DNA of 64,000 bases from Providencia burhodogranariea DSM 19968 (lineage in GTDB: Bacteria > Pseudomonadota > Gammaproteobacteria > Enterobacterales > Enterobacteriaceae): contig NZ_KB233227.1 of assembly GCF_000314855.2 (NCBI RefSeq), positions 28,351 through 92,350 on the forward strand, given 5' to 3'. The notes beneath the pieces are model-generated. The model was not told the DNA's origin. It saw only the letters and a list, made by a program, of their open reading frames with translations, and did no database searches. Below, one piece after another: positions 1-64,000 of this stretch. Position 1 is the first letter of the stretch, and each line of letters begins with the position of its first letter. Both the position numbers and the translations under genes were made by a program.

Positions 1-112
1 ATAGCGCTGTTGACTACGTTCATTCGCACTAGTCACATAGTTATCTATGCTCCTAGCGTCTCATTCTCTTGTCGCCTAGCTCTAACTCGAATTATTTAGG
101 GTATTTATTTCC
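1..112 (+). repeat. ERIC-like intergenic repeat, cut by window edge
   Basis: An imperfect palindrome whose centre (AGTCACATAGTTATCTATGC) resembles the ERIC core and whose right end is the AACTCGAATTATTTAGG terminus seen in other copies in this window (14261, 16340, 18059, 21029, 40618, 58283). The left end lies outside the window. It is non-coding, and I assigned it by comparing the copies by eye. Confidence 0.6.
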
Positions 113-128
113 ATCAATTATTCTAAGT

Positions 129-216
129 ATAAAAGACATAAAAGACATAAAAGACATAAAAGACATAAAAGGCATAAAAGATATAAAAAGTATAAAAAGT
201 ATAAAAGTATAAAAGT
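129..216. repeat. Degenerate 9-bp tandem repeat (about 10 units)
   Basis: Ten head-to-tail units of ATAAAAGAC and its variants: four perfect units (129-164), then ATAAAAGGC, ATAAAAGAT, two ATAAAAAGT and two 8-bp ATAAAAGT units. The gradual decay from one end looks like slippage expansion. It lies downstream of the TonB receptor gene, with no open frame across it. Confidence 0.8.
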
Positions 217-319
217 ATTGAGTTATAGAAGTTGAATTCGAGTACATAACGAAATAATAAAAATAACGTTTGATGAGTAGATTGGGTGCTACTTATTGAA
301 AGTTAGCCATTTTTTATTG

Positions 320-346
320 TTAGGTAAAGGGAACCCCCTTACCTAA
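320..346. other. Inverted repeat after the TonB receptor gene
   Basis: TTAGGTAA and TTACCTAA arms enclose a G/C-rich centre just past the receptor stop codon. A terminator role is possible, but the T-run lies on the wrong side for the minus-strand transcript, so the function is uncertain. Confidence 0.3.
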
Positions 347-357
347 TGTCGCTGTGA

Positions 358-2367
358 TTAATAGTTATATTCAATGCCTAACCAGTAATTACGGCCTTCT
401 TCTATATAACCCGTTGTGTACTGATATGATTTATCCAATAGGTTATTGACGGAGGTATTGACTGAAACTCCATATCCTAAATCATAATCTAAACGAACAT
501 CTGTTTTAGCAAATCCACTCACTTTATCGTTACTGTCGATATAGTTGTAGCCCCAGCTTCTTGCTTCTTCAGTCACTGTAATGCTAAATGGTTCGTAAGG
601 CGTAAATTTAACCCAAGCAAAGGCTTTATGCGTTGGTAGTTCGGCAACATGACGGACACTTTCATGTTTAGGATCAGCATGGATATAGCTATAGCTTAAG
701 CCTGCCTCCATCCAATCGGTCAGTTTTCCATTTGTCCCTAAATCAATCCCTGCGTAGTTAACTTTACCGCTGTTACGGTTCTGGTAAACATTAGATTCTT
801 CAGCTGCATTGTAGCCCATATAGTGCGCCATGATGGCATCAGAGACATGGTTATAATAGGCGCTTGCATTGTATGACCAATCTGGTGTGATGTGGCCTTT
901 ATAAGTCAGATCAAAGGTCAGAGCACGTTCCGCATCAAGATGAGGGTTAATGATAAAAGAATCATTGTTTTTCATTTTGTTTTTGGTATAACGTTCTTTT
1001 TGCGTTGGGAAACGGCTTCTATCCGAAACAGAAGCTTGAATAGTATCATTGTTTTCTAAGTGATAACGCGCCATTAACTCCCAGTTAAATGCACGCTGGC
1101 GGTTATCTTCATAGGTTTCAATACCGGTGACGACGTTCTGCTTATTATAGAGGTAGCGTTTTCCATCATCACTACTACGCCAGTCATAGCCAATTCCGCC
1201 AATAATATCGAGCTTATCGGTTGCAACCCATTGGTATTCAGTCGCTACTGACCATGTTTGATCTTTATAACGATCGTAAGGAACAACCTTATTACCACGG
1301 GAACGGTGAACATCTTCTTTCCAGTGTGCCGCAAATGACAGCATATCGAGTTCACGCAGCGTGAAATCAACACGCATATCCGCACCGTTGCTGTAATCGT
1401 CATAGTGACTGTAGTTATACTTGCCATCTTTATAATTTTTAACGGAAGTATATTGATGGAGCGTATTTTTGAAGGTGTCGTGATATAGACGGCTTTGTAG
1501 CGCAATATCTTCAGTTACCTGAGTGGTACCACTAAAATAGATGCTCTCTTTATTATATTCAGGCCACTGCCAAATTTGCTGATTTTTGTTACTAGCACTT
1601 GGTGCACTATTTTTATCGCCATCTTGTTTCAGGTAAGTCACCACATATTCATCAGTTTCACGTGGAGTCCAACCCATTTTTAACATCAGACGTTTATCGT
1701 CAGTCGCGGAGTTAGTTCTGCGCCCGTGGCTGCCAGCTAATGGATTATTATCATCTGAATCGGGCAGCCCCATAAAGCGTTGCTTGTACTGACTACCACT
1801 GATTTGAATAAAGCCTAGGTCATTACGTCCACCGATACGCGCACTGACGTTATGAGCATTGTCAGCTCCGCGAGCAAAACCTTGGTTTAGGCTGATATTG
1901 GCTTCAAATGGTTTTTTGGGGGTGGCGGTAGTAAGGTTAATGGCACCTCCCATCAAGTTTGGACCTTGTAGTAATGACGTATAACCCGTTGATAGCTCAA
2001 CACTAGATAGTTCGCTGGTCATAAATCGACCAAGGTCTAATGTACCGTCATAAGGTACATAAGTTGGAATGCCATCAAAAAACACAGGAACTTGGCGGCT
2101 ATCAAAACCACGAACGTTCACTTGAGTTTCGTTACGGTTGCCTGATTTTTGAATCGCAACACCCGGCATGGTACTCAACGCTTGTGCAACATTGGTTTTG
2201 TTGAGTAATTTCATTTGAGATTGAGTAATAACATTCTCATCTGCGGCGAGTGGGGTACTCCACACAGTCATTACATCACGATTTGTTTTTTCTTCTGCTG
2301 TGGCAGCTAAACTATTTGTGGTGCATAAAGCCATCCCAACTAAATACGTTATTTGTTTTATTTTCAT
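358..2367 (-). CDS. TonB-dependent outer-membrane receptor, probable molybdate/metal uptake
   Basis: A 669-residue outer-membrane receptor with an N-terminal signal peptide. The plug domain is around residues 45-150 (MPGVAIQ, VNVRGFDSRQVPVFFDG) and is followed by a long beta-barrel that ends in an aromatic residue (Tyr), as usual for barrel insertion. Such receptors import metal complexes or other scarce solutes using TonB energy. It is the last gene of a run that includes ModD and a FecCD-type ABC importer, and a ModE-like box lies just upstream (2390-2417). That context points to molybdate, tungstate or a complex of them rather than iron. The substrate is inference, since the barrel alone does not reveal it. 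The 135-bp gap to modD and its own operator suggest a separate promoter. Confidence 0.85.
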   Translation of the reverse strand: MKIKQITYLVGMALCTTNSLAATAEEKTNRDVMTVWSTPLAADENVITQSQMKLLNKTNVAQALSTMPGVAIQKSGNRNETQVNVRGFDSRQVPVFFDGIPTYVPYDGTLDLGRFMTSELSSVELSTGYTSLLQGPNLMGGAINLTTATPKKPFEANISLNQGFARGADNAHNVSARIGGRNDLGFIQISGSQYKQRFMGLPDSDDNNPLAGSHGRRTNSATDDKRLMLKMGWTPRETDEYVVTYLKQDGDKNSAPSASNKNQQIWQWPEYNKESIYFSGTTQVTEDIALQSRLYHDTFKNTLHQYTSVKNYKDGKYNYSHYDDYSNGADMRVDFTLRELDMLSFAAHWKEDVHRSRGNKVVPYDRYKDQTWSVATEYQWVATDKLDIIGGIGYDWRSSDDGKRYLYNKQNVVTGIETYEDNRQRAFNWELMARYHLENNDTIQASVSDRSRFPTQKERYTKNKMKNNDSFIINPHLDAERALTFDLTYKGHITPDWSYNASAYYNHVSDAIMAHYMGYNAAEESNVYQNRNSGKVNYAGIDLGTNGKLTDWMEAGLSYSYIHADPKHESVRHVAELPTHKAFAWVKFTPYEPFSITVTEEARSWGYNYIDSNDKVSGFAKTDVRLDYDLGYGVSVNTSVNNLLDKSYQYTTGYIEEGRNYWLGIEYNY

Positions 2368-2389
2368 TCTTCTATTCCAGTTTATTTAA

Positions 2390-2417
2390 CTCGGTATATT
2401 TTTTGTTATATAACGAT
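2390..2417 (-). promoter_or_regulatory. ModE-like box (Mo-box) before TonB receptor
   Basis: Half-sites CTCGGTATATT and TATATAACGAT are separated by exactly 6 bp. This fits the published Mo-box form ATCGNTATATA-N6-TATATANCGAT, with the right half perfect and the left half 8/10. It lies 23-50 bp upstream of the receptor start codon. A 16-bp palindrome (AACGATAGCTATCGTT, 2412-2427) overlaps its right half. Expected role: repression by molybdate-loaded ModE. Confidence 0.6.
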
Positions 2418-2502
2418 AGCTATCGTTTACTCATATATAAGAAAGCAAACCGACAAACTTGCCAGATAGCTCTCTTAAATTGCACTCTATTAAATCATAT
2501 GG

Positions 2503-3357
2503 TTACGAGGTTTTTTGCGTAAAAATTTGAACTTTGATGTCTCTTGGTGGTGCGTAATAAGGTGCTGAGGTTACAAATAGAGAAACGCCAGTTTGGGCAT
2601 AATCTTCAATTGTTTGTAAGTTAATGCCACCAGCAACCGATAAGCGACATGAGCTATTTCGGTCACGAATCTCTTGCTGTAATTCACGAACGTGCCGCGG
2701 GTTAAATTTATCTAACTGAATAATATCGGCGCCAGCTTCGATTGCGAGTAGGGCTTGTTCGCTATTATCGGCTTCGACAATAATTTGCTTTTCGGGGGCT
2801 GCTATTCTTAATGTTTGTACATGGGAAGACCAATCATCAGGTACAGATAAACAGTTGCGATGATTGGTAAACAGCAAAATGCTCTCCGCACTGCCAGCGC
2901 GATGAATAATAGCACCACCAGCAATAATCGCTGTGAGTGCTAAAAATTTAGTACCTGGAACAGTTTTTCGGGTACAAGCTAATTGCGCTGTCGGTTGATA
3001 TTGTTTAAGTATCGCGACCATTTGGTGAGTGTAATGACTTACACCACAGCACCACTCAAGGACGTTCTGAACAGCTTTCCACCCTTGATGAAGCGCCTCT
3101 ATTGTGCCCGATGCAGCGATTAAACAGCTGTTAGTGTCAACAACTTCACCATCACGATAATGGCATTGGTAATCAATCCCTAGTTTGCCAAGCATGCGTG
3201 CCGCAATGGCAATGCCGCTAACGCAGCCACCTTGCTTAGAGGTAAATGTCATGGTGCCTTGCTGGGTCTGCAAGCCAAGAGAGCGAGTTGTTAGGTCACC
3301 ATACTGAATATCATCCAGTAGTAGTTGATCAATTAGGCTGTCGGGAAGATAAATCAT
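2503..3357 (-). CDS. modD: ModD, quinolinate-phosphoribosyltransferase-like protein of molybdenum operons
   Basis: About 284 residues of the NadC-like fold. It shows the family's central block with TRKTVPGTKFLALTA and HRAGSAESILLFTNH, and a C-terminal TIM-barrel part (EADNSEQALLAIEAGADIIQ, LSVAGGINLQT). ModD proteins travel with molybdate ABC transporters, but their reaction is unproven. I chose the ATG at 3357, which overlaps the preceding stop as ATGA and implies translational coupling. A GTG 12 bp upstream (3369) is an alternative. Its presence is the main clue that this operon handles molybdenum or tungsten rather than iron. Confidence 0.85.
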   Translation of the reverse strand: MIYLPDSLIDQLLLDDIQYGDLTTRSLGLQTQQGTMTFTSKQGGCVSGIAIAARMLGKLGIDYQCHYRDGEVVDTNSCLIAASGTIEALHQGWKAVQNVLEWCCGVSHYTHQMVAILKQYQPTAQLACTRKTVPGTKFLALTAIIAGGAIIHRAGSAESILLFTNHRNCLSVPDDWSSHVQTLRIAAPEKQIIVEADNSEQALLAIEAGADIIQLDKFNPRHVRELQQEIRDRNSSCRLSVAGGINLQTIEDYAQTGVSLFVTSAPYYAPPRDIKVQIFTQKTS

Positions 3358-4172
3358 ACCTTTAGGCACTCTTCATCAACGACATCCCACGACACCATTG
3401 CCCAGCTGCGGGAAGGATAAGGAATACGTTGACCTGACGCTATGCGCTTGTCGTAATACTTGCGTAGCTTGTCTGTCTCTTCAGATGTCAGATTTTTGAG
3501 TGACCAGTTTACGCTATCGACAAAAGCATCAAAGCTATCAAATCCACCTTTATCTGGGCTATTAATAAAATCAACACGTGCATTGATACCCAATTGATGC
3601 AGGATATTGACCGCATAAATGTAGGTGGGCAGGCGGATAACTTCTCGCCCGATTTCACGAATGATATTTTCATCGATAAAGGTTGGATTAACGGTATGCG
3701 TGGTATAAACCCGCAAGTTAGCTTGTTGATTGAGTTTCAGTAGTGCTGCTTTAAGGTCATCGACTAAAGTTGAGCGCGAGGCGACGGCAATATCCACTTT
3801 TGGTAGATTTTCCCAGCTATCTTCCCATGCCAGTTGCTCGAAGTGGGCGTTGTGAATGTTGAGCGCATTTGCACGCTCTTGTGCCGCATCTAACATGCCT
3901 TGGCTATAGTCGATACCAATAACGGATGTGAAGTGATTAGCAAGGCTTAAACAGACGGAACCGGGGCCACAACCGACATCCAGTAAAGTTTTCGCATCTG
4001 AAAAATCAATTAACTCACGGAAACAGATTAAATAGGGATCTTGTGGATTTGCGCATGTCTGCGCCATTTGTTGTGCTTTTTTATCCCAATGCTCAGGTTC
4101 TTTGCGTGTACGCTGAGCTTGTTGCATATGTTGTTGGTACATACTCGCAAAATCTAATTGATCGATTAGCAT
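3354..4172 (-). CDS. SAM-dependent class I methyltransferase in the Mo-uptake operon
   Basis: A 272-residue Rossmann-fold methyltransferase. Motif I is LLDVGCGPGSVCLSLA around residue 79, followed by VIGIDYSQGMLDAA (the acidic ribose-binding residue). The frame extends upstream of 4172 into the ATPase gene, but the ATG at 4172, 10 bp after the ATPase stop, is the sensible start (MLIDQLDFASMY). It is coupled downstream to modD by a 4-bp overlap. The substrate is unknown. A methyltransferase inside a metal-import operon could modify a chelator or a metal-cofactor precursor, but nothing in the sequence identifies the acceptor. Confidence 0.8.
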   Translation of the reverse strand: MLIDQLDFASMYQQHMQQAQRTRKEPEHWDKKAQQMAQTCANPQDPYLICFRELIDFSDAKTLLDVGCGPGSVCLSLANHFTSVIGIDYSQGMLDAAQERANALNIHNAHFEQLAWEDSWENLPKVDIAVASRSTLVDDLKAALLKLNQQANLRVYTTHTVNPTFIDENIIREIGREVIRLPTYIYAVNILHQLGINARVDFINSPDKGGFDSFDAFVDSVNWSLKNLTSEETDKLRKYYDKRIASGQRIPYPSRSWAMVSWDVVDEECLKV

Positions 4173-4182
4173 AACTCTGGCC

Positions 4183-4950
4183 TTAACAAGTAAAATTAGA
4201 AGGAAGCTGAAAATGAGCCGCAATACTTTGTTCGTCTATGGAATAAAGCTCCGCTAAGTTAGTAAGTGTTAACATACTTTGGGCGGTGCCTTGCCTAGCG
4301 CCTTGCCGTCTATCCAGCAAGATAACATTATCGGCAATTGCTGCGGCATGTTGTGGATGATGGGTTGACATCAAAACGGTAATGCCATGTTCTTTTAGTT
4401 GCTCAACTTGCTTTAATAAACGAATTTGATTACCAAAATCAAGGCTTGCAGCAGGCTCATCCATAATAAGTATTAGCGGGTTTTGGATTAAGGCTCGGGC
4501 AATTAAGACGAGTTGCTTTTCGCCGCCGCTTAAGGTGCTATATAAGCGAGATTCAAGGTGTTCTATACCCAATTTTTCAAGTTGTTGTAAGCTTAAAGTC
4601 CGCTCTTTAGCTCCGGGCACTGAAAATAATGAGATGTGAGGTGTTAATCCCATCATCACCATGTCAATCACCGTGAAAGTAAATGGTGTATCATGAGCTT
4701 GAGGTACGTAAGCAATAACTTTCGCGATATCAACCGGTTTATAGGCCTTGATAGATTTTTTTTGTAATAAAATATCGCCATTAATGGCTGGAATTAAACC
4801 AAGCAAGGTTTTCATCAACGTTGTTTTGCCACAGCCATTCGCGCCTAAAAGACAGGTCATCGCCCCTTTTTCTAACGTGAAGCTAATATGATTAATGATG
4901 GCTTTATGATGATAGCCAATGGCCACATTTTCGAGAGTAATTAGGCTCAT
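4183..4950 (-). CDS. ABC importer ATP-binding protein (FecE/MolC type)
   Basis: 255 residues with Walker A GANGCGKTT (about 36-44), the Q-loop at YVPQAHDTPFTF, signature LSGGEKQ, Walker B LILIMDEPAAS and the switch His in STHHPQH. It is the nucleotide-binding subunit of a cobalamin/siderophore-type (class II) importer. The start overlaps the permease stop by 4 bp (ATGA). Class II importers of this kind also serve molybdate (Haemophilus MolBCA), which fits the ModD and Mo-box context. Confidence 0.9.
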   Translation of the reverse strand: MSLITLENVAIGYHHKAIINHISFTLEKGAMTCLLGANGCGKTTLMKTLLGLIPAINGDILLQKKSIKAYKPVDIAKVIAYVPQAHDTPFTFTVIDMVMMGLTPHISLFSVPGAKERTLSLQQLEKLGIEHLESRLYSTLSGGEKQLVLIARALIQNPLILIMDEPAASLDFGNQIRLLKQVEQLKEHGITVLMSTHHPQHAAAIADNVILLDRRQGARQGTAQSMLTLTNLAELYSIDEQSIAAHFQLPSNFTC

Positions 4951-5951
4951 TTTACTCTCCGTGTTTGCAATAGAATTGCTAAAAAGAACGGAGCGCCAAC
5001 TGCAGAGGTTAATATTCCCAGAGGAAGTTCAATCGCGGCAATACTACGGGCAAGCGTGTCAGTAATCAGTAACATGATGGCACCGATAGCCATTGATGCA
5101 GGGAGCTGATAACGAAAGTTAGCACCCACTATCATTCGAGTGATATGGGGAACAATCAACCCTATCCAACCAATAATTCCCGCAATAGAGACCGCACTGG
5201 CGGTAATCAATGTTGCAGAGACAATAAAAATGGCTCTAATTAAATTCACATTAATGCCGAGGCTCTTGGCTTCTTCGTCTGATAGGCTGAGCAGATTCAT
5301 TCGCCAGCGCAATAGCAGTAACGGAATGATGCCAATTAACATAATCGGTAACGCGGATAGCAGGTCGCTCTGTGTAATCGATGAAAGTCCACCGAGCAGC
5401 CAAAAAGTGATTGATGGAAGTTGTGTATAAGGATCTGCCAATATTTTCATCAAGGAGATAGCTGAGCCACATAACGCACTGATAGCAACACCGACTAATA
5501 CTAATGACAAAATAGGATCGTGTTGACGAGCCATTCGCGCAATGAGGCAAACCAATGTGACTGCGGTTAAGCCACCGACAAATGCGGCAAGTTGAATGAA
5601 GACGAGGGATTGGCCGAAAAATATGCCAATAACAGCTCCGACACCCGCACCCGCAGAAACACCTAAGATATCCGGTGAAACTAACGGATTACGAAACATA
5701 CCCTGATAGGCAGCGCCTGCAATAGCAAGCCCACCACCAATCAAAATAGCCGCAAGTGTGCGTGGAAAACGTATCTGCCAGAAAACGGTCGCATTGCGTG
5801 GATCGTCAATGACGGCTTGAGAACTAAATTCAGATGCAATTAGGTTGAACAACTGATTAAAAGTTAGTGAATACTTACCACTAGTTAAAGCAATGGCGAA
5901 ACAGATGATAAAAATAATCGCTAGTAAAAGCTGTTTTGCTGTGCGACTCAT
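4947..5951 (-). CDS. FecCD/BtuC-family ABC transporter permease
   Basis: 334 residues, almost all in membrane segments. Family blocks visible: FPRTLAAILIGGGLAIAGAA, NPLVSPDILGVSAGAGVG and the cytoplasmic coupling region with GWIGLIVPHITRMIVG. It forms the homodimeric channel of a class II metal or metallophore importer with the ATPase encoded next. It overlaps both neighbours by 4 bp, so binding protein, permease and ATPase are tightly coupled. Confidence 0.9.
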   Translation of the reverse strand: MSRTAKQLLLAIIFIICFAIALTSGKYSLTFNQLFNLIASEFSSQAVIDDPRNATVFWQIRFPRTLAAILIGGGLAIAGAAYQGMFRNPLVSPDILGVSAGAGVGAVIGIFFGQSLVFIQLAAFVGGLTAVTLVCLIARMARQHDPILSLVLVGVAISALCGSAISLMKILADPYTQLPSITFWLLGGLSSITQSDLLSALPIMLIGIIPLLLLRWRMNLLSLSDEEAKSLGINVNLIRAIFIVSATLITASAVSIAGIIGWIGLIVPHITRMIVGANFRYQLPASMAIGAIMLLITDTLARSIAAIELPLGILTSAVGAPFFLAILLQTRRVK

Positions 5952-6985
5952 GAATGTTCCATCAACATATCAACTTGTGAATTTGTCAGCTCTGAGTGAT
6001 AAAACAAATCAAAGAACTGTTTGATATCATCACGAATAGTCAACTCGATTTGCTTGTCAAAATGGCTTTGTAATCGGCGCATACCTAGCAGCCGATTCAC
6101 ACCGGGTGGTCCATCAATCCACCCAAATGGCATACCACCAAAAGAGAGTAAGTGGTTAGATGAAACCGCTGTTAACCCTTTCCACAAGGCAGAGCTATTA
6201 ATCAGCGCTTCAACTTCTTCATATTGAGTGATGATAATATCGGGGTTCCAGTCATACAGTTGTTCCATTGATACCTCGGTTAAACCATGAAAACCGGGAA
6301 TATCGGCAACATTACGAAAACCTAACATTTCAATTGCTTCGGTATGAATTGATCCTTTAGTTCCTGTTTGTAAGCCTTTTGCTCCTCTTGCTAAATAAAA
6401 GCTTAGAGCATGAGATTGATTCTGTACGGCGAATTGTTTGGCATCTTGAAGGTAGTGTTCAGCAATATTACTGAGTTTTTGAGCTTGTTGATCAACATTC
6501 AGTACCTCACCTAATTGGCGTAATTGTTGAGGTGCATCTTGTAGCCCTCCAGCCAGTAATAAATAAGCAATACCTGTTTGCTTAGCCACTTTTTCGGCTT
6601 GTGAACGATAAGTTTCATCAATATTGCCAGTATCGACAATTAGTTCAGGGTTATAGTCGAGTAGCTTCTCCAACGATAACGTACTGCCCCGTCCTGCTAA
6701 GCGTCCATAGATAGGTAAGTTTCGCCATTGCACCGCGAATAAATCGGAATGTCCTTTTTGTAAGTTAATCGAGGAAAATCCGACCATTTTTTCAGGTGCT
6801 AAAGCAAATAGCAGCAGATCAGAAGGCGGCCCTGAACTAATGACGCGTTGAATTTTATCCGGCTTTGGTAGTACACCAAAAAGTGCTTGTTCAACTTTAT
6901 TATTACTTAGCCCATAAGCAGGTAAATAGTAAAGTGCGGCCAATGCAGCGCAGGATTTTAAAAAGTATCTACGATTGATTCCCAT
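5948..6985 (-). CDS. Tat-exported periplasmic binding protein of class II metal/molybdate importer
   Basis: 345 residues. The N-terminus has a twin-arginine signal (NRRYFLKSCAALAALYYLPA), so it is probably exported folded by Tat. The body is a helical-backbone type III binding protein (ISSGPPSDLLLFALAPEKMVGF near the start, then LEKLLDYNPELIVDTG and WNPDIIITQYEE). It delivers ligand to the FecCD-type permease encoded immediately downstream (4-bp overlap). It is the first gene of the operon, and a ModE-like box lies only 16 bp before the ATG, which suggests molybdate-controlled expression. Ligand identity is inferred. Confidence 0.85.
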   Translation of the reverse strand: MGINRRYFLKSCAALAALYYLPAYGLSNNKVEQALFGVLPKPDKIQRVISSGPPSDLLLFALAPEKMVGFSSINLQKGHSDLFAVQWRNLPIYGRLAGRGSTLSLEKLLDYNPELIVDTGNIDETYRSQAEKVAKQTGIAYLLLAGGLQDAPQQLRQLGEVLNVDQQAQKLSNIAEHYLQDAKQFAVQNQSHALSFYLARGAKGLQTGTKGSIHTEAIEMLGFRNVADIPGFHGLTEVSMEQLYDWNPDIIITQYEEVEALINSSALWKGLTAVSSNHLLSFGGMPFGWIDGPPGVNRLLGMRRLQSHFDKQIELTIRDDIKQFFDLFYHSELTNSQVDMLMEHS

Positions 6986-7000
6986 AGGGCTTAGAGGTTG

Positions 7001-7028
7001 CTCGTTGTATTTATTAATATACAGCGAA
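7001..7028 (-). promoter_or_regulatory. ModE-like box before the importer operon
   Basis: Half-sites CTCGTTGTATT and TATACAGCGAA with a 6-bp spacer, the same geometry as the box at 2390-2417. They match the Mo-box consensus at 7/10 and 8/10. The box sits 16-43 bp upstream of the binding-protein ATG, where bound ModE would block transcription. Two sites with the same spacing in one operon make chance less likely. Confidence 0.55.
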
Positions 7029-7093
7029 AATTAACCAAGTCATCTCACAGAGTCAACAATAAAAGCGTGGTTAAACAGAAAACTCAGCTATTC

Positions 7094-7109
7094 TGTGATG
7101 TAAATCAGG
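7094..7109 (+). promoter_or_regulatory. Possible CRP site upstream of gntR
   Basis: TGTGATGTAAATCAGG matches TGTGA-N6-TCACA at 8 of 10 positions. It lies in the divergent region between the metal importer and gntR, about 200 bp before the gntR ATG. Catabolite control of gluconate genes is known in E. coli, but this site rests on sequence match only. Confidence 0.3.
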
Positions 7110-7309
7110 AACAGAGATTGCTATCCATAAACAGATCGCTGAACATAGTCATTACTCGTTAAATACTCATTTTTTGGTTTAGGTATTTAGTTTGAAAGTG
7201 ATATCTTGATTTAGTCAAATAAGCATTATCGTTATCTGATTAAACCCTTTCCCCTAAAGTTGTGGCAATTTAAGCTAAAAAGATCAGCAAACCTAAGTAC
7301 ACAGGATAT

Positions 7310-8305
7310 ATGAAGAAAAAAAGACCCTCATTACAGGATGTTGCCGATCAAGTCGGTGTGACTAAAATGACTGTCAGCCGTTTTTTGCGAAACCCTGAGC
7401 AAGTTTCTGAATCACTGCGAGGTAAAATTGCGCAAGCGGTTGAGGAACTAGGATATATACCGAATAAAGCCCCTGATTTATTATCAAACGCCACCAGCCA
7501 TGCAATTGGTGTATTACTACCATCATTGACTAACCAAGTTTTCGCAGAAGTGATCCGTGGTATTGAGGCGGTGACTGATAGTCATGGTTATCAGACTATG
7601 TTGGCACACTATGGTTATCAACCTGAAAAAGAAGAAGAGCGTCTGACATTTTTGCTCTCTTATAATATTGATGGGGTTATTTTAGCGGAGCGCACGCATA
7701 CCGATCGAACGCTGAGAATGTTAAAAACAGCAGGGATCCCCGTTGTCGAAATTATGGATAGCGTATCTCCGTGTTTAGATGTTGCTGTGGGAATCGATAA
7801 TTTTGAGGCATCTCGACAGATGACTGCAGCAATGTTGGCACGCGGTTGCCAACATATAGTTTACCTCGGCGCTCGCCATGACGAACGTACCCTTATTCGT
7901 TTACAAGGTTATGAGCAAGCGATGCGCGATGCTGGTTACGAACCACGTAATGTGATGACGCAGGTTAGCTCATCCTATTCATTAGGGGCAAAATTACTTC
8001 ATGATTGTAAAGCAAAATACCCTGAAACTGATGGCTTGTTTTGTACTAATGATGATCTGGCAATCGGAGCTATTTTTGAGTGCCAACGGCTTGGTATAAA
8101 AGTACCCGAAGAGTTATCGATATCAGGCTTTCATGGTCATGATGTTGGTCAGGTTATGACCCCGAAACTAGCCAGTATTTTGACCCCTAGAGACCAAATG
8201 GGGCGTAAAGCTGCAGAAATATTACTTGCTCGTATCAATGGCCAAAAACTGACAAACCATATGTTTGATGTCGGTTTTGAGGTATTGATCGGCGAAAGTA
8301 TCTGA
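7310..8305 (+). CDS. gntR: GntR, LacI-family gluconate repressor
   Basis: 331 residues with the LacI-type helix-turn-helix at the very N-terminus (LQDVADQVGVTKMTVSRFLR), a hinge helix, then a periplasmic-binding-protein-like effector domain (IGVLLPSLTNQVFAEVIRGI; YNIDGVILAER). Length and order gntR-gntK-gntU match E. coli. It represses gluconate uptake and phosphorylation until gluconate binds. Likely operators are the two TGTTAC-CGGTAACA-type palindromes at 8401-8428, just upstream of gntK. Confidence 0.92.
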   Translation: MKKKRPSLQDVADQVGVTKMTVSRFLRNPEQVSESLRGKIAQAVEELGYIPNKAPDLLSNATSHAIGVLLPSLTNQVFAEVIRGIEAVTDSHGYQTMLAHYGYQPEKEEERLTFLLSYNIDGVILAERTHTDRTLRMLKTAGIPVVEIMDSVSPCLDVAVGIDNFEASRQMTAAMLARGCQHIVYLGARHDERTLIRLQGYEQAMRDAGYEPRNVMTQVSSSYSLGAKLLHDCKAKYPETDGLFCTNDDLAIGAIFECQRLGIKVPEELSISGFHGHDVGQVMTPKLASILTPRDQMGRKAAEILLARINGQKLTNHMFDVGFEVLIGESI

Positions 8306-8400
8306 AACCAAAATGTGATGCATCGATTAGTGAGAGAGGCATCACATATCCACTTTTTTCCCCTTCAATATAATTGCTAAAAATAACATCGCTACTGATA

Positions 8401-8428
8401 ATGTTACTGGTAACTGTTACCGGTAACA
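8401..8428. promoter_or_regulatory. Tandem GntR operators
   Basis: Two adjacent 14-bp sites: ATGTTACTGGTAAC (8401-8414) and a perfect palindrome TGTTACCGGTAACA (8415-8428). The second matches known GntR operators. They are 70 bp before the gntK start, placed to repress gntKU. Confidence 0.8.
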
Positions 8429-8498
8429 ATTCAATCTGTATCATCGGTAAATAAATATAATTAGCATTATTTTCTATTTAACACCTGAGGAGCTTCCA

Positions 8499-9041
8499 AT
8501 GAGTGATACCCAAACACAAAATTATACATTTGTTTTCATGGGGGTATCGGGTAGTGGCAAATCGGTAGTCGCAAATGGCGTTGCACAGCAAACGGATGCC
8601 GCTTTTTTAGATGGTGATTTCCTACATCCGCGAGCCAATATTCAAAAGATGGCCTCGGGTCAGGCTCTTAATGATGAAGATCGTCTGCCTTGGTTGGCTG
8701 CATTAAATGACGCTATTTTTGCGATGCAGCGGACGAATGCAATTTCATTGGTTGTTTGCTCAGCATTGAAAAAAAGCTATCGCGATAAATTAAGAGAAGG
8801 TAATAAAAATCTCTATTTCATCTACCTAAAGGGTGATGCCGCACTCATTGAAAGTCGCCTCAAAGCCCGTAAAGGTCATTTCTTTAAACCTGAAATGCTG
8901 GTCACCCAATTTCAAACCCTGCAAGAGCCTACATCAGAAGAACAGGATGTTTATGTTGTCGATATTCGCCCATCACTCGATGAGGTGATTGAAAATACTC
9001 GTACGGCTATTCAAAAAATTATCTCTGGAGGGAATCCATGA
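8499..9041 (+). CDS. gntK: Gluconokinase
   Basis: A 180-residue P-loop kinase (Walker A GVSGSGKS, about residues 16-23; HPRANIQKMASGQALNDEDR typical of thermoresistant gluconokinase GntK). It phosphorylates imported gluconate to 6-phosphogluconate, feeding the pentose phosphate and Entner-Doudoroff routes. It has a strong ribosome site (GAGGAG). The stop overlaps the gntU start by 4 bp. Confidence 0.95.
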   Translation: MSDTQTQNYTFVFMGVSGSGKSVVANGVAQQTDAAFLDGDFLHPRANIQKMASGQALNDEDRLPWLAALNDAIFAMQRTNAISLVVCSALKKSYRDKLREGNKNLYFIYLKGDAALIESRLKARKGHFFKPEMLVTQFQTLQEPTSEEQDVYVVDIRPSLDEVIENTRTAIQKIISGGNP

Positions 9042-10396
9042 ACACCCCAGTTGAAACATTAAGTACATTAACATTAGTTCTAACGGCAGTTGGCTCGGTT
9101 GTTTTACTACTATTTCTGGTCATGTATGCGCGTTTACATGCTTTTATTGCACTGATGGTTGTCTCTATTGGCGCTGGATTATTTTCGGGAATGCCAGTTC
9201 AACAGATCACGGAAACCATGCAAAAAGGGATGGCGGGGACTCTCGGGTTCTTAGCGATCGTGGTCGCACTTGGTGCCATGTTCGGTAAGATCCTGCACGA
9301 AACTGGCGCGCTCGATCAAGTCGCAAACAAGTTACTGAATCTGTTCGGTGAGAAGCGCGCACATTATGCAGTTGGTATTGCTGGTTTGATATGCGCATTG
9401 CCACTATTTTTTGATGTTGCTATCGTTTTATTGATCGGCGTGGTATTTGCGGTAGCAAATCGCACGGGTCATAACGTTGTTCGTTTGGCTATTCCCTTAT
9501 TTGCAGGGGTTGCGGCGGCGGCGGCTTTCTTATTACCGGGCCCGACACCGATGCTGGTAGCCTCACAGATGGGCGCAGATTATGGCTGGATGATCTTAAT
9601 TGGTTTGTGTGCAGCAATCCCCGGTATGATTTTAGCAGGGCCACTTTTCGGTAGCTTTATCAGCAAGCACGTTAACATTGATATTCCAGCAGATTATCAA
9701 GCACCGGAAACAGAAAAATCTAAAATGCCAAGTTTTGGCTTTAGTTTATGTTTAGTCCTATTTCCTTTGATTTTAGTCGGACTAAAAACTATTGGTACGC
9801 ATTTCGTAGAACAAGGTTCAAACCTAGAGCACTGGCTTGAATTTATTGGTCACCCATTTACGGCATTATTGCTAGCGTGCTTACTGGCTATTTATGGCCT
9901 AGGTTTCCGTTATGGCATGAATAAAGAAAAAGTAATGGAAGTGTGCTCAGCGGCGATCCAACCTGCGGGTATTATTCTTTTAGTGACTGGTGCTGGTGGC
10001 GTATTCAAACAAATCTTGGTGGACTCAGGGGTGGGTCCTGCATTAGGTGATTCATTAATTGGCGCAGGATTACCGATTGCTGTCGCGTGTTTTATTCTTG
10101 CAGGTGCGGTTCGTGTCATCCAAGGTTCTGCTACCGTCGCATGTTTAACGACAGTTGGTTTAGTGCTACCTGTGATTGGCGAGTTAGGTTATTCAGGTGC
10201 GCAATTAGCCGCACTGGCAACCTGTATTTCGGGCGGCTCTATCATTTTAAGTCATGTTAATGATTCTGGTTTCTGGTTGTACGGGAAATTCACAGGAGCA
10301 ACTGAAGCGCAAACATTGAAGACGTGGAGCGTGATGGAGACTATTCTGGGCACAACGGGTGCGATTGTTGGAATGATATTCTTCGTATTTTTGTAA
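9038..10396 (+). CDS. gntU: Gluconate:H+ symporter GntU
   Basis: A 452-residue GntP-family membrane protein with about 12-14 hydrophobic segments. Blocks ALGAMFGKILHETGALDQ, VAAAAAFLLPGPTPMLVASQ and ISGGSIILSHVNDSGFW are close to E. coli GntU. It imports gluconate with protons, and translational overlap with gntK forms a gntKU unit. A strong terminator follows at 10415-10440. Confidence 0.93.
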   Translation: MNTPVETLSTLTLVLTAVGSVVLLLFLVMYARLHAFIALMVVSIGAGLFSGMPVQQITETMQKGMAGTLGFLAIVVALGAMFGKILHETGALDQVANKLLNLFGEKRAHYAVGIAGLICALPLFFDVAIVLLIGVVFAVANRTGHNVVRLAIPLFAGVAAAAAFLLPGPTPMLVASQMGADYGWMILIGLCAAIPGMILAGPLFGSFISKHVNIDIPADYQAPETEKSKMPSFGFSLCLVLFPLILVGLKTIGTHFVEQGSNLEHWLEFIGHPFTALLLACLLAIYGLGFRYGMNKEKVMEVCSAAIQPAGIILLVTGAGGVFKQILVDSGVGPALGDSLIGAGLPIAVACFILAGAVRVIQGSATVACLTTVGLVLPVIGELGYSGAQLAALATCISGGSIILSHVNDSGFWLYGKFTGATEAQTLKTWSVMETILGTTGAIVGMIFFVFL

Positions 10397-10414
10397 CAGG
10401 CAGAATGTGAAAAG

Positions 10415-10440
10415 AAAACCCGTTCATTGAACGGGTTTTT
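10415..10440 (+). terminator. Rho-independent terminator between gntU and ape1-like gene
   Basis: The self-complementary run AAAACCCGTTCA / TGAACGGGTTTT is followed by a T-run. It lies between convergent genes, has A/T tracts on both sides and can serve both strands. Confidence 0.85.
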
Positions 10441-10453
10441 TGCTTTTAGTGAA

Positions 10454-11686
10454 TTAATTCAAGATCTGGCTTAGTTGGCTGTAAAGGCCTTGGGCACTCT
10501 TCTTATAGCCTTCAGCAGATAAGTGCACATTATCAGGGCGTGCGAGATCTTTGGCTACCCAAGAGCGAATTGAACAAGGGCCACCCATAAAGCTTTGCCA
10601 GTCCCAAAATAGCGTATTTTCTTGAGCCGCGACCGTTTTTTGAATTTGAATCACATTCGCAAGATGGACAGGCATCTGAGCTTGGCAACTCAATGCATTA
10701 CTAAACTTGATTGAATCATTTGGTCCTATCAATAAAATCACGCTGTCCGGCATACGCTGGCGGATCAGACGAATTTTCTCACGTAAGTTTTGTTGATAGG
10801 CAACTAAATCTAAGTTGTCGTTAAAGGCTTCGTTAGTACCATAAGCAAGGATCACCATATCTGGCGACATTTGTGCTAATGTTTCACTCCATTGCGGTTG
10901 CCACTTATCGAACATATTAATCGTCGCACCATTAATACCAATTGCAGATAACATCACACCCGGGTGATTAGAGCGAAGTAACCAACCGCCAATTTTGAGA
11001 TTATTATCTTTGCTAACCGCAACTTCGGCGGGTAATTGGGTATTGATTGGCGAAGAAAAACGCCACGAGTTACCCGTTGTTGGTAATGCAACAGGCGATG
11101 ACGCTGCCGGAGACACACTCATCTGGCTTCCTGATGAGGCCTGGTACAGCGCTTGAAGTTGATAAACTCCGTTTGCTGCCTGCAATGGTACCAGCTGTAC
11201 TGTACTTTTGGCTGCCATAGGCAGGGCAATTAAGCCACCTAATGGGTAATCAAAACGCTCATCTTTACGGCTACTAAACAGCTCCCACTGCTTTTTATCA
11301 CTTTTACGATTAATTGTCGCAGTGCGTTGCCCCGGTACTGAAATTGCAGGGACAAAACCTGGGCCAGCATCACCATAGCGTTGCTGGAACATTGTTCTTA
11401 AGTCGCCACTAAAAAAGTCAGCGGCAGTATGGGAATCGCCAATTTGAACAATATGAACCTGTTGATTGCCTTGCTTAAGTTTGTTCTTAAGCTTGTTGAT
11501 ATTAGGCTCAGAGTAATCAATCAGTTGCCCTTGCACGTTGACATCCGTGAGTACATCACCCCTTGTTGAACCTTTCCCTTTTCGCTCTGCGTCTTGTTGG
11601 CAAGACAGTAGGCTTAGAGATAACAACGCAATCACGCTGGCTGCTGCTAATTTTGTTTTAGCTTGAAGCAGTTTGTTCAGTTTCAT
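10454..11686 (-). CDS. SGNH-hydrolase lipoprotein, probable O-acetylpeptidoglycan esterase (Ape1-like)
   Basis: 410 residues from the ATG at 11686, which has a good Shine-Dalgarno (AAGGAAC). An N-terminal lipoprotein signal ends in LLSC. SGNH blocks: GDSHTAADFFSGDLR with the nucleophile Ser, the GTNEA Asn block, GPNDS, and DNVHLSAEG carrying the catalytic Asp and His. The GDSHTAAD block and lipoprotein form resemble Ape1, which removes acetyl groups from MurNAc so that lytic enzymes can act. It is the last of three genes with an MBOAT acyltransferase. The gene symbol is left open because a second transferase is not excluded. Confidence 0.7.
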   Translation of the reverse strand: MKLNKLLQAKTKLAAASVIALLSLSLLSCQQDAERKGKGSTRGDVLTDVNVQGQLIDYSEPNINKLKNKLKQGNQQVHIVQIGDSHTAADFFSGDLRTMFQQRYGDAGPGFVPAISVPGQRTATINRKSDKKQWELFSSRKDERFDYPLGGLIALPMAAKSTVQLVPLQAANGVYQLQALYQASSGSQMSVSPAASSPVALPTTGNSWRFSSPINTQLPAEVAVSKDNNLKIGGWLLRSNHPGVMLSAIGINGATINMFDKWQPQWSETLAQMSPDMVILAYGTNEAFNDNLDLVAYQQNLREKIRLIRQRMPDSVILLIGPNDSIKFSNALSCQAQMPVHLANVIQIQKTVAAQENTLFWDWQSFMGGPCSIRSWVAKDLARPDNVHLSAEGYKKSAQGLYSQLSQILN

Positions 11687-12824
11687 GAGGTTCCTTTTCT
11701 TCCTCTTCAAAATGGATTAATGAAAAAACTTTTTCAGCGATTGCTTGTTGTCCTTTCGGGCTGAAATGAATTCCATCACCACTTCTTAATTTGATTTTAC
11801 TACTATCGTCGCCGAAATAGTCGGAGTAAGTCTGATCTTTATATTTAAAGACATCATTAACAGAAAAATAAATTTCACCATTATTTTCGACTTCGGACTG
11901 GTATAGGCCCCTTAAGAACTTCATACCATCTGACAGGTTAGCTTTACGCATGTTGGGAGGACCAACCCAGATAACATCGACATTGTGTTGGCGAGCTGCC
12001 GCTAATATATCACTAATGCGAGAACGATACACCTGCTCCCAAATTTCACTTTTGAACTTCACATATTTATAACCAGCTTCGGGGGGCATATCCCATGGGT
12101 CATTAGGACCAAGGAAAACCACTAAAACTTTAATATTCGGATTATCATCCAAGGCTTTAGCAATGGTTTGCGGCCAGTTAAAAAAGCGTGGATAAGCCAG
12201 ACCTGTACTTTGCTTACTGAGATTAATACTGTCGATATTATATTTTTTCAACAGCATATTCTTAACCTGTGGTGCGACGCCTTGCATCATCGAATCACCC
12301 GCAAACAGAACCTCATTACCTTTTTCAAGTTTGGCGAAGCGCTTCGGAATAATCGGCCCGGTATTGCTAATTTTGACTGGACCGGCTTTGCTTGCCTTTA
12401 ACGGTTCTCGTGCTTGTTGGCGTTTTAATAGCTCAGGGAATGTGATTGACAGTGATTCAGCAGGGTAAATATAGCCGTTAACAAAGTGCAGCCCAACCTG
12501 AAAACCTTCAGGGAAGGTACGTTTACTGTTTTCATTCGCGAGAGCAATTGCTTCAGCTTCTTTTGCATCAAATGCTTGTTGCCCAGAGGTATGATACAGG
12601 AAAGCGCCTCCAGCGGCCTGTGTGCCATCATGTAAATACGCTCCATAATCCCATACAGGATTGCCTGATATCGCAGCCCAAGGGGTATCACGGTGGTATT
12701 TTTGCTGCCAAAAACGTTCTAATGAACCTTGGTTTAGCCAAATCAATAACAATCCTGCGATCAAAACAATAAACAGGACTTGTCCGGTTTTTATCAGGTT
12801 TCTTTTAAACTCAGAAGTTAGCAT
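11658..12824 (-). CDS. Membrane-anchored SGNH/DUF459 protein, probable peptidoglycan O-acetyltransferase PatB
   Basis: 388 residues. A single N-terminal transmembrane anchor (VLFIVLIAGLLLIWL) is followed by a periplasmic SGNH domain: block I FAGDSMMQGVAP around residue 177, FLGPNDPWDMP in the middle, and GDGIHFSPKGQQ near the end with the Asp-His pair. In PatA/PatB systems the MBOAT protein moves acetyl groups across the membrane and PatB places them on MurNAc. Gene order and overlaps (14 bp with the MBOAT gene, 29 bp with the next) support one complex. It could instead act on another polysaccharide. Confidence 0.7.
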   Translation of the reverse strand: MLTSEFKRNLIKTGQVLFIVLIAGLLLIWLNQGSLERFWQQKYHRDTPWAAISGNPVWDYGAYLHDGTQAAGGAFLYHTSGQQAFDAKEAEAIALANENSKRTFPEGFQVGLHFVNGYIYPAESLSITFPELLKRQQAREPLKASKAGPVKISNTGPIIPKRFAKLEKGNEVLFAGDSMMQGVAPQVKNMLLKKYNIDSINLSKQSTGLAYPRFFNWPQTIAKALDDNPNIKVLVVFLGPNDPWDMPPEAGYKYVKFKSEIWEQVYRSRISDILAAARQHNVDVIWVGPPNMRKANLSDGMKFLRGLYQSEVENNGEIYFSVNDVFKYKDQTYSDYFGDDSSKIKLRSGDGIHFSPKGQQAIAEKVFSLIHFEEEEKEPHETEQTASS

Positions 12825-14229
12825 AAATAAATCCCGGCATTCCAGAAGGCGAAAGCATAAACATAATAGTCAGAATGATAGCGAGAGGAATCGGATAATA
12901 GTACCAAGCGATATCCTGATACTTCTTCGCTGCATAATGATATGACTGTACAAAGTAAGGGTAGAGCAACAGTAATGCCCAAAATGCGATTAATAAACCT
13001 ATGCTTGAACCGATTGATGCGATAAAGCCAGACGCACCTATTTGCGAGATGAGCAATAAAGCATCATCAAAGGTTTGACTGCGGAAAAATATCCATGCAA
13101 AGCAAACAAAATGAAATGTGAAAATACGCGCAAATAACGTCGAGATAGTTTTATTCGGGAACGTTTTTGTCCAACCAAGTTTTTCCATGCAGAAACTCTT
13201 AAGGTTGAGCAAGACAATCCCAAGACCATGAATTGCTCCCCAAACGACAAATGTCATTGCTGCGCCATGCCATAAACCGGAGATCACCATGGCTAAGAAA
13301 ACATTGGTATTCATACGGCTAAAACCTTTTCGGTTCCCGCCAAGTGGAATATAGATATAGTCGCGAATAAACGTCGATAAGCTCATATGCCAACGAGCCC
13401 AAAACTCTTTTAAGTTAGCTGCCATATAAGGCGCATTGAAGTTAACAGGGACACGGAAGCCTAATAATAAAGCGATGCCCGTGACTAAGTTGGTATAACC
13501 CGAAAAGTTAAAGTAGATATTCCATGCGTAAGCATAGGTCGCGACTAATATCTCACCTGCGCTGAAACCTGCTGGAGCATCAAAGACAGGGTTAACGAAG
13601 TTTTCAGCTAAGTATGAACTAAACAAGAATAGTTTAACCAGTGCTAATGAGATTAGTAAAATTGCTTTCCTTGGATCCAATATTTCACGGCTTTCAGCTT
13701 GAATCTGTGGAATAAAGTTTTTAGCACGATTGATAGGACCTGCGACAATACTCGGAAAAAAGCTAAGGTATAGTGTGACATCAAAGAAGTCTGCTTTGGG
13801 GATTTCTTTACGGCAAACGGAAACGGTATAGCTTACCGAATGGAATGCGTAGAAAGACAGCCCGATAGGGGCTAATAGCTCAATGATGGGTAGCCCTACG
13901 CTGAACCCAAATTTATCGAATGTCTGCTGAAGTGTCTCTTGGAAAAACGAATAATATTTGAATGCGGTAAAACAGCTAATAATTCCTACGGCCAGTATCG
14001 AGAAAACCCATTTATTAGAAAGCCAATTTGAAATCCAATTGGTTAAGAAATAAATAAAGAGTGTGTATCCAAATAAAATATAAGCAAAATCAGGGTTGAA
14101 TGAATAAACAAAAAAGTAACTGGCTGTAATCAGTAGCCCATTTTGAAGCTTTGCACTAGGTTGGCAGCTCCAATAAATCAGGAAAAATACTAAAAAAGAG
14201 CCAAGAAACTCAAATGAGAAAAAATTCAT
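12811..14229 (-). CDS. MBOAT-family O-acyltransferase (AlgI/PatA type)
   Basis: A 472-residue polytopic membrane protein with the MBOAT core: LSFYAFHSVSYTVSV, FFPSIVAGPINRAK, EFWARWHMSLSTFIRDYIY, and SGLWHGAAMTFVVWG carrying the conserved His. Such proteins carry acetyl groups outward for glycan O-acetylation. Paired with the two SGNH proteins encoded directly downstream, the best fit is PatA of the peptidoglycan O-acetylation cluster, and Providencia is known for O-acetylated peptidoglycan. AlgI for alginate is unlikely because no alginate genes are nearby. Confidence 0.8.
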   Translation of the reverse strand: MNFFSFEFLGSFLVFFLIYWSCQPSAKLQNGLLITASYFFVYSFNPDFAYILFGYTLFIYFLTNWISNWLSNKWVFSILAVGIISCFTAFKYYSFFQETLQQTFDKFGFSVGLPIIELLAPIGLSFYAFHSVSYTVSVCRKEIPKADFFDVTLYLSFFPSIVAGPINRAKNFIPQIQAESREILDPRKAILLISLALVKLFLFSSYLAENFVNPVFDAPAGFSAGEILVATYAYAWNIYFNFSGYTNLVTGIALLLGFRVPVNFNAPYMAANLKEFWARWHMSLSTFIRDYIYIPLGGNRKGFSRMNTNVFLAMVISGLWHGAAMTFVVWGAIHGLGIVLLNLKSFCMEKLGWTKTFPNKTISTLFARIFTFHFVCFAWIFFRSQTFDDALLLISQIGASGFIASIGSSIGLLIAFWALLLLYPYFVQSYHYAAKKYQDIAWYYYPIPLAIILTIMFMLSPSGMPGFIYANF

Positions 14230-14260
14230 ATTAGACTCAAATTGTTAATTATTGTAAGCC

Positions 14261-14388
14261 CAAAATAATTCGAGTTGCATGCCAGCTAACCACGTAATTA
14301 CCCTTATTGTAGCCAGAGGTCACCGACGACGTGACTTGGACGAGTTTTAGCTAGTATATACAGCCAACAGCAACTTAAAATATGACGG
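14261..14388 (-). repeat. ERIC-like intergenic repeat (reverse orientation)
   Basis: It begins with AATAATTCGAGTTGCATGC and ends with AACTTAAAATATGACGG, the reverse complement of the termini of the forward copies at 16340 and 18059. It lies upstream of the MBOAT gene. Confidence 0.6.
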
Positions 14389-14444
14389 ATGTGGTAGAAG
14401 AACGTTCACCATCATATTAATAATCAACTTTGTTGCAATAAGAA

Positions 14445-14473
14445 AAAATCCACTTTATCAAAAAGTGGATTTT
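14445..14473 (-). terminator. Terminator of bax
   Basis: A perfect 12-bp stem (AAAATCCACTTT / AAAGTGGATTTT) with a 5-nt loop lies 28 bp past the bax stop. The minus strand continues with TTTCTTATT. Confidence 0.8.
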
Positions 14474-14501
14474 GGTAGAAACTTGTACCTGGTGATACAA
14501 A

Positions 14502-15308
14502 CTAAATTCGAGTCGATGCCGTTGTTTGAGCTTGTGTAATCAATTCTTCATTGCTCGCGTACATCTCTTGTAAATAACGGTTATAAGTTGAACCTAACTG
14601 TGAATACCCTTTCATATCATTGATCAGTTTTGCGGTATCTAATTCATCTTTAGATTGGCGCTGTTTTGCTCTTGACGATCGAAGTGACTCGTAGGCGTTA
14701 TGGGTATTCATATTCTTCATATAGGCAGAAACAGTATCTTCGACAGAGTCGTATGCTGAATAGCCTTTCACTTTTCCCTGCTTGATTTGGCAACCACTGC
14801 CGCATCTCATCCCAAACAGGTTACCATTTTGTTGTGCCAGCTGTGAGGTTCCCCAGCCTGATTCTGTTGCAGCTTGAGTAGCAACTAGGTGTGTTGGCAT
14901 AATATCAACACGGCTCAACAGTTTATCCCAATTAATACGTTTTGGGCTGGTGCACGTCATACCGTAGCTATTGCAAATTTGTGCAAGGCGACGTAGTTCT
15001 TGTGCACTCCATTTTTTGTTGGCGCGGACAGAGAGCAACCATTTACGCTCTGACATTATTTCTTGATTGACCTTTTCAATCACAGGGACAACCGTTTTCA
15101 AAAACGCTTTCTTACGTGGCGTACCCGATGGGTATTTTCGCAAATCAGGCAGGGATGTTTGAGCCTGATTTGAGCTCTGCACAGCCTTGTGAGAATACTC
15201 TTTCTTGAGTGTGAAACTAGTGCTAGTTGAGCCGAAACTCAAACCCGAAAATAACAATAAAAGTAAGAAAGCGAAGACGGCTTTTGTCCTCATCGTTCGA
15301 GAGGGCAT
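14502..15308 (-). CDS. bax: Bax protein, putative glucosaminidase
   Basis: A 268-residue secreted protein with a signal peptide and the Bax signature SLPDLRKYPSGTPRKKAFLK. The C-terminal half is a glucosaminidase domain (ATQAATESGWGTSQLAQQNG with the catalytic Glu, NLFGMRCG, SAYMKNMNTHNAYESLR). Members cleave peptidoglycan glycan strands. The ATG at 15308 has a near-perfect ribosome site (AGGAG, 6 nt away) and is preferred over the in-frame ATG 15 bp inside. Confidence 0.9.
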   Translation of the reverse strand: MPSRTMRTKAVFAFLLLLLFSGLSFGSTSTSFTLKKEYSHKAVQSSNQAQTSLPDLRKYPSGTPRKKAFLKTVVPVIEKVNQEIMSERKWLLSVRANKKWSAQELRRLAQICNSYGMTCTSPKRINWDKLLSRVDIMPTHLVATQAATESGWGTSQLAQQNGNLFGMRCGSGCQIKQGKVKGYSAYDSVEDTVSAYMKNMNTHNAYESLRSSRAKQRQSKDELDTAKLINDMKGYSQLGSTYNRYLQEMYASNEELITQAQTTASTRI

Positions 15309-16007
15309 TTGCTTCTCCTAAGTTTCTCTGAACAAAAATCGACCGAATAGTAACAGAATATTTTTGGAGGAGCTACTTTTATCCGGCTGACTTTATCTAA
15401 ATTGCTGTGTTTTTGCGTATTGAAAAATGAAAACATATAATGTATTGATTTAAAATGTAATTTATAAGTTAATTTATTTGTCATTAATGAAACTTACAAA
15501 TAAATCTAATCATTTATTGAAAAATCAAAGTGTGCATAACTAAAATTCGATCAAATAAAGCACAATACACACCATTATAATATGGGTATTTTGGTTAATT
15601 ATTAGACGCTTAGCAGCCTGTTTTTTGTTCATTTTGATAATTTTGACCTATTGACTTAGTTTTAAGATCTTAAGATGGGCGTTATAAACGGCTAAAAAAT
15701 GAGCTTTTCACCTTAATTAGATGAGTAAAATTTAAATCCAAAAAAGGATTTGAAATGAAAAATCATCACCCATTTTCAAACTAATTTAAGTGCAAAAATT
15801 TCAGATAAGTAACTCTTTCTCTTGTTTTATACACGAAGGATGTGGGGGGCTTATCATCCAGTTTTGTGATGCAAATAATCATTATCTTGGATGGAGATAA
15901 AAGAGGGCAAACATCGGCTGATAGAAAATAGATTTAAGACGAGTGAATTATCGATCATGAATGCCGATATTAAAGGTTAACATCGGCATTAGTCATTAAG
16001 TTGAAAA
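15309..16007. other. AT-rich gene-free stretch
   Basis: About 700 bp with no convincing gene. It should hold the bax promoter at its left side. On its right edge an inverted repeat (AATGCCGAT at 15960-15968 with ATCGGCATT at 15982-15990) follows the stop of the small minus-strand gene and may be its terminator, although the T-run is poor. Confidence 0.5.
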
Positions 16008-16190
16008 TTATTTCTGGGTGCTTTTATGAAAATGGACACGTTCGTGGAAATACGCTTTTAAATGATCTTCCATTTGATGAACTTTTTGTTCGAGTGCATT
16101 GACGACGATATCGTCATTATTCATGTCAAAAACGCGTTCCTTTGCAAGTTCATCAAGATAATCTTTTTGTTTTTGGGTTAAATCAGCCAT
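16008..16190 (-). CDS. Small acidic/His-rich protein of unknown function
   Basis: 60 residues from the ATG at 16190 (MADLTQKQKDYLDELAKER). The frame stays open further upstream, but that extension is Cys-rich and unlike the rest, so the shorter start is preferred. The sequence is hydrophilic and mostly helical in look, ending with HERVHFHKSTQK. There is no signal peptide or known motif. A hairpin follows at 15960-15990. I do not recognise a family. Confidence 0.45.
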   Translation of the reverse strand: MADLTQKQKDYLDELAKERVFDMNNDDIVVNALEQKVHQMEDHLKAYFHERVHFHKSTQK

Positions 16191-16339
16191 ATTTTTACAA
16201 CCTGTATTCGAGATAGCACAAGGGTGACATCCATGATACGTCAAGAAGTATCTTGGCATATTTAGGGTATGTCGAATTGTTGATATTTTTCTATTGTGCC
16301 TGACTGATTAATTGATGAAAAGTAGAATAACACACTGTA

Positions 16340-16454
16340 CTCGTCATACTTCAATTTGCATGGTTGTTGACTGCACTCAGCTAGTCGAGTCACAGTGTTT
16401 ATCTATGCTCCCCGCCTATCTTCATTTGTCGCCTACATGCAACTCGAATTATTT
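16340..16454 (+). repeat. ERIC-like intergenic repeat
   Basis: It runs from CGTCATACTTCAATTTGCAT to CAACTCGAATTATTTA, with the ERIC-type centre GTCACAGTGTTTATCTATGC. It is a full-length copy of about 115 bp, between the small acidic gene and the DUF4026 gene. Confidence 0.7.
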
Positions 16455-16601
16455 ATAGCATGTCTAATAATGATGATTTTCTTGCTTAAGGTAAATGTTA
16501 GCTATTTGTTGATAATATGAAATCGTTAAGATTATTCACAATATAAATCATTAAACTAAGCTGTTATTCTTTAATGAGTGAATAAATTATAGGTCTACAT
16601 A

Positions 16602-18056
16602 ATGAATAATAAACAACAATACCTTGATATTGCTGCTGGTGAAGGTGAAAAAGAAGCATCAATGATGGTTGCCATCCCTACTTCTGAATTAACATCATTA
16701 ACCTTAGAGCAGCGTTTAGAACAGCAAGACTATTTTACTGAAGGCGAAATTGATGAAGATGAAGGCGGTTTTTTCTTTTCTTGTAAACGCGGGGAAGAAG
16801 AACTACGTTTCTTTATATCGTTAGTTGATAGCGACCCTGAATATGTGATTAATCCTTATTTTGCGACAGATCCTATTAGCCCTGAGTTATATGCTGAAGC
16901 TAGCGCTGCACCTCAAGCTGTTATTGTAGAATGTATTTTTCAAGACCAACCTTTGGTCAGCTACCTACATCAATTAAAGATCATTCAAATTCTCGTTCCT
17001 GATTTATTATTGGGCCTAGATCTCTCAGCGGCTGGAAAAGTGTTTACTCGTGAGTGGCTCAATTTCCAACTTATTGATGATTTGATGCCAAGCATTGATT
17101 CTCTATATGTAGTCCATGCTATCTATGACCATGATGAAAACGAAGATCAGCAAGAGGGTGAAGAACATGGACCGACTATGTATTGGTTCCATACCCATGG
17201 CCTTGCACGTTGCGGGTTATCAGAAGCTGAAATTATTATTCCACACCCAATCGCGTCTTATTATGGTATCCCTGAACTGTTCTGGAGCTTTGTCAATAAC
17301 AGCATTACTAACGGTAAGATTGTTTTCAATGAACCTATTTTTATTGGTCAAACACAAGCAGGCTATGAATATTTAGTCGCGTTACCTTTTGAAGAAGGTT
17401 TAAGGCATGTGGGGCAATCAACAAATATTGATGATTTGAAACCGCTGGAAGATATGAACTATGAGTTTGGCGATGTAAGCTCAGAACGTTTTATGGGGGA
17501 TTGGCATGATCGCGATGAATCACATCAACATCCTTCTGCAATGCTATTTCGTGTGACTCAGGAAAATCCAATTCTAGGGAGCTTCTTTAAAGGGTTTGAA
17601 GATCAAAACGCCATGATGTTTATGCGTACTGATGAAGAAACCGCTGATATGTCTCGCAAAGCGAAATTACGCTGGCAATACTTCACGCACATGTTGGACA
17701 ATTACGGACCAAAGCCTGTCGTGCAGAAAAAAGGTTTTCTGGCTAAATTGCTCGGAAAAGCGGAAGAAGAAGCGGATAGCGATTGGCGCTTCTTAGTAAA
17801 ATGTGGCATTGGTTATCAAGATGCAGAAGAAGGCTATGATGGTCATGAACATATGTGGTTTGAGCCAGTTTCATGGAACGGTGACCAATTTGAAGGACGT
17901 CTGATTAACCATCCTTTCTATGTACAAACGATGCAAGAAGGGGAAGTTTATCCACTAACTCGTGATGATATTACGGATTGGACGATTTATTTTGAAGACG
18001 GTACTTATACACCAGATTCGATATATAAGTTGTTCAGTGGCACCCAAGTGCACTAG
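16602..18056 (+). CDS. DUF4026/DUF2314 domain protein, cytoplasmic, function unknown
   Basis: 484 residues, acidic, with no signal peptide or membrane segment. The N-terminal three quarters read as DUF4026 (ELRFFISLVDSD, TMYWFHTHGLARCGLSEAEI). The last 100 or so residues read as a DUF2314 module (EHMWFEPVSWNGDQFEGRLI, then GEVYPLTRDDITDW). The repeated His/Asp/Glu-rich stretches (DHDENEDQQEGEEHGP; HDRDESHQHP) look able to bind metal, but that is only an impression. It is a single gene flanked by ERIC-like repeats. Confidence 0.8.
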   Translation: MNNKQQYLDIAAGEGEKEASMMVAIPTSELTSLTLEQRLEQQDYFTEGEIDEDEGGFFFSCKRGEEELRFFISLVDSDPEYVINPYFATDPISPELYAEASAAPQAVIVECIFQDQPLVSYLHQLKIIQILVPDLLLGLDLSAAGKVFTREWLNFQLIDDLMPSIDSLYVVHAIYDHDENEDQQEGEEHGPTMYWFHTHGLARCGLSEAEIIIPHPIASYYGIPELFWSFVNNSITNGKIVFNEPIFIGQTQAGYEYLVALPFEEGLRHVGQSTNIDDLKPLEDMNYEFGDVSSERFMGDWHDRDESHQHPSAMLFRVTQENPILGSFFKGFEDQNAMMFMRTDEETADMSRKAKLRWQYFTHMLDNYGPKPVVQKKGFLAKLLGKAEEEADSDWRFLVKCGIGYQDAEEGYDGHEHMWFEPVSWNGDQFEGRLINHPFYVQTMQEGEVYPLTRDDITDWTIYFEDGTYTPDSIYKLFSGTQVH

Positions 18057-18058
18057 TA

Positions 18059-18176
18059 CCCGTCATACTTCGAGTTACCTTGTTGTTGATTTCACTCAGC
18101 TCCCCGAGTTAGATACTTATATATGCTCCTTGGGGTAGCTTCGTTTGTCGCTATATGCAACTCGAATTATTTAGGA
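18059..18176 (+). repeat. ERIC-like intergenic repeat
   Basis: It starts at CCGTCATACTTCGAGTTACC three bases after the DUF4026 stop codon and ends at CAACTCGAATTATTTAGG. The centre is CGAGTTAGATACTTATATAT. A second partial left end (CCCGTCATACTGCAAATGG) follows at 18181. Confidence 0.7.
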
Positions 18177-18432
18177 TACACCCGTCATACTGCAAATGGT
18201 GCTCTATCATCGGTAGAGTACGAACAAAATTCCCTAAGAAAAGTGTCCTGATTTAGTTGCGCAGAACAATATCAAAAAACCAACTGCACCGAATGGGAAG
18301 CTACAATACAGCGTTTTATAAGTCTCTTCTATAGAGGGCATCCGCTTTTACTCCAAGTTGCAGTTGCTGACGTTGTGGCGTAGTCTCCCCATGAATTACA
18401 GACTTTTGCGGCTTTAGTACAAGGGTTGAAAT

Positions 18433-18888
18433 ATGAATGAATCAGAACTATATCAATATGCACTTTTTTTGCTTTCTCGCCGTGACTATGGGACGGCAGA
18501 ATTACATGCACGCATGAAACGTCGTATGTATGAAAAGAATGATGGGGTTGTTGATGAGTTATTGATCGAGCTCGTGGTTGGGCGATTGAGTGAACAGCAA
18601 TTTATTGATGATACTCGAGTGCTCGAATCGTTTACCCAGAGCTATATCCGTAAAGGCTATGGGCCATTGCGTATTAAGCAAGAGCTGAGGCAAAAAGGGT
18701 TTACCTCTGTTTTAATCGACCAACAATTTGAAAATATCACTGTTGATTGGTTTGAACTGGCTGCCAATGTACGCAGTAAAAAGTTTGGTGATGTACTTCC
18801 TACCGACTTTAAAGAAAAGAGTAAACAAATTCGTTATCTACAATATCGGGGTTTTTCTGGTGATATGATTTTTGAACAATTTCGCTGA
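18433..18888 (+). CDS. recX: RecX-family recombination regulator
   Basis: 151 residues made of three-helix RecX repeats: YALFLLSRRDYGTAELHARM, DELLIELVVGRLSEQQFIDD, YIRKGYGPLRIKQELRQKGF, IRYLQYRGFSGDMIFEQF. RecX binds RecA filaments and limits their activity. In most enterics recX sits directly after recA. Here there is no recA beside it, so it is transcribed alone. Length and repeat order are normal. Confidence 0.8.
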   Translation: MNESELYQYALFLLSRRDYGTAELHARMKRRMYEKNDGVVDELLIELVVGRLSEQQFIDDTRVLESFTQSYIRKGYGPLRIKQELRQKGFTSVLIDQQFENITVDWFELAANVRSKKFGDVLPTDFKEKSKQIRYLQYRGFSGDMIFEQFR

Positions 18889-19455
18889 AACAATTATTGA
18901 TAGTATTGTCTTAGCGAAAACTGCATTAAATTATCATTCTATAGCTGTCCTTGTATAACTCATCTTTTCTCAAGCCTCACTCATATTCTGGCGACTATTA
19001 GAATAAGTCATCAAATCGTATTCTTTATTTTATCGAACTTATAAAGCGCTAAAAATTTATCAACAAGTATGGTTTATCTACCGCACATACCGATTATTGG
19101 TCGCCTAATATTTTAAGTTGGATAATTATAAAGATTATTTAGGTATTTTTGGCTTAAATATTCAGTTGGAACTGGTCAGCTAGCACTATTCAAATCAGAG
19201 TTATCATGGATATTTTAGATAGAACATCTAGTGACTAATCTATTTTGAATTTTTATTTCAAAAAACGGTGTAAATTTGTAGAAATAGCCTTTATATTTCA
19301 TTCCCCCCAAACACTATTTATCGTTCTATATATTGTTAAGCAATTTTTATAATAAAAATCTGATATCGGCATGATCCGCATCAGTAAGCATGGCTTATTT
19401 TTTGGGCAGAGTACGGTTTGATAAAATTAAAAAATGACATGGGCAGGAGATATAA
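18889..19455. other. AT-rich region upstream of dcuC
   Basis: About 570 bp with no supported gene. It ends in a clear ribosome site (GGCAGGAGATATAA) for dcuC and presumably carries its promoter. I could not identify a convincing FNR or two-component site by eye. Confidence 0.4.
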
Positions 19456-20814
19456 ATGATTGAGTTGTTAATCGGTGTCATCGTCGTTATTGGCGTAGGG
19501 CGCTATATTATCAAAGGCTACTCGGCGACGGGTGTGCTAATGACAGGTGGTATTTTACTTTTGATTATCGCCGTCTCAATGGGAAAAAGTATTTTACCCG
19601 AATCAGTAAAGCCTACAGGTTGGCGCAGTACTGATATTCTGGAATACATTAAATTCTTGCTGATGAGCCGCGGTGGCGATCTTGGCATGATGATCATGGT
19701 GTTGTGTGGGTTTGCATCTTATATGACCCATATCGGTGCGAATGATGTTGTGGTAAAAATTGCATCTAAGCCATTAAAAATGATCAACTCACCTTATATG
19801 CTGATGGTTGCGGCTTATATTGTGGCATGTTTAATGTCATTGGCGGTATCTTCGGCAACAGGGCTTGGCGTGTTGTTAATGGCGACATTGTTCCCTGTTA
19901 TGGTCAATGTGGGTATCAGTCGAGGAGCAGCGGCGGCAATTTGTGCCTCACCAGCAGCTATTATTCTGGCACCCACTTCAGGGGATGTGATATTAGCAGC
20001 GCAAGCAGCTGAAATGCCTCTTATTGATTTTGCTTTTAAAACGACTTTACCGATTTCGATTGCTGCAATTGTCGCAATGGCTATAGCGCACTTCTTTTGG
20101 CAGCGTTATCTTGATAGAAAAGAACATGTAAAAATGGAAATGCTGGACGTGAATGAAATCAAAACTCACGCTCCTGCTTTTTATGCCATTTTACCATTTT
20201 CCCCGATTATTGGTGTTTTAGTCTTTGATGGTAAATGGGCACCAGAACTACACATTGTCACCATTATTGTCGGTTGTATCATTATCGCAGCACTTCTTGA
20301 GTTCGTCCGTAGCTTCAGTGCTAAGCATGTGTATACAGGTCTTGATGCTTGTTACAAAGGTATGGCTGATGCATTTGCAACAGTTGTAATGCTATTAGTT
20401 GCTGCGGGTATCTTTGCGCAAGGTTTAAGTGCGATTGGCTTTATTAAAGGTCTGATCGATTTAGCACAATCTTTCGGTTCTGGTGCGATTATCATGATGA
20501 TTGCCTTGGTGATTATTACGATGCTAGCAGCGATGACAACAGGGTCTGGAAACGCACCTTTCTATGCTTTCGTCGAGCTGATCCCGCTTCTGTCTAAGCA
20601 AATGGGCGTTAACCCTGCCTATTTGGTCATCCCAATGCTACAAGCATCTAACCTAGGACGGACGTTATCACCGGTTTCAGGTGTTGTTGTTGCGGTATCC
20701 GGTATGGCTAAAATCTCACCATTTGAAGTGGTTAAGAGAACCTCCGTACCTGTACTCGCGGGGTTAATTGTCGTGGTGATTGCGACAGAAATTTTAGTGC
20801 CAGTGTATCTCTAA
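19456..20814 (+). CDS. dcuC: Anaerobic C4-dicarboxylate transporter DcuC
   Basis: A 452-residue polytopic membrane protein close to E. coli DcuC through most of its length (VGRYIIKGYSATGVL, LMSRGGDLGMMIM, GNAPFYAFVELIPLL, SNLGRTLSPVSGVVVAVSG). It exports succinate during fermentation and exchanges C4-dicarboxylates. It is a single gene with its own terminator. If the maleate isomerase at 51 kb feeds fumarate, DcuC handles the same compound class, but nothing links them directly. Confidence 0.93.
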   Translation: MIELLIGVIVVIGVGRYIIKGYSATGVLMTGGILLLIIAVSMGKSILPESVKPTGWRSTDILEYIKFLLMSRGGDLGMMIMVLCGFASYMTHIGANDVVVKIASKPLKMINSPYMLMVAAYIVACLMSLAVSSATGLGVLLMATLFPVMVNVGISRGAAAAICASPAAIILAPTSGDVILAAQAAEMPLIDFAFKTTLPISIAAIVAMAIAHFFWQRYLDRKEHVKMEMLDVNEIKTHAPAFYAILPFSPIIGVLVFDGKWAPELHIVTIIVGCIIIAALLEFVRSFSAKHVYTGLDACYKGMADAFATVVMLLVAAGIFAQGLSAIGFIKGLIDLAQSFGSGAIIMMIALVIITMLAAMTTGSGNAPFYAFVELIPLLSKQMGVNPAYLVIPMLQASNLGRTLSPVSGVVVAVSGMAKISPFEVVKRTSVPVLAGLIVVVIATEILVPVYL

Positions 20815-20836
20815 TTACCTATGTTGTCTGATTAAG

Positions 20837-20870
20837 AAGGTTGGGAAACTTGGTTTTCCAACCTTTTTTT
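20837..20870 (+). terminator. Terminator of dcuC
   Basis: AAGGTTGGGAAA pairs with TTTTCCAACCTT across a short loop and is followed by a run of T, 22 bp after the stop. Confidence 0.85.
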
Positions 20871-21028
20871 ATACCATAACGTTATAAGCAATAATCAGAT
20901 AAATAGCAGATGGCACCTAGAGAATACGACCGTCGCGTTAATCGACATGATATTAATCTATATGAAATAATTTCAAGTTTGGATGGCTTGCCTGATCCAG
21001 ACTCTTAGGTAATATCTACAGTTATTCA

Positions 21029-21150
21029 CTCGTCATATTTCAAGCTATATAGGGCGTGTTGCCAATATCAGTCATTGCTCACAAACCTGAATCAGTTATG
21101 TTTTTATATTCATCGGGCGTTACATACAACTTGAACTAGTTTGGGTATAA
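21029..21150 (+). repeat. Diverged ERIC-like repeat
   Basis: The ends CTCGTCATATTTCAAGCTAT and CAACTTGAACTAGTTTGGG match the family, while the centre has decayed. It lies upstream of the sulfhydrylase gene. Confidence 0.5.
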
Positions 21151-21220
21151 CAAACATGCAGTAAATAAATAGATGCCACATCGGCTTGCATTATTTACAG
21201 CGTAATAATAAGGATAACAA

Positions 21221-22495
21221 ATGAAATTAGAAACATTGTCGATTCACGCAGGTTACTCACCAGATCCAACGACAAAAGCGGTTGCTGTTCCTATTTACCA
21301 AACAACATCTTATGCATTCGATGATACCCAACATGGTGCCGATCTATTTGATTTAAAGGTTGCAGGCAATATCTATACTCGCATCATGAACCCAACCAAT
21401 GATGTATTAGAGAAACGTGTCGCTGCCTTAGAAGGCGGTATTGCTGGATTAGCGGTTGCATCTGGTATGGCGGCAATTACTTATGCTATCCAAACAGTTG
21501 CTCAGGCAGGTGATAACATTATTTCTGTCGCGAAACTGTATGGTGGAACCTATAACCTGTTGGCACATACCTTACCGCGTTCTGGTATTGAAACTCGTTT
21601 TTTTGAGCATGATGATTTAGCTGAGTTGGAAGCGCTAATTGACGATAAAACCAGAGCCGTATTTTGTGAAACGATCACGAACCCTGCTGGATTTATTGTT
21701 GATATCGCCGCATTAGCCGAGGTTGCTCATCGTCATGGCTTACCATTGATAGTCGATAACACGGTTGCTACACCTTATTTATGCCGCCCATTCGAACATG
21801 GCGCGGATATTGTTGTTCATTCACTGACTAAATATATTGGTGGTCATGGTAACTCCATTGGCGGCATGGTCGTCGATTCAGGCAAATTCCCGTGGACTGA
21901 GCATGCAGATCGCTTTTCACTATTGATTGAGCCAGATATTGCTTATCACGGTGTGAGTTATACTGAGCACTTTGGTGCAGCGGCCTTTATTGCGCGTTGC
22001 CGTGTTGCGCCATTGCGTGGAACTGGTGCAGCACTTTCACCATTTAACGCATTCCTGATCTTACAAGGCCTCGAAACGTTAGCATTGCGCATGGAACGCC
22101 ACACTGAAAACGCTCAGAAAGTCGCTGAATATTTAGAGAAACATCCTCAAGTTGTTTGGGTGAAATATGCAGGTCTTGCTAGCCACCCAGAGCACGCTTT
22201 AGCGCAAAAATACATGAATGGTAAACCGGCAGGAATTTTGTCATTTGGAATTAAAGGTGGTCAAGAAGCAGGAGCTCGTTTTATTGATGCATTAAAATTG
22301 ATCCTTAGATTGGTGAATATTGGGGATGCCAAATCATTAGCATGCCATCCTGCTTCAACCACTCACCGTCAGCTCAATGATGCCGAGTTAGCTAAAGCTG
22401 CCGTATCACGCGATATGATCCGTCTTTCTATTGGTATCGAACATATTGATGATATTTTAGCAGACCTTGAACAGGCGTTAGATGCAGCTAAATAG
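21221..22495 (+). CDS. O-acetylhomoserine sulfhydrylase / Cys-Met metabolism PLP enzyme
   Basis: 424 residues of the Cys/Met gamma-elimination/replacement family. It has the N-terminal YTRIMNPTNDVLEKRVAALE block, PLP-phosphate contacts in ASGMAAI, and the Schiff-base Lys in VVHSLTKYIGGHG around residue 208. The long form with YHGVSYTEHFG is typical of O-acetylhomoserine aminocarboxypropyltransferase (MetY), which makes homocysteine directly from sulfide. Enterics usually use succinylated intermediates, so exact substrate preference should not be assumed. It is a monocistronic gene with a good ribosome site (AAGGA). Confidence 0.85.
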   Translation: MKLETLSIHAGYSPDPTTKAVAVPIYQTTSYAFDDTQHGADLFDLKVAGNIYTRIMNPTNDVLEKRVAALEGGIAGLAVASGMAAITYAIQTVAQAGDNIISVAKLYGGTYNLLAHTLPRSGIETRFFEHDDLAELEALIDDKTRAVFCETITNPAGFIVDIAALAEVAHRHGLPLIVDNTVATPYLCRPFEHGADIVVHSLTKYIGGHGNSIGGMVVDSGKFPWTEHADRFSLLIEPDIAYHGVSYTEHFGAAAFIARCRVAPLRGTGAALSPFNAFLILQGLETLALRMERHTENAQKVAEYLEKHPQVVWVKYAGLASHPEHALAQKYMNGKPAGILSFGIKGGQEAGARFIDALKLILRLVNIGDAKSLACHPASTTHRQLNDAELAKAAVSRDMIRLSIGIEHIDDILADLEQALDAAK

Positions 22496-23124
22496 AGTTG
22501 TTTAACGTTTAGTCGAGATATTATAGCGGTTATTGATAAAGTTATATTTATTGGTAGCCGCTTTTTAATACCTTTTAATCTTATTTTAATATTTTACACC
22601 TTTAATGATGTGTTTCTAATAACCATTTAAACAATTCAAAATATAACGCCATACTTCATTTAATCCCGCTATTTTTAATACTCAGCGTCTATGTCACTTT
22701 CCAATATAAGATTAACTTATTGATAATGATAATAAATATTATTATGTTTTATTTTAACTAACAGTCTATTTTATATTCATTTTTAGATTAAATAATAAGG
22801 ATGCGATATCGATAACAAATGATGTCATTAGTATAAAATAATAGAAAGCAGAGTTAATAGCGTGATTTAGGTTGCAAGCTTTAGGTTTATAAGCAGTTAG
22901 CAGTAACTTAAAGTATGACTGAGATATTTATTGTTGCAGAATAGTTGCATTCAGAATGATTAATTCTCTATTTGTTTATATGAGGTTTATTCATGCTGAT
23001 GATAATGGTTTAATGAGCTATAAAAATGCTAAGTGCTTCAATGTGACATGTCAGGTGAAGGCGAGTGATTATCGCATAACCTCATGATAATAATAAATAT
23101 TTATAAAAGAATGGTTGAAATAAA
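22496..23124. other. Gene-free AT-rich region before arnT
   Basis: About 630 bp with no supported gene. A Fur-box-like run (GATAATGATAATAAATATT, 22722-22740, 16/19 to the consensus) is present, but it is 385 bp from arnT and may be chance in AT-rich DNA. An ERIC-type right terminus (CAGTAACTTAAAGTATGAC) is recognisable near 22900. Confidence 0.4.
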
Positions 23125-24774
23125 ATGAATATGGCAAATACTAAGATTGCCTACCTTAAGTGGTGCCTGCTGTTTTGCTTTGTATTACTGACTTATTTTA
23201 TTCCTCTTAATGGCCGGCTCCTTTGGCAACCAGATGAACTGCGCTATGCAGAAATAAGTCGTGAATTAATCTCCAGCTATAACTGGAGTGTTCCTGAGCT
23301 TCTTGATATCCGTTATTTCGAAAAACCCATTTTTGGTTATTGGGTCAATGCATTTTTTCAAATGTTGTTTGGTGAAAATAATGTATCCGTTAGGCTTGGG
23401 GTAGTGTTTAGCACTTTAACCAGTGCATTATTTGTTTACCTTAGTGCCAAAATGGCATGGAAAAAAAACAACCTCGCATTCAATGCGACCTTAATCTATC
23501 TCTCCATGTTCATGGTGTTAACTATTGGGACTTATAATGTTTTAGATCCAATCTTGACGGCATTTTTGACCATGGTCATGTTCTTTTTCCAGTGGGGATT
23601 AGCCGCTAAAGATTTCTCGCAAAAGTTGATCGCCTTTATTTTATTAGGCGTAGCTGGTGGTCTTGGGCTGATGACTAAAGGCTTTTTGGTTTTAGTCTTG
23701 CCCGCATTAGTGATTTTCTTTTGTTCGATTTACTATAAACAGTTCAAGGAAGTATTCTTTTTTTCTTTTGTCTCACTCTGCGCAATGTTTATTGTTTGCT
23801 TACCGTGGGCGATAATTGTCGCAAGCCGTGAGCCAGACTATTGGCATTATTTCTTTTGGGTTGAACATGTACAGCGTTTTATGGCTGACAATGCGCAAAA
23901 TCGGTCACCTTTCTGGTTTTATATTCCCATCTTAATTGCTGCTGTGCTGCCTTGGTTAGGCTATTTATTTGCCGCGTTAGTAAATAGTTTTCGTCAAAAA
24001 GGCCAACATATCTATTTTCTGCTGTGGTTCTTAGTACCTTTTGTGTTTTTTAGTATTACCAAAGGCAAGTTACTTACGTATCTTTTACCCTGTATTGCGC
24101 CTATCGCGGTTCTGATGGCGGCTTATATTGATAAAGTGCTAGAGCAAAAACAAGTGGGGGCGATCCGCCTCAATGCGGTGATTAATATTAGTATCGGCTT
24201 ATTGCTTGCGGGTGCCATATTTTTCTCGTCTCACTTTAAAGCACTTAATTTTTATTCGGCGGATGAGAGCGACAAATTATTACTCGCAACGGGTGCATTC
24301 TTATTTTGGGCGTTGATTGGTTTTATCTCGTTTAACCGTCGCTTTTGGGCATTCGCCGCAGCCTGTACAGTTGTATTGAGCTTAAGTGTCGGGTCAATAA
24401 TTCCGGATAAAATTGCCAGTAACAATACGCCACAAAAGCTGATCGAAAAATATCGTGCGCAGTTGTCAGATAAAACGTATTTATTAACTAATAATGTTGG
24501 ATTAGGCACAGCACTGGCTTGGGTATTAAAACGCAGTGATATCACTATGTTGCATCAAACTGGTGAGCTGGGTTATGGGTTGCAATACCCCGACGCAGTA
24601 AAGCGTTTTTATCGTTTGGACCAACTACCAGGATTGTTGGAAGAGCATAATTATCAAGATATAGCGGTGGTGGTTGAAGCATCCCAAGATCGAATATTAT
24701 CAGCGTTGCCTGGCAAACCAACAATTATCAAAGAAGGTAATTTAGTCTTTGCTTTCTATGAAGGCCGAAATTAA
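23125..24774 (+). CDS. arnT: ArnT, lipid A 4-amino-4-deoxy-L-arabinose transferase
   Basis: A 549-residue GT-C glycosyltransferase. It has a periplasmic loop after TM1 with the DELRYAEISRELI motif carrying catalytic acidic residues, RYFEKPIFGYWVNA, and about 12 transmembrane segments before a C-terminal periplasmic domain. It moves L-Ara4N from undecaprenyl phosphate to lipid A, lowering polymyxin binding. Length matches E. coli (550). It stands alone here, and the arnBCADEF genes are not in the window. Confidence 0.9.
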   Translation: MNMANTKIAYLKWCLLFCFVLLTYFIPLNGRLLWQPDELRYAEISRELISSYNWSVPELLDIRYFEKPIFGYWVNAFFQMLFGENNVSVRLGVVFSTLTSALFVYLSAKMAWKKNNLAFNATLIYLSMFMVLTIGTYNVLDPILTAFLTMVMFFFQWGLAAKDFSQKLIAFILLGVAGGLGLMTKGFLVLVLPALVIFFCSIYYKQFKEVFFFSFVSLCAMFIVCLPWAIIVASREPDYWHYFFWVEHVQRFMADNAQNRSPFWFYIPILIAAVLPWLGYLFAALVNSFRQKGQHIYFLLWFLVPFVFFSITKGKLLTYLLPCIAPIAVLMAAYIDKVLEQKQVGAIRLNAVINISIGLLLAGAIFFSSHFKALNFYSADESDKLLLATGAFLFWALIGFISFNRRFWAFAAACTVVLSLSVGSIIPDKIASNNTPQKLIEKYRAQLSDKTYLLTNNVGLGTALAWVLKRSDITMLHQTGELGYGLQYPDAVKRFYRLDQLPGLLEEHNYQDIAVVVEASQDRILSALPGKPTIIKEGNLVFAFYEGRN

Positions 24775-24787
24775 TCACCAATAACCA

Positions 24788-24819
24788 AAAGCCGCATAAG
24801 AATCACTTTATGCGGCTTT
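24788..24819 (+). terminator. Terminator of arnT
   Basis: AAAGCCGCATA and TATGCGGCTTT form a stem 14 bp after the stop. It is the first of three consecutive hairpins. Confidence 0.75.
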
Positions 24820-24870
24820 GATGAAACCATTGCATGATGATTAGGTTCGTAAATACAATTAGTTATTTGA

Positions 24871-24900
24871 GCCGCTAAATTAACCCTTAGCGGCTTTTTT
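24871..24900 (+). terminator. Second terminator-like hairpin after arnT
   Basis: GCCGCTAA / TTAGCGGC with an 8-nt loop, followed by a T-run at 24895-24900. It is a classic intrinsic terminator shape. Confidence 0.75.
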
Positions 24901-24911
24901 GATCTGCGACT

Positions 24912-24945
24912 AACTCAGTGAGCTTAATTTTTATCTCACTGAGTT
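24912..24945 (-). other. Third hairpin, near the end of the RND pump operon
   Basis: A perfect 11-bp inverted repeat (AACTCAGTGAG / CTCACTGAGTT) with a 12-nt loop, 28 bp past the small minus-strand gene. It probably ends the minus-strand pump transcript, although the T-run is weak. Confidence 0.5.
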
Positions 24946-24972
24946 GCGCTTATCGCTGACATTCGACCCGAG

Positions 24973-25155
24973 CTATTCTGGATATACCAATGTAAATGAG
25001 CTAGATGTATTTTTAAGACAATCTGGTTTTGCTGTTGTATCTGCAATACCATGATAAATCATCAGCATGGCAACACTATTATTCATTGTGTTCATTTCAT
25101 TATCATTGATGTCAGCGTTATTTTTTGGATGACGAGCCCTTATGCTTTTATTCAT
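24973..25155 (-). CDS. Small protein translationally coupled to the RND pump gene
   Basis: 60 residues (MNKSIRARHPKNNADINDNE...). Its ATG overlaps the pump stop as ATGA, and GAGG lies 10 nt upstream inside the pump gene, so re-initiation is plausible. It is polar with a central hydrophobic patch (VAMLMIYHGIADTT). I recognise no family. It could be a pump-associated small protein or a chance frame, and coupling is the only positive evidence. Confidence 0.4.
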   Translation of the reverse strand: MNKSIRARHPKNNADINDNEMNTMNNSVAMLMIYHGIADTTAKPDCLKNTSSSFTLVYPE

Positions 25156-28100
25156 TGTATTTTTTCCTCTTCAGCTTTGAGTAAGCGATCCGCTTCGGCA
25201 AGTTCATAGCGTCGTGGTGTTAAAGCGGCCGCATTATGATTACGTGCAAGTAATGAATAGATCGTAGGTAACACAAATAAGGTAAATAGCGTACCGACCA
25301 ACATACCTGTCACAATCACCAATCCAAGTCCGAAGCGGCTATTCGCCCCTGCACCCGTTGCAAATAATAGTGGCACTAAACCAATTACCATCGCTGCCGT
25401 AGTCATTAAAATTGGACGTAAACGTATTTGTGCGGCTTTCAAGATTGCTTGGCGTCTATCTATTCCTTCATGAGCTTGTAATTCATTCGCAAATTCAACC
25501 ATTAAAATACCGTGCTTACTGATCAGCCCAATCAAGGTAACTAAACCAATTTGCGTATAAATATTTAGCGTGGCGTATCCCAGTGCAAGCGGGATTAATG
25601 CTCCACAAATCGATAAGGGAACTGTAATTAAGATAATGAGCGGATCGATTAAACTTTCATACTGCGCAGCAAGTACTAGATAAATGATGATTAGTGCCGA
25701 CATAAATGCAAAGACGAGGGTATTTCCTTCTTGCTTATATTGACGTGAATCAGATTGCCAGTCATGGCTGAAGCCAGCGGGTAATTCATTTGCGATTTTA
25801 TCCAAATACTCAACGGCTTGTCCCATTGTCACGCCTGATGCTGGGATGGCTTGTAAAATAGCTGCGTTTTGCTGGTTGAACTGAGTTAACTTGTTTGGTT
25901 CAATTTGTGTATTAATATTGACCACGGTTGACAACGGGATCATGGTGCCATCTTGTGTTTTTATATAATGGCGCGAAAGTGTATCGGGAGTTAAACGCTG
26001 GTTGCGAACACTTTGTGGGATCACATCATAGGAGCGCCCATCCATACCAAAGCGGTTAATATAGTTTTCGCCGACCAGTAGCGTGAGAGATTCACCGATA
26101 TCTTGCATACTGACACCAAGACTATTGGCCTTTGAACGATTAATTTTGATCTCAACGACAGGGTTGTTGTAATTAAGATCACTGTCCACCACCATAAACA
26201 ATCCGCTTTCACGAGCCTGTTTTTTGATCTCTTCCATCGTGTTATACAACACCGGATATCCCTGTGGGCTTCTTAATACCATCTGTATTGGTAGACCCCC
26301 AGTAGAGCCGGGAAGTGCGGGTAATTGGAAGACAAAGATACTATTTCCTTCTATATCGCCGACCATGCCTTGCAAGTCTGATTGAATTTCAGAAGCTGGG
26401 CGGTCACGTTTTTCCCACGAAATTAAATTGGTGCCGCCAAAACTGGATGATGGTCCATCAGTTCCATTAATTATCCATGTACTTTCGGTTTCAGGAAGTT
26501 TCGTAAATACATCATGTAGCTTATGAGAGAAACGTTCGACATACTCAAGATTGGCATGTTGTGGCGATTTGATAGCCGTTAAGACAGTGGATTGATCTTC
26601 TACTGGTGCCAGTTCACGAGGTGCAGATTGGTAGAGTAGTGGCAAGCTGATAAATACGCATACTGCAATGATCCCGGTGATCCAGCGGTGGTTTAACGAA
26701 AAATTTAGCCCTTTGGTGTAATAATTGGCAAGGCGGGAGAAAAACTTCTCTGCCATGAGAGCCATACGACCTTCATTCTGCTTTGAGTTCAGCATGAAAG
26801 AACTCATGACAGGGGATAACGTGAGGGCGACGATACCTGAAACAATCACTGCACCCGCTAATGTCAGTGCAAATTCTTTAAATAAAGCACCCGTTAAGCC
26901 AGACATCAAACCAATGGGGGCATAAACTGCGGCTAGGGTGATGGTCATAGCAATAACGGGACCTGCTACTTCACGGGCTCCGATCAATGCTGCTAATACA
27001 GGGGATTTGCCTTCTTCAATATGGCGATGAACGTTCTCAACCACCACAATCGCATCATCTACCACTAGCCCGATTGCCAGCACCATCGCAAGTAACGTTA
27101 ACAAATTAATACTAAAGCCAAACGCCATCATTAAGGCAGCAGCACCCAACATGGATAATGGAATGGCTAAGATAGGAATGATGACGCTACGGACGGATCC
27201 CAAACACAGATAGATAACTACAATCACAATCAGTAAAGCTTCAACTAACGTGTTGAATACCTGATTAATCGAGGCTTTGATAAAGCGAGAGGTTTCAAAT
27301 GCCATTTCAATTTTGACATTAGGTGGCAGGGTTTTAATGATATCAGGCATCAATTTGTTCATGCCATCGACAATTACTAGCGGGTTACCGGTTGGCGTCG
27401 CAAATAAGCCTAAATAAATCGCGGGTTCCCCATTCATCAATCCACTCGTTTCAGTCGATGCTGCCCCTAGCTCAATGGTTCCCACATCACGCAAACGGAC
27501 TAATCCATTACCATCATTGCGAATAACGAGATCTTGAAATTCAGCGATATTGGTAAGGTCAGTATTGACGTAAACATTGGAAATAACATATTCACCCTTC
27601 ACCTTACCGGGCGCGGCTTGGTAATTATTTTGGCGCACTGCTTGTGCGACATCCGCAGCAGAAAGACCACGACCCGCTAGCTTATCGATATCTAGCCACA
27701 AACGCATTGCCAATTGTTGTCCACCAAATACTTCTACTTTTGCCACCCCTTCGATAGATGAGTACATTGGTTCAACTACCCGTGACAGATAATCAGTCAG
27801 TGCGGGGATCGACAGTGTTGTGCTGGAAAAACCGATATATGCGACGGCTGTCGATTCACCTGAAGAGAGTTCGATCACCGGGTCATAAGCTTCTTTCGGT
27901 AATTTGTAGCCAATTTGATTTACTTTAGCCATCACTTGCGTGAGGGCTTGAGTTGAATCGCGGTTAAGCTCCATTCTGACTGTCACTACACTACTACCTT
28001 GCACTGATGAAGATGATAAATAATCGACACCTTCAACGGAGGAAACGGCTTGTGCAATAGGTTGAGTGACGAACCCTTGCATCAATTTTGCAGATGCGCC

Positions 28101-28256
28101 GGGATATTGGGTGGTGATAGTAATGGTTGAGCTTTCTAGCTGAGGATATTGACGGATAGGCAGCTTACTTAAAGCATATAATCCCATTAACACGATTAAT
28201 GCGCTCACAACCAATGCCAAAACAGGACGGCGTACAAAAATATCAGTAAATTTCAT
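25152..28256 (-). CDS. RND-family multidrug/metabolite efflux transporter (MexI/AcrB type)
   Basis: A 1034-residue inner-membrane pump of HAE1 type, with 12 TM helices and two large periplasmic loops. Visible landmarks: N-terminal FVRRPVLALVVSALIVLMG, proton-relay Asp pair in GLVVDDAIVVVENVHRH in TM4, and the C-terminal half repeat GLISKHGILMVEFANE. It pairs with the adaptor encoded 10 bp upstream. No outer-membrane factor gene is present, so it likely uses TolC. The operon is headed by a DoxX gene and faces soxR, like mexGHI of Pseudomonas, so redox-cycling compounds such as phenazine-like or indigoid pigments are likely cargo (inference). Confidence 0.9.
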   Translation of the reverse strand: MKFTDIFVRRPVLALVVSALIVLMGLYALSKLPIRQYPQLESSTITITTQYPGASAKLMQGFVTQPIAQAVSSVEGVDYLSSSSVQGSSVVTVRMELNRDSTQALTQVMAKVNQIGYKLPKEAYDPVIELSSGESTAVAYIGFSSTTLSIPALTDYLSRVVEPMYSSIEGVAKVEVFGGQQLAMRLWLDIDKLAGRGLSAADVAQAVRQNNYQAAPGKVKGEYVISNVYVNTDLTNIAEFQDLVIRNDGNGLVRLRDVGTIELGAASTETSGLMNGEPAIYLGLFATPTGNPLVIVDGMNKLMPDIIKTLPPNVKIEMAFETSRFIKASINQVFNTLVEALLIVIVVIYLCLGSVRSVIIPILAIPLSMLGAAALMMAFGFSINLLTLLAMVLAIGLVVDDAIVVVENVHRHIEEGKSPVLAALIGAREVAGPVIAMTITLAAVYAPIGLMSGLTGALFKEFALTLAGAVIVSGIVALTLSPVMSSFMLNSKQNEGRMALMAEKFFSRLANYYTKGLNFSLNHRWITGIIAVCVFISLPLLYQSAPRELAPVEDQSTVLTAIKSPQHANLEYVERFSHKLHDVFTKLPETESTWIINGTDGPSSSFGGTNLISWEKRDRPASEIQSDLQGMVGDIEGNSIFVFQLPALPGSTGGLPIQMVLRSPQGYPVLYNTMEEIKKQARESGLFMVVDSDLNYNNPVVEIKINRSKANSLGVSMQDIGESLTLLVGENYINRFGMDGRSYDVIPQSVRNQRLTPDTLSRHYIKTQDGTMIPLSTVVNINTQIEPNKLTQFNQQNAAILQAIPASGVTMGQAVEYLDKIANELPAGFSHDWQSDSRQYKQEGNTLVFAFMSALIIIYLVLAAQYESLIDPLIILITVPLSICGALIPLALGYATLNIYTQIGLVTLIGLISKHGILMVEFANELQAHEGIDRRQAILKAAQIRLRPILMTTAAMVIGLVPLLFATGAGANSRFGLGLVIVTGMLVGTLFTLFVLPTIYSLLARNHNAAALTPRRYELAEADRLLKAEEEKIQ

Positions 28257-28266
28257 GGCGCCTTCC

Positions 28267-29376
28267 TTACGAATTCGGGGCGGTAATAACGGCTGATTCT
28301 GCTAATGTATCTTGTGTTACAGGCGTGATAGCCGACCCATTGTTGAGGCGTAATTGTCCCGATGTGACCACCATATTACCGTCTTTTAGACCTTGTTCGA
28401 TTTCAATTTTTCCATCCCAACGTTGGCCTGTTTTGACTGAAACTTGCTTAGCCGTCATGGCTTCACCATTGCCTTCAGCAATAAAAACGGTATCGCCATA
28501 AGCGGTATAAGTGACGGCTGTTTCAGGTACAGTTAGTACTTTACTATTTGCTTGGCGAACGACATTGACGTTGGCATACATGCCAGCTTTTACTGCGCCA
28601 TCGCTATTTTCGAGGGTGGCTTGTAATTGCACAGTGCGTGACTTACCAATTAAAGGGTCAATAGCATTAATTCGAGCGGAGAAGGTTCTGTCGGGATAAG
28701 CATCGACATTAATATCAACGAGTTGATCGATATACAGTTCGGGTGAGGATTGTTCATCCAGTGAAAAGTTTAGTTTCAATATTTGCGTATCGACGAGGCT
28801 GGCGATATTCTGACCGGGATTGATATATTGCCCTTCATGAATTTGACGAATACCAATGATGCCATTAAATGGTGCACGGATAGCCTTTTGTGCGATCAAT
28901 GCTTGAGTTTGTTGAATCAGACTTTGCGCGATATCACGTTCCGCACGAGTGCTATCAACTTGCGCTTCTGCGACTAAATTTTTATCTGCCAGTAAGCGTG
29001 TTCTATCATGCAAACGTGCTGCATTACGCAGTTGAGCTTGATAGCGAGCTAGATCCGCTTGTTCAACAGCATCGTTGAGTTGAACAAGAATTTGCCCCTT
29101 TTTAACTTGTTGACCGGATTCAAAATCAATTCTTGTGATACGGCCACTGGTTTCCGCTGCGACAAACACTTGTCGACCTGCTTCTAATTCTCCAACGCCG
29201 TAAAATGTACGGGGAGCATTATCTTGAGTGACAGGCGCTAAAGCGACTTTGATAGGGGGATACTGATAAGCGTCTTGCTCATTTTTCCCATCTTGTGCGT
29301 AAAAGTTGTAGATGGCAGTGCCACCACCTGCAGTAATCAGTACCGCACACAATATAACAATCGTTTTTTTATTCAT
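28267..29376 (-). CDS. RND periplasmic adaptor (membrane fusion protein, MexH type)
   Basis: 369 residues with an N-terminal membrane anchor (TIVILCAVLITAGGGTAIYNF), a split lipoyl domain (GRITRIDFESGQQVKKGQIL early, IRAPFNGIIGIRQIHEGQYI later), an alpha-hairpin between them, and beta-barrel and membrane-proximal domains after it. It links the inner-membrane pump to the outer-membrane channel. It sits 10 bp before the pump gene in the same operon. Confidence 0.9.
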   Translation of the reverse strand: MNKKTIVILCAVLITAGGGTAIYNFYAQDGKNEQDAYQYPPIKVALAPVTQDNAPRTFYGVGELEAGRQVFVAAETSGRITRIDFESGQQVKKGQILVQLNDAVEQADLARYQAQLRNAARLHDRTRLLADKNLVAEAQVDSTRAERDIAQSLIQQTQALIAQKAIRAPFNGIIGIRQIHEGQYINPGQNIASLVDTQILKLNFSLDEQSSPELYIDQLVDINVDAYPDRTFSARINAIDPLIGKSRTVQLQATLENSDGAVKAGMYANVNVVRQANSKVLTVPETAVTYTAYGDTVFIAEGNGEAMTAKQVSVKTGQRWDGKIEIEQGLKDGNMVVTSGQLRLNNGSAITPVTQDTLAESAVITAPNS

Positions 29377-29385
29377 TATAATTAC

Positions 29386-29817
29386 CTAGGACTTCTGCTT
29401 TTTTGCAGTGAAATGAAGGTCACGGAAATGCCCAGAAATGGCGACAGCGATTAATCCACCAATCACAGATAGATGTTCAATGGCCCAAAACATGGCAATT
29501 TTTGCTTCTAAGCCGGTATAGCTCCAAAAAGTGTGAACCACGACGATGGTTAGAAATAAAAAGACAGCAAGAGCCCCCGCGCCTAGCCAGAGTAGGCGAT
29601 TTAAAAACACCAAAAGAGAACCTGCTATTAAGACAAATGCGGAGGCAATATTGAAAAACCAATCTGGATGTAAACCTGCTGCACGCATTTCGGCTAGGCT
29701 GCTTTCATAATTAAAAACTTTGGTTAATCCAGATGAGACAAACACTATCAATATCAGTATGCGAGCAATAAACCACAGCACATGACTTTCTAAAATTTTG
29801 GCGATTACCTTTGGCAT
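29386..29817 (-). CDS. DoxX-family membrane protein (MexG-like)
   Basis: 143 residues with four predicted membrane helices (LWFIARILILIVFVSSGLTK first). I chose the ATG at 29817, with AGGGG 8 nt upstream, over a TTG two codons earlier. It is the first gene of the SoxR-facing pump operon, the position of mexG in Pseudomonas, whose product is a DoxX protein that binds pyocyanin. Its exact job here is unknown. Confidence 0.8.
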   Translation of the reverse strand: MPKVIAKILESHVLWFIARILILIVFVSSGLTKVFNYESSLAEMRAAGLHPDWFFNIASAFVLIAGSLLVFLNRLLWLGAGALAVFLFLTIVVVHTFWSYTGLEAKIAMFWAIEHLSVIGGLIAVAISGHFRDLHFTAKKQKS

Positions 29818-29903
29818 AGCCAATCCCCTTAAACAACGTTAGCCCGCATGCCATAAATAGGTGCTATCACCACACATGCGAAAATTGAATCGAACAATCT
29901 GAA

Positions 29904-29955
29904 TTGACAAACTCAGTGGCTGGCACTATAAAACCTCAAGTTAGGTTGAGGTCAA
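29904..29955. promoter_or_regulatory. Divergent soxR / pump promoters with SoxR operator
   Basis: The SoxR dyad CCTCAAG-TTAGG-TTGAGG occupies 29934-29951. For the minus-strand pump operon, -35 TTGACC (29955-29950) and -10 TATAGT (29930-29925) are separated by 19 bp, the over-long spacer that SoxR untwists. For soxR on the plus strand, TTGACA (29904-29909) and TATAAA (29927-29932) have a 17-bp spacer, and the dyad lies just after the -10, suggesting autoregulation. All positions were read directly from sequence. Confidence 0.88.
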
Positions 29956-29970
29956 GAGAAGGTTCATAAA

Positions 29971-30468
29971 ATGGTAGAAAAAGACATAAAAACGATAAAA
30001 GGTCCGCAGCAGCCTGAAAAAACAATAGATTTTACAAGGGCTTTAACTGTCGGTGATGTGGCAAAACGTTCTGGAGTTTCTGTTGCAACGGTACACTTTT
30101 ACGAAACAAAAGGGCTTATTCAGAGTACAAGAACGCAGGGTAACCAGCGCCGCTTTCCCCCTGTAGTGCTGCGATATATTGCGATTATTAAAGTGGCTCA
30201 AAGCACTGGGATCCCCTTAAAAGAGATCCAAGACGCTTTAGGGAAATTTCCAGCTAACAGTAAGCTGACTTCGGAGCAATGGAAGCAAATGTCAACCGAA
30301 TGGAAAGTTTCGTTAGATAAACGGATCAAGCAGTTAACTCGTTTACGTAACGAGTTAGATCACTGTATTGGTTGCGGATGCTTGTCACTTAGCGAATGCC
30401 CATTACGTAACCCTGATGATATTTTAGGGCGTAAAGGTCCTGGTGCACGTATTTTGGAACGACCTTAG
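29971..30468 (+). CDS. soxR: Redox-sensing regulator SoxR
   Basis: A 165-residue MerR-family activator. It has an N-terminal winged helix ([20 protein letters not shown]), a dimerisation helix, and the [2Fe-2S] ligand motif [12 protein letters not shown] (C-X2-C-X-C-X5-C) around residues 131-142. The extra 25 or so residues before VGDVAK are unusual but carry the better ribosome site. Oxidation of the cluster activates the divergent pump operon through the 19-bp-spaced promoter. No soxS lies beside it, so this is the non-enteric wiring in which SoxR controls a pump directly. Confidence 0.93.
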
Positions 30469-30526
30469 TGTGTTAGTTTGGTTTTTCATTGTCGCTTTTT
30501 AATTTTTAGATAGGGAGCAGAAGCAT

Positions 30527-30997
30527 ATGAACTATATAGACTTAATCGAAAAAAAGATGAAGGAAAGTGGAGAGGATATATTCTCAAGTAATGCTACAGA
30601 TCTTGAAACAATTAACTTATTTGAATTGTCACTTGGCGTCATCTTCCCTGAATCCTATCGAATATTTTTACAAAAATACGGCACTTTAGCTTTTGGTGGT
30701 GAAAGTTTTTATGGTATCACCAGAAAAGGTATAAATGGCAATAGTGTTCCTTGCGTACTTTTTGTAACGAAAGGCGCTAGAGAAATGGGTGATATTGATG
30801 ATGGCATGATTAAAATAAAATCATCAGGCTATGGGCCTTCATTTTCTATCGATACTAAGATCCTTGGTAAATCAGGGGAGCCTGTCATTGTTGAAACTGA
30901 ATTATCATTTAAATACACAGGAATAAAGACGATTATCGCTGATAATTTTTCTGAATTTTTATTAGTAGAAATAGCGCGAACAATTGAAGATTTATAG
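30527..30997 (+). CDS. SMI1/KNR4 (SUKH) family protein
   Basis: 156 residues with the SUKH start pattern: an N-terminal helix, then LFELSLGVIFPESYRIFLQK and YGTLAFGGESFYGI. SUKH proteins are often immunity partners of contact-dependent or polymorphic toxins. No toxin gene is visible next to it, so it may be an orphan immunity gene. The ribosome site AGGGAG is good. Confidence 0.7.
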   Translation: MNYIDLIEKKMKESGEDIFSSNATDLETINLFELSLGVIFPESYRIFLQKYGTLAFGGESFYGITRKGINGNSVPCVLFVTKGAREMGDIDDGMIKIKSSGYGPSFSIDTKILGKSGEPVIVETELSFKYTGIKTIIADNFSEFLLVEIARTIEDL

Positions 30998-31306
30998 ATA
31001 TAGAGCGCTATCCTCACAATCGTCTGAAGGCTTATCTATAACAGCAATTCAGTTTACTCTGACGGGTTTTTATTTTTGGCGACTATCAGTATATTTCTAA
31101 TAAGCGATTTTTGATTCTTCTGGATTTATTTTTGCTGCTTCTAACTTAACAAAACCTAGCCGATTCTTTTACGATCCTCCTATTTTATCACTTCAAATCC
31201 TAACACTCACCCAATTTGCTATAAATCACAGTTTTCATTATCTGGATAGCAACTGCGAATAATGGCTATTTTCCTCTTTATATCATTAGGTTAAATATCA
31301 AATAGC

Positions 31307-31372
31307 CGCGCAGGGTGGATAATTATTGCGTGCAACGGCTACAGGCTTGTTGCCATTTTGCGCAATCATAAA
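31307..31372 (+). promoter_or_regulatory. XylS/BenR-type direct repeats and promoter of upper indole operon
   Basis: Two 15-bp boxes in the same direction: CGCG-N6-GGATA (31307-31321) and TGCG-N6-GGCTA (31327-31341), 20 bp start to start. They fit the XylS/BenR operator TGCA-N6-GGNTA with small changes. A candidate -10 CATAAA (31367-31372) begins after a 25-bp gap. The same repeat period and gap recur at 41177-41242. The rest of 30998-31306 shows no gene. Confidence 0.6.
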
Positions 31373-31429
31373 TCATGTTAATCAATTGTGAAATTATTGT
31401 GATTGAATGAGCGAAAAGAGGGCACAAAA

Positions 31430-32215
31430 ATGAAAGGTTTAAATGACAAAGTGGCAATCGTAACCGGAGGCGCAACCAAAATCGGTGCAACCGTTGCCCA
31501 AATATTGAGCTCATATGGTGTGAAAGTCACCATTTTTGATATTGATAAAGTCAATGGTGAAAAAGTGGCTCAATCTGAGCCGAGCATTGATTTTTTGGCT
31601 ATTGATATTACCGATGACCAACAACTTAAGCAGGGCATCGACAGGGTTGCGCAAAAGTATGGACAATTCGATTTTTTAGTTAATCTGGCCGCCACTTATC
31701 TTGATGAAGGCCAGTCATCCTCACGGCAGGATTGGATAACTGCTCTGAATATTAATGTAGTAAGTGCTGTGATGGCTGCGCAATTTGCACAACCGTATTT
31801 TGTCAAAGCAGGCAAGGGTGCAATCGTCAATTTTACCAGTATCTCCTCATCCGTTGCTCAAACGGGTCGTTGGCTCTATCCCGCATCCAAAGCCACCATG
31901 CTAGAAGTGACACGCAGTCAAGCGATGGACTATGCGCCAGATAGCATTCGAGTAAATTCAGTTTCGCCGGGTTGGACCTGGTCGCGAGTGATGGATGAAA
32001 TCACCAGCGGTGATCGCCAAAAAACTGACCGAGTGGCTGCCGATTATCACCTATTAAAACGGGTTGGTGACCCAGAAGAGGTGGCGCAAGTCGTTGCTTT
32101 TTTACTGTCTGATCTTGCCAGCTTTGTCACTGGCGCCGATTACGCTGTTGATGGCGGTTACTCCGCGATGGGGCCAGAACAGGCCAAACCTGCAATCCCT
32201 CGTCTTGCTGAGTAA
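31430..32215 (+). CDS. SDR-family dehydrogenase, probable indole-dihydrodiol/dioxindole dehydrogenase
   Basis: 261 residues from the ATG at 31430 (AGAGG upstream), with a weaker TTG at 31403. It has the Rossmann motif TGGATKIG near residue 13, NLAA in the middle, catalytic Ser in SISSS and YPASK. The C-terminal VDGGY is typical of classical SDRs. It is the first gene of the upper operon, directly before an indole/styrene monooxygenase. In the Acinetobacter iif cluster an SDR oxidises indole dihydrodiol to 3-hydroxyindolin-2-one, and the same or the next oxidation to isatin is the likely role here (inference). Confidence 0.8.
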   Translation: MKGLNDKVAIVTGGATKIGATVAQILSSYGVKVTIFDIDKVNGEKVAQSEPSIDFLAIDITDDQQLKQGIDRVAQKYGQFDFLVNLAATYLDEGQSSSRQDWITALNINVVSAVMAAQFAQPYFVKAGKGAIVNFTSISSSVAQTGRWLYPASKATMLEVTRSQAMDYAPDSIRVNSVSPGWTWSRVMDEITSGDRQKTDRVAADYHLLKRVGDPEEVAQVVAFLLSDLASFVTGADYAVDGGYSAMGPEQAKPAIPRLAE

Positions 32216-32261
32216 GACACGGTGACTTTGATTTTTGTGAAAAAGTATTGAGGAAAAAACT

Positions 32262-33506
32262 ATGCGTCGTATAGCAATCGTAGGTGGTGGTCAGGCGGGT
32301 ATGCCATTAGCATTAGGGCTATTAGATAAAGGCTATGAAGTTACAGTAGCCACCAACCGAACTCCCGATGATGTCAAAAATGGTCGCGTCATGTCCAGTC
32401 AGTGTATGTTCGATATCTCACTGCAATTTGAACGTGATTTAGGGATCAACTTTTGGGAAGACGAATGCCCACCAGTAGAAGGCATTGGTTTTACTGTCCC
32501 TCATCCAGAAAAACCCGGTGAGCAAGCGATTACATGGCGCTCACGTCTTGATAATTATGCGCAAGCTGTCGATCAGCGCATTAAAATGCCTTATTGGATG
32601 GAGCTGTTTGCTGCACGTGGTGGCAATCTGCATATTGAAGATGTTGGCGTTGCTGAGTTGGAAAAACTGGCTGACACTCATGATCTTGTGATATTAGCGG
32701 GTGGAAAAGGAGAAATCGTTAAGTTACTAGAACGTGATCCTTCTCGCTCCCCGTATGATAAGCCGCAACGTGCATTAGCACTAACCTATGTGCATGGCAT
32801 GTTACCAACACCTGAATATTCACAAGTCTCTTTTAACCTGATCCCCGGCGTTGGTGAGTACTTTGTGTTCCCATCACTCACTAACACAGGTGACTGCCAT
32901 ATTATGGTTTTTGAAGGGATTCCGGGAGGTCCAATGGATCAATGGAATGACGCTAGAACTCCTCAAGATCACTTGGCATACAGCAAAAAAATCCTCGAAA
33001 CCTACTTGCCGTGGGAAGCTGATCGTTGTCGACATATTGAATTGACCGACGATAACGGCATTTTAGCCGGTCGCTTTGCACCAACTGTACGCAAGCCAGT
33101 ACTCACATTACCTTCAGGTAAAAAAGTGTTCGGTTTAGGAGATGCATTAGTAACCAATGACCCACTGACCGGGCAAGGTTCTAACAACGCAACGAAAGCC
33201 AGCAAAGTCTATTACGATGCGATCCTTATGCATGGCGACAAGCCATTTACTGAGGAGTGGATGACCGATACATTTGAGCAGTTCTGGAAATACGGGCGTC
33301 ATGTCGTTGAATGGACGAATTCGTTATTAGCACCACCTGAGCCACATATCTTAAATTTATTGGGTGCTGCCCAACAATTACCTGCACTTTCACACACCAT
33401 TGCCAATGCCTTTAACTACCCACCAGTGCTATTTCCATGGTGGAAAGATGGGCATGCCTGTGAATCTTATATTCAATCTCAAATGATCGAAGAAGCCCGC
33501 GCTTAA
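32262..33506 (+). CDS. Styrene/indole monooxygenase, FAD-dependent oxygenase subunit (StyA/IifC-like)
   Basis: 414 residues, the usual length for group E flavoprotein monooxygenases. The N-terminal dinucleotide motif is AIVGGGQAGMPLALGL, followed by the family hallmark of NGRVMSSQCMFDISLQFER and the late FAD block GDALVTNDPLTGQGSNNATK. It uses reduced FAD delivered by a separate reductase, encoded 9 bp downstream, to epoxidise styrene or the indole 2,3-bond. With an isatin-hydrolase-like gene two genes later, indole is the better substrate guess. Colonies might make indigo as a side product. Confidence 0.88.
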   Translation: MRRIAIVGGGQAGMPLALGLLDKGYEVTVATNRTPDDVKNGRVMSSQCMFDISLQFERDLGINFWEDECPPVEGIGFTVPHPEKPGEQAITWRSRLDNYAQAVDQRIKMPYWMELFAARGGNLHIEDVGVAELEKLADTHDLVILAGGKGEIVKLLERDPSRSPYDKPQRALALTYVHGMLPTPEYSQVSFNLIPGVGEYFVFPSLTNTGDCHIMVFEGIPGGPMDQWNDARTPQDHLAYSKKILETYLPWEADRCRHIELTDDNGILAGRFAPTVRKPVLTLPSGKKVFGLGDALVTNDPLTGQGSNNATKASKVYYDAILMHGDKPFTEEWMTDTFEQFWKYGRHVVEWTNSLLAPPEPHILNLLGAAQQLPALSHTIANAFNYPPVLFPWWKDGHACESYIQSQMIEEARA

Positions 33507-33515
33507 GGGGAAGTT

Positions 33516-34076
33516 ATGAATATGCCAATGATTGCAGAGGATAGGCTGATGTGTGAAAGCGAATGGGGACATACTGAATTTGAGTCGAAGGCTTTGCGCA
33601 ATTTATTAGGTTGTTACCCTACAGGGGTAGCAATTGTCACCACACGCACGGCTGATGGACGTGATGTGGGTCTGACAATCAATTCGTTTGCTTCATTATC
33701 GCTTGATCCACCTCTGGTGCTCTGGAGTTTAGTTAACCATTCACCCAACTTAGATGTATTTCGTGATTGCACCCACTTCACGATCAATATCTTAGCTAAA
33801 GATCACCAAGAACTTGCGCTGCGCTTTGCCAATCCTCGGATCACTAATAAATTTGAGGATGTTGCAATGCATATCACACCTGAAGGGATCCCTGCCTTAC
33901 ATGGAGCGATCGCTACCTTAGTTTGTGAGAATCATAAGCAGGATCACATTGGCGATCATTTATTGATGATTGGCCATGTTCGCCGCATTGGCAGCGAAAA
34001 CGGTAAGCCATTAATTTTTCACAGCGGTAGTTTTACTGCCTTACATGATGCGCAATTAGCGCAGGAGACACTATGA
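33516..34076 (+). CDS. Flavin reductase for the monooxygenase (StyB/IifD-like)
   Basis: 186 residues of the flavin-reductase-like FMN/FAD-binding split-barrel fold: LLGCYPTGVAIVTTRTADG, GLTINSFASLSLDPPLVLWS, HFTINILAKDHQELALRFA. It reduces free flavin with NAD(P)H and hands it to the oxygenase. The first 20 or so residues before the domain are extra, and an internal start is possible. Its stop overlaps the next ATG by 4 bp. Confidence 0.88.
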   Translation: MNMPMIAEDRLMCESEWGHTEFESKALRNLLGCYPTGVAIVTTRTADGRDVGLTINSFASLSLDPPLVLWSLVNHSPNLDVFRDCTHFTINILAKDHQELALRFANPRITNKFEDVAMHITPEGIPALHGAIATLVCENHKQDHIGDHLLMIGHVRRIGSENGKPLIFHSGSFTALHDAQLAQETL

Positions 34077-34855
34077 ACCAGCAAACTTTAATGTCATTTG
34101 CCACTGAATTACAGAATGGGCACATTCGAGTTGTCGATCTGACTCAAACATTGTCACCGTCATTTCCTGCGCTGCAATTACCTGAGCAATTTGGTCAAGT
34201 GTGGTCATTTAGTATGGAGCAAATCTCTCGCTATGATGAAAATGGCCCCGGTTGGTATTGGAATAATTTTAGTTGTGGTGAACATACGGGTACCCACTTT
34301 GACGCGCCGATCCACTGGATTAGTGGTAAAGATCAAGCCAATAATACGGTAGATACTATTCCTGTACACCACTTTGTTGCTCCTGCGGTGGTTGTTGATG
34401 CGAGTAAAGAAGTTGCTGAAAATGACGATTGGGTGCTAACCGTTGATTTCTTACAACAATGGGAAGCTAAACACGGCAAAATTCCTGCGGCAGCATGGGT
34501 TTTATTACGAACTGATTGGTCTAAAAAAGCCGATAACCCAGAAGCATTTGTGAATATGCGTGAAAATGGCGCACACACGCCGGGCCCTTCACAGGAAGCG
34601 GTTGAATGGCTTATTGAGCAGCGTGATATTAAAGGCTTTGGAGTAGAAACTATCAATACGGATGCGGGGCAATCTTATAGCTGGCCTATCCCTTATCCAT
34701 GCCACACCTTAATGCACGGTAATAATAAATATGGGCTACAGTGCCTGAAAAACCTCGATCAGTTACCAGCAACTGGTGTTGTTATTGTTGCTGCGCCATT
34801 AAAGATTGAAGGAGGCTCGGGGAGTCCATTACGCGTTCTAGCGCTGGTGGGGTGA
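34073..34855 (+). CDS. Cyclase-family metal hydrolase, probable isatin hydrolase
   Basis: 260 residues of the kynurenine-formamidase-like cyclase family. The metal site HTGTHFDAPIHW gives His71, His75, Asp77 and His81, matching isatin hydrolase (HxGTHxD). VVDLTQTLSPSFP at the N-terminus and GVETINTDAGQ later are family blocks. Isatin hydrolase opens isatin to isatinate (2-aminophenylglyoxylate). Translation is coupled to the flavin reductase. Next to an indole monooxygenase this is the most economical reading, although a kynurenine-formamidase-like activity cannot be excluded from sequence. Confidence 0.75.
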   Translation: MNQQTLMSFATELQNGHIRVVDLTQTLSPSFPALQLPEQFGQVWSFSMEQISRYDENGPGWYWNNFSCGEHTGTHFDAPIHWISGKDQANNTVDTIPVHHFVAPAVVVDASKEVAENDDWVLTVDFLQQWEAKHGKIPAAAWVLLRTDWSKKADNPEAFVNMRENGAHTPGPSQEAVEWLIEQRDIKGFGVETINTDAGQSYSWPIPYPCHTLMHGNNKYGLQCLKNLDQLPATGVVIVAAPLKIEGGSGSPLRVLALVG

Positions 34856-34858
34856 GTT

Positions 34859-36472
34859 ATGACCATACAACCCAGCCCACAGGTGATTGTTGTAGGTAGC
34901 GGAATGAACTCCTTGATGTGTGCCGCCTTATTGGCGGTACGCGGAAAATCGGTATTGGTATTAGAGCGCAACGATAGGCTTGGAGGCTGCATTCGAACAG
35001 AAAGTCTCTATCCGGGTTATACCCATGATTTGCTCTCTTGTTGGTACTCGCTATTTGTGGGAAGCCCTGGCTATCAAGAGCTTGAGCCTCATTTAAAAAA
35101 ACAAGGGCTGGAATTTGCGCAATGTGACTACTCAACAGGACTGGTTCAGCCTAATGGGCAATCTATCGCATTAAAACGTGATATTGGTGAAGCAGCAAAA
35201 CAGCTCGATGAGCTAGCACCCGGCGATGGAACCATGTTTCGTCAAATGGCAGAAAAACTATTCGGTGAGGATGCCTCTCTGACCTTTGGTTTACTGGGGC
35301 AGAACCCTTATAGCGGTAGCATGTTAAAGCTATTGTTTAGCGAGTGGCGTAAGCGTGGTGTGGATGGATTACTCGACTTTACTAAAGCAGGCGTTGAGAG
35401 TTTTCGTCGCTGGTCAGAGCGCGAATTACAGCATGATTTTAGCCGAGCATTGATCGCACCTTGGGTATTGCATACGGGGCTAGGGCCTGATGAAGCAAGT
35501 TCTGCATTAATTGGCAAATTAACTTTTGCTGCGGTTGTTGCGGGTGGAATGCCTGTTGTTAAAGGGGGAAGCTTTCGTATTGTCGAGGCATTATCTCGAG
35601 TGATTGAACAACACGGTGGTCAATTAAAAACTTCCATGCATGTCGAGAAAATCATAACTCATGGTACGGGTAAGCAACGGCGTGCTAAGGGTGTCATCGT
35701 GAATGGAGCAATGATCACGGCTCAAGAAAGTGTGGTGTGTAATGTAACGCCAACTCAGCTTTATGGCAGTTTGCTTGATGATGTACCACCACAGGTAGCG
35801 CAACGTGCGAAAGGCTACCGTTATGGGCGAGCAGGAATGCAAATTCATTTTGCATTAAGCGCTCCTCCACCATGGTGTAATCCTGAATTACTTAATGTGC
35901 CATTGGTACATTTTACTGAAAGTATGGAACAAGTTTGTCTCTCGGTTACGCAAGCAAATAACGGTTATTTGCCTGATAAGCCAACCTTTGGAATTGGACA
36001 ACCGACGACGTTAGATCCAAGTCGTGCGCCTGAGGGCGGTTGGATCTTGTGGATCCAAATGCAAGAGTTACCGCGTCAATTGAAAGGGGATGCTGCAGGG
36101 GAAGTTAGCGTACCTGCTGACGGGCGTTGGAATGAACAAGTTCGTGAAGCAGTAGCGGATCGTGTTCAACAGCGTTTAGAACAAGTGATGCCGGGTGTTT
36201 CATCATTGATTGTTGGGCGCACCGCAATTTCTCCCGCGGATCTGGAAAACTATAACTGCAATCTTGTCGGTGGAGATCCCTATTCAGGTACTTGTTCTCC
36301 AGATCAATTTTTTTGGTTACGACCTTTTGCAGCTTCAGGGCAAACAAAAACACACCAAACTGCGGTCAAAAATTTATTTCATATTGGTGCATCAACTCAT
36401 CCGGGGCCCGGTTTGGGTGGCGGCTCAGGCTATCTAGTTGCACAAACATTAGCAGCAAAACGTAGGACGTAA
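34859..36472 (+). CDS. FAD-dependent oxidoreductase of the phytoene-desaturase (CrtI) type
   Basis: 537 residues. The N-terminal dinucleotide fold VIVVGSGMNSLMCAALLAVRG continues with LVLERNDRLGGCIRTE, and the C-terminal FAD block is HIGASTHPGPGLGGGSGYLV, as in CrtI-like and protoporphyrinogen-oxidase-like flavoenzymes. No carotenoid genes are nearby. It lies 3 bp after the isatin-hydrolase gene in an indole-type operon, so a two-electron oxidation of an indolic intermediate (indoxyl or dioxindole to isatin) is a reasonable guess, but no direct evidence identifies the substrate. Confidence 0.75.
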   Translation: MTIQPSPQVIVVGSGMNSLMCAALLAVRGKSVLVLERNDRLGGCIRTESLYPGYTHDLLSCWYSLFVGSPGYQELEPHLKKQGLEFAQCDYSTGLVQPNGQSIALKRDIGEAAKQLDELAPGDGTMFRQMAEKLFGEDASLTFGLLGQNPYSGSMLKLLFSEWRKRGVDGLLDFTKAGVESFRRWSERELQHDFSRALIAPWVLHTGLGPDEASSALIGKLTFAAVVAGGMPVVKGGSFRIVEALSRVIEQHGGQLKTSMHVEKIITHGTGKQRRAKGVIVNGAMITAQESVVCNVTPTQLYGSLLDDVPPQVAQRAKGYRYGRAGMQIHFALSAPPPWCNPELLNVPLVHFTESMEQVCLSVTQANNGYLPDKPTFGIGQPTTLDPSRAPEGGWILWIQMQELPRQLKGDAAGEVSVPADGRWNEQVREAVADRVQQRLEQVMPGVSSLIVGRTAISPADLENYNCNLVGGDPYSGTCSPDQFFWLRPFAASGQTKTHQTAVKNLFHIGASTHPGPGLGGGSGYLVAQTLAAKRRT

Positions 36473-36553
36473 TGATAACAGCAACGGTATGCACACAATA
36501 AAAAACAAAGGTTAACACAGCAATCACCGCAACCCATTAAGGCAGGAAAAATA

Positions 36554-37447
36554 ATGATTAAGAAAAAAATCAGTAAGCTTATAGCTGGTTCATGTCTCGG
36601 TGTTCTTTCATTTGGAGCAATCGCAACAGAGGGCGGCGGCTTAGGGATCTATCCTAATGGATTAGAGAACTTTATGTCGGGAGCACTGCCTCCATCAGGT
36701 GTTCATGTTTTGATGTATGGCGGTAATATGCATTATGACAGCGTTCGCGATAATAAAGGCGACAAAATCCCAATCCCCGGATTTAGTGTTAACGTAAATC
36801 TATTGGCACCTCGTTTGATTTGGGTAACAGATCAAAAGATATTAGGTGGTGATCTGGCTTTTCATACCATCATTCCATTACTTGATGTCACCGCAAAAGC
36901 AGCAGGAAAAAAAGATACCAGCCGTGGGTTGGGGGATGTGACATTTGGTCCCGCTTTAGGTTTTCATCCTTCAGCTGACTTACATTATGTTGTGGGCTTA
37001 GATGCTTATGCGCCTACGGGGAAATACAGTAAAACCGACCCGTCGAGTTTAGGAAAAAATTACTGGGCGTTACAGCCAGTCTGGGCCATTAGTTATATTC
37101 CACCCGTTGGTATTAATGCGGATTTAAAAATGATGTATGACTTTAATTTCCGTAATAATGATACTAAAACACGCTCAGGACAGGCATTACACGCAGACTA
37201 TGCATTAGGCTGGGGATTTGGTAATGGTTGGGTCGCAGGCTTGGGTGGCTACGCCTTCTGGCAAACAACAGAAGATAGCGGACCAAACTCGGCACAGGGT
37301 AAGGCACGAGCTTATGCAATTGGTCCATCAATCCGTTATGCTAATCAGCAAGGTTGGCTATTTACAGCCAAATGGGAAAAAGATTTTGAGGTTAGAAATC
37401 GTCCAGAAGGTTCACAAATCTTCTTAAAAGCATCAATTCCATTTTAA
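36554..37447 (+). CDS. SphA/MetA-pathway outer-membrane protein
   Basis: 297 residues with a signal peptide (KLIAGSCLGVLSFGAIA), then the family start EGGGLGIYPNGLENFMSGAL and a beta-barrel ending in FLKASIPF with terminal Phe. Proteins of this family are encoded in many aromatic-degradation operons and are thought to help hydrophobic aromatics cross the outer membrane. It is the last gene of the upper operon, with an intrinsic terminator 28 bp downstream. Confidence 0.8.
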   Translation: MIKKKISKLIAGSCLGVLSFGAIATEGGGLGIYPNGLENFMSGALPPSGVHVLMYGGNMHYDSVRDNKGDKIPIPGFSVNVNLLAPRLIWVTDQKILGGDLAFHTIIPLLDVTAKAAGKKDTSRGLGDVTFGPALGFHPSADLHYVVGLDAYAPTGKYSKTDPSSLGKNYWALQPVWAISYIPPVGINADLKMMYDFNFRNNDTKTRSGQALHADYALGWGFGNGWVAGLGGYAFWQTTEDSGPNSAQGKARAYAIGPSIRYANQQGWLFTAKWEKDFEVRNRPEGSQIFLKASIPF

Positions 37448-37474
37448 TAAATTAAATTTTTTGTCTTTTCGCAT

Positions 37475-37508
37475 ATAGCTCAGTAAATATTCGCTGAGCT
37501 ATCTTTTT
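37475..37508 (+). terminator. Terminator of the upper indole operon
   Basis: ATAGCTCAG / CTGAGCTAT with a 10-nt loop, followed by CTTTTTT. It separates the outer-membrane protein gene from the porin gene. Confidence 0.85.
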
Positions 37509-37567
37509 TATATTGAATGACTAAATACGCATTAAGGTGTGAGCATTTTATCATTTTCGCCAAAAAG

Positions 37568-37581
37568 TGTTAACGTTAACA
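37568..37581. promoter_or_regulatory. LacI-family-type operator before the porin gene
   Basis: A perfect 14-bp palindrome TGTTAACGTTAACA with the central CG typical of LacI/GalR-family operators, 113 bp before the porin ATG. It differs from the GntR operator at 8415. No LacI-type gene other than gntR is in the window. Confidence 0.5.
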
Positions 37582-37694
37582 TTTTGAGTGCTGTAAGATA
37601 CAACGATAATTTAAGCATAACAATGAATAAGTAAAATTGCTGAATAGCTACCCTGTAAATCATTATTTAAAGTTTGGTTTAAAAAGGCATAAAC

Positions 37695-39119
37695 ATGAAA
37701 AAATTTTATTTGTCTGTCATTGCGACTGCGTTTGTTACTATTTTTCCGATCAGTGGCCAAGCAGAGGTAGACTTAAGTGCTATTGAAGCAAGATTACAAG
37801 CATTAGAAAAAAGAGCAGAACAGGCAGAACAACGAGCTGTGACCGCAGAGCGTAAGGTTGAAAAACTTGAAAAAATGATGACGGTTCAAAGTTCATCTCC
37901 TCAAACTAGCCAGCCATCATTAGCCGTCACAACATTATCACCGTCTACTACATCTCCATCTAAGCCCGCAGCGAATCAACTATCTGGTGTTCAATATAAC
38001 AATGAGTTTGGTGAATTAAAGCTCTATGGGGATGTTGAATTTAATATGGATGCGGCAAGTCGCAAAGGCCAAATCACCTCTGTGAGCACAGCGTTAGGTA
38101 AAGATAATGAACCGGGTAAAAGTGATAATTGGGATATTAATGGGCGTATTTTAATTGGTATTGATGGTAAGCATCAGATTAGCAATGGCAATTATGCTGG
38201 TTTTAGTGTGCAGCCTCTTGCTGATATGACAGGTAAGATGAATTTGGATGATGCTGTATTTTATTTCGGCCAACAAAATAGTTGGGAAGCAAAATTAGGG
38301 CGTTATGAAGCCTATGATATGTTCCCTTTAGGCCAAGATACTTTTGTCGAGTATTCAGGTAATACTGCGAATGATCTTTATGGTGATGGTTTTGGCTACA
38401 TTTATATGATGAAAGAGGGACGAGGTCGTTCTGGTGATGGTGGAAGTGTACAATTATCCAAATCACTGAATGATTGGTATTTTGAAATTAATGCCCTCGT
38501 TGAAGATGGAACTTCTCTATTTGATGATGGCACCTATCATGGTTATACATTAGATAATAAGAAAAATGTCATTTATCTAAGGCCTGTCATTGCATGGCAA
38601 CCGAATGATTTTAAAGTCGCTGTCGCGATGGAATCACAAGTTATTAATAATGCTTATGGCGATAACGTTGATGGTAAGTGGAAAGATATGTCGAAGCGTA
38701 ACGGTTATGGTATGACGCTTGGTTGGGATACATTGCAAAAAGATCCTGAAAATGGACTTCAGCTTATGCTGAGTACCGCATATTTGGATGCAACATCAGA
38801 GAAAGATTTATCAATTGGAGGATATGGTTTGTGGCGCCGTGCGCAGCTAGGTTATATTTTTGCGCATAATGACATTAAAGATTTTAACGCCGAAAATCTT
38901 TCAGAAAATTCAGATGACATATTAAATGGTGTACCGGGTAAATATGATATCCATACTATTTATGCTTCTTATGAGATCCCTAAAATTTTGGATTTAGATA
39001 ATTATAAAATTTATTTAGGCGCTTACTATTCTAAAATTAATGCACAAAATAGTAATATGATTAGTGCTAAAGATGATGATCGTTATGGTGTTCGCGCTCG
39101 TTTTAAATATTTTTTCTAG
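37695..39119 (+). CDS. RafY-like carbohydrate-type porin with N-terminal coiled coil
   Basis: 474 residues with a signal peptide, then a heptad-like coiled coil (AIEARLQALEKRAEQAEQRA, roughly 27-63) and a Ser/Thr/Pro linker. The beta-barrel (FGELKLYGDVEFNMDAAS, DVFGYIYMM-like aromatic strands) ends in RFKYFF with terminal Phe. This layout is that of trimeric sugar porins such as LamB and RafY. The gene has its own terminator-separated promoter region with a LacI-type palindrome, so it may be a sugar porin that happens to sit inside the aromatic island rather than a pathway member. Confidence 0.75.
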   Translation: MKKFYLSVIATAFVTIFPISGQAEVDLSAIEARLQALEKRAEQAEQRAVTAERKVEKLEKMMTVQSSSPQTSQPSLAVTTLSPSTTSPSKPAANQLSGVQYNNEFGELKLYGDVEFNMDAASRKGQITSVSTALGKDNEPGKSDNWDINGRILIGIDGKHQISNGNYAGFSVQPLADMTGKMNLDDAVFYFGQQNSWEAKLGRYEAYDMFPLGQDTFVEYSGNTANDLYGDGFGYIYMMKEGRGRSGDGGSVQLSKSLNDWYFEINALVEDGTSLFDDGTYHGYTLDNKKNVIYLRPVIAWQPNDFKVAVAMESQVINNAYGDNVDGKWKDMSKRNGYGMTLGWDTLQKDPENGLQLMLSTAYLDATSEKDLSIGGYGLWRRAQLGYIFAHNDIKDFNAENLSENSDDILNGVPGKYDIHTIYASYEIPKILDLDNYKIYLGAYYSKINAQNSNMISAKDDDRYGVRARFKYFF

Positions 39120-39227
39120 CGTAATTATTAAATGATTCTTATTTTATGTACCTTATTTCATTATATTTATTGTAGCCAATCAATGGAATAAGGTACTTGG
39201 CCCGACGATTAAAATAGTTATAGTATA

Positions 39228-39509
39228 CTAGGGCTGTTTGTCTTTGCTGCTGATTTTTACCGTACTAATCGGTTTAAGTAACAGCAATATCATCATGTCA
39301 CGTACTTGGGCGCCTAAAAAACATCACCAAAAACCCTAAACCGTAAATGAAAAGCGCCCTTCGGGTTCAATTAAACGTGATTTTTCGCTGTGTTGAGCGA
39401 CTCTTGCCGAGTCCACTAGGCGGCGAGCCACTCTCCTTGCTTCTTTTTGTCTTAACTAAAGACGTGTAATTCGAATAAAAATTGACCTTCAAAGATCAAC
39501 AGCCCCTAG
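39228..39509 (-). mobile_element. MITE-like element, full-length copy
   Basis: About 280 bp bounded by inverted ends (CTAGGGCTGTT at left, AACAGCCCCTAG at right), possibly with a CTA or CTAG target duplication of IS5-family style. It has no coding capacity of its own. Its reverse complement contains TTGATCTTTGAAGGTCAATT, GAACCCGAAGGGC, TGGTGATGTTTTTTA and TTACTTAAACCGATTA, all shared with the shortened copy at 55338-55490. Confidence 0.6.
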
Positions 39510-39539
39510 GTGCTTAGATATAAATGCTTACTTATTAAA

Positions 39540-40547
39540 TTAAGCTTTTTTAATACTTTGACTTGGGCTTTCACCATAACGTTGTTTGTATTCGGCACTA
39601 AAGCGTCCCATGTGCGCAAAGCCCCAACGTAGTGCGACCCCCGTGACACTTGCCGCCTCACCTGATAATAATTCTGATCGTACACGTTCCATTCTTAAAT
39701 CACGTAAGTACTGCATCGGGCTGATGTCTAAAAATTCTTTAAAACCAGCATATAAACTGCGTAGGCTAACGCCTGCAATATGTGCAAGTTGTTCAACTGT
39801 AATTGGCTCATGAGCATGGGCTTCTAAATACTCTTGCACACGGCGAACATGCCTCGGACGGATAGTTGCACGCCGCATGCCTGAGTCCTCAGTATAATTA
39901 TGGTTCTGGGTGGATAGTAAGGTAACAGAGACTAATTGCTCGACTTGAGTAGCAATCAGCTTATGTTGCAGGAGGTCTGGTGAGCGAGTAGCACATTCAA
40001 TCAAATAATTCATTAAAGTACGCCAAGCAGTACAAGATTGCCATTCGAAACCAAGCTCAAAAACGAGCGGTTTATCAAGCGTATGTCCTAACTGACCGAC
40101 TAATGACCTTTCCAGCAGCGAGCGTGAAATTCGTAGCATTACCTGATCGTTATCACTGTTCCAACGCATACTTGTCGATTCTTCTGGGCTGAGTAATGAT
40201 GCCATTTTTGGCGTCGATTCTAAGTATTTCCCTCCGCTTTCAATAATAGCGCTACCCGATAGAGGCATTTGTACGAGAAAAAAATCTTGGAGTTGACCCG
40301 GTGAAATAAGCACATCAGCACCATAGCGAAGGCGGCTTAATGCAATATCGCCCATGGGAATATAATGCATACGAGCATCAAGACGTTGATGTGGATTTAG
40401 TAAATTAAACTGATGTGGTTTCATCACTCGGCCAACCATAGATTTGATCTCTTCTGGATCGGCCGAAGTGAATAATAAACGCTCTGTTGAACAGAGTTGA
40501 TTTTCAATCTGGGGTGCAGATGAATGGGACCACGAGTTGCTCAGCAT
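39540..40547 (-). CDS. AraC/XylS-family regulator of the indole catabolic genes
   Basis: 335 residues from the ATG at 40547, which has GGAG 8 nt upstream. The frame is open to 40625, but the first ATG there is made of the end of an ERIC-like repeat. The N-terminal half is an AraC_binding_2 sensing domain, and the C-terminal hundred residues hold two helix-turn-helix units (ITVEQLAHIAGVSLRSLYAG; VTGVALRWGFAHMGRFSAEY). Domain order matches BenR, XylS and the indole regulator IifR. Likely targets are the TGCA-N6-GGNTA-like repeats at 31307-31341 and 41208-41242. Confidence 0.85.
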   Translation of the reverse strand: MLSNSWSHSSAPQIENQLCSTERLLFTSADPEEIKSMVGRVMKPHQFNLLNPHQRLDARMHYIPMGDIALSRLRYGADVLISPGQLQDFFLVQMPLSGSAIIESGGKYLESTPKMASLLSPEESTSMRWNSDNDQVMLRISRSLLERSLVGQLGHTLDKPLVFELGFEWQSCTAWRTLMNYLIECATRSPDLLQHKLIATQVEQLVSVTLLSTQNHNYTEDSGMRRATIRPRHVRRVQEYLEAHAHEPITVEQLAHIAGVSLRSLYAGFKEFLDISPMQYLRDLRMERVRSELLSGEAASVTGVALRWGFAHMGRFSAEYKQRYGESPSQSIKKA

Positions 40548-40617
40548 CGCAGGATCTCCAAATAAAGTCGTCAGGCTATTATTGTTATGTACTCTGCTGG
40601 TGCCTGATCCATTCATT

Positions 40618-40732
40618 CCCGTCATATTTTGAGCTGCACTGTTGTTGGCGACTATTTAGTATCCGAATCATATCTGTACTGATTATCCGGATAGCTTAGG
40701 TTGACGCCTAGACGCATCTTTAATTATTAAGG
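40618..40732 (+). repeat. ERIC-like repeat overlapping the regulator 5' region
   Basis: It starts CCCGTCATATTTTGAGCTGC and ends TTTAATTATTAAGG. Read on the minus strand, its edge supplies an ATG (ATGACGGGA) in frame with the AraC-type gene. Confidence 0.5.
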
Positions 40733-41176
40733 GAGTATTTATCCATAAGCCTTTTCAAGGGATGACAAAACCAAACAGAGATAAATTTATTAACATTTTG
40801 TTAAACTATTTGTAACTAGTTAGGTTTTGAACATAGCATAAACAATATAGTTGACCTAGCCAATAATGTGCAAAATCTATCCAAAAAATGCATAATTATA
40901 GAAACAGTATGGTTATTGTGATTGCGTTAACAATATAAAAAATAAAGTTATTTTTATTTTAGGTTAGTGGAATATTCATGATTAATCATATTGTTGTATG
41001 TTTTATTCTCTTCAGTTATGTATAAAAAGCATAAATAATAACTCTTTTAGATAAGTCATGGGTTGTTTGTGCTATTCCCTTATAAATAATATGGATAATT
41101 GGCAGTTTTTTGCTTATTTATGATGATTATTGATCTCTTCATTTTTCATTTGGTGTATTTATAACCTTTCATACAA

Positions 41177-41242
41177 ATAGTATTTTGTGATTGTTTTGCA
41201 AGATATTTATCCGCTCTCTGCAAGTCCTATCCACTCTCTGCA
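41177..41242 (-). promoter_or_regulatory. XylS/BenR-type direct repeats with leftward promoter
   Basis: On the minus strand, TGCA-GAGAGT-GGATA (41242-41228) and TGCA-GAGAGC-GGATA (41222-41208) are perfect XylS/BenR boxes, 20 bp start to start. A -10 TACTAT (41182-41177) follows after 25 bp, the same geometry as at 31307-31372. The orientation faces the regulator gene, although the site is also 111 bp before the IOR gene. Positive autoregulation or bidirectional activation are both possible. Confidence 0.65.
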
Positions 41243-41255
41243 TAAATCTAATATC

Positions 41256-41269
41256 CATGATTAATCATG
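41256..41269 (+). promoter_or_regulatory. Palindromic operator candidate before the lower operon
   Basis: A perfect 14-bp palindrome CATGATTAATCATG, directly followed by a -35-like TTGACC (41272-41277). A 13/14 copy lies at 40978-40991. MarR-family proteins bind such palindromes, and a marR gene ends this operon. The remaining DNA of 40733-41176 shows no supported gene. Confidence 0.5.
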
Positions 41270-41352
41270 CATTGACCACTTGGTAACAAAAAAGATACAA
41301 GATGGAAACACAAAAAAGATAATAACGTTCTGACGTTCATTGTGAGGTTAAA

Positions 41353-43551
41353 ATGGCTGAGCGATCGTTTGTACAAGAAGTGCAAAAATTACGACAAGGT
41401 CAGGGTGAGGTTTTTAGTGGAGAAGGTATCCTTGCTGTCACTAAAGCGTTATTAGAGTCCGGCGTTTCATATGTAGCAGGTTACCAAGGCGCACCAATCT
41501 CTCATTTAATGGATGTTCTTGCTGATGCGCAGGATATCCTCTCCGATTATGGTATTCGTTTTGAAAATAGTGCAAGTGAAGCCACTGCAGCTGCAACGCT
41601 TGCCGCTTCAGTCAACTATCCATTACGAGGTGCTGTAACATTTAAAGCAACAGTAGGTACTAACGTTGCTTCAGATGCACTGGCTAATTTGGCATCCGGT
41701 GGTGTACTGGGTGGCGCGTTGATCATTGTTGGTGAGGATTACGGTGAAGGCTCTTCTATTATGCAGGAGCGTAGTCACGCTTTTGCGATGAAATCACAAA
41801 TGTGGTTGTTAGATCCTCGTCCTAATTTGCCTTCGATTGTACAGGCTGTAAAAGATGGTTTTGATCTTTCTGAAGCGAGTAACACACCGGTTATGTTACA
41901 GATGCGTATCCGTTCTTGCCATGTTCATGGGCAGTTTGTTTGTTCGGATAATCTACATCCAAAATTTACAGTTAAAGACGCATTGGAAAATCCAACAAGG
42001 GATGTCAGTCGCATCGTATTACCTCCCGCTAGTTTCCTGCATGAAAAAGAAAAAATTGAAGCACGCTGGCCTGCGGCGGTGAAATTTATTCAAGAACGTC
42101 AGTTGAATGAGTTTTTTGCCGAAGAGGCTGATGATGTTGGCATTGTACTGCAAGGTGGCTGCTATAACACGCTGATCCGTGCATTGAATCAAATAGGTTT
42201 AGCGGATGTATTTGGAAATAGCAAAATACCACTTTATGTGATGAATGTGGCTTATCCATTAATTGATGATGAGTTTGAGCGTTTTTGTCGCAACAAAAAA
42301 TCCATTCTTGTGCTGGAAGAAGGTCAACCTAACTTTGTTGAGCAGAATATCGCAAACATTTTGCGTCAGCGCAATATCGACGTTGCGTTGCATGGCAAAG
42401 ATATTCTGCCAATGGCGGGCGAATATAACACAGCAACAGTGCTAGCGGGTGTGCGTTCCTTTTTAGAACGCTACAGCAAAATTGAACCGCAAGTTAAGGC
42501 CGCAGCAAAACAAATTCGTATTCCAACAATTATGGTTACTGAACTGGAAGTTGATTCAGCAGAACCGGAATATGTTAATGCGGCTGAACCCACCTTGAAT
42601 GAAACTGTTCACGCACGTCCTCCCGGTTTTTGTACTGGTTGTCCAGAACGTCCCATTTTTACTGCAATGAAATTAATTGAGCGTGAACTTGGTGAGCACC
42701 ACATCAGTGCGGATATCGGCTGTCATCTTTTCTCAATATTACCGCCTTTCAACTTGGGTAATACCACAATGGGGTATGGGTTAGGTGGTGCGGGTGCTGC
42801 TGCATTGAATGCTAAAGCTGGCAAAAGGGCGATAGCGGTGATGGGGGATGGTGGTTTTTGGCATAACGGTTTAACCAGTGGGATTGCCAATAGTGTATTT
42901 AATCGTAGTGATAATTTAACCATTGTTGTTGATAACAGCTATACGTCAGCGACAGGGGGTCAAGACATTTTGTCATCTACCGCGTTGAATCCAACTCGTA
43001 GTACAGGCCATGAAATTGAAAAAGCAGTCAAAGGTGTTGGCGTGAATTGGGTTAAGACCATTAAACGCACATATGACCTGAAAACAATGACGAATACATT
43101 GCGCGAAGCCCTAACCACTCAAGAAAAAGGTCCAAAAGTATTGATTGCGCAAAGTGAATGCATGCTGAACAAGCAACGTCGTGAAAAGAAAAAAGTGCGT
43201 AGTGATGTTGCCGCAGGTAAGCGAGTGGTTAGGGAGCGCTTCGGTATAGATCCAGATACCTGCACCGGTGATCACTCTTGCATTCGTTTATCAGGTTGCC
43301 CGTCTTTATCGATCAAGCCAAATCAAGATCCTTTACGTACTGATCCCGTGGCGACCGTGATGGATAGCTGCGTAGGCTGTGGTCTTTGTGGTGAAATTTC
43401 TCATGCTGCGGTTTTATGTCCTTCATTTTTTAAAGCACAGATCATTACCAATCCAAATGGTTGGGACAAATTACGCCATCGCGTTCGCGGCTGGTTTATT
43501 GGCTATTTGCAACGCCGTGATGCACGTCGTCGTGAACAACTGAGTTTCTGA
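41353..43551 (+). CDS. Indolepyruvate:ferredoxin oxidoreductase-type alpha subunit (IorA-like)
   Basis: 732 residues. An N-terminal pyrimidine-binding domain (ALLESGVSYVAGYQGAPISH) is followed by CTGCPERP around residue 426, the TPP/Mg motif MGDGGFWHNG near 497 continuing to VVDNSYTSATGG, and a C-terminal two-cluster ferredoxin segment (CTGDHSCIRLSGC near 637, CVGCGLCG near 673). IOR enzymes decarboxylate aryl 2-keto acids and attach CoA, passing electrons to ferredoxin. Here the next steps are a thioesterase and an aryl-CoA hydroxylase, and isatinate is an aryl 2-keto acid, so isatinate to anthraniloyl-CoA is proposed. Indolepyruvate or phenylglyoxylate are alternatives. Confidence 0.85.
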   Translation: MAERSFVQEVQKLRQGQGEVFSGEGILAVTKALLESGVSYVAGYQGAPISHLMDVLADAQDILSDYGIRFENSASEATAAATLAASVNYPLRGAVTFKATVGTNVASDALANLASGGVLGGALIIVGEDYGEGSSIMQERSHAFAMKSQMWLLDPRPNLPSIVQAVKDGFDLSEASNTPVMLQMRIRSCHVHGQFVCSDNLHPKFTVKDALENPTRDVSRIVLPPASFLHEKEKIEARWPAAVKFIQERQLNEFFAEEADDVGIVLQGGCYNTLIRALNQIGLADVFGNSKIPLYVMNVAYPLIDDEFERFCRNKKSILVLEEGQPNFVEQNIANILRQRNIDVALHGKDILPMAGEYNTATVLAGVRSFLERYSKIEPQVKAAAKQIRIPTIMVTELEVDSAEPEYVNAAEPTLNETVHARPPGFCTGCPERPIFTAMKLIERELGEHHISADIGCHLFSILPPFNLGNTTMGYGLGGAGAAALNAKAGKRAIAVMGDGGFWHNGLTSGIANSVFNRSDNLTIVVDNSYTSATGGQDILSSTALNPTRSTGHEIEKAVKGVGVNWVKTIKRTYDLKTMTNTLREALTTQEKGPKVLIAQSECMLNKQRREKKKVRSDVAAGKRVVRERFGIDPDTCTGDHSCIRLSGCPSLSIKPNQDPLRTDPVATVMDSCVGCGLCGEISHAAVLCPSFFKAQIITNPNGWDKLRHRVRGWFIGYLQRRDARRREQLSF

Positions 43552-43561
43552 GGGGGATGAT

Positions 43562-45058
43562 ATGGTTGCATTACAACCCATCAAAATAGCAATTTTAGCT
43601 ATGGGTGGTGAAGGTGGTGGTGTTCTCGCTGACTGGATTGTGAACTTAGGTGAGGATAATGGCTACTTTGCGCAAACAACTTCTGTACCCGGTGTTGCTC
43701 AGCGTACTGGCGCGACGATTTATTATGTTGAGTTATTTCCGGGAGCAGATAACCCATTAACGCCAAGACCTGTATTGGCATTAATGCCAATGCCGGGAGA
43801 TGTTGATGTAGTGTTAGCCTCTGAACTGATGGAAGCTGGGCGAGCGGTGCAGCGCGGATTTGTCACCCCAGAACGTACGACATTAGTCAGCTCGACACAC
43901 CGTGTTTATTCTATTGCGGAAAAATCGGCAATGGGTGATGGTCGTGTTGATAGCAAAGCCTTAATTCGCCATGCCGGACTTGCTGCGCGTCAGTTTATTC
44001 ATTTTGATATGGAAAAAGCGGCGCAGCAAAGCGGTAGCGTGATCAGTGCCGTATTGTTTGGTGCTTTGTTCGGCTCTGGTGTTCTCCCTTTTAGCCGCTC
44101 ACAATTTGAAGAAACCATTGTGCGGGGTGGTGTCGGTGTTAAACCAAGTTTACGGGCATTTTCTCTTGGCGCTGAAAAGGCTGCTCATCCTGAAGAACCT
44201 CACGAAACACAAGTAGCTCAGATAACACCTCATACCGCAAAAAATAAGCACGTAGCCGAATTATTGGCACGAGTTGAACGTGATTTTCCCCAACATGTTC
44301 ATTATTTGGCAATTGAGGGGGTACGCCGATTAATTGATTATCAAGACCCAGCATATGCCTCCCTTTATTTAGACCGCGTAGCACAACTATTTAGCCAAGA
44401 AGGTGGTAGTGATGCGCGCTTACAGCGTGCATTAGTTCGTCATTTAGCGCTTTGGATGTCTTATGAAGACACCATTCGGGTGGCAGATCTAAAAATTCGA
44501 GACAGCCGTTTTCAACGTGTTCGCAACGAAGTACATGCAAATGATAGCCAGTTACTCGATATCAATGAATTTATGCATCCAAGAATTGAAGAAATTTGCG
44601 AAACGCTTCCCAAAAACCTTGGTACGTGGTTGATGCGGCCACATTGGTTACACAAAACGGTTCGCAAATTCACCCAAAAGGGTCGCACGATCACTACCAG
44701 TTCGTTGGGCGGCTTCTTACAATTATATCTACTTGCAGCATGGCGACGCGGTCGGCGCACAACATTACGCTATCAGCTAGAAACTCAGCGAATTGAAGGT
44801 TGGCTATCTGCGGTAGAAAAGGCGGCTCAGACTAACCCTGCACTTGCGACCGAAATTGCGCAATGTCAGCGGGTCGTGAAAGGTTATAGCGATACACATT
44901 CTCGCGGGCTACGTAACTTCCAAACCTTAATGGAAATTGTTGAACGCTATGGTGCTCAACTCGCTCCGGCTAATTTACGTGAGTTACGTGAGGCCGCTTT
45001 AGCCGATGAGCATGGTAATGAATTGCGCAAGTGCCGCCAACGTTTGGCTATGGAATAA
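43562..45058 (+). CDS. IOR beta subunit, long form with C-terminal extension
   Basis: 498 residues. The first 200 or so form the IorB/gamma 2-oxoacid oxidoreductase domain (ILAMGGEGGGVLADWIVNL, TSVPGVAQRTGATIYYVELF). The remaining 300 are an extra, helical and Arg-rich domain found on proteobacterial long IorB proteins (DUF6537-like), with unknown role. It lies 10 bp after the alpha gene with a strong ribosome site (GAGGGGG). Both subunits are needed for oxidative decarboxylation. Confidence 0.85.
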   Translation: MVALQPIKIAILAMGGEGGGVLADWIVNLGEDNGYFAQTTSVPGVAQRTGATIYYVELFPGADNPLTPRPVLALMPMPGDVDVVLASELMEAGRAVQRGFVTPERTTLVSSTHRVYSIAEKSAMGDGRVDSKALIRHAGLAARQFIHFDMEKAAQQSGSVISAVLFGALFGSGVLPFSRSQFEETIVRGGVGVKPSLRAFSLGAEKAAHPEEPHETQVAQITPHTAKNKHVAELLARVERDFPQHVHYLAIEGVRRLIDYQDPAYASLYLDRVAQLFSQEGGSDARLQRALVRHLALWMSYEDTIRVADLKIRDSRFQRVRNEVHANDSQLLDINEFMHPRIEEICETLPKNLGTWLMRPHWLHKTVRKFTQKGRTITTSSLGGFLQLYLLAAWRRGRRTTLRYQLETQRIEGWLSAVEKAAQTNPALATEIAQCQRVVKGYSDTHSRGLRNFQTLMEIVERYGAQLAPANLRELREAALADEHGNELRKCRQRLAME

Positions 45059-45068
45059 GGAAAATATT

Positions 45069-45491
45069 ATGAGTCTGCTTAAATTTACTCGACCACATAG
45101 AATTCTTTTCTCAGAGTGTGACCCTGCGGGAATTGTCTTTTATCCGCAATATTTCATTATGTTTAACAATCTATTAGAGCACTGGGTAGATCAACTGATT
45201 CCCCAAGGGTTTGCGGGTTACATTCTTGAACAGCGTTTTGGTTTACCGACTGTCTATCTCGAAGCTGAATTTAAGGCGATTAGTCGGATGGGTGATGATG
45301 TTGAACTTCAATTACAGGTTGAGCGTATTGGGGGGAAATCCATTACGTTACACCAAACCTGCACCAGCGTAAGTGGCGAGCTACGTATGCAAGTCACTCA
45401 AACTTTTGTCACGACTTCATTAGAAACACATCAGGCGATTGCTATCCCTGATGAGCTTTATCACGCCTTAACCCAGCAGCAACCTGTGTGA
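45069..45491 (+). CDS. Hotdog-fold acyl-CoA thioesterase (4-hydroxybenzoyl-CoA type)
   Basis: 140 residues from the ATG at 45069 (AAGGA upstream; the frame extends earlier into the IOR beta gene). The 4HBT signature ECDPAGIVFYPQYFIMFNN carries the catalytic Asp. It hydrolyses aryl-CoA thioesters. Encoded between the CoA-forming IOR and the aryl-CoA hydroxylase, it probably releases the hydroxylated acid for ring cleavage and recovers CoA. Confidence 0.85.
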   Translation: MSLLKFTRPHRILFSECDPAGIVFYPQYFIMFNNLLEHWVDQLIPQGFAGYILEQRFGLPTVYLEAEFKAISRMGDDVELQLQVERIGGKSITLHQTCTSVSGELRMQVTQTFVTTSLETHQAIAIPDELYHALTQQQPV

Positions 45492-45519
45492 TGGCACAAC
45501 GTAGCAAAGGAGAAACTCC

Positions 45520-47835
45520 ATGAATATCGTTTGTATCGGTGGCGGTCCCGCAGGGCTTTACTTCGGCTTACTGATGAAATTACAGGATCCACGAAATCGT
45601 ATTGTGATTGTTGAACGAAATCGTCCCTATGACACGTTTGGTTGGGGAGTCGTATTTTCTGATGCCACATTAAGTAACTTGCGTAGAGCTGATCCCGTGT
45701 CGGCAGAAACCATTTCGGCTGAATTTAGTCATTGGGATGATATCGATATTCACTTTAAAGGTGTCTGTAATCGCAGTGGTGGTCATGGTTTCATTGGTAT
45801 TGGGCGTAAAAAGTTACTGAATATCTTACAAGATCGCTGCCTTGAAGTTGGCGTAGAGTTAGTATTTGAAACGCAAGTGACTGACGATCAAGAAATAGCA
45901 CGTCAATATGACGCAGATCTGATCATTGCTTCTGATGGGATCAATAGCGCAGTACGTACTCGGTACGAAAATGTATTTAAGCCCGATATTGATCAGCGTC
46001 GTTGCCGTTTTGTTTGGTTAGGGACGAAGAAGATCTTTGACGCATTTACTTTCTTATTTGCTGAGAACGAACACGGTTGGTTTCAAGTTCACGCCTATCA
46101 ATTCCAAGAAGGTTTATCAACGTTTATCGTTGAAACCACTGAGGAGACTTGGTTAAAAGCTGGCATCGATCAAATGTCTCAGGAAGAGGGCGTTGCTTAC
46201 TGTGAAACTCTGTTTGCTCCATGGCTGGATGGCGAAAAGTTAATTGCAAATGCCGCCCATTTACGTGGAGCCGCTATTTGGATCCGTTTTCCTCGCGTCA
46301 TTTGTGACAACTGGGTGCACTGGACAACGCCGACAAGCAGTAAAGACGTACCAGTGGTATTGATGGGCGATGCAGCGCATACAGCACACTTCTCTATTGG
46401 CTCAGGGACTAAGTTAGCACTTGAAGATGCAATTGAATTAACTGAAAGCTTAAAAGCAACACACGGTAACTTGCGCAAAGGCTTAGAACACTACCAAAAA
46501 GTGCGTAGTGTTGAAGTTCTAAAAATTCAAAATGCAGCGCGTAACTCAACTGAGTGGTTTGAAAATATCAGTCGCTACGAAAACCTTGAGCCAGAGCAGT
46601 TCGCGTATTCATTGCTGACCCGTTCACAACGTATTTCTCATGAGAATTTGCGGGTGCGCGATGCACAATGGCTGCAAAATTATGAGAACTGGTTTGCGAC
46701 AAAATCCGGTATCGAAGCCAGCTCAGATTCGCAACAAATTCCACCAATGTTAACGCCTTATCGCTTAAGGGGCATCGAGCTAAAAAATCGTGTCATTGCC
46801 TCACCAACACTGCTTTATTGTGCAACTAATGGGCTTGTCAGCGATTTTCATCTCGTTCATTTAGGTAGCCGAGCTTTAGGCGGAGTCAGTCTTATCATGA
46901 CTGAAATGACCGCAATTTCACCGATAGCAAGAATGACTGAAGGTTGTCCAGGTATTTGGAATGATCAGCAAGTTGATGCTTGGAAAAACATTACTCAATT
47001 TGTTCATCAAAAAACTGATGCAAAAATAGGTATTCAGTTAGGCCATGCTGGTCGTCGAGGTTCGACTCAACGTGGTTGGGAAAAAGAAAATCACCCATTA
47101 ATAGAAGGTAACTGGCCTTTAGTTAGTGCATCAGCGTTACCTTACTTACCGAATATTTCACAGATACCTTCTGAGCTAACTGAAATTCAGATGGTTGAAA
47201 TCATTGAACAGTTTGTTGAAGCCACGAAACGCGCAGATAAAGCAGGTTTTGACTGGCTTGAGATACAGGCCGGTCATGGTTATCTGTTATCGAGCTTCAT
47301 TTCACCATTAACCAATCTACGAACTGATAGCTTTGGTGGCACTTTAGAAAATCGGCTGCGTTTTCCTTTGGCAGTAGTCAGTGCAGTTAGGCATGTGTGG
47401 CCAAGTGACAAACCGCTTTCAGTACGTATATCAACAACAGATTGGGTAGAAGGTGGCACAACTGTTGATGAAGCTGTGCTGATAGGGCAAGCGATGCATC
47501 AGGCTGGCGCGGATATGGTTGATTGCTCTTCTGGTGAAGTCTCACCATTACAACGACCTGTATATGGACGTATGTATCAAACACCAATGGCTGACCGTAT
47601 TCGTAATGAAGGCAATGTACCTGTTATTGCTGTTGGTGCCATCACTGAGGCGGATCAAGTTAATAGTATCATTGCTTCAGGACGTGCTGATTTATGTGCA
47701 TTATCGCGCCCACTATTGTCCGACCCTGCTTGGGTTCTGCATGAGTGTGCCCGTTTTGGCTGGAATTCAGTGAATTGGCCTGCTCCATATGAATATGGTC
47801 GCCAACAACTGCTACAGCAATCCAAAAGCCGCTAA
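45520..47835 (+). CDS. Fused flavin monooxygenase / old-yellow-enzyme: 2-aminobenzoyl-CoA or salicylyl-CoA hydroxylase family
   Basis: 771 residues in two parts. Residues 1 to about 390 are a class A flavin monooxygenase ([17 protein letters not shown] at the start, [17 protein letters not shown] near 285). Residues from about 408 are an NADH:flavin oxidoreductase of the OYE type ([38 protein letters not shown]). This architecture is that of 2-aminobenzoyl-CoA monooxygenase/reductase of Azoarcus and its salicylyl-CoA 5-hydroxylase relatives. With the upstream genes suggesting isatinate, anthraniloyl-CoA is the favoured substrate and hydroxylation at C5 the favoured outcome. Whether the reductase half also acts is open. 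Confidence 0.85.
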
Positions 47836-47864
47836 TCGCCATCACCCGAATAGGAGTAAAGCCG

Positions 47865-48992
47865 ATGAGTACTCAGTCCCATGATCAATATAGAGAAAAT
47901 GTTGCAGGACGTGCTGATGTCGAAGATACGCCTGAGCTGGTGGCGTATTACAAAGATTTAGCTAACTTAAAAACAGGTGCGTTATGGACTGTTGCTAACA
48001 AAATTGAGCCTTGGCAGCCAAAGTCTCAGTCAGTTCCTGTGTTATGGCGTTATCGTGACTTACGCGACCATGTATTACGCTCGGTCGAGCTAGTTACACC
48101 TGAAAAAGCAGGGCGTCGGGTGGTTTATTTAAATAATCCAGGTCGACAAGATGTTGCCGCAGCAGTGGGTTGGCTCTATTCAGGTTTGCAGGTGATGCAT
48201 CCAGGGGAAGCGGCATCAGCTCACGCACACTCTTCATCAGCACTGCGCTTCATTATGGAAGGCAAAGGCGCTTACACCATCGTTGAAGGGCAAAAAATGA
48301 TGTTGGAAGCGAATGATTTTGTATTAACGCCAAATGGTACATGGCATGAGCATGGTGTTGCAGCAGATGGCCTACCTTGTATCTGGCAAGATGGCTTAGA
48401 TATTCCATTGGTTAACGCGATGGAAGCAGGCTTCTACAAAGTACACCCAGACATGCATCAAGTGGAAACTCACCCAGTAGATTATCCCGTAGGTATGTGG
48501 GGTGGCGCGGCACTACGCCCGCATCATATTGGCTGGGATAAACCTTATTCACCACTTTTTAAATATCAGTGGGGGCCAACCTACGAAGCGTTGAAGCGTG
48601 CAGCCAAAGCCACTGATGGATCACCGTTTGATGACATTCTCATGCAATACACCAACCCATTAACGGGTGGACCTGTGATGCCAACCATTGGCGCCAGTAT
48701 GCAACTATTACGACCGGGTTTTGTGGGTAAAGCTCATCGTCATACGGGAAGTTTTATTTATCAAGTTGCTAAAGGCCAAGGCTATTCGGTGATTAACGGT
48801 CAGCGGTTTGATTGGCAAGAGCGCGATATCTTCTGTGTACCGTCATGGATGTTTCATGAACATGTCAACACATCACAGAATGATGATGCTTGTCTGTTCT
48901 GCTTTAGCGATTTACCCGTGATGAACTCACTTGGATTGTATTACGAAGAAGCGCTCGCTGAAAACGACGGGCACCAAAAAATTATTGGCTAA
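47865..48992 (+). CDS. Gentisate 1,2-dioxygenase-family ring-cleavage enzyme
   Basis: 375 residues with two cupin domains. The first has the iron-ligand set in HAHSSSALRFIMEGKGAYT (about 121) and TWHEHG, the second HRHTGSFIYQVAKGQGYSV (about 292) and MFHEH. It opens 2,5-dihydroxylated benzoates between C1 and C2. Gentisate is the family substrate, but 5-hydroxyanthranilate, with NH2 in place of OH at C2, is an alternative suggested by the neighbouring genes and would yield an amide. Ribosome site AGGAG. Confidence 0.85.
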   Translation: MSTQSHDQYRENVAGRADVEDTPELVAYYKDLANLKTGALWTVANKIEPWQPKSQSVPVLWRYRDLRDHVLRSVELVTPEKAGRRVVYLNNPGRQDVAAAVGWLYSGLQVMHPGEAASAHAHSSSALRFIMEGKGAYTIVEGQKMMLEANDFVLTPNGTWHEHGVAADGLPCIWQDGLDIPLVNAMEAGFYKVHPDMHQVETHPVDYPVGMWGGAALRPHHIGWDKPYSPLFKYQWGPTYEALKRAAKATDGSPFDDILMQYTNPLTGGPVMPTIGASMQLLRPGFVGKAHRHTGSFIYQVAKGQGYSVINGQRFDWQERDIFCVPSWMFHEHVNTSQNDDACLFCFSDLPVMNSLGLYYEEALAENDGHQKIIG

Positions 48993-49052
48993 TTATTTTA
49001 ATCATTTACGTGAAGATTTAAGTCAGGTGAGCCTGACAAAAGGAGAAGAATT

Positions 49053-49964
49053 ATGCGTCTTATTACTTATCGTTCAGATGTTACCGCTGCCGCACGTTTA
49101 GGTGCCATTGTTGATAATCAGGTGGTTGATTTAGCTAGATTAGCGGAAGAGCGAGGGCAATATCTGCCAGATAATATGTTGGACTTCATTGATCTTGGGC
49201 CGCAAGGTGTACGTTCTGGGACTGAGTTATTAAATGTGTATCAAGGACAATTTCCCGCAGGCACTGCTTGGCCTGTACAGAATGTGAAAATTTTAGCGCC
49301 AATTCCTCAACCAAGAAAAAATATTTTTGGTATCGGTTTGAACTATGTTGAGCACGTTGCTGAATCTAGTCGCACATTAGATACATCAAAAGAGTTACCA
49401 AAAGAGCCGGTTATTTTTTCTAAGCCACCAACAAGTGTGATTGGACCCGGCGATGCAATAGAGCATAACAGTAATATTACCCAACAACTGGACTGGGAAG
49501 TTGAGCTTGCGGTGATTATAGGAACACGGGCAAAAGGTGTCTCAGAAGCCGACGCATTGAACTATGTGTTTGGTTATAGCTTGATGATTGATATGAGCGC
49601 GCGTGACTGCCGTCGTGCAGGTCAATGGATTTACTCAAAAGGTCAAGATACTTATGCACCATTTGGCCCTTGTATTGTTACTGCGGATGAAATTCCTGAT
49701 CCACATTCCTTAAATCTGAGCCTAAAAGTGAATGGTATCATCAAGCAAGATTCCAATACTCGCCATATGCTGTTTAACGTCAACGCATTGATTGCAGATA
49801 TCAGCAAAGGGATCACTCTTGAATCGGGCGATATTATTGCAACGGGTACTCCAGAAGGTGTCGGAGCAGGGCGTTCACCGCAAGAGTGGGTATGGCCGGG
49901 TGATGTGATTGAGGCTTATGTCGAAAAAATTGGTGAATTGCGCCACCCAGTTGTTGCGGTATAA
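49053..49964 (+). CDS. FAH-family hydrolase, probable maleylpyruvate hydrolase
   Basis: 303 residues with the fumarylacetoacetate hydrolase fold: NIFGIGLNYVEHV, EPVIFSKPPTSVIGPGD, the metal ligands in DWEVELAVIIG and MIDMSARDC, and IIATGTPEGVGAG. After ring cleavage it would split maleylpyruvate, or its amide analogue, to pyruvate and maleate or maleamate. No maleylpyruvate isomerase gene is present, so the direct-hydrolysis version of the gentisate route is indicated. Confidence 0.85.
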   Translation: MRLITYRSDVTAAARLGAIVDNQVVDLARLAEERGQYLPDNMLDFIDLGPQGVRSGTELLNVYQGQFPAGTAWPVQNVKILAPIPQPRKNIFGIGLNYVEHVAESSRTLDTSKELPKEPVIFSKPPTSVIGPGDAIEHNSNITQQLDWEVELAVIIGTRAKGVSEADALNYVFGYSLMIDMSARDCRRAGQWIYSKGQDTYAPFGPCIVTADEIPDPHSLNLSLKVNGIIKQDSNTRHMLFNVNALIADISKGITLESGDIIATGTPEGVGAGRSPQEWVWPGDVIEAYVEKIGELRHPVVAV

Positions 49965-49982
49965 CGCAAAGGAGAGCAGCAA

Positions 49983-51014
49983 ATGTTAAATTTACCTCAA
50001 TTTAAGGCAGCGGCTGTTCAAGCCGCACCTGTTTTCCTTGATACGGATGCAACTGTCGATAAAGTGTGCCATCTCATCGAAGAGGCCGCGGATAATGGTG
50101 CTTCGCTTGTCGCATTCCCTGAAGTATTTGTTTCTGGTTATCCCTATTGGAGCTGGGTAATGAACCCGATTGAGGGTAGCCCATGGTTTGAGAAACTGTG
50201 CAAATCAGCGATTGAAGTACCCGGCCCTGAAATTCGTAAAATTGCTCAAGCAGCCGCTCGCCACCATATCAACGTAGTGATTGGGGTGAATGAACGTAAT
50301 CCAAATGGGATCGCGACGTTGTATAACACCTTAGTGACAATTTCTGATGAAGGTAAAATATTAGGCCGTCATCGCAAATTAGTGCCAACGTGGGCAGAAA
50401 AATTGACTTGGGCAAATGGTGATGCATCATCTTTGAAAGTTCACAAAACCAGTATTGGGCCTTTAGGTGCTTTGGCTTGTGGTGAGAATACCAATACGCT
50501 TGCACGTTTCTCTTTATTAGCCCAAGGCGAGCTAGTGCATATTGCTAGCTACATTGCTCTACCTGTTGCGCCTAAAGATTATGATATGGCTGAGGCGATT
50601 CGGTTAAGGGCTGCGGCTCACTGCTTTGAAGGTAAAGTATTCACTATCGTTTCTTGCTCTACAGTGTCAGAGGAAATTGTAGAAGCCATGGCACAATCAC
50701 ATCCGCAATCACGCGAATTACTCGCGCGTCCTAATAGTGCTTTTTCGGGCATTATCGGGCCAGATGGGCGTGTAATCGGCGAACCTCTGATAGACCAAGA
50801 GGGCATTGTCTATGCAGATATCGATTTAAATCGCTGCATTCAACCACGCCAAATGCATGATATTACTGGCCACTATAATCGTTTTGATATTTTCGATTTA
50901 CAAGTGAATCGCCGTCCATTGACCGCTGCACATTTTCATCATGATGGGCAAGATGTCGATGAACTCAATCAATTCGCAGAACAAGATGATGGTTTACAGG
51001 AGAAAGGGCTATGA
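49983..51014 (+). CDS. Nitrilase-superfamily C-N hydrolase
   Basis: 343 residues with the Glu-Lys-Cys triad at E47 (AFPEVFVSGYPYW), K132 (GRHRKLVPTWAEK) and C166 (GALACGENTNTLAR). The motifs fit true nitrilases (branch 1) better than aliphatic amidases. Its stop overlaps the maleate isomerase start by 4 bp, so the two are co-made. That pairing suggests it frees maleate from a nitrogen-bearing precursor such as maleamate. Hydrolysis of indole-3-acetonitrile or another nitrile feeding the pathway is the other possibility. Confidence 0.8.
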   Translation: MLNLPQFKAAAVQAAPVFLDTDATVDKVCHLIEEAADNGASLVAFPEVFVSGYPYWSWVMNPIEGSPWFEKLCKSAIEVPGPEIRKIAQAAARHHINVVIGVNERNPNGIATLYNTLVTISDEGKILGRHRKLVPTWAEKLTWANGDASSLKVHKTSIGPLGALACGENTNTLARFSLLAQGELVHIASYIALPVAPKDYDMAEAIRLRAAAHCFEGKVFTIVSCSTVSEEIVEAMAQSHPQSRELLARPNSAFSGIIGPDGRVIGEPLIDQEGIVYADIDLNRCIQPRQMHDITGHYNRFDIFDLQVNRRPLTAAHFHHDGQDVDELNQFAEQDDGLQEKGL

Positions 51015-51766
51015 GTGGCGCACGTACATTTCGTATTGGGCAAATCGTGCCCTCTTCTAATACCACAATGGAAACGGAGATCCCCGCTATTTTACGAGCG
51101 CGTGAATCACTGTTTGCCGAGCGCTTTACTTTCCATTCAAGTCGTATGCGTATGAAGAAAGTAACGAAAGATGAATTAGCGAAAATGGATGCTGATAGTG
51201 ATCGCTGCGCTATTGAGCTATCTGATGCTGCGGTTGATGTATTAGGCTATGCCTGCTTAGTAGCGATTATGAGTATGGGGAAAGGCTACCATCGTATTTC
51301 TGAAAAGCGATTGTTTCAACGAACAATAGACAATGGTCACTCTGCACCTGTCGTGACCAGTGCTGGCGCTCTTGTTGATGGGTTACATGCTGTGGGTGCC
51401 AAGCGTATTTCAATTCTAACGCCTTACATGAAACCGCTAACTCAGTTGGTTATCGATTATATTGAAAGTGAAGGAATTGAAGTCGTTGACAGTATTTCGT
51501 TAGAAATCCCGGATAACCTTGATGTTGGCCGCCAAGATCCGTTAGCGCCCGTTGAAATTACTAAAAAGCTGAATACCAATGTAGATGTGATAGTTGCTTC
51601 TGCTTGTGTACAAATGCCTTCATTACCATCCGTTCAATTGATCGAAGATCGTATCGGTTTACCTGTATTGTCATCATCAGTGGCGACAACTTACATGATG
51701 CTGAAAAAATTGGGTTTGGACACTCGGGTTGATGGTTTTGGGTCACTACTTACTGGAAAGTTTTAA
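51011..51766 (+). CDS. Maleate cis-trans isomerase (NicE-like)
   Basis: 251 residues of the Asp/Glu racemase superfamily. FRIGQIVPSSNTTMETEIP and FTFHSSRMRMKKVTKDEL are characteristic of maleate isomerase, and the two catalytic cysteines are C82 (LGYACLVAIM) and C199 (SACVQMPSLP). It turns maleate into fumarate for the TCA cycle, completing the ring-cleavage route. It is translationally coupled to the C-N hydrolase, as maleate isomerase is linked with maleamate amidase in nicotinate pathways. Confidence 0.88.
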   Translation: MSGARTFRIGQIVPSSNTTMETEIPAILRARESLFAERFTFHSSRMRMKKVTKDELAKMDADSDRCAIELSDAAVDVLGYACLVAIMSMGKGYHRISEKRLFQRTIDNGHSAPVVTSAGALVDGLHAVGAKRISILTPYMKPLTQLVIDYIESEGIEVVDSISLEIPDNLDVGRQDPLAPVEITKKLNTNVDVIVASACVQMPSLPSVQLIEDRIGLPVLSSSVATTYMMLKKLGLDTRVDGFGSLLTGKF

Positions 51767-51851
51767 ACAAATTATGTTAAGTGGTCGTTTTTCTTCTGCT
51801 AACCTTTTAATATCGAATGAAATTACACATTCTATTAGACAAGAGGAACAG

Positions 51852-52310
51852 ATGTCAGACTCTAAAATATTTGTTGATAATTATCTGCCTGCCCTACTGG
51901 GGCAGGCATGGATGCTGGTATCGTCAGAGTTTCATGCCGTTGTTGAGGCACATGGCTTGTCTGTATTGGAATGGCGTGTACTTTCGACACTTGCTGATAA
52001 TGGTTCTATGGGAATTACTGAACTCTCGCAAAAAACAGTCAGTAAGCAGCCGACTATTACGCGTGTATTGCAAAGACTAGAGCAACAAGGGCATGTGATT
52101 AGGCACAATAATCATAATGGTAGTGATAGAAGGATTACTCTTGTGAGTATGACTTCTAGCGGCATGTTATTAGTCGAAGGATTGCTTAAAGAAGCAGAAT
52201 TACACGAACAATCGGTTTTAGCGCCACTTGGCACACGTAAAAGCAAAATGCTAAAGCAGGTTTTACAGGAGTTGATTGAACGTCATAACATTACGGATAT
52301 GAAAAAATAA
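51852..52310 (+). CDS. MarR-family regulator at the end of the catabolic operon
   Basis: 152 residues from the ATG at 51852 (AAGAGGAACAG before it). The frame is open upstream, but that part overlaps the spacer. The winged helix spans LSVLEWRVLSTLADNGSMG to VSKQPTITRVLQRLEQQG, with DRRITLVSMTSSG in the wing. MarR repressors of aromatic operons usually sense an acid or CoA thioester intermediate. The palindrome at 41256 is a candidate operator. It is 85 bp after the isomerase, on the same strand. Confidence 0.85.
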   Translation: MSDSKIFVDNYLPALLGQAWMLVSSEFHAVVEAHGLSVLEWRVLSTLADNGSMGITELSQKTVSKQPTITRVLQRLEQQGHVIRHNNHNGSDRRITLVSMTSSGMLLVEGLLKEAELHEQSVLAPLGTRKSKMLKQVLQELIERHNITDMKK

Positions 52311-52583
52311 TAAAAATAGCGAAAAGAGATCAATAGATCTGAAAACCAACCGAGTATTTATCATATGAAGTTTAAATAAATATTTTCTTATCATAATGAT
52401 AACGCTCAATTAAAGAAACTTTGAGAATGGCTGTAATATTCTGTAATAGAATGATTCTCATGAAAGTTTTATGATAATTCTGTTTTTTTGTCTTTATGAT
52501 AAATCGAGACTTTACATCGATTCGATTTATCTATTTACTTCACTACTGATAACCTATGCTTAGCTTAATATCGGAGCACATTC

Positions 52584-54230
52584 ATGTCAGTTGTGACACT
52601 TGTTTTAGTTTTTTTATTAGCCGTCATTGTGAGTGTTTTTATCTCACGGCTACTTAAGGATATTATTCCTTTACCTATTATTCAGATAGCACTCGGTGCA
52701 GGGCTGTCAGTGTTGGGCTTTACGGTTGAGTTTGAACCTCATCTGTTCCTATTTTTATTTATTCCACCATTACTCTTTTTGGATGGTTGGCGTATTCCAA
52801 AAGAGGCTTTATTCCAAGAATTAAAACCTATCATGTCATTGGCGATTGGTCTCGTTGTTGTGACCGTGATCGGAATGGGTTTCTTTATTCATTGGTTAAT
52901 CCCTGCGATTTCATTAGCCGTTGCTTTTGCATTGGCTGCGATTTTGTCACCGACGGATCCAGTTTCAGTCTCCGCTATGACGGTGAATTCACCACTCCCT
53001 TCACGTATGGCACATATTCTTGAAGGTGAATCACTGCTGAATGATGCAACAGGCCTTGTTTGCTTTAGTTTCGCAGTTACTGCAGCATTAACGGGGACAT
53101 TCTCTTTAGCTTCAGCTGCGGGAGAGTTTGTTTTCGTTGCGGTTGGTGGGATTGTTATCGGTCTGTTGGTTGCTTGGGTCATTGGCTGGTTAAACCAATT
53201 TTTGGTTAAGCGTACCGGTGAAGAACCTGCCATTCAGATTATGATCAGCCTATTGATGCCATTCAGTGCTTATTTAGTGGCTGAACATCTTCATGTGTCG
53301 GGTATTTTGGCTGCAGTGGTTGCGGGTATCGCAATGCACTATGAGAAAATCGCGGGGCGTATGCAGGCGGCAACGCGTATGCAAAGCAAAGCAGTGTGGG
53401 ACACAGTACAAACTGCACTTAACGGTATGATCTTTATTTTACTGGGCGAGCAACTTCCTAGTATGTGGAATAACATGCCACAAGTTGCTGAAGCAGCTGG
53501 AGCAAGTCATCCATGGATGTTGTTTGTGTATGTAATAGTCATTACGGTATCGCTGGCTGTATTACGTTTTAGCTGGGTATGGATATCGATGACATTAACG
53601 GTATTCCACAAGCGTCGTCGTGGTAAAGATGCTGATGTATTACACATCCGAATGATGGCTATTATGGCAACAGCAGGTGTCCGGGGGGCGATTACCTTAG
53701 CAGGTATTTTGACCTTGCCACTGTTAATGCCAGATAACACATTATTTCCAAATCGTGATTTGGCTATCTTCTTAGCGATGGGCGTTATTTTATGTTCATT
53801 GCTCATTGCGAGTATTGCATTACCTGTTCTAACGAAAGGTCTTGTGCAGGATTTGCCTTATGATAATGACGAAATTCGTGCTCGAATGGCATTGAATGAA
53901 GCTGCAATGGCACACCTACGTGAACTGATGAACCATCCATCGGAAAACATGGATGAAATTGCGATGCGTACTGAAGTGGGCGCACAGTTATTAGAAATCT
54001 ATGGTAGACGTTTAGATAACACAGATGAAACTGAATCTGATATTTATGACCTTCATAGAATGATTGATATGGAGCGCGCAATGTCTCGCTCAGCCTTACA
54101 AGTAAAACGCGATGCACTGTATCAAATGCGTAAAGGCAAAAATATCAATGAGCGCGTTTACCATCGACTGCGCGATGAGTTAGACCTCAAAGAAGAGACA
54201 CTAAATCATCATAAAAGTAAAAAGCATTAA
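52584..54230 (+). CDS. CPA1-family Na+/H+ antiporter (YjcE-like)
   Basis: 548 residues with 12 or more membrane helices and a hydrophilic tail of about 130 residues. CPA1 landmarks are LFLFLFIPPLLFLDGW, AILSPTDPVSVSAM and the ion-binding Asp of GESLLNDATGLVCF, then TAGVRGAITLAGIL. It exchanges sodium or potassium for protons. It has its own 273-bp promoter region and a strong terminator. No functional link to the catabolic island is visible. Confidence 0.88.
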   Translation: MSVVTLVLVFLLAVIVSVFISRLLKDIIPLPIIQIALGAGLSVLGFTVEFEPHLFLFLFIPPLLFLDGWRIPKEALFQELKPIMSLAIGLVVVTVIGMGFFIHWLIPAISLAVAFALAAILSPTDPVSVSAMTVNSPLPSRMAHILEGESLLNDATGLVCFSFAVTAALTGTFSLASAAGEFVFVAVGGIVIGLLVAWVIGWLNQFLVKRTGEEPAIQIMISLLMPFSAYLVAEHLHVSGILAAVVAGIAMHYEKIAGRMQAATRMQSKAVWDTVQTALNGMIFILLGEQLPSMWNNMPQVAEAAGASHPWMLFVYVIVITVSLAVLRFSWVWISMTLTVFHKRRRGKDADVLHIRMMAIMATAGVRGAITLAGILTLPLLMPDNTLFPNRDLAIFLAMGVILCSLLIASIALPVLTKGLVQDLPYDNDEIRARMALNEAAMAHLRELMNHPSENMDEIAMRTEVGAQLLEIYGRRLDNTDETESDIYDLHRMIDMERAMSRSALQVKRDALYQMRKGKNINERVYHRLRDELDLKEETLNHHKSKKH

Positions 54231-54241
54231 TTAAAATAATG

Positions 54242-54268
54242 GCCAGAATATCTATTCTGGCTTTTTTT
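54242..54268 (+). terminator. Terminator of the antiporter gene
   Basis: The stem GCCAGAATA / TATTCTGGC with a 2-nt gap is followed by seven T, 11 bp after the stop. Confidence 0.9.
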
Positions 54269-54360
54269 AAGCCTGAAAAATAGAAAATTAAACACGGATG
54301 ATAAGTAATTTTCTGAGTAAAAAAACAATAAAATACTAAAAATCTCAGTGAGGGGCCACT

Positions 54361-55254
54361 ATATTTAATCCATCAAATATCGAATTACATAAACAGCAAT
54401 TAGTTGAATTAATCGCCAAAGCTGATCAAGCTATCACTAATGAAGATTTTACCTATTTGATGAATTTTTACTCTGAAAATGGTTCGCTAGTCGTTAAAGA
54501 TGATTTACATGTCAGCGGAAAAGAAAGCCTACGAAAAGCATTTATCGCGATTGCCGAATTTTTTAATCATACTTTGCAGGTCGCTCAAGGTACTGTGAAA
54601 GTTATTTTTGGAGAAGACTGCGCATTGGTTTTAGCCGAAACCTTACTGAACGCCAAAATGCACAATGGTGCCGATTTTGACACTGTGCGAGAGGCGACCT
54701 ATGTTTTTAAATTCATAGAAGACCAATGGCTGTGTGTTATTGATAATTCCTACGGAACAGATTTATTAAAATCGGCAGCGGAAGCGCGGTTACATTTTTT
54801 ATGTGGGAAAATTGCTTCAGGTAAATCGACGCTCGCCAAGACTTTAGCCTATAAAGCACGTACAGTTTTAATCAGTGAAGATGCGTGGTTATCAACATTG
54901 TATCCGGGGCAGATCACGGAGCTTTCTCACTACATTGAGAAAAGTACGTTGATAAAAAGCGTATTAGAAACGCATATCCCGCAATTGGTAAAAGCGGGAA
55001 ATACAGTGGTAATGGATTTTCCTGCCAATACGCCAGCACAACGAAAGTGGCTAAAATCATTAGCCGAATCATCTGGTGTCCCTTATGTCTTTCACGTGCT
55101 TAAAGTTGATTCAGATGAATGTAAACGACGATTATCTAAGCGAAATGAAGTCGGGGATAATCCGTTTAAAACCTCAGATGCGGAGTTTGATTTGATTACC
55201 CAACATTTCTCTTATCCAAGTGATGATGAGCAGCTTATTTGCCAAGATGATTGA
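54361..55254 (+). CDS. NTF2/SnoaL-like domain fused to a P-loop kinase; start codon degenerate
   Basis: The C-terminal half is an AAA_33-type kinase (Walker A CGKIASGKSTLAKTLA; MDFPANTPAQRKWL). The N-terminal half is NTF2/SnoaL-like (FYSENGSLVVKDDLHVSGKE). The first ordinary starts are TTG 54457 and ATG 54460, but the same frame reads sensibly from 54361 (residues like NIELHKQQLVELIAKADQAI), completing the first NTF2 helix. The codon there is ATA, 6 nt after a good GAGGGG. Either translation starts at ATA, or an ATG was lost and the protein is now truncated to 265 residues. Function unknown. Confidence 0.6.
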   Translation: MFNPSNIELHKQQLVELIAKADQAITNEDFTYLMNFYSENGSLVVKDDLHVSGKESLRKAFIAIAEFFNHTLQVAQGTVKVIFGEDCALVLAETLLNAKMHNGADFDTVREATYVFKFIEDQWLCVIDNSYGTDLLKSAAEARLHFLCGKIASGKSTLAKTLAYKARTVLISEDAWLSTLYPGQITELSHYIEKSTLIKSVLETHIPQLVKAGNTVVMDFPANTPAQRKWLKSLAESSGVPYVFHVLKVDSDECKRRLSKRNEVGDNPFKTSDAEFDLITQHFSYPSDDEQLICQDD

Positions 55255-55289
55255 GTTGATATCTCTGAAGTTTAGACTTAAAAATCTAT

Positions 55290-55340
55290 TCGTCATGCTT
55301 TAAGTTGTATCCACAGTGATCTCATTCAACTATCCGAGGG
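55290..55340 (+). repeat. Left half of an ERIC-like repeat
   Basis: It begins TTCGTCATGCTTTAAGTTGT and breaks off at the MITE-like copy, suggesting the second element inserted into or replaced its right half. Confidence 0.4.
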
Positions 55341-55490
55341 ACTGTTGATCTTTGAAGGTCAATTTTTATTCGAACCCGAAGGGCATTTTAATTTGTGGTG
55401 ATGTTTTTTAATTATTTTAATATTTGGTATCGTTAAATTGCTGTTATTTAAACCGATTGATGCAGTAAAAATAAGCAGCAAAGCTAGGGC
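55338..55490 (+). mobile_element. MITE-like element, internally deleted copy
   Basis: It shares with the reverse complement of 39228-39509 the segments CTGTTGATCTTTGAAGGTCA, GAACCCGAAGGGC, GGTGATGTTTTTTA, TTTAAACCGATT and CAGCAAAG. It lacks about 130 bp of the centre. Confidence 0.55.
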
Positions 55491-55522
55491 TAGCTTTGCT
55501 TAATACATACATGAAATTTGAA

Positions 55523-56143
55523 TTATTTTGGTCGATACATTTGCAGTTTTTGTTGTTCTTCTATCCAGAAATAGTCAGCAGGCCCACCGGCACGTAATAA
55601 AGGCTGTTGTTGTGCGGTGTTATATTCACCTTGCTCGAGTACTTGCTGGTTAATGTGTACCATAACAACTTCCCCCATCACCATCCAAGTATCTAATAAA
55701 CTGCCATCGGCACGCTTTAGTTGTTGGTATTGCGTTACGACACATTCCATCGAAACTGGAGTTTGTGCGATACGTGGCGGGGCAATAAGAGTAGAAGGTA
55801 ACGTAGTAAGCCCCGTCAATGGGAACTCACTTTCACCAGCTTGTAAACTGGCACTGCTAATATTAACCTGCTCACCTAATGCGCGCGTAGCAAGGTTATA
55901 AACAAATTCGCCGGTTTCGATAGCATTCGTGACCGTATCTTTTTTACCTACACTTGAAAATACCAATATCGGTGGTGAGTAATTAAAAATATTAAAAAAG
56001 CTATAGGGCGCAAGATTAGTGCGACCTTGTTTATCACTGGTCGATATCCAGCCAATAGGGCGTGGACCAATTAAAGCTGGAATGGGGTCATGGGGTAATT
56101 CATGTCCCTTTGTGGGTTGATAGCTATAAAATTCAGTTGTCAT
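55523..56143 (-). CDS. Flavin-reductase-like FMN-binding flavoprotein
   Basis: 206 residues of the split-barrel flavoprotein family: ALIGPRPIGWISTSDKQGRT, NLAPYSFFNIFNYSPPIL, EFVYNLATRALGEQVN. It binds FMN, and members act as small flavin reductases or oxidoreductases of unknown substrate. It is a single gene with an AAGGAG ribosome site, and a 270-bp gap separates it from nemA. Confidence 0.82.
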   Translation of the reverse strand: MTTEFYSYQPTKGHELPHDPIPALIGPRPIGWISTSDKQGRTNLAPYSFFNIFNYSPPILVFSSVGKKDTVTNAIETGEFVYNLATRALGEQVNISSASLQAGESEFPLTGLTTLPSTLIAPPRIAQTPVSMECVVTQYQQLKRADGSLLDTWMVMGEVVMVHINQQVLEQGEYNTAQQQPLLRAGGPADYFWIEEQQKLQMYRPK

Positions 56144-56353
56144 TGTGGGCTCCTTTTTAAGCTATCCTAACGGATATTGATTTAATACGTCGAGATGATG
56201 CATGAAAAAGGCAGTCAAAGTACAGCGATGGCAGTAATCGGATAACTGAGTTGTTTTTGGCGAGTGGACTAATCTCTTCTCGAGTATCTCTAATACTGAT
56301 AGTTGTCATAACGTTGAGAGAAAAATTTATTAAGAAGATTGGCAGAATTAAAA

Positions 56354-56380
56354 TAATAGCGGCAAAACTTGCCGCTATTA
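56354..56380 (-). terminator. Terminator of nemRA
   Basis: A perfect 12-bp stem TAATAGCGGCAA / TTGCCGCTATTA with a 3-nt loop, 35 bp after the nemA stop. The minus strand continues TTTTAATT. Confidence 0.85.
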
Positions 56381-56414
56381 ATGTCATGCGATGAATAGAG
56401 GAATAATGGAAGAA

Positions 56415-57512
56415 TTATAACGATGGATAATCGGTATAACCTTCCGCACTACCACCATAAAAGGTTTCTGGTCGACTTGGATTAAGCTCAGCTTTACGTT
56501 GTAAACGAGCGACCAGATCCGGATTGGAAATGAAATCACGGCCGAATGCAACGGCATCAATCAGGCCTTTAGCAATCAAATCTTCAGCTTTCTCTACGGT
56601 ATAAGCGCCTGCACCAATAATCACACCTTGAAAACGTTCACGTACTTTGTGGCGGAAATCTTCGCTATACGGTTCGCCACCAGCCCAATCTGGTTCAGAC
56701 ATATGCAAGTAAGCTATGCCACGTTTCGCTAATTCTTCAATCAAATATAGCGCATCTGCTTCTTCATTCGGGCCATTATCAACATTTTGGAAAGACCCAA
56801 TCGGAGAAACACGAATGCCAATTCGTTCAGGACTCCACTCTTTGCTGACTGCATCGATGACTTCTAAGACGAGGCGAGCACGATTTTCGACACTGCCACC
56901 ATATTGATCAGTACGATGATTAGAAGAAGGTGAAAGAAACTGATGCAATAGATAACCATGGGCTCCATGAAGCTCAACCATATCAAATCCGGCTTCACGG
57001 GCGTTCGCAACGGCTTGACGAAAATCGTTAACAATTCCCGGAATTTCATTCAACTCCAATGCGCGTGGCATTGAGGTATCAACACGGTTTGGGTGACCAT
57101 TTTCATCACGAAGAGAGGTACGAGTACCAGCACTAAGAGCTGAAGGTGCAACCGGTGCTGCGCCGTTAGGTTGGAGGCTAGTATGAGAGATTCGGCCTGT
57201 ATGCCAAAGCTGTACTGCAATACGACCACCTTCAGCATGAACACCTGCGGTAATTTTTTTCCATGCTGCTATCTGTTCTGGGCTATGTAATCCTGGAGCA
57301 CCTGCATAACCTTTAGCTTGAGCAGAAATTTGCGTTGCTTCAGAGATAATCAATCCGGCACTAGCGCGTTGACGATAATATTCACCCATTAATGGTGTTG
57401 GAATATCACCTGGCTCAATACTACGCAGGCGAGTTAGTGGTGCCATGAATATACGGTTTGGTGTAGTAATCGCTCCCACTTTCAACGGCGTAAACAACTT
57501 TTCTTGTGACAT
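56415..57512 (-). CDS. nemA: N-ethylmaleimide reductase NemA
   Basis: A 365-residue old-yellow-enzyme flavoprotein: [31 protein letters not shown], the catalytic pair in [14 protein letters not shown], and [18 protein letters not shown]. It reduces electrophilic alkenes and nitro compounds with NADPH. It is encoded 57 bp after nemR with a NemR half-box in the gap, as in E. coli. gloA, which follows in E. coli, is absent. Confidence 0.92.
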
Positions 57513-57523
57513 ATCGCTTCCTT

Positions 57524-57540
57524 AATAGACCGGTCGATTA
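57524..57540 (-). promoter_or_regulatory. Partial NemR box between nemR and nemA
   Basis: TAGACCGGTCGATTA keeps one perfect arm of the NemR palindrome TAGACC-N-GGTCTA and a degraded second arm. It is 12 bp before the nemA start. Confidence 0.55.
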
Positions 57541-57569
57541 GTGATGACATAAATAAAAAGTGCCAGCGA

Positions 57570-58169
57570 TTATGGGCTCGGCACTGCAATAATAGTTTTC
57601 ACATGGGCTAACGCACTTTCAAGTGAGCTAGCATTACGCGAAATTTTAGCCTGTAAATTCGCCCCCAGCCATAATGAATAGAGAACTTGAGCATTAGTTA
57701 AAGCATCTCCACTAAAAAAGATCGATTTCTCTTCATAACCTTTCTCAAGTGCTTTTTGAAGCAATGTGATGATTTGACTGACACCTTTATTCATTGCAGC
57801 ATTCATATCTTCAGAAAGGTCACAAACTTCGGCAGACAACTTTACTGTCAAACAGTTATTGATTAAACCTTCGATACAAGAGTGCTTTAACATTTCGCCG
57901 TAATAGGCCAAAAAACGATCGCGATAATTGCCTTCTGCACTATCAAAATGTGAGGCTAAACGCTGACAATAAGCGGCGTAGTAGCGCTCTAGCATCGCCA
58001 CACCAAAAGCCTCTTTCGAGCGAAAATAGTGATAAAACGAGCCTTTTGGCACTTTTGCTGTTTTGAGCAATTCATTAAGCCCCATACCAGTAAAACCGCG
58101 ATGTATACAAAGTGATTCACCAGTGGCTAAAAGATGCTCGCGAGTATCGTGTTCGTTATTTCTGTTCAT
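57570..58169 (-). CDS. nemR: TetR-family electrophile/hypochlorite sensor NemR
   Basis: 199 residues, close to E. coli NemR along its whole length (HDTREHLLATGESLC, VPKGSFYHYFRSKEAFGVAM, NNCLTVKLSAEVCDLSEDM). The redox Cys falls at residue 106, the position used by E. coli NemR to sense HOCl and electrophiles. It represses itself and nemA through the boxes at 58183-58198 and 57524-57540. Confidence 0.95.
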   Translation of the reverse strand: MNRNNEHDTREHLLATGESLCIHRGFTGMGLNELLKTAKVPKGSFYHYFRSKEAFGVAMLERYYAAYCQRLASHFDSAEGNYRDRFLAYYGEMLKHSCIEGLINNCLTVKLSAEVCDLSEDMNAAMNKGVSQIITLLQKALEKGYEEKSIFFSGDALTNAQVLYSLWLGANLQAKISRNASSLESALAHVKTIIAVPSP

Positions 58170-58182
58170 GGTGTTACTCTAA

Positions 58183-58198
58183 TAGACCGTTCGGTCTA
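58183..58198. promoter_or_regulatory. NemR operator
   Basis: TAGACCG-TT-CGGTCTA: two perfect 7-bp arms around TT, 14 bp before the nemR start. Confidence 0.85.
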
Positions 58199-58282
58199 AT
58201 GCAAGTATTGTTATTGGCAATATGTGCTTTTAAAGTTAGTCGCCATAATACAGATTGCTTTAAAGCAATCATTTTATACTTG

Positions 58283-58412
58283 GCATACTTTATGTGGCAT
58301 CGTTGTTGGCTATGTTCTGCAACTCCGGTCATCGGGTTTAACAGTGCTCCCTATCTACTCTACCTTTTCTACCTTTGTTGTTTGGCTGCACGCAAATCGA
58401 ACTATTTAGATA
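58283..58412 (+). repeat. ERIC-like repeat abutting the AraC gene end
   Basis: Family ends GCATACTTTATGTGGCATCG and CAAATCGAACTATTTAGAT. The right edge overlaps the stop codon of the minus-strand AraC gene (58402), so the last residues of that protein are encoded by the repeat. Confidence 0.5.
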
Positions 58413-59166
58413 TAAAGCTCGAAGGCGTTTTTCCTAACCATTTTTTGAACATAGTAGAGAATGCACCGACACTACTGTAATCCAAATCAAAAGCGACTTC
58501 AGTGACCGATTTACCTGCCGATATATGTGTAATCGCGCTAAGTAAGCAGGCTTTTTGCCGCCAGTCCGAGAATGATAAACCAGTCTGTGCACTAAAAAAT
58601 CGACTAAATGAACGATCGCTTTTATATAATGTTTTAGCCCATTCTTGAGGAGATGATGTTATTTTCGGCGATTTTAGAAACTCACGGCATAGTTTCGCCA
58701 AAACTTCGTCTCTGGGGATCGGGGCAAAAAACGGAAGAGGTTCGGCACGAGAAATTTCGTGCAAGATCAGCTGGATCATAATGCCATCGCGGCCCTCAAG
58801 ATCATATTCGATCGGCATATCGACAGATTCCAGCAGTAATTGGCGTAATAACGGAGTGACACGAAGGACTTCGCATTTATGGCTTAGTCTTGGAGCCGCA
58901 GTTGGCTCGATATAGAGGCTGCGTGTACTGACATTCAGCATACGAGTTGCATGAGGTGTATTTTTAGGGATCCACACGCCACTGTCAGGTGGGATCACCC
59001 ATTCTCCATCAGCGGTACTGACTTCAATTAACCCCGTTGCACCATATAAGAATTGTGCTCTGCGGTGAACGTGCGAATTTAACAGTATATTCGGTAAGTA
59101 GTCGGTACCGATCGCTAACACATCACGTTTCACATCATCGACACTGATTAGTGGAATATTTCGCAT
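58402..59166 (-). CDS. AraC-family regulator with cupin sensor (NimR-like)
   Basis: 254 residues. The N-terminal cupin (HVHRRAQFLYGATGLIEV, VWIPKNTPHATRML) is joined to a C-terminal double helix-turn-helix (WAKTLYKSDRSFSRFFSAQT; VTEVAFDLDYSSVGAFSTMF). The layout matches NimR/YeaM-type regulators, which usually control a neighbouring transporter. The divergent neighbour here is a DoxX gene. The target is unknown. Confidence 0.82.
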   Translation of the reverse strand: MRNIPLISVDDVKRDVLAIGTDYLPNILLNSHVHRRAQFLYGATGLIEVSTADGEWVIPPDSGVWIPKNTPHATRMLNVSTRSLYIEPTAAPRLSHKCEVLRVTPLLRQLLLESVDMPIEYDLEGRDGIMIQLILHEISRAEPLPFFAPIPRDEVLAKLCREFLKSPKITSSPQEWAKTLYKSDRSFSRFFSAQTGLSFSDWRQKACLLSAITHISAGKSVTEVAFDLDYSSVGAFSTMFKKWLGKTPSSFISK

Positions 59167-59326
59167 AATGACTCGTATGACTTTGGGTGTAGGTAAGACT
59201 AAATTGTTGATTCAAGTTTGCCTATCTTTTTTATACGGATCACCTTAAACATGAATCCCAGCTACTACTAAAGTATTAAGAATAATTTCGTATAAACGTG
59301 ATATAAGCATGACAATTATAAATAAA

Positions 59327-59339
59327 AATGATTATCATT
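59327..59339. promoter_or_regulatory. Fur-box-like palindrome before doxX
   Basis: AATGAT-T-ATCATT, a perfect 6-1-6 palindrome. The surrounding 19-mer matches the Fur consensus at about 14/19. It lies 60 bp before the doxX GTG, in the divergent region of the AraC gene. Confidence 0.4.
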
Positions 59340-59398
59340 ACATTTGCGTTTAAGTCATAACGAATAATGATGGATATTCTCATTTTGAGGAGTACACA

Positions 59399-59821
59399 GT
59401 GATAGGCTCATTCAATCGGTTGCTAGCACATGATGATGCTGGAAAATTTTTATTACGTCTTACTGTCGGTGGTTTAATGCTATTTCATGGCATAAGCAAA
59501 CTATTAACAGGAGCAAGTGGTATTAAGGGCTTACTTGCAGCACATGGTTTACCCGAGTTTATTGCTTATGGAACATTTTTAGGCGAAATTATTGCCCCTA
59601 TCTTTATTATTCTAGGAGTATTGACCCGCCCATCAGCATTACTTGTTGCTTTTACCATGTTTGTTGCTTGGCTAATGGTTGGTTTAGATAAGACATTCTT
59701 ACTCGATAAAACGGGTGCTTGGGCAATTGAAAGTATTGTTTACTTCTTTGTCAGCGCAATTGCAGTTGCCTTTTTGGGCGCAGGCAAATTTTCTATCATG
59801 AAAAATACTAACTGGCGCTAA
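59399..59821 (+). CDS. DoxX-family membrane protein
   Basis: 140 residues with four membrane helices (LRLTVGGLMLFHGISKLLTG; FLGEIIAPIFIILGVLTRP). It starts at GTG with a strong GAGGAG 7 nt upstream. DoxX proteins are small quinone-linked or redox-stress membrane proteins, and the exact role is unknown. It is divergent from the AraC gene, with a Fur-like box in the shared region. Confidence 0.8.
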   Translation: MIGSFNRLLAHDDAGKFLLRLTVGGLMLFHGISKLLTGASGIKGLLAAHGLPEFIAYGTFLGEIIAPIFIILGVLTRPSALLVAFTMFVAWLMVGLDKTFLLDKTGAWAIESIVYFFVSAIAVAFLGAGKFSIMKNTNWR

Positions 59822-59847
59822 GTTTTATTTTCGATACCAATGAGTCT

Positions 59848-59871
59848 AAGGCCATCATGATTGATGGCCTT
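59848..59871. terminator. Hairpin between convergent doxX and GST genes
   Basis: AAGGCCATCA / TGATGGCCTT, a perfect 10-bp stem with a 4-nt loop. The T-run is short, so it is a weak or bidirectional terminator. Confidence 0.55.
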
Positions 59872-59904
59872 GTAGTATAGAAATTAGCAATCTCTAACTC
59901 TAGA

Positions 59905-60504
59905 TTAAGATTCCATTTTTGCTTTAAATTCAGCATTCAAACTGAGAGCTGTTAGATAACTCTTCATCACAGGTGATATTTCGATCAAATTGTGTTTCGC
60001 TAGAAATACTAAAAAGGATCCAACATACACATCCACCGCGGTCAGCTGTTTTCCACAAATATAAGGCTCGGCATTCGCGAGTCCAGTTTCCAAGCAGTCC
60101 ATTACCCGCTTAAATGAGCCGAAACCAGACATTTTTTGCTGTTCTTCATTGAGTTCTAATCCCATTTGATCCGCGGTAAATGCTGCTTCAATAGGGCCTG
60201 CGGTAAAGAAGAACCAACGATAATAAGCGGCACGTTGCGGTGAATCAAAAGCAGGTGCGAAACCTTTTTCAATAAATTTATCTGCTAAATAGAGGCAAAT
60301 CGCGGCTGTTTCAGTGATGATATTATTATCATCAACAAGTGCTGGTACTTTTCCCATCGGATTAATGGCTAGATATTCAGCTGTATGCATTTGTTCGCCA
60401 TAAGAGAGCTCGATACGTTTATAAGGCACGGCTAATATTTCTAACATTAAATCGACGGTATTACCGCGTGACATTGAATTTGTATACAGAGTGAGTTCGC
60501 TCAT
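59905..60504 (-). CDS. Glutathione S-transferase family protein
   Basis: 199 residues from the ATG at 60504 (AAGGAAAGG before it), with 12 weaker codons in frame upstream. The N-terminal thioredoxin-like domain has MSRGNTVDLMLEIL, NPMGKVPALVDD with the cis-Pro, and TETAAICLYLAD binding the glutathione glutamyl part. The rest is helical. A detoxification role is likely. The substrate is unknown. Confidence 0.88.
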   Translation of the reverse strand: MSELTLYTNSMSRGNTVDLMLEILAVPYKRIELSYGEQMHTAEYLAINPMGKVPALVDDNNIITETAAICLYLADKFIEKGFAPAFDSPQRAAYYRWFFFTAGPIEAAFTADQMGLELNEEQQKMSGFGSFKRVMDCLETGLANAEPYICGKQLTAVDVYVGSFLVFLAKHNLIEISPVMKSYLTALSLNAEFKAKMES

Positions 60505-60588
60505 GGCCTTTCCTTTATGAGTAAGTTGAGAACTCATCATAGGGTAAGTGAGTGACAGTTTTTGTCAGGAGCGATGCACGCTATAAAT

Positions 60589-61290
60589 TTATATACAGCT
60601 TGAATTATCGGAGCGTAAAATTTCTTTTCGCCAGCGCTCGAGTAAATAATGTTTAGGGTAGGGAAACTTTTCATTTAAAACTGCATAGGATTGGATTCGA
60701 TCTAAGCGGAAGTGACGATAACTTTGGCGTAATTCACACCACGCGGCGAGAACTTGAGTCTCTTTCATATAACCAATCGCGATAGGCCAGATCACGCGGC
60801 TACTGAGTTTGCCACTGTGATCTTCATAATCAATGTTTGCTTTGGTTTCTTCTCTAAGACTGCAACGTAGAGCTTTAGCGATGGCATGATCAATATGGGG
60901 CAACTGAGTGGTTGGTGCAAATAAGGTTGTTTGATTGATGATAGCTTGTGAGCCTAGCTTCACTACAGAGTTTATTTTATTCGCTGCGCGCATGGCTGAT
61001 GTACTCAGCTCTTCATCTGCATTACTTTGTACCCATCGTAAGCCGAGAATAAGCGCTTCAAGTTCGTTTTCGTCAAACATTAAAGGAGGGAGTAATAATC
61101 CTGATTTTAACTGATAGCCAATGCCCGCTTCCCCTGAAATTTCCGCACCCTGACAACGCAAAGTCTCAATATCACGATAGATAGATCTGACACTTATTTG
61201 TAATTGAGAAGCGAGTGATTCCGCAGTAACGGAGTAGCGACTCTCTTTCAATATTTGCAATAAGGTCAATAAGCGTTGGGTGCGTGTCAT
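60589..61290 (-). CDS. YafY-type WYL-domain transcriptional regulator
   Basis: 233 residues. The N-terminal HTH_11 (LLTLLQILKESRYSVTAESL, LQISVRSIYRDIETLR) is followed by a WYL domain (IGYMKETQVLAAWCELRQSY, FRLDRIQSYAVL). WYL domains sense nucleic acids or small ligands, and such regulators often control a neighbouring gene, here possibly the GST that follows 84 bp downstream on the same strand. Confidence 0.85.
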   Translation of the reverse strand: MTRTQRLLTLLQILKESRYSVTAESLASQLQISVRSIYRDIETLRCQGAEISGEAGIGYQLKSGLLLPPLMFDENELEALILGLRWVQSNADEELSTSAMRAANKINSVVKLGSQAIINQTTLFAPTTQLPHIDHAIAKALRCSLREETKANIDYEDHSGKLSSRVIWPIAIGYMKETQVLAAWCELRQSYRHFRLDRIQSYAVLNEKFPYPKHYLLERWRKEILRSDNSSCI

Positions 61291-61426
61291 GAGATTGTCT
61301 ACTCAGCGGCTAGGAGACGCATCATAGCATTGATACTTGTCTCATTTCGAGTTGGATTCCGCCGTTCAGGTCACTGGATTTTTTATTATGCAGGAGATCT
61401 AATTGAGAAAATTATTAATCGTGAGG

Positions 61427-61448
61427 GCGACGGGATATCTCCCGTCGC
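61427..61448 (-). terminator. Terminator of the rtcB operon
   Basis: GCGACGGGA / TCCCGTCGC with a TATC loop, 5 bp past the nucleotidyltransferase stop. Confidence 0.75.
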
Positions 61449-61452
61449 AGGT

Positions 61453-62247
61453 TCAATAGCGTTTTAAAATAGTTTGTTGTAAAAATTCATCTAATAATTT
61501 GCTATCTCGACAATAAGGCTCAGGAAAATTGAGCTTTTCAGATTTTGCAATCGTCTCCACTATTAACCTGTCTATCGCAGGTCGCCTTGTACCATAAAGG
61601 CTTTCATCAGCATTACGCTTGAGTATTAGCAATTCATCTATTTCTGCCAAGACTGATTTATCCGTTACAGTCGCATCAACAAGTTGCCTAAATGCCATTG
61701 GTGGCATCTCTTTTGACTGCTCAATCCAACACAATGCAAGTATTGCTCTTAAGATATAAAAATACTTCTTAAGCCGTACTTGCTCACCTTTAAAATCCGT
61801 ATGAAGATTACGTTTTGCTATCGATAAATAGTGATAACGCGCCTTTAACGGTGAATAAAATTTCGCGGCTAACTGCTCAAATTGTGGATAGAATAGCTCA
61901 TCTTTTTGATAAATAATCGGTGAATGTAACCACTCGATTAATGCAGGGTTCGAGTTACGCAGCAACTTTAATGCTTTTGATAGTTCCCAACCTGCCACAT
62001 CCAGTTCATCATCTATGGGTTTCTCGATTACATCGCGTTTTCTATCGAGTGTTAAATACCAATCTAACTGATGAACATAGATAAATCGTACGTCATAATC
62101 ACTGTCGCGTGAGGCAAAGCCCCATCCGCGACTGCCTGATTCACAGGCGAAAAGCACTTTTACCTGAGAAATTGTTTCTATTTCCGCTAATGTGTCGTGT
62201 ATACGTGTTTGCATTAACGGGGAAACACTAAAATGTTCACTTTCCAT
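61453..62247 (-). CDS. Pol-beta-type nucleotidyltransferase in the rtcB operon
   Basis: 264 residues. The nucleotidyltransferase motif is CESGSRGWGFASRDSDYDVR near residue 35: the GS pair, then D-x-D for metal. The helical C-terminal part has PALIEWLHSPIIY and YFYILRAILALCW. Members of this family are often found beside rtcB. It is 9 bp after rtcB with AGGAG. A role in RNA-end processing or tRNA repair is suggested by context only. Confidence 0.82.
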   Translation of the reverse strand: MESEHFSVSPLMQTRIHDTLAEIETISQVKVLFACESGSRGWGFASRDSDYDVRFIYVHQLDWYLTLDRKRDVIEKPIDDELDVAGWELSKALKLLRNSNPALIEWLHSPIIYQKDELFYPQFEQLAAKFYSPLKARYHYLSIAKRNLHTDFKGEQVRLKKYFYILRAILALCWIEQSKEMPPMAFRQLVDATVTDKSVLAEIDELLILKRNADESLYGTRRPAIDRLIVETIAKSEKLNFPEPYCRDSKLLDEFLQQTILKRY

Positions 62248-62256
62248 GCATTTCTC

Positions 62257-63483
62257 CTATCCTTTTACACACACTACCTGACGCAGAGTATGTACAATTT
62301 CGACCAGTGATGACTGAGCCGCCATGACCGCATCAATGTCTTTATAGGCCATTGGAATTTCATCAATGACATCACTGTCTTTTCGGCATTCCACGTGTGC
62401 TGTCGCTATTTTTTGATCGCTAACGGTGAAACGTTTTTTTGCTTCTGTTCTACTCATCACTCGGCCTGCTCCATGGCTACAAGAACAAAAACTTTCTTCA
62501 TTTCCCAAACCGCGGACGATAAAGCTTTTCGCACCCATCGACCCAGGAATGATGCCCATTTCGCCTTTTTTTGCAGATACTGCACCTTTACGAGTGATCA
62601 AAACTTCCTCACCAAAATGTTGTTCTTTCTGCACGTAATTATGGTGGCAGTTAACGGCTTCTTGTTGTGTCGTAAATGGTTTGATAATTTCTCGCGATAG
62701 CGCTTCTAAAACCCGATGCATCATCACTTCACGGTTATGACGAGCAAAATCCTGTGCCCAACCAACCGCTTCGATATAGTCATTGAAGTGTTGGCTTCCT
62801 TCTTCAAAGTAGGCTAAATCTCTATCCGGTAAATTGGCCATATGCTGTTGCATATCTTTCTGCGCTAGTGAAATAAACAAGTTTCCGATGGCATTACCAA
62901 CACCACGTGACCCGCTATGCAGCATCACCCAAACTCGGTTTTGCTCATCCAAACATAACTCAATAAAGTGATTCCCTGTTCCCAATGTTCCTAAGTGGTT
63001 ATAGTGATTAGTTCCACGTAGTTTTGGGTATTTATCACAAATACGTTTGAACTCTTCATCCAAGTGTGCCCAATGTTGATCAACAATTTCCGGTGTTCGA
63101 TGCCAAGCGCCTTTATCTCGTCCATGTCGATGTGTTGTGCGCCCGTGTGGTACGGCAGCTTCAATCGCAAAACGGATGTTTTGCAAACTATCCGGTAAAT
63201 CGGAGGCGGTTAGTGATGTACGCACCGCTATCATTCCACAACCAATATCCACACCCACAGCGGCAGGAATGATGGCACCCTTGGTTGGGATCACACTTCC
63301 TATCGTCGACCCTTTACCCACATGAACATCTGGCATTACCGCCAAATGTTTAAAAATAAAGGGCATTTTTGCGGTATTTTGCAGTTGTGACACTGCTTTT
63401 GGGTCAACTGGCACGCCGTTTGTCCACATCTTCACTGGTGCACTGTTTTCTAAAATCAATTGGTTAAAGTCGTTATTAGTCAT
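62257..63483 (-). CDS. rtcB: RNA-splicing ligase RtcB
   Basis: 408 residues, the same length as E. coli RtcB. Metal and GTP-guanylation motifs visible: MPDVHVGKGSTIGSVIPT, VGVDIGCGMIAV, GTLGTGNHFIEL, HSGSRGVGN, and SHGAGRVMSRTEAKK with the GMP-acceptor His. It joins 2',3'-cyclic phosphate and 5'-OH RNA ends in RNA repair. It lies between a slipin and a nucleotidyltransferase. rtcA is not in the window. Confidence 0.95.
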   Translation of the reverse strand: MTNNDFNQLILENSAPVKMWTNGVPVDPKAVSQLQNTAKMPFIFKHLAVMPDVHVGKGSTIGSVIPTKGAIIPAAVGVDIGCGMIAVRTSLTASDLPDSLQNIRFAIEAAVPHGRTTHRHGRDKGAWHRTPEIVDQHWAHLDEEFKRICDKYPKLRGTNHYNHLGTLGTGNHFIELCLDEQNRVWVMLHSGSRGVGNAIGNLFISLAQKDMQQHMANLPDRDLAYFEEGSQHFNDYIEAVGWAQDFARHNREVMMHRVLEALSREIIKPFTTQQEAVNCHHNYVQKEQHFGEEVLITRKGAVSAKKGEMGIIPGSMGAKSFIVRGLGNEESFCSCSHGAGRVMSRTEAKKRFTVSDQKIATAHVECRKDSDVIDEIPMAYKDIDAVMAAQSSLVEIVHTLRQVVCVKG

Positions 63484-63487
63484 TATG

Positions 63488-64000
63488 TTATGCCTTAATT
63501 TTTACCAGCCCGTTCAATACTTGATCTAATCCACCGTAAACGGAAATCTGGTCGATTCGATGCGCGATGCTTTCGAGTGTTTCAAGTTCTTTTAAGCGCA
63601 GTGCAACAGGGTTGTTTTCCATCACTTTGGCCGTATTCAGTAATGAACGAGTGGCTGCCGTCTCTTCTCGGCGACGGATCACGTTCGCTTGGGCGGCTTT
63701 TTCTGCCTCGACCACTTGCGATAAAATAGTTCTCATATCACCCGGTAAAATGATGTCTTTGACACCAATGCTGTCAACTTCCAAGCCAAAGGTAGCAACA
63801 CATGACGCAATTTGTTCGAGCATCAATTGATCAATTAATTGTTTATTTTCAAGCAACTCATCCAGTGAGCGAGTACCGATAATTTCTCTTAATGCAAACT
63901 GCAGCTCACGATACAGGTAATCAATAGGCTGACTCAACTTGGAAAAAGCCAGCAAAATATCCTGATAGCGCCAGTTAGCAGACAGATTGACTCGCAAGGT
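63488..64000 (-). CDS. Slipin/SPFH-domain protein, 5' end beyond window
   Basis: About 171 C-terminal residues of a stomatin/band-7 protein: VNLSANWRYQDILLAF, YRELQFALREIIGTRSLDEL, LEVDSIGVKDIILPGDMRTI, then a coiled stretch AEKAAQANVIRRREETAATR. The frame continues off the right edge, so the start is not visible. Slipins next to rtcB are common in proteobacterial RNA-repair operons. It is 4 bp before rtcB. Confidence 0.85.
   Translation of the reverse strand, partial: TLRVNLSANWRYQDILLAFSKLSQPIDYLYRELQFALREIIGTRSLDELLENKQLIDQLMLEQIASCVATFGLEVDSIGVKDIILPGDMRTILSQVVEAEKAAQANVIRRREETAATRSLLNTAKVMENNPVALRLKELETLESIAHRIDQISVYGGLDQVLNGLVKIKA

Follow-up and report, generated by a model that had tools for sequence, protein, structure and literature searches.

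Do two neighbouring operons in Providencia burhodogranariea DSM 19968 encode a single pathway for the breakdown of indole and, if so, through which intermediates would it run? The operons lie in a stretch of 64,000 nucleotides (the window), for which a sequence-only reading had listed the genes between 31307 and 52310 and assembled from them a route from indole to fumarate by way of CoA thioesters. Its inventory is borne out by the ORF list and by Pfam and NCBIfam scans of 31307-52310, in which every gene that it named was found. The upper operon (31430-37447, with intergenic gaps of -4 to 81 bp) and the features that follow it are:

31430..32215, + strand: SDR dehydrogenase (GS-B/IifB-like; Pfam/NCBIfam scans, and GS-B as described in PMC9871250), starting at the first ATG of an ORF listed from 31403
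32262..33506, + strand: styrene/indole monooxygenase (SMO; GS-C/IifC-like), Smoa_sbd 145.6 bits
33516..34076, + strand: flavin reductase (GS-D-like), Pfam/NCBIfam scans
34073..34855, + strand: cyclase, a putative isatin hydrolase (IH; GS-A-like), by its motif and 448 bits to PDB 5nmp
34859..36472, + strand: CrtI-like FAD oxidoreductase (GS-O), CrtO 160 bits and crtI_fam 94 bits, both below cut-off
36554..37447, + strand: outer-membrane protein of the MetA-pathway type (GS-E), PF13557 218 bits
37475..37502, + strand: terminator-like stem-loop 3' of the upper operon, a consensus match only
37695-39119: DcaP/RafY-type porin
39540..40625, - strand: AndR-like AraC-family regulator, standing between the two operons, NF041686 195.8 bits (cut-off 350)

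The stem-loop is weak by itself (13 terminator-like sites in the region scanned vs 8.8 +/- 2.9 in shuffles); a promoter scan of 30900-41500 gave 22 sites against 28.3 expected, and an Rfam scan of 28000-56000 gave nothing at gathering scores. The porin gene, also located between the operons, was absent from the sequence-only reading.

The upper operon is already known, since it corresponds to the indole cluster (GS-A to GS-R) published in 2023 for P. rettgeri GS-2, a member of the same genus, which has been expressed and partly assayed, indole oxidation having been shown with the GS-2 oxygenase and reductase (PMC9871250). Nor is indole breakdown by Providencia a novelty: according to a review, the genus can produce and break down indole simultaneously (Muller 1986, as cited in PMC6221969). 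A tryptophanase-like gene was present in all 24 Providencia genomes surveyed, and in 17 genomes of the genus other than our own the SMO is 90-93% identical to the one described here. The closest solved structures to the cyclase are all isatin hydrolases (5nmp, 448 bits; 5nnb and 5nna, 350; 4j0n, 274), and its motif HTGTHFDAPIH at residue 71 agrees with that given in PMC6117287. It is thus predicted to make isatinate from isatin, a hydrolysis shown elsewhere for its homologues, although the product of GS-A was named N-formylanthranilate in the GS-2 work (PMC9871250). The CrtI-like enzyme is a candidate dioxindole-to-isatin oxidase.

It is the lower operon (41353-52310, with intergenic gaps of -4 to 85 bp) that is the new part, the upper half having been partly studied already. 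Its genes are:

41353..43551, + strand: IorA-like subunit with TPP and 4Fe-4S domains (Pfam/NCBIfam scans; linkage to isatin hydrolase), proposed to be isatinate:ferredoxin oxidoreductase alpha
43562..45058, + strand: IorB-like subunit with DUF6537, NF006179 (PRK08312) 714 bits (cut-off 348)
45069..45491, + strand: 4HBT thioesterase (TE), PF13279 51 bits
45520..47835, + strand: fused flavin monooxygenase/OYE of ACMR architecture, NF006101 (PRK08255) 1283.5 bits (cut-off 1078)
47865..48992, + strand: gentisate-dioxygenase-like cupin (GDO), 550 bits to 3bu7, TIGR02272 309.1 bits (under the cut-off of 442.1); proposed 5-hydroxyanthranilate 1,2-dioxygenase
49053..49964, + strand: FAH-family hydrolase, PF01557 233.6 bits, proposed maleamylpyruvate hydrolase
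49983..51014, + strand: nitrilase-family C-N hydrolase (NIT), by Pfam/NCBIfam scans and motifs, proposed maleamate amidase
51011..51766, + strand: maleate cis-trans isomerase (MAI) of the Asp/Glu-racemase family, 324 bits to 4fq7
51852..52310, + strand: HpaR-like MarR regulator, TIGR02337 73.5 bits (cut-off 121), its likely ATG start internal to an ORF listed from 51729

We consider it probable (about 0.64) that the two operons constitute one pathway, from indole to fumarate and pyruvate, in which the ring is cleaved at the stage of 5-hydroxyanthranilate. Indole would be oxidized by the SMO and flavin reductase, the SDR would give dioxindole, and the CrtI-like enzyme, or air, would convert this to isatin, which the isatin hydrolase would open to isatinate. 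IorAB might then carry out the oxidative decarboxylation of isatinate, a 2-oxo acid, directly to 2-aminobenzoyl-CoA, so that a CoA ligase would be unnecessary. The fused enzyme, its reductase half being altered, would hydroxylate this thioester at C5 and release the still aromatic 5-hydroxyanthraniloyl-CoA, from which the thioesterase would liberate 5-hydroxyanthranilate. Opening of the ring by the cupin, next to the amino-bearing carbon, would give maleamylpyruvate; the FAH-family protein would split this into pyruvate and maleamate, the nitrilase-family enzyme would release ammonia to leave maleate, and the isomerase would yield fumarate. We infer all of the lower-operon steps and their substrates, as well as the CrtI-like step, from gene content and relationships.

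Are the two operons neighbours merely by chance? Joint presence exceeds chance, and chance neighbourhood was rejected: SMO and the full fused enzyme were both found in 18 of the 24 Providencia genomes (own included) and neither in the remaining 6 (two 50-residue SMO matches, in G018 and G021, were left out of this count). Beyond the genus, genes for IorAB and isatin hydrolase are found together in alpha-, beta- and gammaproteobacteria and in actinobacteria (ORFs of high-GC loci being called by codon-position score). Among 369 genomes surveyed at class level, IorA was present in 13, including 5 of the 6 with IH (4 of 5 when our own genome is left out; Fisher p 3e-6), and three genomes have just 54 to 120 bp between the two genes, while 8 of the 13 IorA genomes had no IH at the cut-off. 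Plasmids gave a similar mixture: 49 records had IorA and 57 had IH, of which the best 50 were used, and at least 34 records, in 14 named groups including Tsukamurella, had both; IH occurred without IorA in 16/50 among the matches listed, and IorA without IH in 15/49, counting IH among the matches listed. Among the best 80 IorA loci, 51 had full flanks, and IH was present in 36 of these, rising to 31/34 where IorA was at least 73% identical. Alcaligenes faecalis and Paenalcaligenes have a single lower operon with iad (indoleacetate) genes after it and indole genes after those, and Caballeronia plasmid pSBC1_4 carries the whole lower operon and IH, with no SMO-type gene on the plasmid. The genome of P. 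gessardii contained no SMO, which counts against our preferred explanation. SMO is no marker by itself and was discarded as one, because four of the six class-level genomes with SMO at E <= 1e-90 contain distant copies (39-43%) without IorA or IH at the cut-offs. From the occurrence of the operons together in 18/24 genomes and the linkage of the lower set to IH in other phyla, the isatin/isatinate route with CoA thioesters put forward in the sequence-only reading is well backed.

The fused protein scores above the cut-off for the FAD monooxygenase plus OYE architecture of 2-aminobenzoyl-CoA monooxygenase/reductase (PRK08255). In solved OYEs a conserved histidine stands three residues before HG[YF]L (EIHAAHGYL in 7o0t, ELHMAHGYL in 8uaj and 3hf3), whereas glutamine replaces it here (EIQAGHGYL). 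Glutamine was found at this position in 14/14 of the dioxygenase-linked fused enzymes examined, which form two separate branches, and in 0/31 of the others, all of which have histidine. This is a correlation, and glutamine need not abolish reduction. The histidine-type copies adjoin beta-oxidation and CoA-ligase genes, several of them with kynureninase, a setting that identifies the family as acting on 2-aminobenzoyl-CoA. A point on the other side is that in Tsukamurella and Rhodococcus a histidine-type fused enzyme has as its neighbours a short cupin of another kind, an FAH and a thioesterase.

What, then, is the substrate of ring cleavage? The sequence-only reading had pointed to gentisate, reported in Alcaligenes by Claus and Kutzner (1983, as cited in PMC6221969), and had given the C-N hydrolase no role. 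If the amino group were lost before cleavage, the cupin would act as an ordinary gentisate dioxygenase, with maleylpyruvate hydrolase and maleate isomerase after it; these three types of protein (cupin, FAH and isomerase) do make up the classic gentisate set, and the cupin scores 309 bits against the gentisate model TIGR02272, but this is below the cut-off of 442.1, and the operon contains no deaminase. Nor would such a route provide a task for the nitrilase-family gene, which is no more than 1.4 kb from the cupin in 9/9 plasmid records with NIT at least 60% identical, and adjoins it in 15 of the 23 cupin loci fetched; in five others the sole C-N hydrolase was distant (33-35%), and three (L078, at a contig end, L149 and L153) had none. 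Approached from the cupin side the association is looser: of the 16 plasmid records whose cupin is at least 60% identical, only 8 have NIT at 60% or more. In two other gentisate-type loci inspected, no C-N hydrolase was annotated. A nitrilase-family enzyme beside the cupin is what would be expected if cleavage retained the nitrogen (giving maleamylpyruvate and maleamate), and so suits 5-hydroxyanthranilate better; gentisate is probably bypassed, and we regard the gentisate route as rather unlikely.

Active-site residues are retained in these proteins. The cupin keeps the histidines of HxH (HAHSSSALRF at 120) and WHxHG (WHEHG at 160), which we take to be the Fe site. NIT has FPE at 45, HRK at 130 and CGE at 166, all three being found in 15/16 relatives at 45% identity or more, and their Glu, Lys and Cys are presumably the nitrilase superfamily triad. 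MAI, whose closest match is a maleate isomerase (4fq7, 324 bits), retains both cysteine motifs (GYACL and SACVQ).

Could the lower operon instead serve another 2-oxo acid, or salicylate, and adjoin the indole genes by accident? The family names (indolepyruvate oxidoreductase, salicylyl-CoA 5-hydroxylase) would suggest so, but joint presence or absence with the indole genes in 24/24 Providencia genomes, the proximity of IH to IorAB across phyla and the absence from the operon of both CoA ligase and aminotransferase make this very improbable. IorA gives only 292.4 bits against the indolepyruvate ferredoxin oxidoreductase model TIGR03336 (equivalog cut-off 650.9), and Alcaligenes aquatilis QD168, with an annotated SdgC-like protein, did not grow on salicylate (PMC6460240); indolepyruvate and salicylate were rejected on these grounds. 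The published scheme, from indole through anthranilate to salicylate and catechol, draws on tentative LC-MS identification of the last two in P. rettgeri GS-2 (PMC9871250), but we rejected it as scarcely credible because the intradiol dioxygenase family PF00775 (the intradiol type only being covered) is found in 0/24 Providencia genomes, own included; Rieske oxygenase PF00848 is missing from our own genome and occurs in 11/18 genomes with the pathway and 4/6 without, and the reported 'N-formylanthranilate' shares one formula with isatinate, a standard being, according to the authors, hard to obtain (PMC9871250).

The preferred pathway, through isatinate and 5-hydroxyanthranilate, can be set beside several known systems. 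The sections of PMC9871250 consulted here on the GS-2 cluster mention no lower operon, and propose the catechol route. The iif/ind clusters (Acinetobacter O153, Cupriavidus SHE) and WHOP ipo/dho share the attack on indole by a two-component oxygenase and SDR, but there IifA leads to anthranilate, followed in WHOP by antABC/catBCA (PMC6221969, PMC12538310), whereas here we find isatin hydrolase and IorAB. The iad indoleacetate locus of Variovorax and Bradyrhizobium, for which isatinic acid was detected (PMC9613470), resembles the present one in its IorAB homologues and isatin-hydrolase-like gene, but its upper genes are of Rieske/CoA-ligase type, and the Variovorax stretches fetched had no cupin/FAH/nitrilase set; against our explanation, a preprint on Variovorax reports that anthranilate is made by iadC-K2, a set without Ior genes (PMC12633357). 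Azoarcus evansii likewise uses a monooxygenase/reductase on 2-aminobenzoyl-CoA, but with CoA ligase, reduction and beta-oxidation (PMC4539516); the present route would use IorAB, a fused enzyme with glutamine in its OYE half, a thioesterase and cleavage of the ring. In the lower nicotinate (nic) pathway, maleamate is converted to maleate and then to fumarate. Its maleate isomerase is of the same family as ours, while the amidase here, being nitrilase-family, is presumably unlike that of NicF's family. In the open-access literature, to which our search was confined (subscription papers lay outside its scope), we found no description of the conversion of isatinate to 2-aminobenzoyl-CoA by IorAB, or of cleavage of the 5-hydroxyanthranilate ring to maleamate.

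More tentatively, at a little short of even odds, the lower genes may represent a modular 'isatinate node', in which the oxidoreductase would form 2-aminobenzoyl-CoA directly from the ring-opened product of many indoles, and a hydroxylase that has twice in evolution had its fused reductase switched off would pass the intact ring to a 5-hydroxyanthranilate dioxygenase (which PDB 3bu7 would then be), nitrogen leaving last, at maleamate hydrolysis. Such a module might serve indole, indoleacetate and perhaps, where the cluster lacks the hydroxylase (as in Ruegeria, Sulfitobacter and Shinella), 5-hydroxyindoles such as serotonin products.

If the pathway proposed here is correct, it would supply genes for a step open since 1983, the further breakdown of isatin-derived anthranilate in degraders of indole and indoleacetate; it would assign a role to oxidoreductases whose name refers to indolepyruvate and to proteins labelled salicylyl-CoA hydroxylase or gentisate dioxygenase, perhaps also to the solved structure 3bu7; and it would tell against the catechol route reported for Providencia. 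For the genus itself, it would mean that an indole maker carries, in 18 of 24 genomes, genes for consuming a compound that is also a signal.

Every gene on which the sequence-only reading had built a complete indole-to-fumarate pathway, through CoA thioesters and gentisate, was recovered in the window by ORF listing and profile scans. The principal features are:

29971-30468, SoxR-type regulator (over the profile cut-off), just upstream of the pathway
31430-37447, upper operon, tightly packed
37695-39119, porin of DcaP/RafY type (PF16966, 457.9 bits), in the inter-operon interval, which also holds an AraC gene
41353-52310, lower operon, tightly packed

The core of that proposal stands up well; its upper half had already been published, and its gentisate step is probably wrong. 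We put at a little under two-thirds the probability of the overall reading adopted here, in which indole is converted to fumarate and pyruvate via isatinate, 2-aminobenzoyl-CoA and 5-hydroxyanthranilate, with the lower operon as the predicted source of the later steps. The genome (4.58 Mb) is Providencia-like, its nearest IorA loci being from Providencia (92-94% identity, among the best 80 of 590 relatives). The porin had no match over at least half its length in four Providencia/Xenorhabdus loci (L002, L003, L005, L048). At 25152-30468 the SoxR-type gene is divergent from DoxX-like and RND efflux pair genes (both read by eye), a region possibly linked to redox-active indigoids.

The upper genes match genes B, C, D, A, O and E of the P. 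rettgeri GS-2 indole cluster one-to-one, and this half of the pathway is already known from that strain (PMC9871250). There, indole is oxidised by GS-C with GS-D; indigo is abolished once GS-B is added, and a Tyrian purple isomer, traced by the authors to brominated isatin, once GS-A is added; GS-O gives no pigment. The GS-A product was named N-formylanthranilate from m/z 164.0355, a standard being hard to obtain according to the authors (PMC9871250). Among solved structures, the window cyclase (34073-34855) is closest to isatin hydrolases. Since isatinate shares the formula of N-formylanthranilate, C8H7NO3, and in view of this likeness, we infer that the yellow GS-A product is isatinate. In a preprint on Variovorax, a C8H7NO3 metabolite of the indoleacetate (iad) route was also found not to be N-formylanthranilate (PMC12633357).

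IorA and IorB (41353-43551 and 43562-45058) are the oxidoreductase subunits of the lower operon. As a 2-oxo acid (2-aminophenylglyoxylate), isatinate could be turned into 2-aminobenzoyl-CoA by TPP/ferredoxin oxidoreductase chemistry, a role for IorAB that the linkage of IorA to isatin hydrolase (IH) supports. Among 369 class-level genomes, close IorA (E <= 1e-180) occurred in 13, IH (E <= 1e-60) in six and both in five (own genome included), leaving 8 of the 13 IorA genomes with no IH at that threshold; the two genes were 54 to 120 bp apart in G337, G225 and G279, and on the same contig in G267. When the best 80 of 590 IorA relatives from a contig scan were kept as loci, IH (at least 45% identity) lay within the stretch in 41, and in 36 of the 51 with full 10-kb flanks: 31 of 34 at an IorA identity of 73% or more, and 5 of 17 at lower identity. 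At least 34 plasmid records held both genes, such records not being independent (18 of the 49 with IorA are Sulfitobacter). In Deinococcus psychrotolerans (L163, 15725-17365) a TPP enzyme of another family (decarboxylase/synthase type) adjoins IH, and is possibly an alternative isatinate decarboxylase. Experiments on Variovorax point both ways (PMC12633357): overexpression of iadC-K2 caused build-up of C8H7NO3 and C7H7NO, a result consistent with IorAB being the consumer that is missing, because this set excludes the Ior pair (iadA, iadB), but the same set restored anthranilate in a locus-deletion strain, which speaks against a need for IorAB in making anthranilate.

The next enzyme, a fused flavin monooxygenase/OYE (45520-47835), has the architecture of 2-aminobenzoyl-CoA monooxygenase/reductase, and VioD is the best structure match of its N-terminal half. 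Other loci for the fused enzyme carry CoA ligase, enoyl-CoA hydratase, acyl-CoA dehydrogenase and RidA genes and, in several, kynureninase. Solved OYE enzymes compared show E-x-H-x-x-H-G, whereas the window has EIQAGHGYL, with Gln at a conserved His. The comparison took in 45 rows, one from the window and one from each of 44 loci of more than 40% identity (those with only short flanks being omitted; L196 was read by eye). All 14 Gln rows had a gentisate-type cupin, FAH and thioesterase nearby, and such a cupin was seen near none of the 31 His rows, some of whose stretches were short (shortest 4.3 kb). On a tree built with the motif column retained, the distribution needs two changes; one change sufficed in 0 of 200 bootstrap trees, and 0 of 500 label shuffles were as low. 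One Gln branch comprises Providencia, Xenorhabdus, Pseudomonas gessardii, Caballeronia, Cupriavidus and the Alcaligenes pair, the other Novosphingobium. Counting against this reading, Tsukamurella and Rhodococcus combine His with FAH, thioesterase and a short cupin. Gln is found in each of the 18 copies fetched from the genus; one Providencia genome has a second full-length copy (G017:C1:1455290-1457575), with no full-length match nearby to the styrene/indole monooxygenase (SMO). Because the known enzyme gives 5-hydroxyanthraniloyl-CoA when NADH is limiting (a report cited in PMC3534580), it is plausible that a fused enzyme with a weak reductase half would make the same product.

Gentisate as the compound cleaved is improbable, since a gentisate pathway would leave the C-N hydrolase (49983-51014) without a function. 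Instead, the cupin (47865-48992) would cleave 5-hydroxyanthranilate between C1 and the amino-bearing C2, giving a product that holds a carboxamide; FAH would convert this to maleamate, the C-N hydrolase would release maleate and ammonia, and the isomerase would form fumarate, a putative chemistry that uses every enzyme gene of the lower operon. The cupin lay within 1.4 kb of the C-N hydrolase in all nine plasmid records in which the latter was at least 60% identical; conversely, only 8 of 16 with a cupin at least 60% identical had a C-N hydrolase at that level, which slightly lowers our confidence in the overall reading. Among 23 fetched cupin loci (lowest cupin identity 58%, filter 36%; L204-L218 and short loci left out), 15 had a C-N hydrolase at 63% or more, five a distant one (33-35%) and three none; as a small control, two loci whose gentisate-type dioxygenases are less similar had none annotated. 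A solved structure described as a 'gentisate dioxygenase', 3bu7, scores 550 bits against the window cupin (L150/L159, Ruegeria pomeroyi DSS-3 megaplasmid). Its source, Silicibacter pomeroyi, we take to be Ruegeria pomeroyi; if so, the operon context suggests a substrate other than gentisate.

A single lower operon can stand with two upper pathways. Alcaligenes faecalis AU14 and Paenalcaligenes hominis have the order MarR, IorA, IorB, thioesterase, fused enzyme, cupin, FAH, C-N hydrolase, IH; next come iad genes (reductase, Rieske pair, CoA ligase, thiolase), and after these SDR, SMO, flavin reductase and a CrtI-like gene. SMO (32262-33506 in the window) was searched for in ten genomes or records with an IorA locus and found at E <= 1e-30 in eight (48-79% identical), but not in P. 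gessardii or the Caballeronia plasmid pSBC1_4, on which the lower operon and IH lie beside an ABC transporter. Indole oxidisers differ in their lower half: in G225, SMO, IorA and IH occur together with a fused enzyme of the His type and genes for beta-oxidation. A Tsukamurella tyrosinosolvens plasmid (L162) carries an FMO-like monooxygenase, SDR, CrtI-like oxidase, IorAB, IH, fused enzyme, CoA ligase, thioesterase, short cupin and FAH, seemingly a parallel assembly in which another oxygenase acts first. In an uncultured actinobacterium (L080, 5749-16151) two CrtI-like genes (38% and 45%) neighbour those for IH, the fused enzyme and IorAB, a hint that such proteins act near isatin.

No fused hydroxylase appears in the stretches fetched from Ruegeria pomeroyi, Sulfitobacter sp. 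THAF37 and Shinella PSBB067. All three contain IorAB, thioesterase, C-N hydrolase, cupin, FAH, isomerase and IH, along with iad-kind CoA-ligase/thiolase genes and, in the first two, a Rieske pair; Shinella has a fused-enzyme homologue on its other replicon. An aldehyde dehydrogenase gene is near, and in Shinella also one annotated as tyramine oxidase subunit B. Our guess is that their substrate is already 5-hydroxylated (serotonin, 5-hydroxyindoleacetate), which would make the hydroxylase needless.

All 24 genomes of the genus have a tryptophanase-like gene, none over the strict TIGR02617 cut-off; TIGR02617 is the best-fitting model for the own copy, which also passes NF009709, a broader tryptophanase model. 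Intradiol catechol dioxygenase was found in none of the 24, nor PF00848 Rieske oxygenase in the own genome. The two operons do co-occur, as had been proposed for a check: the genus splits 18/6 into genomes with both and genomes with neither (p 1e-5 without the own genome), and since the genes are linked and the species related, this is not 24 independent trials but the pattern of a unit retained or lost as a whole. The lower operon probably represents a new form of aerobic, CoA-dependent degradation of aromatic compounds.
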